A DNA stretch of 26,911 nucleotides, taken from IMG/VR virus record IMGVR_UViG_3300043438_002017, positions 1-26,911 of that record; one strand, given 5' to 3'. Source of the DNA: a virus. The position numbers and the translations under genes are program-made. The notes beneath the pieces are model-generated. The model saw only the letters and a list, made by a program, of their open reading frames with translations. It searched no databases and was not told where the DNA came from. Of the stretch, positions 1-26,911 are shown one piece after another; within the stretch, counting starts at the first letter, position 1; the number at the start of each line of letters is the position of its first letter.

Positions 1-871
1 ACACCAGCACGTCACCACCGTAGGGTGTAAAGAACCTGTCGCCTCTGGGGAACTTGCCCATGTACCAGTCGCCAACGAGGGCGTAGGTGTCTGCGTTGTC
101 AGGGTCCGTGCCTTTGTAAATCAGCACATCGCCCTCAGAGCCGAAAATCAACTGGTAGTCATCCGCACCATCGCCACCGTCCATCGTCCAAGACGTGATC
201 GCACGAACGTGGCCCCCGCGCTTGAGCATGGGGCCGTAATCAAAGAATTTCGCCTCGCCACCGAGCACTTCACCGATGCCGAGATAAAACACCTCAGACG
301 AATTAGCTTGCGTGAACCAGAGCCGCTGCTTCCACGTAGTCACAGTGCGAAACTCTAAGTGCTCAACACCCGTAATCTCGCGCTTGACCCAGCCATCGGT
401 CACGTCATAGGTGAAGTATCCAGCGCCCTGAGCGACCGCACAGAGGTACTTCTCAGTCTTGAGCGAGTAGTTCACCCAAGACCAGTACGCGTGCGTCACA
501 GGCACTGTTAAAGCCTCTACAGGCACGCTTGGATTAAGTGGGTCAGTAGCAGGGGTTAAGTCCCACACCTTGTTGCCCACAGCCGCAAATAGCTTGTCTA
601 GCGCATTGCCCGGTGTGGGGTGGCTCATCAACGTGTTGGGTGAGCCTTCGAGGGTCGCGTCAAGCAAGTCTTGCCAGCCGCCGCGCAACTCAACGCCTTG
701 CGGTCGAGCAATGAAGTTATCGAGCACCTGTGCGTTCTTGGGGGCCATCGTAGCCAGTGGGCTGATCCAATCTAAGCCACCCACTGGAGGTGGCATCACG
801 ACCTTAGCGTTGGTCTTGGTGGCCGCAGTCATCGTGCGTACCTTGCCGCGGGCGATAGGCTTCATCGCCAT
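1..871 (-). CDS. P22 gp10-like DNA-stabilisation / tail-hub protein (C-terminus cut off)
   Basis: The frame starts at an ATG 2 bp after the stop of the connector gene and stays open to the left edge, giving 290 visible residues. An alternative ATG lies two codons downstream, and neither start has a clear Shine-Dalgarno sequence, so translational coupling is likely. The visible part is rich in beta-strand-like Trp/Tyr/Gly segments such as WGLTPATDP-type turns, and contains 'GGLDWISPL', 'NFIARPQGVELRGGW' and 'GSEGDVLIYKG'. This style is typical of packaged-DNA stabilisation proteins, the family of P22 gp10, and of related tail hub proteins that plug the portal after packaging. Its place directly after a connector gene fits that role. 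The family assignment is from pattern and position only. It could instead be another tail-tube or hub beta-propeller protein. Confidence 0.6.
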   Translation of the reverse strand, partial: MAMKPIARGKVRTMTAATKTNAKVVMPPPVGGLDWISPLATMAPKNAQVLDNFIARPQGVELRGGWQDLLDATLEGSPNTLMSHPTPGNALDKLFAAVGNKVWDLTPATDPLNPSVPVEALTVPVTHAYWSWVNYSLKTEKYLCAVAQGAGYFTYDVTDGWVKREITGVEHLEFRTVTTWKQRLWFTQANSSEVFYLGIGEVLGGEAKFFDYGPMLKRGGHVRAITSWTMDGGDGADDYQLIFGSEGDVLIYKGTDPDNADTYALVGDWYMGKFPRGDRFFTPYGGDVLV

Positions 872-873
872 GA

Positions 874-1620
874 TTACAGCCCGTACCCAGTCTGGGGTAA
901 GTTGCCGAGGTTAATCAGCACGCTACCCGCACCACCCGACATACTCAGCACGGGTGCGCCCGTGGCTCCTCCTGTGCGGTTGTCGTACAGGCGTTGAAAA
1001 TCGCGCATGGCAGCGCCTGAGTCAAAGCCGTTAATCTCAAGCCAACGTGCGCGGCCTAACTGGGTAATCAAATCAGGGTCGAGCAAGAACGTGTCACCGT
1101 TTTTGTCGGCAATGTTTTTGTAAAGCGTTGCGTCATCAGCGTCTTGCGCCCACGCACACGAGATGTATTCAAACTGAATGGTCTCAGGTGTCGCTGGCGG
1201 GTACAAGAAGCACATCTTGTTGCCCTTGACGCGCCACATGGTCTGCACAGTAGACCCCGGCATGAGGGTTTTCATCGTCTGCCACTGCACAGCCGCCACC
1301 GGATTGCGCACAGGCATCTTGGTGGTCAAGTTGTTCTGTGTCTGGTCGATGAACTGGTAATAATCTTCAGGCAGCGGATACTCTTTCTCAGTCTGGCCCT
1401 TGTAGTCTTGGAACACATCGACACGCGCCTCGCGCACCATCTCTTGCCATGTGTACATCGAGAGCAAATCTTTTGCCGCCATGTTGATGCTCGCAACAAT
1501 CTGCTGCATCTTCGGGTCTTGTGAACCCACGGCATCTTTCGTTGTGGGGTAGCCAATCAGACCGGCAACAGTGTTGCAAGCCGCAATTAAAGTTTCGTTA
1601 CGAACGATCTGAAAGGCCAT
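874..1620 (-). CDS. Head-tail connector / tail tubular-like protein
   Basis: 248 residues. The start is supported by AAGGAG about 8 bp upstream of the ATG. The N-terminal half is helical, with 'LIAACNTVAGLIGYPTTKDAVGSQDPKMQQIV' split over two helices and the motif 'LLSMYTWQEMVREARV'. The middle is beta-rich, with 'YPLPEDYYQFID' and 'MWRVKGNKMCFLYPP'. This organisation, with helices that start by dividing a residue-number count and a 'Y.LP.DYY' turn, is typical of podovirus tail tubular protein A / head-to-tail adaptor proteins. They form the ring below the portal. The C-terminus (about residues 215-240) is Gly- and Ser-rich. It lies between a coiled-coil protein and the gp10-like gene in the leftward late operon. 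The exact family cannot be fixed by eye. Confidence 0.6.
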   Translation of the reverse strand: MAFQIVRNETLIAACNTVAGLIGYPTTKDAVGSQDPKMQQIVASINMAAKDLLSMYTWQEMVREARVDVFQDYKGQTEKEYPLPEDYYQFIDQTQNNLTTKMPVRNPVAAVQWQTMKTLMPGSTVQTMWRVKGNKMCFLYPPATPETIQFEYISCAWAQDADDATLYKNIADKNGDTFLLDPDLITQLGRARWLEINGFDSGAAMRDFQRLYDNRTGGATGAPVLSMSGGAGSVLINLGNLPQTGYGL

Positions 1621-1630
1621 TCCCTACTCC

Positions 1631-2227
1631 TTACTTAGCTTTCGCTTTAAGCACATCTTCCATCCGCTTCTGCATGGCTTCGATCTGCAATTTCATCGCT
1701 GCGTTCTCGGCCGATAACTTGGCCTCGACTTCTTTTACGGCTGCGTTATCGGTGGCCAGTGCCATGTAACCCTTGGCACGGCTCTTGTCTGACTGGAACT
1801 GCATAAACTGCTGGCCCACGCTGTCTGACGCTTCAGCCAACATCTCGATGGTCTTGATGCCGAAGTGCTTGTATTCCTCGACCTTGCCAGCAGTCATGCC
1901 GGGCAACATATCGAGTGGCGTGCCCACGGTCTGCTCGGCTTGGCCAGCTTTGTAGCGTGCGAAGTGAGTCGGAAAGCGTTGCTTGTCCTCATCACTCGCG
2001 ATGCGGTCAATCACTGTGCGCTTGTCACCGGGGACCATGATCTTCACAAAGTCAGCGTCGATAAAGATCGGGCGCTTGGCCTCTTGGCTTGCCACGTTAT
2101 CTTGCACGGGGCGTGTGTAAAACTGAACAAACAACTTCTTGTCATCAGAGTAGCGACCCTCGGCATCGTTAAACACTTGCGAGTCATCAAAGTCTGTTGC
2201 GAATTGCACGGTCTGGGCGGTTTGCAT
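1631..2227 (-). CDS. Conserved-type phage late protein of unknown function with C-terminal coiled coil
   Basis: 198 residues, starting at an ATG with AGGA about 10 bp upstream. I do not recognise a named domain. The N-terminal two thirds is mixed, with 'FVQFYTRPVQDN', 'GDKRTVIDRIASDEDKQRF' and 'TPLDMLPGMTAGKVEEYKHFGI'. The last 50 residues form a charged heptad-like helix ('VKEVEAKLSAENAAMKLQ' onward) that ends in a Lys/Ala tail. The segment 'GIKTIEMLAEASD' resembles a short helix-hairpin-helix. The gene follows a strong terminator and sits 10 bp before the connector gene, so it is probably co-transcribed with the connector and the gp10-like gene. A head-completion or internal virion role is possible, but this is inferred only from position. 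Confidence 0.6.
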   Translation of the reverse strand: MQTAQTVQFATDFDDSQVFNDAEGRYSDDKKLFVQFYTRPVQDNVASQEAKRPIFIDADFVKIMVPGDKRTVIDRIASDEDKQRFPTHFARYKAGQAEQTVGTPLDMLPGMTAGKVEEYKHFGIKTIEMLAEASDSVGQQFMQFQSDKSRAKGYMALATDNAAVKEVEAKLSAENAAMKLQIEAMQKRMEDVLKAKAK

Positions 2228-2254
2228 CTTGGATATTTCCTATTTTTAGATGTG

Positions 2255-2283
2255 AAAAAACCCCGGGTTCATAACGCCCGGGG
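2255..2283 (-). terminator. Rho-independent terminator in the capsid gene region
   Basis: On the minus strand a perfect 7-bp GC stem (CCCCGGG / CCCGGGG, arms 2277-2283 and 2261-2267, 9-nt loop) is followed directly by six Ts (2260-2255). It lies 7 bp beyond the stop of the small 71-residue gene and before the 198-residue gene. It would cut or reduce read-through from the capsid genes into the connector genes. Confidence 0.85.
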
Positions 2284-2290
2284 GTATTAC

Positions 2291-2506
2291 TTAAACTGCT
2301 GGTGCTTCGGCTTCTGCCTCTGTGGGCGCAGCCGGGATATTGACCGACAAGCTGAACGCTAGACCGCCAATACGCATCTGCGTACCGCCGGGTGCGCCAA
2401 CGCTTTGCGCGGCCACGTTAATCCCCGTGCTTGCGCCACCCGTGGCTTGTGAGGCCGTTGGGTCGTAGGGCGTGTTGGCCCTGCTGCTTGAAAATGTTGC
2501 TGCCAT
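2291..2506 (-). CDS. Small Ala/Ser/Gly-rich protein after the capsid gene (possible decoration or head protein)
   Basis: 71 residues starting at the ATG at 2506. This start is chosen because GGAGAG lies 6 bp upstream, whereas a longer frame would need a TTG inside that ribosome-binding site. The protein is low in complexity and rich in Ala, Ser, Thr and Gly. It has 'GGASTGINVAAQSVGAPGG' in the middle, a short hydrophobic beta-like segment 'GGLAFSLSVNIP', and an acidic Ala/Glu tail. It has no Cys or Trp. It sits alone between two strong terminators just downstream of the major capsid gene, a position often used for capsid decoration or head-stabilising proteins. The function is inferred from place only. 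Confidence 0.6.
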   Translation of the reverse strand: MAATFSSSRANTPYDPTASQATGGASTGINVAAQSVGAPGGTQMRIGGLAFSLSVNIPAAPTEAEAEAPAV

Positions 2507-2516
2507 GTTTCTCTCC

Positions 2517-2575
2517 AAAAAACGGGGCGACCCAATTGCTCAGACCGCCCCTAAAGATGCCCCACCCGGAGCATC
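2517..2575 (-). terminator. Tandem hairpin terminator after the major capsid gene
   Basis: Read on the minus strand, two stem-loops follow the capsid stop. The first pairs GATGCTCC with GGGGCATC (2575-2568 with 2563-2556; one G-T pair, 4-nt loop) and is followed by TTTA. The second pairs GGGGCG with CGCCCC (2551-2546 with 2529-2524) and is followed by G and six Ts (2522-2517). The Ts run into the ribosome-binding site of the next small gene, so any read-through transcript still translates that gene. Confidence 0.8.
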
Positions 2576-2581
2576 CTTGAT

Positions 2582-3565
2582 TTAGGCAGTGGTGTTAACC
2601 AGACGGCCTTGGAACTGAGCACCACGGCAAGTCATCGCGCCAGCCCAAGCAAGAATCTGAACTTCAGCGTCTTGGTTGATGGCAACGCGCTTGCTAGGCG
2701 ACAGTGGGACCATGTTGCGGTCTTTGTGTGGACGGAAGCTCAGGTACTTGGTGTTGAGCATGAACGCGGTCTTGGGTGGGCAGAAGCCGCCAATGCCGCC
2801 ATCGAGCACAACATCGCAATCCATGAACTTGATTGATGGGAAACCGAGGTTGCCGGTCTCTGCTGAAGTGAAGCGCTGCTGGTTCTGCAACTCGCTCAAG
2901 TAAGCAGTCCACATCACGCTGTCCATCACGATCAGGTTAGGACGGTCTGCACCGCGAACCAGAGTGGCCCACATAGCCGACAGAGCGGCTGATACTGGAC
3001 CGGGCTTGGCGGCTGCGAAGTCTTTCACATCCTTGGTCTGTGAGCGCCAGAAGGCGAAGGTCGCACGATCAATTCCACCGTACACGCCTGTGGCCGCAGA
3101 AACGGGCACAGCAGCGTTCAAACCGACGACTTCTTTGCCACCGTTACCAGTGCCATCGGAGTAGATCGAGCCGCACAGCTTGTTGCTCATGGTTGACTCA
3201 GCCACGGCCATGCGTGCCTCGAGCAAGTCGATGAACGCTTCTTTGCCGCTGTTCTGGAGTTGCTCCATACCGCTGATGATGACTGGGCAAGCTAATTGCT
3301 TGAGCGTAAACTCAGCAGCAGAGATAACGTCTTGTGCGGCGATTGGCAGCAAGTCGTAGCCCGAATAGAAGCCAGCGTTTGCGTTTTCAGCGAACGACAA
3401 TTCTTCCAGAATGATGTTGCCGCCAGAGACGGTGCGAACACCACCTGACTGGCTTAACTTAGCCAACAGAGCGTTATTTTTTGTGACGTTATCCGCAATT
3501 TTCTTGCTGCGATTTTGAATGGTAGTAGCGATAATATCGCTTACGTTTGCGTTAGCAAATGACAT
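2582..3565 (-). CDS. Major capsid protein (HK97-fold type)
   Basis: 327 residues, ATG preceded by TTGGAG at 9 bp. The N-terminus 'MSFANANVSDIIATTIQNRS' leads into a helix and then 'LEELSFAENANAGFYSGYDLL'. The centre has 'FTLKQLACPVIISGMEQLQNSG', typical of the coat proteins of P22-like and BPP-1-like short-tailed phages ('...K....V.ISG.E...N.G...'). The C-terminal part has 'KFMDCDVVLDGG' and 'FMLNTKYLSFRPHKDRNM', like the P-domain of HK97-fold coats. The size (about 36 kDa) and its place after a scaffold gene fit a capsid protein that assembles on a separate scaffold. There is no N-terminal delta domain. The assignment as coat is strong; the precise family is not settled. Confidence 0.85.
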   Translation of the reverse strand: MSFANANVSDIIATTIQNRSKKIADNVTKNNALLAKLSQSGGVRTVSGGNIILEELSFAENANAGFYSGYDLLPIAAQDVISAAEFTLKQLACPVIISGMEQLQNSGKEAFIDLLEARMAVAESTMSNKLCGSIYSDGTGNGGKEVVGLNAAVPVSAATGVYGGIDRATFAFWRSQTKDVKDFAAAKPGPVSAALSAMWATLVRGADRPNLIVMDSVMWTAYLSELQNQQRFTSAETGNLGFPSIKFMDCDVVLDGGIGGFCPPKTAFMLNTKYLSFRPHKDRNMVPLSPSKRVAINQDAEVQILAWAGAMTCRGAQFQGRLVNTTA

Positions 3566-3725
3566 GGTTTAACTCCAATATCTGATAAATGAATGGGAAA
3601 AATTCCCGTCGATTTGTCAGACGTTCCCTTTACGCTCGGCTAGTTCCGCGAGGTTTAGGTGGGCAACATTGCGTTGCTCCTTGAAGTCGGGTGGCTATGG
3701 CTGGTTAGGCACGTCCACTTAATAC

Positions 3726-3748
3726 AACCGAACTCACTGAGTTCGGTT
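3726..3748. terminator. Strong hairpin between scaffold and capsid genes
   Basis: A perfect 10-bp inverted repeat, AACCGAACTC / GAGTTCGGTT, with a 3-nt loop lies 15 bp beyond the scaffold stop. On the minus strand it is followed by TTGTATT, not a clean T run, so it may be a weak terminator or an RNA processing or stability element. The rest of the 198-bp gap (3566-3763) holds another short GGGAA/TTCCC palindrome (3595-3607) and the capsid ribosome-binding site. No ORF is convincing. Confidence 0.55.
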
Positions 3749-3763
3749 ATCAATACTTTAATA

Positions 3764-4888
3764 CTATCGCGTCATTTGTGCAAGAGATGCTTCAATTGCG
3801 CCACGAATATCGTCAGCTTGCGTCTCTTGTTGCATCCCGCCCCCAGTCGGTGCGCCAGAAATCGACACCGCGCGGCCCCGGGCGTTTTGCGCCGCACTGT
3901 TCTGCTGCTGCAATTGCTGGTGCTGTTGCTGCTGGCCTACAAGCGAGGCCACCTGTGGGTTCATCTGGCAGGCGCGTCGGTAACATTCTTCCAACGTCAT
4001 GCTGATGTTGTTCTCGGCCGCGTAACGCATAATCATGGCCATCTCACTTCTGACCACATCCCCGTAAGGCTGGCTGTCCACGAACTGCGCGACGCTGTTG
4101 TGCACTTGTGCTTGCTGCGCCTGCATTTCCTGTTGCTGCTGCATCTCCATCTGTTGGTAGCGCTGCTGCATCGGCGCAATCGCTTGGTTCACCCGCTGGT
4201 TGATGCGTTCTTCAATCGGGTCCACGGCCGGGCCTTGCCCCACTATCGCCTGATCGAGCATATTGATGTCGATACCAAACTGCTTAACCAACGAGGCCAC
4301 CAACTGTGCCTTCTGTTGTGGGGGCGCGGTTCTCAGTGCACCAGCCGTCTGAAACAGACTCGCAATGGCGGTCACGGGCGTGCCGCCTTCACTTTGAATC
4401 ATGGCCATGTAGGGCGTGATGGTCTGCTGAATTGCGTCGGCAAACTTCCGTGCTTCCGCGGTCTCGTTTAACTTGATGTTGATCTCGCGTTCCCGCTGCA
4501 CCACTCGCGCCTTAATGTCATCAGGCAGCGAAGCCCACTTCTCACGTTCAGCGGGCGTCCAGCCTTGCGGTGCGCGGTCGATGGGCCGAGCCTGCTCTGG
4601 GGGCGGTAAACCCGTCTCAGGCGCAGCCACAGGCGGCTGGTTGCCTTTCGGCCCCGCCTGAATACCCTCGGCAGGCTTTGGCGCAAAACGCCCTGCCTCA
4701 TCGCGTGGCTTCTCAGCCATGGCGTTTAGATCAACTGCGGGTGCGTCGGTAGGGGTGGAAGCCTCCTGCGTAGAACCTTCGGGTGAAGGAGTAACCGTGG
4801 GTTCTGGTGTGCCTGAAGCCTCCGTAGAGGGTGCCAAATCACTGCCTTGCAGTGCGTTTTCTAATTCTTCGCGTAGGTCGTTGCTCAT
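3764..4888 (-). CDS. Scaffolding protein
   Basis: 374 residues, ATG with GGAG at 9 bp. The N-terminal 110 residues are disordered and rich in Pro, Thr, Glu and Ala ('STEASGTPEPTVTPSPEGS'). A conserved-looking 'APQGWTPAEREKWASLPDD' follows at about residues 105-125, a signature seen in scaffolds of several podovirus and siphovirus groups. Long helices come next ('VQREREINIKLNETAEARKFADAI'), then a very Gln- and Met-rich coiled coil ('MQQRYQQMEMQQQQEMQAQ', about residues 240-260), and a C-terminal basic/helical end 'GAIEASLAQMTR'. The mixture of disorder and coiled coil plus its place between portal and capsid genes strongly supports an internal scaffold that is lost or released before DNA entry. 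No protease signature is visible. Confidence 0.85.
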   Translation of the reverse strand: MSNDLREELENALQGSDLAPSTEASGTPEPTVTPSPEGSTQEASTPTDAPAVDLNAMAEKPRDEAGRFAPKPAEGIQAGPKGNQPPVAAPETGLPPPEQARPIDRAPQGWTPAEREKWASLPDDIKARVVQREREINIKLNETAEARKFADAIQQTITPYMAMIQSEGGTPVTAIASLFQTAGALRTAPPQQKAQLVASLVKQFGIDINMLDQAIVGQGPAVDPIEERINQRVNQAIAPMQQRYQQMEMQQQQEMQAQQAQVHNSVAQFVDSQPYGDVVRSEMAMIMRYAAENNISMTLEECYRRACQMNPQVASLVGQQQQHQQLQQQNSAAQNARGRAVSISGAPTGGGMQQETQADDIRGAIEASLAQMTR

Positions 4889-4910
4889 TGAAATGCTCCG
4901 GGTGAGGTAC

Positions 4911-5282
4911 TTATAGGTTTTGGTAAACGGTTCTTGCGATTACTTCTCGTCGGGCCTTCTTGTCGTCTGACCCGTCCGTGAAATGCTTGGCACGTTGGAC
5001 CTCATGCGCGGCCCACGTCTCTTTGAAGTCATCCGCATAAGCCAAGTTGTTCTCCCTCATGTACTTGGCTCTCTTGGTGCGGCTTGATATGTCGGTCCCA
5101 TCCGTTGCACGCAAGTCCGATAGCGTCTCATCCGCCGCCAACATCGGGGCCTCAATGACACGTTCAGTTTTCACCTTGCACTCGGGGCAGTCGAACTCAC
5201 GATCAGCCGAGTACGCTTTGATTGAACACACGCGGTGAAAGTGCTCTCCACACTCATTGCACTTGTAGCGATAGAAAGCCAT
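4911..5282 (-). CDS. FmdB-like zinc-ribbon protein in the head operon
   Basis: 123 residues. The N-terminal 45 residues form a zinc ribbon of the FmdB / putative regulatory protein type: 'YRYKCNECGEHFHRVCS' and 'FDCPECKVKTERVIEAP', with Cys8, Cys11, Cys32 and Cys35 as metal ligands. Cellular FmdB proteins are often 70-110 residues, and here the ribbon is followed by a charged 75-residue helical tail ('RTKRAKYMRENNLAYADDF', 'DDKKARREVIARTVYQNL'). The gene starts 4 bp after the portal stop and ends 22 bp before the scaffold start. It is thus expressed with virion genes. It could be a structural or assembly factor or a late regulator. The zinc ribbon itself is clear; the role is not. Confidence 0.8.
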   Translation of the reverse strand: MAFYRYKCNECGEHFHRVCSIKAYSADREFDCPECKVKTERVIEAPMLAADETLSDLRATDGTDISSRTKRAKYMRENNLAYADDFKETWAAHEVQRAKHFTDGSDDKKARREVIARTVYQNL

Positions 5283-5286
5283 CGTC

Positions 5287-7431
5287 TTACCCCACGCTCG
5301 GTTTCTGACCGCTCACCCCAGCACCCTTTGCTGCGGGCATATTGGGGTTAGGTTGTTGCATCACTTTGTTCTGCGCCTGTATGCGGGCCACAGCCATGTC
5401 GTGTCGGTCTTTAACGATCTGGTGCATCATGGCTTGCTCGGATTTCTGTGCGTCAGCACTCATTTTTTGCTCGGCCATGGCCTGATCTATCTGCATCTTC
5501 TGCTGGGCCTGAGCACCCTGCATCTGCATTTTCTGTTGCGCCTCTTGACCGCGCATCTGCATCTCCATGTGCGGGTCCTCACTGGCCAGCACTTGCGTCT
5601 CAGCGGCTAACTTCTGGGCCTTGGCTTGACGCTCCATGGTCTGAGCCTTCGTGTTCTCCACTTCAGCAATTTGTTCAGGAGATGGCTGTGGTGGTTCAGG
5701 CGGCTTACTTGCGGCAGCTATCGCGTGGTCTAAGATGCTCTCCACGGCCTTAGCCCCTTTGACCCCGGCCAACATCGCTTGCATCATCTGCAACACGAAC
5801 GGCGCTGACCCCGGTACGCCCTGAATCACAGGCGTCATCTGGGCCACAAAATTACCAATGGCGTTCAACAAATCCGCACTGTCTTCTTTCTTCTGCGCCC
5901 AGTCCACTGCCGCCATGGTGTCAGCGTCCACGTTCACACGGTACTGCTCCATGCCCATCTGACTAATCACCTCAAGCGCTGCTGGGATGTGCTCCTTATC
6001 GGACGTGTACTGGATGTTGCTCATCTTCACAATCGTGTCAGGCTGAAAGTGTGTGGCGATGATCTCGGCCTTAATTCTCAAGGCGTGACGCACCCATCTA
6101 GCTAATTCAAACTGGTAATACTGCAAACGAGTCGAGCCGAATTGCGCCTTGATCTGCTGTGCCGTGGCCGTCTCACTCGCTTTAGACGAGCCACGCATAA
6201 TGTCGCTAATCCCCAGCACCTCGTAAATCTGCTGAGTCTTGTCACCGCGCTGCATACGCAAGTATTCAATCGCTTTAGCGATCATCTCGATGGGCACAAA
6301 CTCAATCTGACCCTTGATGCCGCCCTTCTCTGCAAACATGGCCCAGTTATCCACCGGAATCAATCTGTTCTCAACGCCTTCCGTAAACAACTTCTGCACG
6401 CCCTCTGCACTCTTGTCGTAGACCCCAGTGACTTTGCACGCCTCGGTCAAATACTTGATGCGCGTGTTAATCACATCTAACTCATCGAACTGGTCTTGTG
6501 CAAAGACGTACAACGCTCTGGGCATCATGTTCGAGGTCGTTGTGTTCATCATTGCGGGCTTGGGGCATGGGAAGAAATCATCTAACCCTAACGGGTCGTC
6601 TTTCACGTCCAGCACTACATCAACACCCTTGGCGTACCAGTACACCTTCTTATCGTCTTTCGACCAAATCTCAAACACTTCAGCCCGATCCCACGGCTCG
6701 TTCTGAGGCAGGCCATCGTGGCCACCCTCTTTGGTCTTAGGTTTCTTCGCATAGTTCAACTGCGCGGCAATGACTTTGCCGAACCGTTTCTCGGCTTTCT
6801 CTTTCACTAAATATGTTCTACGCCCCACCCAGCGCACTTCTTCCCACGTTCTCGCGGGAGACCAGAAGAAGTCACCCCAGTAGATGTAGTCGGTCTGAAC
6901 TTCTTCGCTTGTGATCTTCTCAAACTCAGCGGCTGGCTCAATTTCTTCCAGACTGTGCGGGTGCACAATGGCCGGGACCATCACCATCTCGGTCTCTACC
7001 TCATAGCGGAACCAAAGTTGGCCCAAGCCCACGATCAGCCAGTCGCTAATGCCGTGGCGCAACGCCGCATCGAAGTCGCTGCCATCTTCCTCAAGGCCAC
7101 TGTTGAGAATCCGCTCGAGCATGGTCGCGGCCACTCGCGCCCCATCGTCCTCGGCATCGTAATTGGATCGTGCCACGTCAGCCTTAGGGGGCCGCGCGTA
7201 CAAAGACGCTTTCATCGTCTCAATGGTTGACCAAAATAAATTCACTCGACTCTCAGCCGATTCAAATCCATCGCGCTGATCGAGATACCGCTTGTTGATC
7301 TTCTTACTGTCGTCGTGCCACTTCAGCACCTCTTTGCCCGCGGCCTCTATCTCTTTATTCCAACGTATCGCTAACCCGGCGGGGGTGTTGTCGTCTGGTT
7401 TATCCAGTCCATCGTTAAATTGGCTCATCAT
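5287..7431 (-). CDS. Portal protein (P22-like)
   Basis: 714 residues, the size of large P22-type portals. The start ATG abuts the stop of the large terminase (TAAATG), with AGGA just upstream inside the terminase end. The N-terminal part has 'FESAESRVNLFWSTIETMKASLYARPPKADV', a typical portal entry segment, then 'FDAALRHGISDWLIVGLGQLWFRYEV' and 'YIYWGDFFWSPARTWEEVRWVGRR'. The region near residues 400-460 has 'GDKTQQIYEVLGISDIMRGSSKASETATAQQIKAQFGS', a strongly recognisable P22-like portal block. The last 110 residues are a Gln/Met-rich helix with repeated 'QKMQMQ..QAQQKMQ' units, probably the barrel or coiled-coil extension. The protein forms the dodecameric DNA channel at the capsid vertex and docks the terminase encoded next to it. 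Confidence 0.9.
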   Translation of the reverse strand: MMSQFNDGLDKPDDNTPAGLAIRWNKEIEAAGKEVLKWHDDSKKINKRYLDQRDGFESAESRVNLFWSTIETMKASLYARPPKADVARSNYDAEDDGARVAATMLERILNSGLEEDGSDFDAALRHGISDWLIVGLGQLWFRYEVETEMVMVPAIVHPHSLEEIEPAAEFEKITSEEVQTDYIYWGDFFWSPARTWEEVRWVGRRTYLVKEKAEKRFGKVIAAQLNYAKKPKTKEGGHDGLPQNEPWDRAEVFEIWSKDDKKVYWYAKGVDVVLDVKDDPLGLDDFFPCPKPAMMNTTTSNMMPRALYVFAQDQFDELDVINTRIKYLTEACKVTGVYDKSAEGVQKLFTEGVENRLIPVDNWAMFAEKGGIKGQIEFVPIEMIAKAIEYLRMQRGDKTQQIYEVLGISDIMRGSSKASETATAQQIKAQFGSTRLQYYQFELARWVRHALRIKAEIIATHFQPDTIVKMSNIQYTSDKEHIPAALEVISQMGMEQYRVNVDADTMAAVDWAQKKEDSADLLNAIGNFVAQMTPVIQGVPGSAPFVLQMMQAMLAGVKGAKAVESILDHAIAAASKPPEPPQPSPEQIAEVENTKAQTMERQAKAQKLAAETQVLASEDPHMEMQMRGQEAQQKMQMQGAQAQQKMQIDQAMAEQKMSADAQKSEQAMMHQIVKDRHDMAVARIQAQNKVMQQPNPNMPAAKGAGVSGQKPSVG

Positions 7432-8772
7432 TTATCCTATACGTGCATTTTGTTTGGGGGCGGTATCCCAGATCATGTCGAGTGAAAACTGATACTGCTG
7501 GGGTGCGTCTGGAACGACTATTTCTGCGGCGTAATCGCGCTGTTTTCTAATCTTTAATTTCTTAGCCACAATTGCGAGATACCTGAAGCTATCGCTCGCA
7601 TGACTGTGAGAATCGTGTTTCGGTTTCTGCCTGAAGGTCCCGGTCTTTTCGTCCCACTCACGGCTGTATGCTCGTAAGTGTTCGAGGCCCTCGTAGGTGG
7701 ACTGCTCGTTAAACCAACACAACGGTATGACTTGCCTAGCCGCTTCGATCCCGTCTTGCAACGACATATCGGGAACCAGATCGGGCTTGATGCCCTGCTG
7801 TAAAAACGTCTCAACCATACTTCGGCCCGTCTGCAATGACTTTGCCTTCGCGTCATGCGGCAACCAGACGCGATCTACCGTGTAGGGCAGGGCCTTTATC
7901 CACTCAACGTAGTGCGATATGGCCTGACTATTGGCCTCATAAAAATCAACAATGCGGTAGCCTTCATTCGTGGTCTGCCAGACCCACCAGCTACATGAGT
8001 CGGTGTAGCCTAAGTCGGCCACGACCTCCACGTGCAGAGCCTTATCCACGGGGAAGTCTTTAACTTGGCCCGCGTCATAAATTTTGCCAATTTCTTTGGC
8101 CCAATACGCTCCGGGGATGGACGCATCGAATGAACACTCGAACTCACGCTCATAATCCGAGTCCGTCATCTGCGCTTTGGCGTCTCTTAACTCATCTGGG
8201 TGCAGTAGGTTGCTGTTGCTCGCCTTGACTTCAATGAGCAGGTGCGAGGCCGGATTCAATCGCGCTTCTTCACGCAAGTTCCAGAACATATTTTTGCCCT
8301 TGGGCGTGCCCGCGAAGATGGCCCAGCCGCGACGATCACTCAAAGCCGGTCTCAAGACGGAGTACCAGATACTCGGGCGCATATCGCCGACTTCATCGAG
8401 TACGACGCCATCAAAATACAGGCCACGAAGACTGTCTGGGTTATCTGCGCCAGCGACAAAAATCTTCGAGATACCACCCTTGCTGTTGCGAATGAAAACG
8501 GTCAGTTCCGACTCGTTTGGTTTCTGTGCCCAGAGCGGTTTTGTCAAGTCTTTTAGATAACTCCATGCCACGCGCTTTGCCTGATCTCGGAAAGGCGCGA
8601 GATAGGCGAACTGCGGGTTGGGGTATGGTGTTTCCAGTGCCCCCACGACCAAATCGGCGCAACAACTGACTGTCTTACCCGCCCGCCTGTGGCAGACTAA
8701 TGTTGTCCACCTTGCTTTCCTGTTGTGCAGGGCCATGGCGAACGGTCTGGGCTGGTAGGTTTGGATGTCCAT
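7432..8772 (-). CDS. terL: Terminase large subunit (ATPase-nuclease)
   Basis: 446 residues. The ATPase domain has a Walker A variant 'CHRRAGKT' at residues 27-34, Walker B 'VVLDEV' with D126/E127, and a coupling motif 'GTPKGK' at 155-160. The RNase H-like nuclease domain shows 'VADLGYTDS' with D253, 'WLPHDAK', and 'HASDSFRYL' with the last metal-binding Asp at about 394. All expected catalytic residues are present, so the packaging motor should be functional. It cuts concatemers and pumps DNA into the prohead through the portal, whose gene follows directly. The start has no obvious Shine-Dalgarno sequence. Its ATG overlaps the TGA of an upstream short frame (TGATG), which suggests coupled translation. 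Confidence 0.95.
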   Translation of the reverse strand: MDIQTYQPRPFAMALHNRKARWTTLVCHRRAGKTVSCCADLVVGALETPYPNPQFAYLAPFRDQAKRVAWSYLKDLTKPLWAQKPNESELTVFIRNSKGGISKIFVAGADNPDSLRGLYFDGVVLDEVGDMRPSIWYSVLRPALSDRRGWAIFAGTPKGKNMFWNLREEARLNPASHLLIEVKASNSNLLHPDELRDAKAQMTDSDYEREFECSFDASIPGAYWAKEIGKIYDAGQVKDFPVDKALHVEVVADLGYTDSCSWWVWQTTNEGYRIVDFYEANSQAISHYVEWIKALPYTVDRVWLPHDAKAKSLQTGRSMVETFLQQGIKPDLVPDMSLQDGIEAARQVIPLCWFNEQSTYEGLEHLRAYSREWDEKTGTFRQKPKHDSHSHASDSFRYLAIVAKKLKIRKQRDYAAEIVVPDAPQQYQFSLDMIWDTAPKQNARIG

Positions 8773-8951
8773 CAGACTTTTTGCGTAACATCAACAGGAC
8801 GGGCTGAAGTTACTAAGATCAACTTAGTTACTTTTCGTTCTAAAATTTGAAAAATTACAGATAGCGGTCCTAGCAGCCGCGGCCACCCCCCACCCCCGGC
8901 TCGACACACCCCTCCATGCACTAATTTTTCCTTGATATTGCACTGCATCAT
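8772..8951 (-). CDS. Possible 59-codon ORF coupled to the terminase start
   Basis: An open frame beginning with two ATG codons ends with a TGA that shares its A with the terminase ATG. The product would be 59 residues: a Gly-rich stretch (about residues 13-22), then a hydrophobic/basic helix-like end 'VIFQILERKVTKLILV'. I do not recognise it. For it: the large-terminase gene has no ribosome-binding site of its own, so some upstream translation would help. Against it: this frame also lacks a ribosome-binding site, and open frames arise easily in this GC-rich stretch. Treat as a weak candidate. Confidence 0.25.
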   Translation of the reverse strand: MMQCNIKEKLVHGGVCRAGGGGWPRLLGPLSVIFQILERKVTKLILVTSARPVDVTQKV

Positions 8952-9115
8952 AAAAAAATGCTTAGTTTTAAGGGGTGAAAGTCCACAATATGGACTGAAA
9001 AGGGGCTTTTTGCTTGAGGCCAGCCCGCCCCACCCCCTCCGGCGTGTGTAGCGTTTTGGCCGTCGGTCTTTACATCCGACGGTGCAAAGCTGTAAGCCAT
9101 TGATTTATAAGGCAT
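8773..9115. other. 343-bp gap between terminase genes with three inverted repeats
   Basis: No clear gene apart from the weak 59-codon frame. Three inverted repeats are visible: 8807-8833 (AAGTTACTAAG with CTTAGTTACTT, one mismatch, 5-nt loop), 8980-8996 (AGTCCA / TGGACT, 5-nt loop), and 9060-9082 (CCGTCGG / CCGACGG, 9-nt loop). The last follows the small-terminase stop on the minus strand and may act as its terminator or an RNA processing site, although no T run follows. The stretch between also holds C-rich tracts on the plus strand. A packaging start (pac) site or a non-coding RNA is possible but not shown. Confidence 0.4.
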
Positions 9116-9673
9116 TTACGCCCCTTCGTTGGTTAGACTGGGCGTGCTCTGGTCGTTGGGTTCTATTGTTTCGGCGTCGATCACTAGGCCGCGGCTCGAG
9201 TTGCCGAGCCACGACAGGCTTACGGCAATTGGTGCACCGTCCGCCCCCGTAACCTCGTTACGCTCGCGCCAAACCTTCGGGGCGCGGTTGTTCAGCCAGT
9301 AGCGTTGCGCTGTGGGGTCAGCGGGCACGCTCTCTGTGGTTTCGTGTATCTCTACGCGGCCGTCGGCCGTCGTGACTTTCTTCGTGATGGTTTTTTTCAG
9401 TTGGCCAGTCGCGCGGAGGTACAACGCGGAGGCTACGGCCGTGTCGGCAATAACTCGCTCTTGATTTAGGGCATCGGCAAAATTGGGATTTTTCGCTTGC
9501 CATTCGTACACCTGCGACACGTTCACCCCGAACTGTGCGGCGATGTCTGCGCGGGTGAAACCGGCACGGATGTACTCGCGTGCCTTGTCGATAAACTCCG
9601 GCCGAAATAAGGTAGGTCGGCCAGCGTGCGGCCGTCTAACTATTTTTTGGGGGGTTTTTTGCGTGTTCTCCAT
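9116..9673 (-). CDS. terS: Terminase small subunit
   Basis: 185 residues from the ATG at 9673; a GTG at 9697 would add 8 residues, and neither start has a good Shine-Dalgarno sequence. After a basic N-terminus ('PQKIVRRPHAGRPTLFRPEF') comes a homeodomain-like helix-turn-helix: 'YIRAGFTRADIAAQFGVNVSQVYEWQAKNPNFADAL'. This is the DNA-recognition fold of many small terminases. The centre has 'AVASALYLRATGQ' and a beta-hairpin-like 'KKTITKKVTTADGRVEIHET', then 'DPTAQRYWLNNRAPKVWRERNEV', a segment frequently seen in this family. It recognises phage DNA for packaging and loads the large subunit, encoded next in the operon. The ParB-like boxes lie only 36 bp upstream of this start. Confidence 0.88.
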   Translation of the reverse strand: MENTQKTPQKIVRRPHAGRPTLFRPEFIDKAREYIRAGFTRADIAAQFGVNVSQVYEWQAKNPNFADALNQERVIADTAVASALYLRATGQLKKTITKKVTTADGRVEIHETTESVPADPTAQRYWLNNRAPKVWRERNEVTGADGAPIAVSLSWLGNSSRGLVIDAETIEPNDQSTPSLTNEGA

Positions 9674-9708
9674 TCGCGGAGAATAACCGCGTTTCACGCC
9701 TTTGTAAA

Positions 9709-9724
9709 TGTTTCACGTGAAACA
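9709..9724. promoter_or_regulatory. parS: Perfect parS-type palindrome (ParB-binding consensus)
   Basis: TGTTTCACGTGAAACA, a perfect 16-bp palindrome identical to the widely conserved chromosomal ParB-binding site consensus (TGTTNCACGTGAAACA) found near bacterial replication origins, including in proteobacteria. It lies in the gap between the leftward small-terminase gene and the rightward early promoter. No parA or parB gene is visible in the window, so if it works it must bind a host ParB, or a phage protein encoded outside the window. It could alternatively be the operator of an unrelated regulator that prefers the same palindrome. Confidence 0.7.
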
Positions 9725-9740
9725 ATCACACTTTGCAAAT

Positions 9741-9756
9741 TGTTTCACTTGAAACA
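9741..9756. promoter_or_regulatory. Second, one-mismatch parS-like box
   Basis: TGTTTCACTTGAAACA differs from the perfect box by one central base (G to T) and lies exactly 32 bp from it, about three helical turns. The two boxes sit inside a tandem repeat: CTTTGTAAA + box + A (9700-9725) and CTTTGCAAAT + box + A (9731-9757). Outer inverted arms AAACAATC (9720-9727) and GATTGTTT (9766-9773) frame the second box. The repeat shows duplication of a whole binding unit and not one chance palindrome. Confidence 0.55.
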
Positions 9757-9893
9757 AAGTTGTGCGATTGTTTGACAAAACGCGAAAAAACCAGCGTGTT
9801 TTTGCCCTATACCTGACTATCAACCCCGACAAAAACCGCGTAGCGGGCTGTTTGATGCGTTCTAGAGGCTATTGTAAAAAAGCAACAAACGAT

Positions 9894-9966
9894 AAAAATA
9901 TTTTTAAAATAATTGTTATTTTTACGCCTTTTTCTCTTGACAACGATATTACCTTCGGGTTATAGT
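9894..9966 (+). promoter_or_regulatory. Strong rightward early promoter with AT-rich upstream element
   Basis: -35 TTGACA (9937-9942), 18-bp spacer, -10 TATAGT (9961-9966). An AT-rich tract lies upstream, including the 12-bp palindrome AAAAATATTTTT (9894-9905), in UP-element position. It drives the small-gene cluster that starts at 10014. This is the best sigma-70 match in the left half of the window. A short CCGC/GCGG hairpin at 9836-9846 with Ts on the minus strand may stop leftward transcripts before the terminase region, but this is weak. Confidence 0.75.
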
Positions 9967-10013
9967 CTGTACATGGGATGCAGCAACGCAAACCAACAAA
10001 CGGAGAACCGAAA

Positions 10014-10247
10014 ATGAAATACACGAAAACACAAAACATTTACACGCTGTCAACCGAGCAAGTCGCAGCGTTGCCAGTCGGCCAATGGGTAACAACAGCC
10101 GACGCCGCCGACAAAACAAGCAAGGGTATTTTTCTTGGTGTACGTAAAAGCGGCGTTGTGGTTGTGGCTTGGTACATGAACGCCAAAAGCCAGTCAAGTT
10201 TCCGCGGCTACGTTCGCGCCCTTCGCAACTACGCAACAGCTAACTAA
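10014..10247 (+). CDS. Early small protein, unknown (77 aa)
   Basis: First gene after the strong promoter. The ATG at 10014 is chosen because it carries the phage's repeated start sequence GGAGAACCGAAAATG; an upstream in-frame ATG has none. The product is basic, with 'YTLSTEQVAALPVGQWVTTADAADKTSKGIFLGVRKSGVVVVAWY'. 'VAALPVGQWVTTADAA' followed by a compact beta-rich centre suggests a small folded domain, and the C-terminus 'SFRGYVRALRNYATAN' is a basic helix. It is not a family I know. First genes behind strong early promoters often act on the host, but that is inference. Confidence 0.7.
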   Translation: MKYTKTQNIYTLSTEQVAALPVGQWVTTADAADKTSKGIFLGVRKSGVVVVAWYMNAKSQSSFRGYVRALRNYATAN

Positions 10248-10257
10248 GGGGCACGAA

Positions 10258-10458
10258 ATGAGCACAAAAACCACGAAAGTTTTTTATTCATTGTCAGCCG
10301 CGGGCACGGTCAACACCACGCACATTGAACGCAAGGGCACGTTTAACGGCCGTTGCACCGAGCGGGTCGAGTGGCTTGTGTTTTTTAACAACGCCTTAAT
10401 GATCGCTTGCGACAAAAAGAAAGACGCCGAAGCATGGGCGCAAATTTACTCGAACTAA
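10258..10458 (+). CDS. Early small protein, unknown (66 aa)
   Basis: 66 residues, ATG preceded by AAGGGGCACGAA, a sequence repeated exactly before the next gene. It begins 'MSTKTTKVFYSLSAAGT' and has a beta-type pattern with 'VEWLVFFNNALMIACDKKKDAEAWAQIY'. This reads like a small beta-beta-alpha fold, and the C-terminal 'DAEAWAQIYSN' is a helix. No Cys pairs or known motif are seen. It sits 10 bp after the preceding gene in the same early operon. Function unknown. Confidence 0.65.
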   Translation: MSTKTTKVFYSLSAAGTVNTTHIERKGTFNGRCTERVEWLVFFNNALMIACDKKKDAEAWAQIYSN

Positions 10459-10471
10459 GGGGCACGAAATG
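10453..10471 (+). repeat. 19-bp gene-junction repeat (copy 2; copy 1 at 10242-10260)
   Basis: AACTAAGGGGCACGAAATG occurs twice without mismatch. In both copies it spans the last codon and stop of one gene and the ribosome-binding site and ATG of the next. The duplicated junction suggests that a gene was added by recombination or duplication at the boundary. Confidence 0.8.
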
Positions 10472-10672
10472 TTTACTTTTATTTTGGTTGTTTTTGCGTT
10501 GTTTGTGTTTGTGCACGTGGCCGCGTTAGTTGGTTATTTGACTTACTCGGGCGTCGCGTTTGTTTGGCCGAAACTACCCGCCCGCTTTTTTAAGTTTGCC
10601 AAATATGCGTTTTGTATTTACGTGGGCGGCGTTTTGTTTGTGTTGCACGTTGTGTCTGTTTTTTCTAACTAA
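10469..10672 (+). CDS. Small early membrane protein (67 aa, two predicted TM helices)
   Basis: 67 residues with two hydrophobic helices: residues 2-27 ('FTFILVVFALFVFVHVAALV') and about 45-65 ('YAFCIYVGGVLFVLHVVSVF'). A short basic linker 'WPKLPARFFKFAK' lies between them. The positive linker would place the loop in the cytoplasm with both ends outside. It is expressed early, far from the lysis gene, so an action on the host envelope such as superinfection exclusion is possible, though nothing shows it. Its codons are T-rich because of the Phe/Val/Leu content. Unknown family. Confidence 0.6.
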   Translation: MFTFILVVFALFVFVHVAALVGYLTYSGVAFVWPKLPARFFKFAKYAFCIYVGGVLFVLHVVSVFSN

Positions 10673-10697
10673 TCACATTTTCACCGGAGAACCGAAA

Positions 10698-11018
10698 ATG
10701 AACTTCACGCAAAATTTATGCAGCAACGCCCTTCGCAAAGTTGGGCTGTTGATTACCGCGGCCGCTGACCTTGGTATGGACTTGAGCAGCTACGGCGAAG
10801 CGGCCGAGAATCAAAACTCTGGCAACGTGTACTTGTGGCTCGAAGATTACCCATTCACTCTGTACATTGGTCTGGGTTCTTACGAAATTTACGCGAACTG
10901 GTCGAACTCTATCAACGGCGAGGAACAAGACGTGATGTTAGGGCGTCGCACCCTAACCGAGTTGTGCGACTGGGCGAACAATTTAACTGACTTAGCAAAC
11001 GAAGCGGAGGGTGAATAA
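10698..11018 (+). CDS. Early acidic protein, unknown (106 aa)
   Basis: 106 residues from the ATG at 10698, which follows GGAGAACCGAAA; a longer frame would run back through the membrane-protein gene in another frame and is rejected. The product is acidic with 'LRKVGLLITAAADLGMDLSSYGEAAENQNSGNVYLWLED', 'YPFTLYIGLGSYEIYANWSN', and a helical end 'RTLTELCDWANNLTDLANEAEGE'. The centre looks like antiparallel beta strands, as in DNA-mimic or small inhibitor proteins, but this is only a resemblance. The stop TAA is directly followed by the ATG of the next gene. Confidence 0.65.
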   Translation: MNFTQNLCSNALRKVGLLITAAADLGMDLSSYGEAAENQNSGNVYLWLEDYPFTLYIGLGSYEIYANWSNSINGEEQDVMLGRRTLTELCDWANNLTDLANEAEGE

Positions 11019-11195
11019 ATGAAAACTCAAAAACAGTTACAGCGTGACTATATCGCTGCCCAGTTCGCGGTACTCAACCACGACAAAATCCAACACTCAT
11101 TCAGCCTAAAAATTCATAGCGTGGCCGGAGGTACAAACTGGCTCAACGTGACACCGGAACAAATCGAAGCGATCAAAGGGGTACTTTCAAAATGA
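11019..11195 (+). CDS. Small early protein, unknown (58 aa)
   Basis: 58 codons starting immediately after the preceding stop, with GGAGGGTG about 8 bp upstream. The product begins 'MKTQKQLQRDYIAAQFAVLN' and ends 'NVTPEQIEAIKGVLSK'. It is basic and probably helix-strand-helix, with 'HSFSLKIHSVAGGTNWLNVTPEQ'-type strands in the middle. The stop overlaps the next start as ATGA. This tidy packing supports a real gene. Function unknown. Confidence 0.65.
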   Translation: MKTQKQLQRDYIAAQFAVLNHDKIQHSFSLKIHSVAGGTNWLNVTPEQIEAIKGVLSK

Positions 11196-11419
11196 AAACC
11201 AATTTAAAAAAAGCGCAAGATTTCACACTCGGCCAATGTCTGAGCGATTACCCCGCGCGGGCGTCATTTAAAAAAATCGTTGAACTGTACCGCGGCGGCT
11301 CCAGTAGCGTTACGCCTTGGCAACCGCTCGAATATTGCGACGTCGCGCACGTTATGGAAAACATGGTGTCAGCCGTCACGCGTTTGCTTGACGCTCAAGA
11401 CGCGGAGAACAAACAATGA
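11192..11419 (+). CDS. Small early protein, unknown (75 aa)
   Basis: 75 residues, coupled by ATGA overlap to both neighbours. 'KAQDFTLGQCLSDYPARASFKKIVELY' is a likely amphipathic helix pair, followed by 'VTPWQPLEYCDVAHVMENMVSAVTRLLDAQDA'. The pattern 'C..YP....F..I..L...', with a conserved-looking Trp/Pro turn, is common in small phage proteins without known function. It is predicted mainly helical and slightly acidic at its C-terminus. Confidence 0.65.
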   Translation: MKTNLKKAQDFTLGQCLSDYPARASFKKIVELYRGGSSSVTPWQPLEYCDVAHVMENMVSAVTRLLDAQDAENKQ

Positions 11420-11559
11420 CATACATACTGTACGCCCTCGCGGCTTTGGTGTTTTTAGGTTTTGGGTTGGCGGTGTTTGTGGCCATAGCGTCAGGTTTTT
11501 TTAAAGGCTTTGCGCTTGGTTTACGCGCCGTATTTTTACGCTTAAAGGGTACGATATGA
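11416..11559 (+). CDS. Small membrane peptide (47 aa)
   Basis: 47 codons with ATGA overlaps on both sides. Residues 3-28 form one long hydrophobic helix ('LYALAALVFLGFGLAVFVAI'), followed by a Gly/Phe/Arg/Lys amphipathic tail ('FFKGFALGLRAVFLRLKG'). The basic tail predicts a cytoplasmic C-terminus. It directly precedes the GIY-YIG-like gene, whose product also carries a membrane helix, so the two may work together at the membrane. That is speculative. Confidence 0.6.
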   Translation: MTYILYALAALVFLGFGLAVFVAIASGFFKGFALGLRAVFLRLKGTI

Positions 11560-12191
11560 GCAACGATAACGACGCGATTTATGTTTGGGTTGCGCAGGGT
11601 GAAAACGCGGAAACGCTTTGTAAAACCTTCGCCCCGGGGCACCTTTTGGTTAAGTTTGGCGTAACCTCACAACGCCGAGAACAAAGGCGCATACACGAGG
11701 TGGCCAAGCGTTACGGCTTTACCGCTGAAATAGTTTGTTTTCACGAAACCAAAAACGCTTTAATTGTCGAGCAATCGCTTTTAAAGTTTGGCACGCCCGC
11801 GGCCGGTGTGTATGGCGATGGCTCAACCGAATTTCGTTTCATTAGCAAAAATTTATTAGACGAGGCCGTCGAGTTTGTTAAATGCAACGCGGGGGAAAAG
11901 ATTGACCCCGCCCCCGCGCCTATACGCGAACGCTTTCAACGATACAAAGCCGCCCACACTTACCCGCGGCGAAGTTTTCAAACTAAGCGTTACTCCGACG
12001 CCCGCTACACCTCCGCGCGTACGCCGGTTAAAGCCCCCGAGCAAGACTGGTTTACAAACACGCGCGAGTATTTTCACAAAGTCGGCTTTTCTTGCGCGGT
12101 TCTAGTTTGTTCGCCCGCCTTGTTAATCGCTTGGTGCGTGCGTAAATTCCGCGGCCGGAACAAAGCTGCCCCCTTCACTATTGAGGCTTAA
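11556..12191 (+). CDS. GIY-YIG-like (T5orf172-type) domain protein with C-terminal membrane helix
   Basis: 211 residues. Residues 7-100 fit a GIY-YIG / T5orf172 fold: 'AIYVWVAQGE' (Tyr9), then 'LVKFGVTSQRREQRR' (the YIG-like strand at 32-35 with following Arg residues), 'IVCFHETKNALIVEQSLLKFG' (Glu72, the likely metal-binding residue), and 'GDGSTEFRFIS'. A basic, probably disordered linker follows (115-170). A hydrophobic segment (about 177-194, 'FSCAVLVCSPALLIAWCV') then ends in a basic stretch. This segment is unusual for a GIY-YIG protein and suggests membrane anchoring, with the nuclease-like domain in the cytoplasm. It is last of an ATGA-coupled run. Such domains can be nucleases, homing-type or anti-host, but activity is unproven. 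Confidence 0.65.
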   Translation: MSNDNDAIYVWVAQGENAETLCKTFAPGHLLVKFGVTSQRREQRRIHEVAKRYGFTAEIVCFHETKNALIVEQSLLKFGTPAAGVYGDGSTEFRFISKNLLDEAVEFVKCNAGEKIDPAPAPIRERFQRYKAAHTYPRRSFQTKRYSDARYTSARTPVKAPEQDWFTNTREYFHKVGFSCAVLVCSPALLIAWCVRKFRGRNKAAPFTIEA

Positions 12192-12193
12192 CA

Positions 12194-12523
12194 ATGAACC
12201 TTCAAAAAATAACCGACGCCTACATCGAAGCGGTTTATTTCACCGAGCAAACCCCCGACACGCCCGAGAACGAAGGGCTAGATTTAACAACCGCTTTTTT
12301 AGCCGAAGCCGTCGAAGACTGTCGCGCGTTTGTTCTGGCCGTGCAAGCGGCCGGTATCGACCCCCAAGCCGACCCCGACCAGATAGGGCACGATTTCTGG
12401 TTCACCAGAAACGGGCACGGCGTGGGGTTCTGGGATAGGCCGGAGATTTACGGCCAGTCAGACGCCGACGCCTTAACCGATATCGCGCGGGGGTTTGGCG
12501 AAGCCTACGCCGATTTTATTTAA
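12194..12523 (+). CDS. Conserved-type phage protein, 'GHDFWFTRNGHGVGFWDR' family (109 aa)
   Basis: 109 residues starting 2 bp after the GIY-YIG-like stop. It carries 'DQIGHDFWFTRNGHGVGFWDR' (shown in two parts: residues 74-80 and 81-92), a signature of a small protein family found in many phages and plasmids and still without known function. The N-terminus 'MNLQKITDAYIEAVYFTEQT' is a helix, and the middle helix is 'TTAFLAEAVEDCRAFVLAVQ'. It is acidic (pI probably near 4). A role as a small regulator or DNA-mimic is possible but unproven. The family likeness is from memory of the motif. Confidence 0.75.
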   Translation: MNLQKITDAYIEAVYFTEQTPDTPENEGLDLTTAFLAEAVEDCRAFVLAVQAAGIDPQADPDQIGHDFWFTRNGHGVGFWDRPEIYGQSDADALTDIARGFGEAYADFI

Positions 12524-12603
12524 AGCAAATCTGAAGATGGGTTGAGTACCCGAAACGCGCCCAACCATAAGCGCGTCATTTGCAAACCTTTGGAGAACCG
12601 AAA

Positions 12604-12855
12604 ATGCTCGCACGCTTTGAACTGACCGACACCTCAACCGGTGTACACGTTTTGGTAGCAACCAAAACCCCCCTCTTTCGTAACAACGTGGCCGACGTTA
12701 CCCTCATTCGTCGCGCTAAAGCCTTCGCTGGCCTGACCGGTGCACGGTGCACCGTAACCAAGGCGGGAGATTTTATCGGCATACAGCCCCGCGGCGTTAC
12801 CTTGTTCCTGTCAATCGCCAAGGGCGTGCCCCTTGTCTTGCCGGAGGGCTTTTAA
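12604..12855 (+). CDS. Small basic protein, unknown (83 aa)
   Basis: 83 residues from the ATG at 12604, again with GGAGAACCGAAAATG. It begins 'MLARFELTDTSTGVHVLVATKTP' and continues with 'DVTLIRRAKAFAGLTGARCTV', then a hydrophobic 'GVTLFLSIAKGVPLVLPEGF'. It is predicted as beta strands with one basic helix. It stands alone after an 80-bp spacer, so it may have its own control region. Function not recognised. Confidence 0.65.
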   Translation: MLARFELTDTSTGVHVLVATKTPLFRNNVADVTLIRRAKAFAGLTGARCTVTKAGDFIGIQPRGVTLFLSIAKGVPLVLPEGF

Positions 12856-12856
12856 A

Positions 12857-12982
12857 ATGCGCCCCCACAGCCGCCCGTTTATAGGCGGTCTTGCCCACTT
12901 CGTACCGTCTTTGAGGTTGGCCGTACTTCGTACCGTCGTTACGCCCGCCCGCTTCGTACCTTTTCGCTCTACCCGTCACTAG
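12857..12982 (+). CDS. Possible 41-codon basic ORF over the repeat region
   Basis: ATG just after the preceding stop, with GGAGGG 8 bp upstream. The product is 41 residues, very basic ('MRPHSRPFIGG', 'ARFVPFRSTRH'). It spans the CTTCGTACC direct repeats, which fall in different frames. This argues that the DNA repeats and not the peptide are under selection. Weak candidate. Confidence 0.25.
   Translation: MRPHSRPFIGGLAHFVPSLRLAVLRTVVTPARFVPFRSTRH
12898..12960 (+). repeat. Three iteron-like direct repeats, CTTCGTACC
   Basis: CTTCGTACC occurs at 12899-12907, 12926-12934 and 12952-12960, i.e. every 27 and 26 bp. The first two copies extend to ACTTCGTACCGTC (12898-12910 and 12925-12937). Regular spacing in a 240-bp non-coding gap before a Cro-like gene is typical of protein-binding iterons or operators. 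No inverted partner is present. The rest of 12856-13095 holds a terminator-like hairpin, a promoter-like pair, and GC-rich sequence. Confidence 0.6.
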
Positions 12983-12996
12983 GCCCGCGTATAGCC

Positions 12997-13012
12997 CGCC
13001 TAGAGGCGTTTT
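12997..13012 (+). terminator. Weak terminator-like hairpin
   Basis: CGCC TAGA GGCG followed by TTTT on the plus strand. The stem is only 4 bp of pure GC, so termination is uncertain. It would separate the early cluster from the Cro-like gene. Confidence 0.35.
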
Positions 13013-13024
13013 GCCGCCCGCCCA

Positions 13025-13053
13025 TGGTCAGCCTATGGGTCGGCCTGTATGAT
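13025..13053 (+). promoter_or_regulatory. Candidate promoter of the Cro-like gene
   Basis: -35 TGGTCA (4 of 6 to consensus), 17-bp spacer, -10 TATGAT (5 of 6). It lies 43 bp before the ATG at 13096 and just after the hairpin at 12997-13012, consistent with separate transcription of that gene. Confidence 0.45.
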
Positions 13054-13095
13054 CGCGCCTAAGCGCCCCTATTCAACCCGGAGGGCTAACCGCCT

Positions 13096-13383
13096 ATGAA
13101 TTACCAAACCATCCCCTACGAAATCAGACGGGCTAACCTACTGCTACTCATCGCAACCCTTGACGCGGGCAACCAAAGCGCGTTTGCGCGTCGCGTCGGT
13201 ATCGCTCAAACCTACATCGCCCGTTTGCTCTACACCTACGCCAAGACTGGACACAAACTGCTAGGCGAAGAAACCGCCTTGAAGATAACCCTAGCGGTGG
13301 GCTTGCCCTACGGCGGGCTAGATGCCCCCCTGACCGCGAAACAACTGTCAGCCCTACCCACAAAGGCACACCCTGACCGTTAA
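13096..13383 (+). CDS. Cro-like helix-turn-helix DNA-binding protein (95 aa)
   Basis: 95 residues, ATG with GGAGGG at 10 bp. The sequence 'RRANLLLLIATLDAGNQSAFARRVGIAQTYIARLLYTY' holds a helix-turn-helix (about residues 26-48: 'SAFARRVGIAQTYIARLL'), followed by 'LGEETALKITLAVGLPYGGLDAPL'. That ending, 'A.KI..A.GLP.G.LD', is typical of Cro/C1-type proteins of phages and their relatives. It probably binds operators in the early regions, perhaps the nearby repeats. It converges with the leftward gene at 13566-13976, with a shared terminator between them. Confidence 0.75.
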   Translation: MNYQTIPYEIRRANLLLLIATLDAGNQSAFARRVGIAQTYIARLLYTYAKTGHKLLGEETALKITLAVGLPYGGLDAPLTAKQLSALPTKAHPDR

Positions 13384-13405
13384 GCCGCCCACAGCCCCTT
13401 TTAAA

Positions 13406-13471
13406 CGCCCCCAAACCACACGCCCCTATGAAAACTGGGGGCGGGCGGGCTGTGGTGGGGGTGTGGTGGGG
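13406..13471. other. Hairpin plus G-quadruplex-type tract
   Basis: CGCCCCCA (13406-13413) can pair with TGGGGGCG (13436-13443) around a 22-nt loop. The right arm runs into G runs at 13437-13441, 13443-13445, 13447-13449, 13457-13461 and 13468-13471, enough for a G-quadruplex on the plus strand. It lies just behind the Cro-like gene. No ORF is seen in 13384-13565. Confidence 0.5.
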
Positions 13472-13520
13472 ATGTGTTTCGCCCTGAAAACCCCCTTTTC
13501 ACCCCATCACCCCATAAACG

Positions 13521-13545
13521 GGTCTGACTTTTCCCAGACCGTTTT
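13521..13545. terminator. Bidirectional terminator between converging genes
   Basis: GGTCTG (13521-13526) pairs with CAGACC (13535-13540), followed by GTTTT on the plus strand; on the minus strand the hairpin is followed by CGTTTATG. It separates the rightward Cro-like gene from the leftward gene at 13566. Confidence 0.6.
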
Positions 13546-13565
13546 AACTCCATTTTCAAATCGGG

Positions 13566-13976
13566 CTAGTTCGACTGGTTTCCCATTCTGTCGTGGAACA
13601 CCCGCCCCTCTGTCCCCCGTCGTATCATCGTGACGGGTACTGGCAAGTCCCGCACCCGTGCCGCGTTCAACCTCAACCCGACCGGCATCTTGTAGTCCGG
13701 CCTCAAAAACGACACGCGCCTCGTTTCTGCCACACCGCCCCCCCGCCCGCCCGATCTGCGCCGCTCGACCATCTCATTAAACCTCTGCACGAAAAGCAAC
13801 TGGTGAATGTGCTGCTCAGGCTTGTCGTCCAGAATCTTACAAATCACCTCAAACACCTTTCGCCGGTTCCTCAAGTACACGCCGACCACGTGCGCGGGGT
13901 AGTACCGGGTCAGATTTTCCACGGCCGTTTTAAACACTCCGGTCATCTGCTTGCTACTCAATTTTTCTTCACTCAT
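13566..13976 (-). CDS. Leftward protein of unknown function (136 aa), end of primase operon
   Basis: 136 residues. The ATG carries the phage's start sequence GGAGAACCGAT, which supports both the gene and its start. It is very basic, with 'SSKQMTGVFKTAVENLTRYYPAHVVGVYLRNRRKVFEVICKIL' as helical N-terminal half, a Gly/Arg-rich hinge 'RRRSGGRGGG', and an Arg-rich C-terminal half 'RVSFLRPDYKMPVGLRLNAAR'. Such charge suggests nucleic-acid binding. It lies downstream of the primase-helicase, 243 bp after that gene's stop, across G-rich repeats. It may be transcribed from its own TTGACA-containing region. No named family recognised. Confidence 0.6.
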   Translation of the reverse strand: MSEEKLSSKQMTGVFKTAVENLTRYYPAHVVGVYLRNRRKVFEVICKILDDKPEQHIHQLLFVQRFNEMVERRRSGGRGGGVAETRRVSFLRPDYKMPVGLRLNAARVRDLPVPVTMIRRGTEGRVFHDRMGNQSN

Positions 13977-14003
13977 ATCGGTTCTCCAGTTTTACTAGCA
14001 TTA

Positions 14004-14030
14004 AGTTGTATTTAAGAAAATATGTGTCAA
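14004..14030 (-). promoter_or_regulatory. Possible promoter/operator upstream of the 136-aa gene
   Basis: On the minus strand a perfect -35 TTGACA is present (14030-14025), but no good -10 lies at the usual 16-18 bp. The 12-mer AGTTGTATTTAA at 14004-14015 recurs exactly at 16793-16804, just behind the rightward switch promoter. The shared box suggests a common regulator controls both places. Confidence 0.4.
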
Positions 14031-14034
14031 TTTC

Positions 14035-14170
14035 GGGGGGTGGGTGGTGGGTCGGTGGGTTTCTTACTAGCGTGAAACCCACCTGACCCACTCTTACCCC
14101 CCCTTTCCCTGAAAAAGTGGGTTAGTGGGTTTTGGGTGGGTTGACCCACTTAACCCACTAAACCCACCCT
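14035..14170. repeat. GTGGGTT / AACCCAC repeat tract with large hairpins
   Basis: A tract of repeated GTGGGT units followed by their inverted form ACCCAC. Two hairpins are visible: GGTGGGTTTC with GAAACCCACC, extended outward by TGGGTC / GACCCA with a single bulged T (within 14049-14090), and a second around TTGACCCACTT-type sequence (about 14117-14170), where AGTGGGTTAGTGGGTT pairs with AACCCACTAAACCCACC in shifted register. The first part (14035-14060) has four G runs and is a G-quadruplex candidate on the plus strand. It lies between the primase-helicase and the 136-aa gene. It could be a terminator, a protein-binding array or part of a replication origin. Confidence 0.6.
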
Positions 14171-14182
14171 CTTTTCGCCTAA

Positions 14183-14202
14183 TTACAACGGCTTCGTTGT
14201 AA
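14183..14202. terminator. Perfect 8-bp hairpin after the primase-helicase
   Basis: TTACAACG-GCTT-CGTTGTAA, 18 bp beyond the primase-helicase stop. On the minus strand it is followed by TTAGG without a T run, so termination would be partial or factor-dependent. Confidence 0.45.
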
Positions 14203-14219
14203 GCAATCGCCCCCAGAAA

Positions 14220-16310
14220 TCACTCCAAATCTGGCAACGCAACCACTGTCACGTGCTGCCCATCCTCATCAATCGACACACCTTCCGCTTTTTCAGCCAA
14301 GCGAATAAGTGCTTTTCTGAGGTTCTTTTTGCGTTCCGTAAGCGCACGACCGATAAGCGGCGTGGTGTCATCTGGCGTGCGTCTGGTCACAGCGTCGCCC
14401 ACCACATCCTCGATACTGATGCTCCCCGACTGAGACTTCGTAATGTCTCGCAGGGCTGCCATCACCAAGACTTCCAAAGGTGAAGGGGGTTTCTTTTTGG
14501 GTTGGAGCACCGGCACCGCTATTTCGAGCACGACACAAGAATCAACCGTCTCGTTAAACGAGTTGACGTACAGTTCAACCACCTGAAGGTCGAACCCCCA
14601 CTGGCCGTCATCGCGCCCGTCTTTCATCTTGGACACTTGCAAGAGGCGGCCGGTGTCGGTCTTGACGACCTCCAGTTCAGCGTCGGCCGCGGCTCTAAGG
14701 CCCGACCATCCACGGGCACCGCGGGCTTGATCTTTACCGCTGTGGTGAATCAGTAAGACCGTGGCGTGTGTGGCTTTTGCTATCGAGCGGCAATGCGCTA
14801 AGGCTTTACCCATGTCTTCGGACGAATTTTCATTAGCGCCCGGCATGACTTGCGACCACGTATCGACCACAACGAGGCCGACCCGACCGACCGCTTTGAT
14901 GGCTTCAGACACAAGTTTGGTAGCGGTTTCGTCAAGGAAGTTGGGGGCGGCGTCTAAGACGAATAACTCCATTTGCTCGGGGGCGATATTGTGGTGTTTA
15001 GCGTACGCCTTCATGCGCTTTTTGAAGCCGGTGGAGCCTTCAGCGGCGATGTAAGCGACCCGCATTTTTGATGCGCGTTTGGTGCGCCACGGCTGGCCTG
15101 TCGTGATGGCCATGACCAGATCGAGTGCGATGAAGGATTTACCAGAACCAGAGGCTCCGTACATCACGACTAAGTTGGCCTGTGGGATAACATCTTTAAT
15201 AATCCAGTCAGTGTCGGCGTTGCCGCCCATAAACTCGTTTGAGGGCTGAAAGCGGTACGGTTGGATGTCGTGGACAGGCGCATCCTGCCACTCTGTCGCT
15301 TCAAGTTCGTCAAAGTATTGGGCGTTAGCATTATCGGTGCTGCCCTGCATTTCTAGTTTGACTTCTGGCAGATTTATCGCCCAGTCGCACATATCGCGAT
15401 ACGACTGACGCTCGAACGCGGGCAACAGGATGTCTTCTGTCATCTCGGGGTCAAACTTAAACTGCCGGACGATATCAAACGTGTTGGCCACGTTGTTCGT
15501 ACCGAACGGCCACGTGTCGTGGGACGCGCCTAGGTGTTGCTCATCGTCTGTTGCGAACACTCCCCTGACCTGATGGCCGCACCACGTGAAGTGGTTGTCG
15601 TCGATGTGCTCGAACGTATCGGGCAGAAACTCCTCGATGGCCTCGTAAATATTGAACGCACGGCAAAACGCACCAATGACGTCTTGCTTGTCGCGGGGGT
15701 CTTTCAGTTCGTGCTTCTTGCCGACTGTATGGCCGCGGGGGTACGTCGGTTCTAAATGCTGTATCGCGTCCAGATACAGACCAGCATTTGTGCCCGCCTC
15801 CCAGAGTGCACCGTCTACGCGCCCAAAATAAAACGCTTGAGACTGGGTGAATGACTCACCTGTGAGAATCCCACCAAGGGCGGTGTTTAAGACCCCTACG
15901 AGGCGCTTACGCTCCTGTGGGGTGTGTGGCTTGGATAACGGGGCGATGACGCGCCAACGAGGGCCACGGAACCCACCCGTCTCGGGGTTAAACGCCTCGT
16001 TGGATGGGGAGGCGTAAATGGCCGCTTCAATGTTGGCCGCTTTGAGGCAGGCGATGGCTTGGGCGATGGTAATAACTTCAGCGTCGTAGTCCCCCTCAAC
16101 GCCGTAAATCTGCATCATGGCGGCGTTGTGCCGCAGCGACCCTTTGTTAGTTTTCGTGCCGTCAAAGGTAGCGAGTTTGAATAACGGGGCGTCCTCTTTG
16201 CACTTAAACGAGTCGGGGTTCAAGAATTTTGAACGTATCTCCGGCCAAGGTAATTCAAGTGTGTGCGCCTGCAACGCTTTGGCGTCTTTGAATATGGTGC
16301 AAGCGATCAT
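14220..16310 (-). CDS. Primase-helicase: N-terminal primase-like region and RepA-like AAA ATPase
   Basis: 696 residues from the ATG at 16310. A GTG three codons upstream gives the longer version, but the ATG overlaps the stop of a leader ORF (ATGA), so it is preferred. The N-terminal half resembles archaeo-eukaryotic primase-like domains of phage and plasmid proteins: 'VEGDYDAEVITIAQA', 'AAIYASPSNEAF' and 'GPRWRVIAPLSKP'. The C-terminal half is a RepA-like hexameric helicase ATPase (AAA_25 type): Walker A 'GASGSGKS' at 385-392, Walker B 'VVVDTWSQ' with D483, sensor-like 'LLIHHSGKD' (His522-His523), and 'RGWSGLRAAADAELEV'. It probably primes and unwinds DNA at the phage origin. It is transcribed opposite to the polymerase operon, with the Cro-like gene upstream. 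Confidence 0.85.
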   Translation of the reverse strand: MIACTIFKDAKALQAHTLELPWPEIRSKFLNPDSFKCKEDAPLFKLATFDGTKTNKGSLRHNAAMMQIYGVEGDYDAEVITIAQAIACLKAANIEAAIYASPSNEAFNPETGGFRGPRWRVIAPLSKPHTPQERKRLVGVLNTALGGILTGESFTQSQAFYFGRVDGALWEAGTNAGLYLDAIQHLEPTYPRGHTVGKKHELKDPRDKQDVIGAFCRAFNIYEAIEEFLPDTFEHIDDNHFTWCGHQVRGVFATDDEQHLGASHDTWPFGTNNVANTFDIVRQFKFDPEMTEDILLPAFERQSYRDMCDWAINLPEVKLEMQGSTDNANAQYFDELEATEWQDAPVHDIQPYRFQPSNEFMGGNADTDWIIKDVIPQANLVVMYGASGSGKSFIALDLVMAITTGQPWRTKRASKMRVAYIAAEGSTGFKKRMKAYAKHHNIAPEQMELFVLDAAPNFLDETATKLVSEAIKAVGRVGLVVVDTWSQVMPGANENSSEDMGKALAHCRSIAKATHATVLLIHHSGKDQARGARGWSGLRAAADAELEVVKTDTGRLLQVSKMKDGRDDGQWGFDLQVVELYVNSFNETVDSCVVLEIAVPVLQPKKKPPSPLEVLVMAALRDITKSQSGSISIEDVVGDAVTRRTPDDTTPLIGRALTERKKNLRKALIRLAEKAEGVSIDEDGQHVTVVALPDLE

Positions 16311-16354
16311 GCTGTACACCCGTATGATTGTTGGGTAGAATGGCGGTTAGTCAT
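16307..16354 (-). CDS. 15-codon leader ORF coupled to the primase-helicase
   Basis: ATG preceded by TTGGAGAACCGAAG, the phage's strong repeated start signal. It encodes MTNRHSTQQSYGCTA and ends with TGA that overlaps the primase-helicase ATG as ATGA. The primase-helicase start itself has no Shine-Dalgarno sequence, so ribosomes that finish the leader would restart there. The strong ribosome-binding site thus serves the primase through this leader. The peptide has no Trp, Leu or His run as in amino-acid attenuators, so coupling and not attenuation is the likely purpose. Confidence 0.6.
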   Translation of the reverse strand: MTNRHSTQQSYGCTA

Positions 16355-16381
16355 CTTCGGTTCTCCAAAATTGAAATGACA

Positions 16382-16418
16382 GAAACCCCAGTACCGATTC
16401 GCGTCGGTCTGGGGTTTC
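16382..16418. terminator. Long near-perfect hairpin between Cro-like gene and primase leader
   Basis: GAAACCCCAG (16382-16391) pairs with CTGGGGTTTC (16409-16418), and the inner arms ACCGA / TCGGT extend the stem to 15 bp with one bulged T and a TTCGCG loop. On the minus strand it is followed by TGTCATTTCAATTTT, so termination may be partial. It would reduce transcription from the Cro-like gene into the primase-helicase, perhaps lifted by an antiterminator. Confidence 0.7.
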
Positions 16419-16434
16419 GCTGTTTATAAGGGGT

Positions 16435-16674
16435 TCAACGCGCGAGTGCGGCGAAACGTGGGTGGGCGATGCTTAATGCTCTGACACCGTACAGTTTCTC
16501 GATCTGGTGGGCGCGTCGGGCAGGTGCCCATCCTTGGCGCAGCCAATTGCTGACCGCTTGCTGAGTGACACCAAGGCTTGCGGCCAACATGGCCTGCGTG
16601 CCTGCACGTGCCACGGCATCGTGGATACCATTCGGTTCGGATAAATCTACCTTCGGGTCTTCTGCTACTAGCAT
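16435..16674 (-). CDS. YdaS/Cro-like helix-turn-helix regulator (79 aa)
   Basis: 79 residues. The ATG at 16674 is chosen because GGAGAACCGACC precedes it; a longer frame starting at 16705 lies in another frame and lacks a ribosome-binding site. 'GIHDAVARAGTQAMLAASLGVTQQAVSNWLRQGWAPARRAHQIEKLYGV' (split: residues 16-39 and 40-64) matches the YdaS antitoxin / Cro-like helix-turn-helix family, with the recognition helix 'TQQAVSNWLRQG'. It is transcribed leftward from the promoter at 16739-16710. It is the natural counterpart of the divergent XRE regulator. In lambda-like logic this would be the lytic Cro protein and controls the switch. Confidence 0.85.
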   Translation of the reverse strand: MLVAEDPKVDLSEPNGIHDAVARAGTQAMLAASLGVTQQAVSNWLRQGWAPARRAHQIEKLYGVRALSIAHPRFAALAR

Positions 16675-16691
16675 GGTCGGTTCTCCGGTTG

Positions 16692-16730
16692 TTGATAAAT
16701 ATCAAATAAATTGTACAACTTTAACAATTT
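16692..16730. promoter_or_regulatory. Operator-like inverted repeats at the switch
   Basis: Two inverted repeats overlap or follow the leftward promoter: TTGATA-AA-TATCAA (16692-16705, perfect) and AAATTGT-N9-ACAATTT (16708-16714 with 16724-16730), which covers the -10 box TACAAT. They are good candidates for binding by the YdaS/Cro-like or the XRE regulator. They differ from each other, which may mean two regulators. Confidence 0.6.
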
Positions 16731-16739
16731 ATCCGTCAA
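16710..16739 (-). promoter_or_regulatory. Leftward switch promoter (Cro-like gene, primase-helicase)
   Basis: On the minus strand, -35 TTGACG (16739-16734), 18-bp spacer, -10 TACAAT (16715-16710). Transcription would start about 30 bp before the Cro-like ATG. Strong match with inverted repeats over the -10 region. Confidence 0.75.
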
Positions 16740-16753
16740 CGGCAAAGAAAGCC

Positions 16754-16801
16754 TTGACTGAGCATAGCAAGCACGTTCTAATACAAGCGTCTAGTTGTAT
16801 T
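16754..16801 (+). promoter_or_regulatory. Rightward switch promoter (XRE regulator) with inverted repeat
   Basis: -35 TTGACT (16754-16759), 17-bp spacer, -10 TCTAAT (16777-16782; 5 of 6). The inverted repeat AATACAA (16780-16786) / TTGTATT (16795-16801) straddles the likely start point and may be an operator. The rightward and leftward -35 boxes are 14 bp apart, so the promoters face away from each other (back-to-back) and share regulatory DNA. Confidence 0.65.
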
Positions 16802-16852
16802 TAATACGCCCTCCGGCGTATGTGTTTTAAAATTAGGTTTTGGAGAACCGAT

Positions 16853-17407
16853 ATGGAAAACGTAAAACAGTTGGGCGAAGCCTTGGTTGAAGATAGGCTC
16901 AGGCTCGGAATCAGTCAGGCCGAGTTCGCCAATGTACTTAGAGTCAGCCAGCAATCATTGAGCAAATGGGAAGGCGACCTAGCGATACCGCGCGACCACA
17001 GGCTGATGGAGATCAAAGAGGTGTTAGGGGCTAACAGTGAGTCAGGGAAAATCATTGACAGCCTCTTAGCCTACCGCCGCAGGCCACGCGCACCCATGTT
17101 TGAGGCCGCAATAGGCCAGATCATGGGGGGCGTGGCTCCGATGGAATGGGAACGCGCCAAGGCGAGATTGGCCGACCGCATGGCGCAGCAACACTTGCAA
17201 CGCGCGGGCAAGCCTGCGCTGGCCTCCTTAATGACCGATGAAGACACCCGCTTGGCTGCGTTCGCGGCTGCGTCTAAAGACATCGCACGCGCTGCCGACA
17301 ACCTGAGCCGGGCCACCGAGATGCTCGCGCAAGCAATTTCAACATTTCATGCGTTGAGTGTGTCAAAAAACAACGAAATCGTTGAGAAGCCCGCCGATAC
17401 CAGCTAA
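16853..17407 (+). CDS. XRE-family helix-turn-helix regulator, candidate lysogeny repressor (184 aa)
   Basis: 184 residues from the ATG at 16853, which follows GGAGAACCGAT; an ATG 33 bp upstream lacks this signal. Residues 6-60 are an XRE/HTH_3 domain: 'LGEALVEDRLRLGISQAEFANVLRVSQQSLSKWEGD' with recognition helix 'SQQSLSKWEGD'. The rest is helical (residues 85-175) with 'AADNLSRATEMLAQAISTF', likely a dimerisation coiled coil. There is no LexA/CI-type peptidase domain (no Ser-Lys dyad pattern), so induction by RecA cleavage is not expected. It is alone between its own promoter and a strong terminator, as for a repressor. A different role, for example activator of lytic genes, is possible. Confidence 0.8.
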   Translation: MENVKQLGEALVEDRLRLGISQAEFANVLRVSQQSLSKWEGDLAIPRDHRLMEIKEVLGANSESGKIIDSLLAYRRRPRAPMFEAAIGQIMGGVAPMEWERAKARLADRMAQQHLQRAGKPALASLMTDEDTRLAAFAAASKDIARAADNLSRATEMLAQAISTFHALSVSKNNEIVEKPADTS

Positions 17408-17431
17408 AACGGCAATTAACTGACCAAACAA

Positions 17432-17453
17432 ACCGCCTTCGGGCGGTTTTTTT
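17432..17453 (+). terminator. Strong rho-independent terminator of the XRE regulator
   Basis: ACCGCC-TTCG-GGCGGT followed by seven Ts, with a stable TTCG tetraloop. It isolates the regulator from the replication operon that starts near 17576. Confidence 0.93.
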
Positions 17454-17493
17454 ACGCCTATATTTACGCTTTTATAAATTATTTTGTTGCGAT

Positions 17494-17505
17494 TTATCGC
17501 GATAA
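17494..17505. promoter_or_regulatory. Palindromic operator candidate before the replication operon
   Basis: TTATCGCGATAA is a perfect 12-bp palindrome, 71 bp before the first small ORF of the replication operon, in an AT-rich gap (17454-17575). No clear -35/-10 pair can be picked out in this gap, so a regulated or activator-dependent promoter is likely here. Confidence 0.45.
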
Positions 17506-17575
17506 ACTTTTTGGTTGTGTTACAGTTTTGTTACGCCTTTTACAGATACTAAGGCGTGAAACTTGGAGAACCGAA

Positions 17576-17668
17576 ATGAAATATTCAATCGTTGAAGACG
17601 CAATCTGTTTGGTACTGATGACCCTTGCGGGCATTAGCACCTACATCTTCCTAGCCCCTTCTTTCTGA
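17576..17668 (+). CDS. 30-residue membrane microprotein
   Basis: ATG preceded by TTGGAGAACCGAA, the repeated strong start signal. The 30 codons give 'MKYSIVEDAICLVLMTLAGI' then 'STYIFLAPSF', one short hydrophobic helix (residues 8-27). The strong start signal supports translation. It heads the replication operon and may serve mainly as a leader. Function unknown. Confidence 0.5.
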   Translation: MKYSIVEDAICLVLMTLAGISTYIFLAPSF

Positions 17669-17677
17669 GGCGGCGTA

Positions 17678-17857
17678 ATGGAAATCACCCACAAGCATTA
17701 CGTCACGGCTGCGGCCACCAACATCAAGCTGACTTTCGAGCGGCTCGGTTGGTTGCCGCCCTCGCTGCACGACCCAGAAATCATGGCCAAGCACGACTAC
17801 TTCCGCAATTTATCAAACTTAACAAAACCGGAGCAACAAAATGCAGCAAGTCACTGA
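17678..17857 (+). CDS. Small protein in replication operon, unknown (59 aa)
   Basis: 59 residues, ATG with GGCGG at about 5 bp. The product 'MEITHKHYVTAAATNIKLTF' continues 'ERLGWLPPSLHDPEIMAKHD' with a short 'YFRNLSNLT' segment. It overlaps the start of the next gene by 17 bp. The pattern looks like a real small helical protein. I do not recognise it. Confidence 0.6.
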   Translation: MEITHKHYVTAAATNIKLTFERLGWLPPSLHDPEIMAKHDYFRNLSNLTKPEQQNAASH

Positions 17858-18155
17858 CGCCTTAGATCAGATGTTAGAGAGCATTACCAGTTTACGGGCT
17901 GCACTACTGCCCCTTTTACAAGCCGACCCCCAAGCGGTACTGCAAGACCCAGAAGGCAGTGTCGCACCAGATGAGACACTTGAATACGCTGATGTGGCCA
18001 ACGCGGCCATGGCGCTGAACAAAGAGTTCGGGCGCGACGCGCTAGTAAGCGTACTAGGCCAGTTTGGTGCTAAGACGCTGAAAGAAATCCCTGCAACAGA
18101 ATACACAGACGTGATGCGTGCCATGGAGAAAGCCATGGTTAAGGCGGCGGCATGA
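17841..18155 (+). CDS. Conserved-type hypothetical protein in replication operon (104 aa)
   Basis: 104 residues, ATG with GGAG at 9 bp, and a stop that overlaps the next start (ATGA). It begins 'MQQVTDALDQMLESITSLRAALLPLL', a coiled-coil-like helix. A central acidic linker 'DPEGSVAPDETLEYADVANAA' follows, then 'MALNKEFGRDALVSVLGQFGAKTLKEIPATEYTDVM'. 'LVSVLGQFGAKTLKEIPATEY' resembles a small family adjacent to recombination and ssDNA-binding genes, where it is often annotated as hypothetical. A C-terminal rKK-like SSB tail is absent. Function unknown, but probably linked to the nuclease gene that follows. Confidence 0.65.
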   Translation: MQQVTDALDQMLESITSLRAALLPLLQADPQAVLQDPEGSVAPDETLEYADVANAAMALNKEFGRDALVSVLGQFGAKTLKEIPATEYTDVMRAMEKAMVKAAA

Positions 18156-19327
18156 GTGGGGTGCACGCAAAGTTGTCACCCAGCGGCGCATCCGGCTGGA
18201 TGAACTGCGTGGGGTATGTGTCCAACAACACCTCAAGTCACTACGCCAACGAAGGCACGGCCGCACACCATCTGGCCTCGATCACGCTTGACTGTAACGT
18301 GGACGCAATCACGTTCATGGGCGACGGCATGGAGACCGAGGGTGAGTATTTCGAGTTCACCCAAGAGATGTGCGACTACGTGCAGCAGTACGTCAATTTA
18401 GTTCGCAGCATTGAGGGCAGTTTGTTGGTCGAGCAATCCATGCCCATCACCTTTATCACGGGTGAGAAAGACGCTAAGGGCACATCTGACGCTGTGATTA
18501 TTGACGGCAATGAGATAGCCGTTGTCGATCTGAAATATGGCATGGGTATTAGGGTGGACGCCGAGGACAACCCGCAGCTAATGATGTACGGCGCGGCCGC
18601 GGCTAAAGAGTTTGAGGCGTTCGGACCGTTTGAGACCGTGCGCGTCATCATCAGTCAGCCGCGACTCAACCACACGTCTGAGTTCACCTACACGATGGAA
18701 GAAATCAAGCGCTTCGTGACCCGTGCGGGCGTAGCCGCGCAGATACATGGCCGCGAAGACGTTGAGATGACCGCGGGTGAAGACCAGTGCCGCTGGTGCG
18801 TGAAGTCCGGCATCTGCGAGGCGCAAACACAAACCGTTATGTCGGCCATCGCGGATGACTTCGTGGACGTATCTCAACCCATCGAGGCGAAGTTGGTCTC
18901 GGCTACTGAACTCGTTGCGGCTTGCGACCTGAACCATCTAGCCAACTGCATGAACGCCCTGCCCTTGATCGAAGGTTGGATGAAGGCGGTGCGTGCACGC
19001 GTTGAACGCGAACTGTTTGAAGGTAAAGAGGTGCGCGGCTGGAAAGTGGTTGAAGGTAAACGAGGCAACCGCGCATGGGCTGATGAAGAACGGGCACTGG
19101 CTGCGTTGATTCTGGCCGGTGTGAACGAAGAAAGTTGTTTTAAGAAATCACTGCTTTCCCCCGCGGCGGCAGAGAAGTTGTTGAAAGGCAATGAGGCATG
19201 GGCGCAAGTTGCTAATGAAGTCACACAGGCACAGGGTTCACCCAGTGTTGCGCCCGCAACCGACAGGCGCCCCGCGCTTGACATGAATGTAGCAAATCAG
19301 TTTTTAACCCTTGGAGAATCCAAATGA
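18152..19327 (+). CDS. RecB/AddB-like PD-(D/E)XK nuclease with Fe-S cysteines (DUF2800)
   Basis: 391 residues. The nuclease core shows 'GTSDAVII' (D113), 'VVDLKYG' (D126-x-K128) and 'NPQLMMYG' (Q142...Y146), the motifs of the PD-(D/E)XK / RecB family. Four cysteines, C19 near the N-terminus and C213, C216, C222 in 'CRWCVKSGIC', have the C...CxxCxxxxxC spacing of AddB- and Cas4-type iron-sulfur nucleases. Phage DUF2800 genes commonly sit next to DUF2815 and polymerase genes, as here. The role is probably end processing in phage recombination or replication. The last codons contain the ribosome-binding site of the next gene and its stop overlaps the next ATG. Confidence 0.85.
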   Translation: MSGVHAKLSPSGASGWMNCVGYVSNNTSSHYANEGTAAHHLASITLDCNVDAITFMGDGMETEGEYFEFTQEMCDYVQQYVNLVRSIEGSLLVEQSMPITFITGEKDAKGTSDAVIIDGNEIAVVDLKYGMGIRVDAEDNPQLMMYGAAAAKEFEAFGPFETVRVIISQPRLNHTSEFTYTMEEIKRFVTRAGVAAQIHGREDVEMTAGEDQCRWCVKSGICEAQTQTVMSAIADDFVDVSQPIEAKLVSATELVAACDLNHLANCMNALPLIEGWMKAVRARVERELFEGKEVRGWKVVEGKRGNRAWADEERALAALILAGVNEESCFKKSLLSPAAAEKLLKGNEAWAQVANEVTQAQGSPSVAPATDRRPALDMNVANQFLTLGESK

Positions 19328-19866
19328 AAGTTCGTTTAGACAATGTACGTTTAAGTTTTTGTGATCTGTTTGTTCCTACCGATTTTAACGGCGATGGCAA
19401 CATGGCCTACAAAGCAAAAGTGATGATTGAGCCGGGTGAGCAACTCGACAAAATCAAAGCGACGATTGCGGCCGTACTGAAAGAGGTGTACCCGAAAGAC
19501 TCAGCCAAAGTGGCCAAGAAAATCGAGGGCGATGTGCGTGCGTATCCGTTGCATCAAATGGATGACTCCGACATCTGGACGCTCTCAACACGCCGCCCCC
19601 ACCCACGTAAGACCCGCCCAACAATTCTCGGCCAACAGCGCGAACAGTTGACCGCAGAAGACGGCAAGCCTTACCCCGGCTGCTACGTAAATATTTTGGT
19701 CGATATTTGGGCGGGCAACTACTCAGGCGACCGAGTAGGCGCAACGCTTGAAGGCGTGCAGTTCGTGCGCGACGGCCAAGCGTTTAGTTCGGCCGTGCAA
19801 GCAAGTGCCTCGGATTTTGAGGACGTGGCCGTAGCCGCAACGACTGGTGTTGACGATCTGCTGTAA
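19324..19866 (+). CDS. ssDNA-binding-like protein (DUF2815)
   Basis: 180 residues, ATG overlapping the preceding stop (ATGA), with GGAGAATCCAA inside the previous gene end. It matches the DUF2815 pattern: 'MKVRLDNVRLSFCDLFVP', a beta-rich OB-fold-like body with 'AYKAKVMIEPGEQLDKI', 'WTLSTRRPHPRKTRPTIL', 'PYPGCYVNILVDIWAG' and 'GATLEGVQFVRDGQAF'. The C-terminus is short and acidic ('TGVDDLL'), as in many phage ssDNA-binding proteins. The family is thought to bind single-stranded DNA during replication and recombination. It follows the DUF2800 nuclease and is followed by a terminator-like hairpin. Confidence 0.82.
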   Translation: MKVRLDNVRLSFCDLFVPTDFNGDGNMAYKAKVMIEPGEQLDKIKATIAAVLKEVYPKDSAKVAKKIEGDVRAYPLHQMDDSDIWTLSTRRPHPRKTRPTILGQQREQLTAEDGKPYPGCYVNILVDIWAGNYSGDRVGATLEGVQFVRDGQAFSSAVQASASDFEDVAVAATTGVDDLL

Positions 19867-19872
19867 GCACAC

Positions 19873-19903
19873 CGCCCCCTGAAACACGGGGGCGTTTATT
19901 TTT
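19873..19903 (+). terminator. Intra-operon terminator after the SSB-like gene
   Basis: CGCCCCC (19873-19879) pairs with GGGGGCG (19888-19894), followed by TTTATTTTT. It lies 7 bp beyond the stop and runs directly into the GGAGAACCGAC signal of the next gene. It would make the SSB-like protein more abundant than the polymerase. Confidence 0.85.
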
Positions 19904-19914
19904 GGAGAACCGAC

Positions 19915-20277
19915 ATGACAACTCGTAAAGATCAGATTGAGGCCGCGTTTAAAGCGTTTCACTTGAAGAACCCCGTGGTGTTTGACACCTTCGTGATGCT
20001 TCAGCGCAAAGTGTTCGACGCGGGCTTTAAGCACTACTCGGCCATGGCCATCGTGCAGCAAGTGCGTTGGCATCACGCTATTGAGTACCGCGACCGTAAC
20101 TTGAAGATCAACAACAACTTCGCACCGCACTACTCCCGACTGTTTCACGCAACGCACCCACAGTTCAAAGGGTTCTTTCGTGAGCGAGCATTGGTGAGTG
20201 CTGCACAGCCCGCGCAAACACCTGACATTCAAGACTTCGCACCGATACGCGAAAACTTTGAACTGGATTTAGTATGA
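19915..20277 (+). CDS. Conserved-type phage protein before the polymerase (120 aa)
   Basis: 120 residues, ATG with GGAGAACCGAC. The centre 'AGFKHYSAMAIVQQVRWHHAIEYRDRNLKINNNFAPHYSRLFHATHPQFKGFFRERAL' (split across residues 37-63 and 64-94) resembles a common phage family of unknown function with 'KINN.....Y.R.F...HP....FF..R'. The region is basic and rich in aromatic residues and His, suggesting nucleic-acid contact. The stop overlaps the polymerase start (ATGA). Stoichiometric coupling to the polymerase suggests a replication accessory role. Confidence 0.7.
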   Translation: MTTRKDQIEAAFKAFHLKNPVVFDTFVMLQRKVFDAGFKHYSAMAIVQQVRWHHAIEYRDRNLKINNNFAPHYSRLFHATHPQFKGFFRERALVSAAQPAQTPDIQDFAPIRENFELDLV

Positions 20278-22334
20278 AATATTTATTCTGCGACACTGAG
20301 ACGTACTGCGAGACACCGATTAGTGTCGGCCTTCACGCATACGCTGAGAACGTGGAAATCACGCTCTGGGCGTATGCGGTTGGTGAGGGCGATGTGCACG
20401 TCTGGGACTTAACCACAGGCAGTCCCATGCCTGACGACTTGAAAAACGCGCTTGCTGATGAAACCGTGATGACGGTCTGGCACAACAGCCAGTTTGACCG
20501 CACCGTGATTCGCCACGCATTGGGCATCGACATTCCTGTATCTCGCGTGCACGACACAATGGTGCAAGCCATGTGCCACAGCCTCCCCGGCTCACTTGAT
20601 GACCTGTGCACGATATTAAGAGTGCCAGTTGAAATCGCCAAGATTAAAGACGGCAAAAAACTCGTTCTTAAATTCTGCAAGCCGCTTGCCAAGACATCCA
20701 AGATTCGCCGCGCGACACGCGAGACGCACCCCGATGAATGGGCGCGTTTTAAAGAGTACGCGGGCAACGACATCACGGCCATGCGCGAAGTGATGCGACG
20801 CTTGCCCAACTGGAACTACAAAGAGTTCGAGTACGACTTGTGGCAACTCGACCAGAAGATCAATGACCGCGGTGTTTTTATTGACGTGGCCTTAGCGCAA
20901 GCGGCGATGGACGCTGTGGCCGTGGAGCAAGAAAGTCTAGCCGCACAAACGCTTGAGATGACTGACGGGGCTGTGGCCACGGCCGGACAACGCGATGCGA
21001 TTCTCAAACATTTACGTGAGGCGTTTAATGTTGACTTGCCCGACTTACGGGGCGCAACGGTCGAGCGAAAATTAGATGACCCAGACTTACCGTTAGGTGC
21101 GCGTGAACTGCTTTTAGTACGCGCATCATCGAGCACCACCAGCACGGCCAAGTACAAGAAATTAGTCGGTGCAGTCAGTTCAGATAACCGACTGCGCGGC
21201 ACGATGCAGTTTTGTGGGGCTACGCGCACCGGACGTTGGGCGGGGCGATTAGTGCAATTGCAGAACCTACCCAGACCGTCGCTCAAGAACCCAGAGATTG
21301 AACGGGGCATCGAGGCGTTGAAAGACGGCATCGCTGACATCATTGCGCCTGACATCATGCAGCTTACATCTAGCGCAATTCGTGGGTGTCTGACCGCCCC
21401 CGAGAACAAAAAACTCTGCATCGCCGACTTATCAAATATCGAGGGCCGAGTCGCTGCATGGCTGGCCGGTGAGCAGTGGAAGCTAGACGCGTTTGCGTCC
21501 TACGACTTGGGCGCGGGCGATGACCTGTACCGCGTGGCGTATGGCCGCTCGTTTGGCGTGAAGCCCTCAGAGGTTACAGGCGACCAGAGACAAATCGGGA
21601 AGGTAATGGAGTTGGCCTTTCAGTACCAAGGTGCGCTGGGGGCGTTCTCGACCTTCGCTACTGCTTACAGCATTGACTTAGAAGAAATGGCGGGGCTTGC
21701 TCGTATGAGCATTTCATACGAGGTACTGCAACGCTCGATGGAGTGGCGCGAGAAAGCACGCGAGATGAAGATGCCTGACTTCGGGCTGACTGATGACACG
21801 TGGATTGTGTGCGATGCGATTAAGGCGTCGTGGCGTCTGGCACACCCCCGCATCACAAGTATCTGGAAAGACTTGCAAGAACAGATCGTGGCCGCTATCG
21901 GCAACCCCGACACCATCTATCGCGTACGCAACATGGCTATCCGGCGCGAGGGCAACTGGTTGCGTATCAAGTTGCCGGGCGGGCGAAGCCTCTGCTACCC
22001 ATCGCCTGAAGTACGCGACGACGGCAAGATCACCTACATGGGTACTGACCAGTACACAAGAAAGTGGCAACGCATCACGACCTACGGCGGCAAGGTGTTC
22101 GAGAACATTTGCCAAGCGGTTGCACGCGATGTGATGGCAAGTGCCATGCCATTGATCGAGGCCGCGGGCTACGAGATTGTCACAACCGTGCATGACGAGA
22201 TCATCAGCGAGACGCCTGACACCAATGAGTTTTCTGCCGACAAGTTGGCTGCACTCATGGCCACTAACCCCGCGTGGGCTAAAGGTTTGCCACTGGCCGC
22301 AGCCGGGTTCGAGTCGTACAGGTATCGCAAATGA
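20274..22334 (+). CDS. Family A DNA polymerase with 3'-5' exonuclease
   Basis: 686 residues. The exonuclease domain (1-170) has Exo I 'FCDTET' (D7, E9), Exo II 'HNSQFD' (N71, D75) and Exo III 'YAGNDITA' (D166), so proofreading looks intact. The polymerase domain has motif A 'DLSNIEGRVAAWLAGE' (D385), motif B 'RQIGKVMELAFQYQGALGAF' with Arg/Lys/Tyr in the usual places, and motif C 'TVHDEIISE' (H640-D641-E642). There is no 5'-3' exonuclease domain, typical of phage replicative enzymes. It starts with an ATGA overlap and ends with one, between the 120-aa gene and the VRR-NUC nuclease. This is the main phage replicase. Confidence 0.95.
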   Translation: MKYLFCDTETYCETPISVGLHAYAENVEITLWAYAVGEGDVHVWDLTTGSPMPDDLKNALADETVMTVWHNSQFDRTVIRHALGIDIPVSRVHDTMVQAMCHSLPGSLDDLCTILRVPVEIAKIKDGKKLVLKFCKPLAKTSKIRRATRETHPDEWARFKEYAGNDITAMREVMRRLPNWNYKEFEYDLWQLDQKINDRGVFIDVALAQAAMDAVAVEQESLAAQTLEMTDGAVATAGQRDAILKHLREAFNVDLPDLRGATVERKLDDPDLPLGARELLLVRASSSTTSTAKYKKLVGAVSSDNRLRGTMQFCGATRTGRWAGRLVQLQNLPRPSLKNPEIERGIEALKDGIADIIAPDIMQLTSSAIRGCLTAPENKKLCIADLSNIEGRVAAWLAGEQWKLDAFASYDLGAGDDLYRVAYGRSFGVKPSEVTGDQRQIGKVMELAFQYQGALGAFSTFATAYSIDLEEMAGLARMSISYEVLQRSMEWREKAREMKMPDFGLTDDTWIVCDAIKASWRLAHPRITSIWKDLQEQIVAAIGNPDTIYRVRNMAIRREGNWLRIKLPGGRSLCYPSPEVRDDGKITYMGTDQYTRKWQRITTYGGKVFENICQAVARDVMASAMPLIEAAGYEIVTTVHDEIISETPDTNEFSADKLAALMATNPAWAKGLPLAAAGFESYRYRK

Positions 22335-22597
22335 AAGAGGCAAAGATTGAGCGTTATCTGGTCAAGCGCGTTAAGGCTCTGGGCGGTGAGATTCGCAAGG
22401 TGGAGTTCATTAACCACCGCGGTGCGCCTGACCGGCGCGTGATGACGCCCCATCTGCCGCCCTTCTGGGTCGAACTCAAAGCCCCCGGCATTAGTCCCGA
22501 GCCGCATCAAGTCAGAGAGCACAAGCGTATGCGTCGCTTGGGCGAAGTCATCGAGGTCGTGGATTCAATCGAACAAGTCGATGAGGTACTGAAATGA
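22331..22597 (+). CDS. VRR-NUC domain nuclease
   Basis: 88 residues, essentially a single VRR-NUC domain. 'EAKIERYLVKRVKALGGEIRKVEF' is the first helix and strand (Glu3), then 'RGAPDRRV' (D34) and 'VELKAPG' (E48-x-K50), and 'EPHQVREHKRMRRLG' with Q60. These are the expected PD-(D/E)XK residues for stand-alone VRR-NUC enzymes. Related proteins cut branched DNA such as Holliday junctions, so resolution of replication intermediates is likely. Coupled by ATGA to polymerase and helicase genes. Confidence 0.88.
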   Translation: MKEAKIERYLVKRVKALGGEIRKVEFINHRGAPDRRVMTPHLPPFWVELKAPGISPEPHQVREHKRMRRLGEVIEVVDSIEQVDEVLK

Positions 22598-23973
22598 AGT
22601 TACGTAACTATCAGTGGGACATTGTTCGCCACATTATCGACAACAAGCGGTGTGCGGTATGGAGTTCAATGGGATCAGGGAAAACCCTAAGTACGTTAGT
22701 GGCCGTCGATATGCTGTCGATGCTGGAAGACACCTTGCCGATATTGGTTATCGCGCCCTTGCGCGTGGCCAGAACGACATGGCCAGACGAGGTGGCTAAG
22801 TGGGGTCTGACCCAGCACATGACGTGCGTGTTTATCGGCGGCACGCTTAAAGAACGCAACGCGGCCGTGCTTGAGCAAGCCGATATTTTCACCGTTAACT
22901 TCGAGATGCTGCCTTGGCTCGTTGAGCACTGTGGCGACAACTGGCCGTTCAAGATGGTGATAGTCGATGAATCCACCAAACTCAAATCGTTCAGACCACG
23001 CCAAGGCTCGATACGCGCACGCGCATTAGCCAAGGTCGCATTTAAATATGTGAACCGGATAGTTTTATTAACTGGAACCCCTGCCCCACAAGGCTTAATT
23101 GATATATGGGGTCAACAGTGGTTCATTGATTCTGGTAGCCGGTTAGGTAAATCCTACAGGGCGTTCAGTGACCGTTGGTTTCATTCGGTTCAAGTGGGCG
23201 CACACCGCGCGGCCGTGCAACTCAAGCCCATGCCCCACGCCCAGAAAGAGATCGAGGCGTTGATTAAGGACACCACGCTCACGGTCGATGTGCGCGACCA
23301 CATTGCCATTGACGAGCCGTTCGTGAACAAGATTTACGTGGACTTGCCCATCAAGGCCATGCAGCAGTACCGCGAACTTGAGCGTGAGATGTTTACCGAA
23401 CTGCAAGGCCAAGAGGTTGAGGTGTTTAACCCCGCGGCCAAGACGATGAAGTGCTTACAGATGGCAAATGGTGCGGTCTACACGACCGAGGACAACACAC
23501 AGTTTATCGAGGTGCACGATGAAAAGTTGGACGTTCTTGCAAGCGTTATTGCGGAGGCATCGGGAAACCCCGTCCTCGTCGCCTACCACTTCCGATCAGA
23601 CTTGGCGCGATTACTTAAAGCCTTCCCGCAAGGCCGTCCTCTTGACCAAGACCCAAAAACGATAGCCGACTGGAACGCCGGAAAAATCCCATTGCTATTC
23701 GCCCATCCAGCGTCAGCCGGGCACGGCCTGAACCTAGCCCAAGGCGGGCACATCCTAGCGTTCTTTTCAGTGAACTGGAACCTAGAGGAGCACTTGCAGA
23801 TTATCGAGCGTGTAGGCCCTATACGGCAGGCTCAGTTGGGCAGCGGCAAGGTATGTGAAGTGCATTACATCGTCGCGCGTAACACCGTTGACGAAATGAT
23901 TTTAGAACGACTCATCAGTAAGAAAACAGTCCAAGAAATTTTAACTAACGCGATGAAACGGAGAACGACATGA
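22594..23973 (+). CDS. SNF2-like superfamily 2 helicase/translocase
   Basis: 459 residues. 'LRNYQWDIVRHII' is the Q-type entry motif, followed by Walker A 'SSMGSGKT' (24-31), motif Ia 'LVIAPLRVARTTWPDEV', DEAH-box variant 'DEST' (125-128), motif III 'LLTGTPAPQ' (158-166), motif V-type 'HPASAGHGLNLAQGG' and a motif VI variant 'QIIERVGPIRQ'. This is the phage SNF2-like type commonly next to VRR-NUC and polymerase genes. It may remodel forks or serve origin melting; a direct partner to the adjacent nuclease is plausible. The frame ends by ATGA overlap with the DUF3310 gene. Motif order is complete. Confidence 0.9.
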   Translation: MKLRNYQWDIVRHIIDNKRCAVWSSMGSGKTLSTLVAVDMLSMLEDTLPILVIAPLRVARTTWPDEVAKWGLTQHMTCVFIGGTLKERNAAVLEQADIFTVNFEMLPWLVEHCGDNWPFKMVIVDESTKLKSFRPRQGSIRARALAKVAFKYVNRIVLLTGTPAPQGLIDIWGQQWFIDSGSRLGKSYRAFSDRWFHSVQVGAHRAAVQLKPMPHAQKEIEALIKDTTLTVDVRDHIAIDEPFVNKIYVDLPIKAMQQYRELEREMFTELQGQEVEVFNPAAKTMKCLQMANGAVYTTEDNTQFIEVHDEKLDVLASVIAEASGNPVLVAYHFRSDLARLLKAFPQGRPLDQDPKTIADWNAGKIPLLFAHPASAGHGLNLAQGGHILAFFSVNWNLEEHLQIIERVGPIRQAQLGSGKVCEVHYIVARNTVDEMILERLISKKTVQEILTNAMKRRTT

Positions 23974-24269
23974 TTGGACCAACACAAGCAGAAATAGACC
24001 AGAAAAACGAGTGGCTATATGAGCAAGCCCGCATGGCGCAACAGCAGGCGCACTTGATACCTCGCGATAACGACCCCGTGAACCACCCCAAGCACTACAC
24101 CGAGCATCCGAGTGGCGTTGAGTGCATCCAAATTACCGAGCACATGGGTTTTTGTCTGGGCAACGCCGTGAAATACATCTGGCGTGCCGACCTGAAGGCT
24201 GATGCCATCGAAGATTTAAAAAAAGCGGCTTGGTATATCAACCGTGAAATTGAGAGGCGCACGAAATGA
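23970..24269 (+). CDS. DUF3310 protein
   Basis: 99 residues. The C-terminal two thirds fits DUF3310: 'DPVNHPKHYTEHPSGVECI', 'ITEHMGFCLGNAVKYIWRAD' and 'DAIEDLKKAAWYINREIER'. The N-terminal 30 residues are a Gln-rich helix. The family occurs in many phages, sometimes fused to nucleotide-metabolism enzymes; its biochemical activity is not firmly known. It follows the helicase through an ATGA overlap, with GGAGAACGAC just before the ATG (a variant of the repeated start signal). Confidence 0.88.
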   Translation: MIGPTQAEIDQKNEWLYEQARMAQQQAHLIPRDNDPVNHPKHYTEHPSGVECIQITEHMGFCLGNAVKYIWRADLKADAIEDLKKAAWYINREIERRTK

Positions 24270-24382
24270 TGCTTTATTACTTTGAGAGAGTGATGACTTT
24301 CATTATGTTCACGATGCTTTTTATCCTCCCGTTCCTTGCTGGGTACTGCGTTGGCAAATGGGTCGAAAGGAGCAAGAGATGA
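24266..24382 (+). CDS. 38-residue membrane microprotein
   Basis: ATG overlapping the DUF3310 stop (ATGATG), and stop overlapping the next start (ATGA). The product has one hydrophobic helix, 'VMTFIMFTMLFILPFLAGYC' (residues 9-28), followed by a basic tail 'GKWVERSKR', predicting N-out/C-in topology. Both overlaps support a real gene. Function unknown. Confidence 0.6.
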   Translation: MMLYYFERVMTFIMFTMLFILPFLAGYCVGKWVERSKR

Positions 24383-24615
24383 CTAACGAAGATGACGATT
24401 TACTGTGGGCTGACGGGCTGCTGAACGCAGTCATCGGCATTGCCACCCGAGCCGATGGCTTGCGGGTCGTGTGCTACAGCGTGGACAAGGTAATTGAGAC
24501 CCTGATGAAGCGCGACGGGATGACTGAGGAAGAAGCGTACGAGTTTTACGAGTTCAACATCGCCTGCGCGTGGGTGGGCGATAAGACCCCCATTTTCGTT
24601 GAGGCAACAGAATGA
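24379..24615 (+). CDS. Conserved-type small phage protein (78 aa)
   Basis: 78 residues from the ATG at 24379, chosen for AAAGGAG at 9 bp and the overlap with the preceding stop. 'DGLLNAVIGIATRADGLRVVCYSVDKVIETLMKRDGMTEEEAYEFYEFNIACAWVGDKTP' (split at residue 43) resembles a family often found in phages and large viruses with 'DGM...EA.E...FN..GA..G..TP.F'. It is acidic. Function unknown. Overlap with the next gene is ATGA. Confidence 0.7.
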   Translation: MTNEDDDLLWADGLLNAVIGIATRADGLRVVCYSVDKVIETLMKRDGMTEEEAYEFYEFNIACAWVGDKTPIFVEATE

Positions 24616-24944
24616 ACAAACCCCTCACCCTTCAGCAAGCCGCAGACGCCTTGGGGCTGCACTACAACACGGTCTTTGCCCGCCGCCACCAGATAGGCTT
24701 CAGACTGCCCGGCTGCGCTAAATGGCTCATCTGGCCAGAAACAATAAACAATTTACAACCAAACAGTTGTGCTAATATTATCCCGCTATCGCTGCGGGCA
24801 GTTGGAGAACCAAAATGTCAATCTTCAAACACCCCGAGTCCGGCGTATGGTTCGTTGACCTCACGCTCACAAGTGGAGCGAGAATTAGACGCTCTACTAA
24901 AACAAAGGACAGGAAAGCGGCACAGGAGTACCACGACCGGCTAA
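24612..24944 (+). CDS. xis: Excisionase-like helix-turn-helix protein, overlapping the integrase gene
   Basis: 110 residues. 'PLTLQQAADALGLHYNTVFARRHQIGF' followed by 'RLPGCAKWLIWPETI' is a MerR/excisionase-like winged helix (residues 3-43), with the usual 'RLPG..W.I....I' wing. The rest (44-110) is Ser/Thr/Arg-rich and overlaps the first 130 bp of the integrase gene in another frame. A lambda-like xis-int overlap is the parallel. It likely bends attP DNA and directs excision. Alternatively, only the first 50 residues fold and the tail is a by-product of the overlap. Xis call is from the fold and position. Confidence 0.65.
   Translation: MNKPLTLQQAADALGLHYNTVFARRHQIGFRLPGCAKWLIWPETINNLQPNSCANIIPLSLRAVGEPKCQSSNTPSPAYGSLTSRSQVERELDALLKQRTGKRHRSTTTG
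24752..24781 (+). promoter_or_regulatory. Integrase promoter inside the xis-like gene
   Basis: -35 TTTACA (24752-24757), 18-bp spacer, -10 TATTAT (24776-24781), each 5 of 6. An inverted repeat ACAAC / GTTGT (24755-24759, 24766-24770) overlies the spacer and may be an operator. A CCCGC/GCGGG hairpin follows (24782-24798), then GGAGAACCAAA. It would let int be made without the upstream operon, as in a lysogeny-stage int promoter. Confidence 0.65.
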
Positions 24945-25876
24945 AAGTCGAGACGTGGCGCGTCGAGCAGTTGGGCGTGCAGACTGAGTACACGTTTGAT
25001 GAAGCGGCCTTGATGTACTTGAAGACGTGCAGCGGTTTGCGCGACTACAAGAGCAAGGTCGATCAAATGCGCTACTGGGTAGCACAGTTCAAAGGCCAGA
25101 CGCTTCGTTCTTTAACAACTGACGCGATTATGAACGCAGTGCCCACCTATAAGCGGGTACAAAGCGGCCCTGCCCTCAAGATGGCTCCGGCCACCAAGAA
25201 CCGCTATCTGGCCACGTTGAGCAAACTGCTTAGTACGTGTGCCAAACGTGGGTGGATTAGCAGCGTGCCCCACATCGAGAAGTTTGACGAAGCCGAGATA
25301 CGCGAGTCGTTTTTGACTCAAGAACAGGCGCAAGGTTTGATTCAAGCACTGCCCGAAGGGTGGATGCGAGACGTAACCACTTTTGCCTTGATGACGGGTA
25401 TGCGGGCAGGCGAAATCCTTAGTTTGGAGTGGCAACAGGTCGATCTAGGCCGTAATCTGGTCTCAGTTTTGGCCAGTAAAGCCAAATCTGGGTCAAGTCG
25501 GCCAGTGCCGCTGAACGCAAATGCACGTGAAGTCATCGAGCGAAGGACAGGCCAACACAAGCAATTCGTGTTTGCCCGGTGCGGAGCCGAGACCCATGAG
25601 ATTGACCAACGTACCTTTAAGCGTGCGTTGAGAGAAGTGGGTTTGCCCAGTACCTTCCGGTTCCACGATCTACGCCACACGTGGGCTAGTTGGCACGCTC
25701 AGGCGGGTACGCCACTCTTGATGTTGCAACGTGCGGGCGGGTGGAAAACTCTGGCGATGCTTAACCGCTACGCTCACCTCAATGCCGACCATCTGGCCGA
25801 GATGAGCCGTGCGGTTGAATTTCATGGCAAGATTCAGCCACACCCCGCTACTGTCACACTGCTAAAAATCGCGTAA
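24815..25876 (+). CDS. int: Tyrosine-family site-specific integrase
   Basis: 353 residues, ATG with GGAGAACCAAA. An N-terminal arm-binding-like domain ('GVWFVDLTLTSGARIRRSTKTKDRKAAQEYHDRL') is followed by a core-binding helical domain, and the catalytic domain has Arg197 in 'MTGMRAGEIL', 'HDLRHTWASWHAQAG' (H284, R287, H288), and the nucleophile Tyr319 in 'NRYAHL'. All catalytic residues are present. It acts at the tRNA-derived attP 15 bp downstream of its stop. Co-located with the xis-like gene, whose 3' end overlaps its first 130 bp. Confidence 0.96.
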   Translation: MSIFKHPESGVWFVDLTLTSGARIRRSTKTKDRKAAQEYHDRLKVETWRVEQLGVQTEYTFDEAALMYLKTCSGLRDYKSKVDQMRYWVAQFKGQTLRSLTTDAIMNAVPTYKRVQSGPALKMAPATKNRYLATLSKLLSTCAKRGWISSVPHIEKFDEAEIRESFLTQEQAQGLIQALPEGWMRDVTTFALMTGMRAGEILSLEWQQVDLGRNLVSVLASKAKSGSSRPVPLNANAREVIERRTGQHKQFVFARCGAETHEIDQRTFKRALREVGLPSTFRFHDLRHTWASWHAQAGTPLLMLQRAGGWKTLAMLNRYAHLNADHLAEMSRAVEFHGKIQPHPATVTLLKIA

Positions 25877-25890
25877 GTCGTTGATTTTAC

Positions 25891-25937
25891 TGGTGGCGCA
25901 TCCCTGATTCGAACAGGGGACCTGCGGATTATGATTC
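25891..25937 (-). other. attP: attP core: 3' half of a tRNA gene
   Basis: On the minus strand this 47-bp stretch reads as a tRNA from the anticodon loop to the CCA end: loop ATCATAA, stem 3' strand TCCGC, variable AGGTC, T arm CCCTG-TTCGAAT-CAGGG, acceptor ATGCGCC, discriminator A and CCA. The anticodon would be CAT (Met- or Ile2-type), tentatively. Beyond 25937 no anticodon 5' strand, D arm or acceptor 5' strand exists, so it is not a working tRNA gene. Phage integrases often use such tRNA 3' ends as the crossover core. Confidence 0.75.
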
Positions 25938-25941
25938 ACCT

Positions 25942-26091
25942 AGTCAAAAAGACGAGTAAGCCTCTGTAACCCGCATGAATACTAGCTTTGCGGCGATAGC
26001 ACCCCTCAAAACAGGGTTGCAGAGGTTCACAAATCTCCCCTAGGGAACACAGTCAAAAATCGCAATTTACGACCAGTTTTAGACCAGTTTT
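25942..26091 (+). repeat. Short direct repeats beside attP (candidate integrase arm sites)
   Basis: GACCAGTTTT occurs twice 11 bp apart (26071-26080, 26082-26091). AGTCAAAAA occurs at 25942-25950 and 26051-26059, with a near copy GGTCAAAAA at 26227-26235. Repeated short boxes on one side of a tRNA-derived core are typical of integrase arm-type or excisionase binding sites. Which box each protein binds is not known. Confidence 0.5.
25961..26025. other. 12-bp inverted repeat in the attP region
   Basis: CCTCTGTAACCC (25961-25972) and GGGTTGCAGAGG (26014-26025) pair at 11 of 12 positions plus one wobble, around a 41-nt loop. It could be a structured RNA, or paired binding sites for host factors or integrase. 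The rest of 25877-26258 has no convincing gene. Confidence 0.45.
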
Positions 26092-26139
26092 TCTGGCCTA
26101 AATCCGCAGCATCCTACACCCCGTGGCACTCAAAATAGT

Positions 26140-26219
26140 CTGCCCCTGTGCTACCACAATACAACGGGCTTGGATCGAACCCGTGTTGACCGGCACGCTC
26201 TCCCGACTCGCAGGGGCAG
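26140..26219 (-). other. 80-nt tRNA-like structured element or tRNA relic
   Basis: On the minus strand, ends CTGCCCCTG and CAGGGGCAG form a 9-bp terminal stem. Inside are a D-loop-like AGTCGGGAGAGC and a T-arm-like ACGGG-TTCGATC... with CCCGT, but the T loop is 11 nt and there is no room for a normal anticodon arm between them. It is not a functional canonical tRNA. A degraded tRNA gene or a separate structured RNA are the main options. Confidence 0.35.
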
Positions 26220-26258
26220 CGCATCCGGTCAAAAAGGCTACAAGTAGGCAGACAGGCT

Positions 26259-26864
26259 TCACGCCAGCATCGACTCAGTGACCTTAGCGTACTTCGCCTG
26301 ACGGTCATCCAGACCATGCGTGCCGCCATTGATGCGCTTGGTCATACCAACCACGTCCTTGGCATCAGCGAGGGCGTTTAAGCCGTTTGAGGCCCAGAAC
26401 CAGCCAGCCGACAATGCAGCCATCTCAGGCTCTGCCAACAACTCTGGGTTGCCCACAGCGTCAACGCCGGTGGCATCCGAAAAGCGTTGATAGTTGTCTT
26501 TGCCGGTCAACTGGATAAGCCCTTTGCCACGGTATTTCCACCCGTCACCTGATGCCTCGTCGCCGTTACCCATGCGGTCACAATACGCCTTGTTGGCAAT
26601 CTTTTCAGGCTGCATGGCATAACTCTCTGCGACCCCCGGCGGGAAGCGGCTGGGCCACACCCGTGACAGCGCCTCGGCGCGGTAGTACAGGTTTTCAGAG
26701 GTAGCAGTAAACCCCGCGGATTCGTGGGCTAACTGGCTCAAGAACCCAGCAATACGCTCAGGGGTGTTTATCTCAAACCGCTCGGCGGTGGCGTTAAGCG
26801 CGTCGAGCCACTTGTCTGCCATTGCGGGTGTTGTGACTGCGAGTAGATTTTCGCGGGTAATCAT
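26259..26864 (-). CDS. Endolysin, glycoside hydrolase family 19 type
   Basis: 201 residues, ATG with GGAGCACCACAA upstream. 'RIAGFLSQLAHESAGFTATSENLYY' holds the catalytic Glu48 and the second acid Glu57, and 'WKYRGKGLIQLTGKDNYQRF' (109-128) is the GH19 signature of phage chitinase-like lysozymes. There is no signal peptide, so a holin or pinholin must let it through; no holin is complete in the window. It cuts peptidoglycan sugar strands at the end of infection. Its ATG overlaps the stop of an upstream partial gene. It is leftward, like the structural genes at the other side of the window. Confidence 0.92.
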   Translation of the reverse strand: MITRENLLAVTTPAMADKWLDALNATAERFEINTPERIAGFLSQLAHESAGFTATSENLYYRAEALSRVWPSRFPPGVAESYAMQPEKIANKAYCDRMGNGDEASGDGWKYRGKGLIQLTGKDNYQRFSDATGVDAVGNPELLAEPEMAALSAGWFWASNGLNALADAKDVVGMTKRINGGTHGLDDRQAKYAKVTESMLA

Positions 26865-26911
26865 TTGTGGTGCTCCTGTTGTTTAACAATCCATTTTTGT
26901 AATGCAACTAG
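26861..26911 (-). CDS. C-terminal end of a gene just upstream of the endolysin (cut by the window edge)
   Basis: The last 16 codons, LVALQKWIVKQQEHHK, end in TGA overlapping the endolysin ATG (ATGA). The GGAG of the endolysin ribosome-binding site lies inside it. A basic tail at this place could belong to a holin or another lysis or tail gene. Too little is visible to name it. Confidence 0.55.
   Translation of the reverse strand, partial: LVALQKWIVKQQEHHK

Follow-up and report, generated by a model that had tools for sequence, protein, structure and literature searches.

A repeated start-associated sequence at uncoupled early genes of a probable BPP-1-like podophage

Reports of start-associated sequences (SAS) in actinobacteriophages date back to 2011 and assign them no function (PMC3203893, PMC7302621). 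In Cluster K mycobacteriophages, 11-19 copies of the SAS, GGGATAGGAGCCC, occupy the position of the ribosome-binding site. They are located in the non-structural half of the genome, chiefly at genes separated by more than 50 bp from their neighbour, have no exact copies in the host and contain bases that are unable to pair with the 16S rRNA (PMC3203893). Cluster EF Microbacterium phages carry ten SAS copies, GGGAAAGGACCCC, likewise at ribosome-site positions (PMC7302621).

The window analyzed here is the whole 26,911-base stretch of DNA from an IMG/VR virus record; late genes run leftward from about 9.7 kb, and the early/regulatory half lies to the right. Its DNA polymerase is 58-59% identical to that of Bordetella phage BPP-1, and the genes follow the BPP-1 order: primase, Cro, repressor, a DUF2800 exonuclease-like gene, ssDNA-binding protein and polymerase, continuing with a small nuclease-like gene, helicase, a DUF3310 gene, excisionase and integrase. 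Judged by its sequence, the window probably belongs to a temperate, BPP-1-like podophage. Behind the integrase a 47-base piece (25891-25937) resembles the 3' half of a tRNA-Met and constitutes a putative attP. Since exact matches to this 47-mer are found mostly in Alcaligenaceae genomes, this family is probably the host. A scan of genome contigs with the terminase found no prophage.

The exact sequence GGAGAACC is present ten times in the window (shuffled sequences: mean 0.61, maximum 4), showing that the repeated start-site motif claimed in an earlier, sequence-only reading is real. At nine sites, on both strands, the full sequence is GGAGAACCGA, and the tenth copy (24804) reads GGAGAACCAA; the GA said to follow most copies is thus found in nine of the ten. 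The gap between the ten-letter motif and the ATG is 1-2 nt in all ten copies. When two mismatches were allowed, the search of the window gave 26 versus 21 matches, no excess, so the signal resides in the exact copies. Column statistics over the ten copies showed conservation of positions 0-9, with AACC invariant and GA nearly so; just outside there is a weak A/T preference, T being mildly favoured at -1 and -2, and the columns from -60 to -3 and past +17 are mostly near background. Because conservation fades near the motif edges, constraint is likelier than recent leader duplication, and duplication of a longer leader was rejected as the source of the copies, their flanks being without conservation. 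The window gave no matches when scanned for Rfam families and tRNAs.

On the plus strand, the copy at 10002-10011 precedes a small early gene (10014-10247) and has a sigma70-like promoter (TTGACA-18-TATAGT, 9937-9966) just upstream. The copies at 10686-10695 and 12592-12601 are located before the genes 10698-11018 and 12604-12855, that at 16842-16851 before an HTH repressor-like gene (16853-17407) and that at 17565-17574 before a 30-aa ORF (17576-17668). A terminator-like hairpin with a T tract (19873-19903) directly precedes the copy at 19904-19913, which is followed by the gene 19915-20277. The last plus-strand copy (24804-24813) stands before the integrase (24815-25876) and within an excisionase-like ORF; we correct here the placement of the integrase start, which lies 130 nt inside this upstream ORF. 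On the minus strand, where the higher coordinate is the 5' end, the copy at 13978-13987 precedes a gene (13566-13976) for an Arg/Gly-rich protein with no family assigned, and that at 16677-16686 a Cro/YdaS-like regulator (16435-16674). The copy at 16357-16366 precedes a 15-codon minicistron (16307-16354, peptide MTNRHSTQQSYGCTA), the TGA stop of which overlaps the ATG at 16310 (ATGA) of the primase/helicase gene (14220-16310 on the same strand; AAA_25, phrog primase families). Because of this overlap, the primase is probably reached by translational coupling from the minicistron. The ten starts named in the sequence-only reading all carry the motif, although the one at 16354(-) opens the 15-codon ORF and is not a gene start.

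Altogether 41 starts were classed. Both the gene calls and the assignment to coupling classes were made within this analysis, and a start counted as coupled if an upstream stop on the same strand fell between -30 and +15 nt. The motif is present at 10/12 uncoupled early starts and at 0/18 coupled early starts (Fisher p = 2.2e-6); the two uncoupled early starts without it are those at 13096 and at about 24293. No motif was found at the late virion genes of the window, and with 0/5 uncoupled late starts (p = 0.003 versus early) the claimed absence from the leftward late virion genes, and with it the restriction to early/regulatory genes, is real. Given the minicistron and the integrase start inside the excisionase-like ORF, the rule for motif use is inaccessibility to coupling and not the presence of an intergenic gap. 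This coupled/uncoupled split, the clearest pattern of the analysis, provides a testable rule.

Like the Cluster K SAS, the motif is a short asymmetric repeat in ribosome-site position that combines a Shine-Dalgarno (SD) core with conserved bases unable to pair, is confined to non-structural genes, mostly at starts set apart from the upstream gene, and is rare in the likely host family. Unlike it, the motif has another sequence, occurs on both strands, has no 17-bp inverted repeat (ESAS) upstream and stems from what is probably a podophage of Betaproteobacteria. With the Cluster EF SAS it shares ten unusually well conserved copies at ribosome-site positions; the sequence again differs, and the EF SAS is linked to an ESAS element (an imperfect 17-bp inverted repeat), of which no conserved column block was found upstream of the motif. 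Compared with the two published consensus sequences, the motif, GGAGAACCGA, corresponds neither to GGGATAGGAGCCC nor to GGGAAAGGACCCC; the SAS features found are the position near starts, an SD core with conservation beyond pairing, use at uncoupled non-structural starts and rarity in the likely host family. By analogy, the motif is an SAS-type element with a sequence unrelated to the Cluster K and EF examples. Its occurrence in a small, probably temperate podophage of Betaproteobacteria, with a different sequence, suggests a recurring phage strategy. Three actinophage-like contigs (L114, L142 and L174), found via the motif search and hence selected for the motif, contain GGGAGAACC nine, four and four times, respectively, with GGAGAACC repeated just before start codons. 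These are unrelated high-GC genomes, and L114 and L142 have an extra upstream stretch (ACAACCGA-like).

Host usage was investigated in Alcaligenaceae genomes. The pattern GGAGAACCGA-N(0-2)-ATG is found 0-3 times per genome in 268 genomes (about 0.1 per Mb), with no clusters among the matches listed. The shorter pattern GGAGAACC-N(1-5)-ATG reaches about 0.3-6 per Mb in 21 genomes, compared to ten in the 27 kb of the window, and none of 122 GGAG-type starts at host-family loci carries GGAGAACC. The 16S rRNA in the likely host family ends with ...GCGGCTGGATCACCTCCTTTC (two genomes read ...GGAAGGTGCGGCTGGATCACCTCCTTT). GGAG pairs with this end and the adjoining AACCGA does not, so GGAG alone would form the whole SD helix, in agreement with the earlier claim that 16S pairing is limited to GGAG. 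In E. coli a segment of helix 45, CGGUU, could pair with AACCG; the host family has CGGCU there, and extended pairing with helix 45 was rejected. Better SD accessibility at motif starts than at other starts was likewise rejected (no difference, p = 1.0).

A motif search in relatives, as proposed in the sequence-only reading, found the copies at 10002 and 10686 unaltered in two contigs (L212 and L299) that are near-identical to the window across much of 10-12.9 kb (L212 stops earlier), and BPP-1, syntenic with the window, without the motif: GGAGAACC is missing from its right part, and the orthologs lack it. The gene behind the 10686 copy differs by about 25% in both contigs, and at the 12592 copy L299 shows GGAGACCCGA. 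Furthermore, the gene at 11019 is swapped for an unrelated one in L212 and L299, the 4-nt overlap with the 11192 start is gone, and the sequence before this start changes from GGGGTACTTTCAAA in the window, where it overlaps its neighbour, to GGAGAACCGAAA. The homolog of the 17576 peptide in another relative, L233, has no motif and abuts the upstream stop. As far as the sequences tell, these two informative changes (11192 and the 17576 homolog) follow loss and gain of coupling. No repeated motif use was found in DNA-polymerase relatives and BPP-1. Among portal relatives with other early modules GGAGAACC is absent from L228, L232 and L233, with scattered single copies elsewhere; the primase as query yielded one distant match. 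The motif is thus kept or gained in L212 and L299, near-identical over much of the region, and absent from the other relatives examined. Since L212 and L299 have it and BPP-1 lacks it, the motif is, on this comparison, specific to this phage lineage. Viral contigs were also scanned with a 14-mer, giving mostly single copies among the matches listed, and with a 16-base pattern, giving 80 stretches; at least three copies before start codons are present in 6 of the 188 stretches listed from both scans together.

We consider it rather probable that the motif is a start-associated, stand-alone initiation element for early, replication and lysogeny genes that are unreachable by coupling. GGAG would recruit the 30S subunit through a 4-bp SD helix, and AACCGA, as a spacer of fixed length or a segment to be recognized, could give these genes a common initiation level and time. 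A simple strong ribosome-binding site would need no AACCGA, and the conserved tail is partly unexplained by such an element.

Alternatively, and this we hold only tentatively, GGAGAACCGA might be an operator common to the genes of a post-transcriptional regulon of the phage, with AACCGA, beside the SD core, read by a single factor in trans, be it a protein, an RNA or a nuclease. Such a factor would set early genes and lysogeny genes of either strand jointly, with coupled genes following passively. If this were true, the same logic may lie behind the start-associated sequences of actinobacteriophages.

It is unlikely that the motif is the operator of an RNA-binding translational regulator, encoded by the phage or the host, that would act by a logic like that of T4 RegA and make the early genes one post-transcriptional regulon. 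The exact conservation past the SD pairing, the use at early/regulatory genes only, on either strand, and the motif in front of the Arg/Gly-rich protein gene itself (13566-13976) are consistent with it; against it, Pfam and PHROG scans of the window, perhaps an incomplete genome, revealed neither RegA nor CsrA nor any other known RNA-binding regulator, and the RegA SELEX site differs (PMC3014915).

We regard it as very unlikely that the SD core is displayed to a binding protein, or hidden from it, by a very small hairpin of the form pyrimidine-GG[AGAA]CC-purine. A pyrimidine (C or T) occupies position -1 in 10/10 copies, all able to pair with +8 (T-A at 24804), local folding gives P of at least 0.63 at 8/10 sites, and the stem is retained in the variants at 24804 and 19313 and in L299. 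However, the stem has only 3-4 pairs, with 40-nt flanks P reaches at least 0.74 at just 5/10 sites, and the idea arose after the fact. The -1 pyrimidine, seen in 43-47% of other GGAG starts, may reflect an SD helix that is kept short, and SD accessibility is the same as at other starts.

Equally improbable is a shared linker that would let short-homology recombination swap gene modules, a claim for which the phage would have a Gp2.5-like annealing protein (gene at 19324) at hand. The window and L212/L299 are nearly identical through the 10686 copy and the following ATGAA, after which the gene diverges by about 25%; yet this is a single junction, the other end (about 11333) lies mid-gene, and a linker leaves the motif-free coupled starts unexplained.

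Little probability is also left for a target of a RegB-type endoribonuclease that, aided by ribosomal protein S1, would switch off early mRNAs by a GG*AG cut. The consensus of strong T4 RegB sites is GG*AGRAYARAA (PMC3014915), and GGAGAACCGAA matches it at 10/11 positions. Motif copies match 5-6 of the 7 downstream positions, a value of at least 5/7 being found in just 6-13% of other GGAG starts; because the copies share one sequence, this agreement counts as a single observation with p of roughly 0.02-0.1, and the A-rich spacer accounts for much of the consensus. The early-only distribution and the location at ribosome sites of early genes are as in T4, whose sites are degenerate in contrast to the one exact sequence here, and no RegB homolog (PF10715) was detected even at E 10 in the window, perhaps an incomplete genome.

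That the motif is the host's habitual ribosome-binding site, as the scattered host genes with GGAGAACC before ATG might suggest, is refuted for Alcaligenaceae by the GGAGAACC and GGAGAACCGA start counts in genomes of that family, making this reading extremely improbable.

Compared with the sequence-only reading, the coupling split, the non-use by the host family, the motif-free BPP-1 and the known actinobacteriophage start-associated sequences are additional points. The motif is short, nature supplies ten copies of it as well as variants, and strains of the likely host family can be cultured. Variants had been claimed at the starts 19324 and 23970, and both exist: GGAGAATCCA (19313-19322, plus strand) before the Gp2.5-like SSB gene and GGAGAACGAC (23960-23969, plus strand) before the DUF3310 gene, each a weak variant at a coupled start. 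A third weak variant, GGAGAACAAA (11404-11413, plus strand), beyond these two, was found before 11416-11559, again at a coupled start.

The region between the late and early operons contains a perfect copy of TGTTTCACGTGAAACA (9709-9724) and, 32 bp from it, a second copy with a 15/16 match (9741-9756). We take this sequence to be the chromosomal ParB-binding site parS. Its core is also present in L212 and L299, two relatives near-identical to the window over much of 10-12.9 kb, and in two other contigs, L209 and L210. Among the scanned proteins no ParB was seen. Directly beside the primase gene, GGGT/GTGGGTT G-rich repeats are followed by their complements (14035-14165); these repeats could be a replication origin or G-quadruplex formers. 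Toward the right end, an attP-like piece (25891-25937) is identical to a tRNA-Met-like 47-mer, and the genomes with a match to this 47-mer are mostly Alcaligenaceae.

A terminator-like hairpin with a T tract was found at 19873-19903, where the T tract leads directly into the copy of the ten-letter start-associated motif at 19904. At about 12869, shortly after the gene 12604-12855, L299 is longer than the window by an insertion of about 62 nt. At 24293-24382 lies a probable, unlisted small ORF of the membrane type (MTFIMFTMLFILPFLAGYCVGKWVERSKR), which overlaps the next gene; for the ORF listed at 24358, the true start is probably 24379.

A second repeated ribosome site, AAGGGGCACGAAATG, is present at two consecutive coupled genes (10246-10260 and 10457-10471). 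In L114, L142 and L174, high-GC, actinophage-like contigs that were retrieved by searching for the motif and are thus selected for it, GGGAGAACC precedes many starts, and in L114 and L142 a ACAACCGA-like stretch is also located directly upstream of GGGAGAACC.
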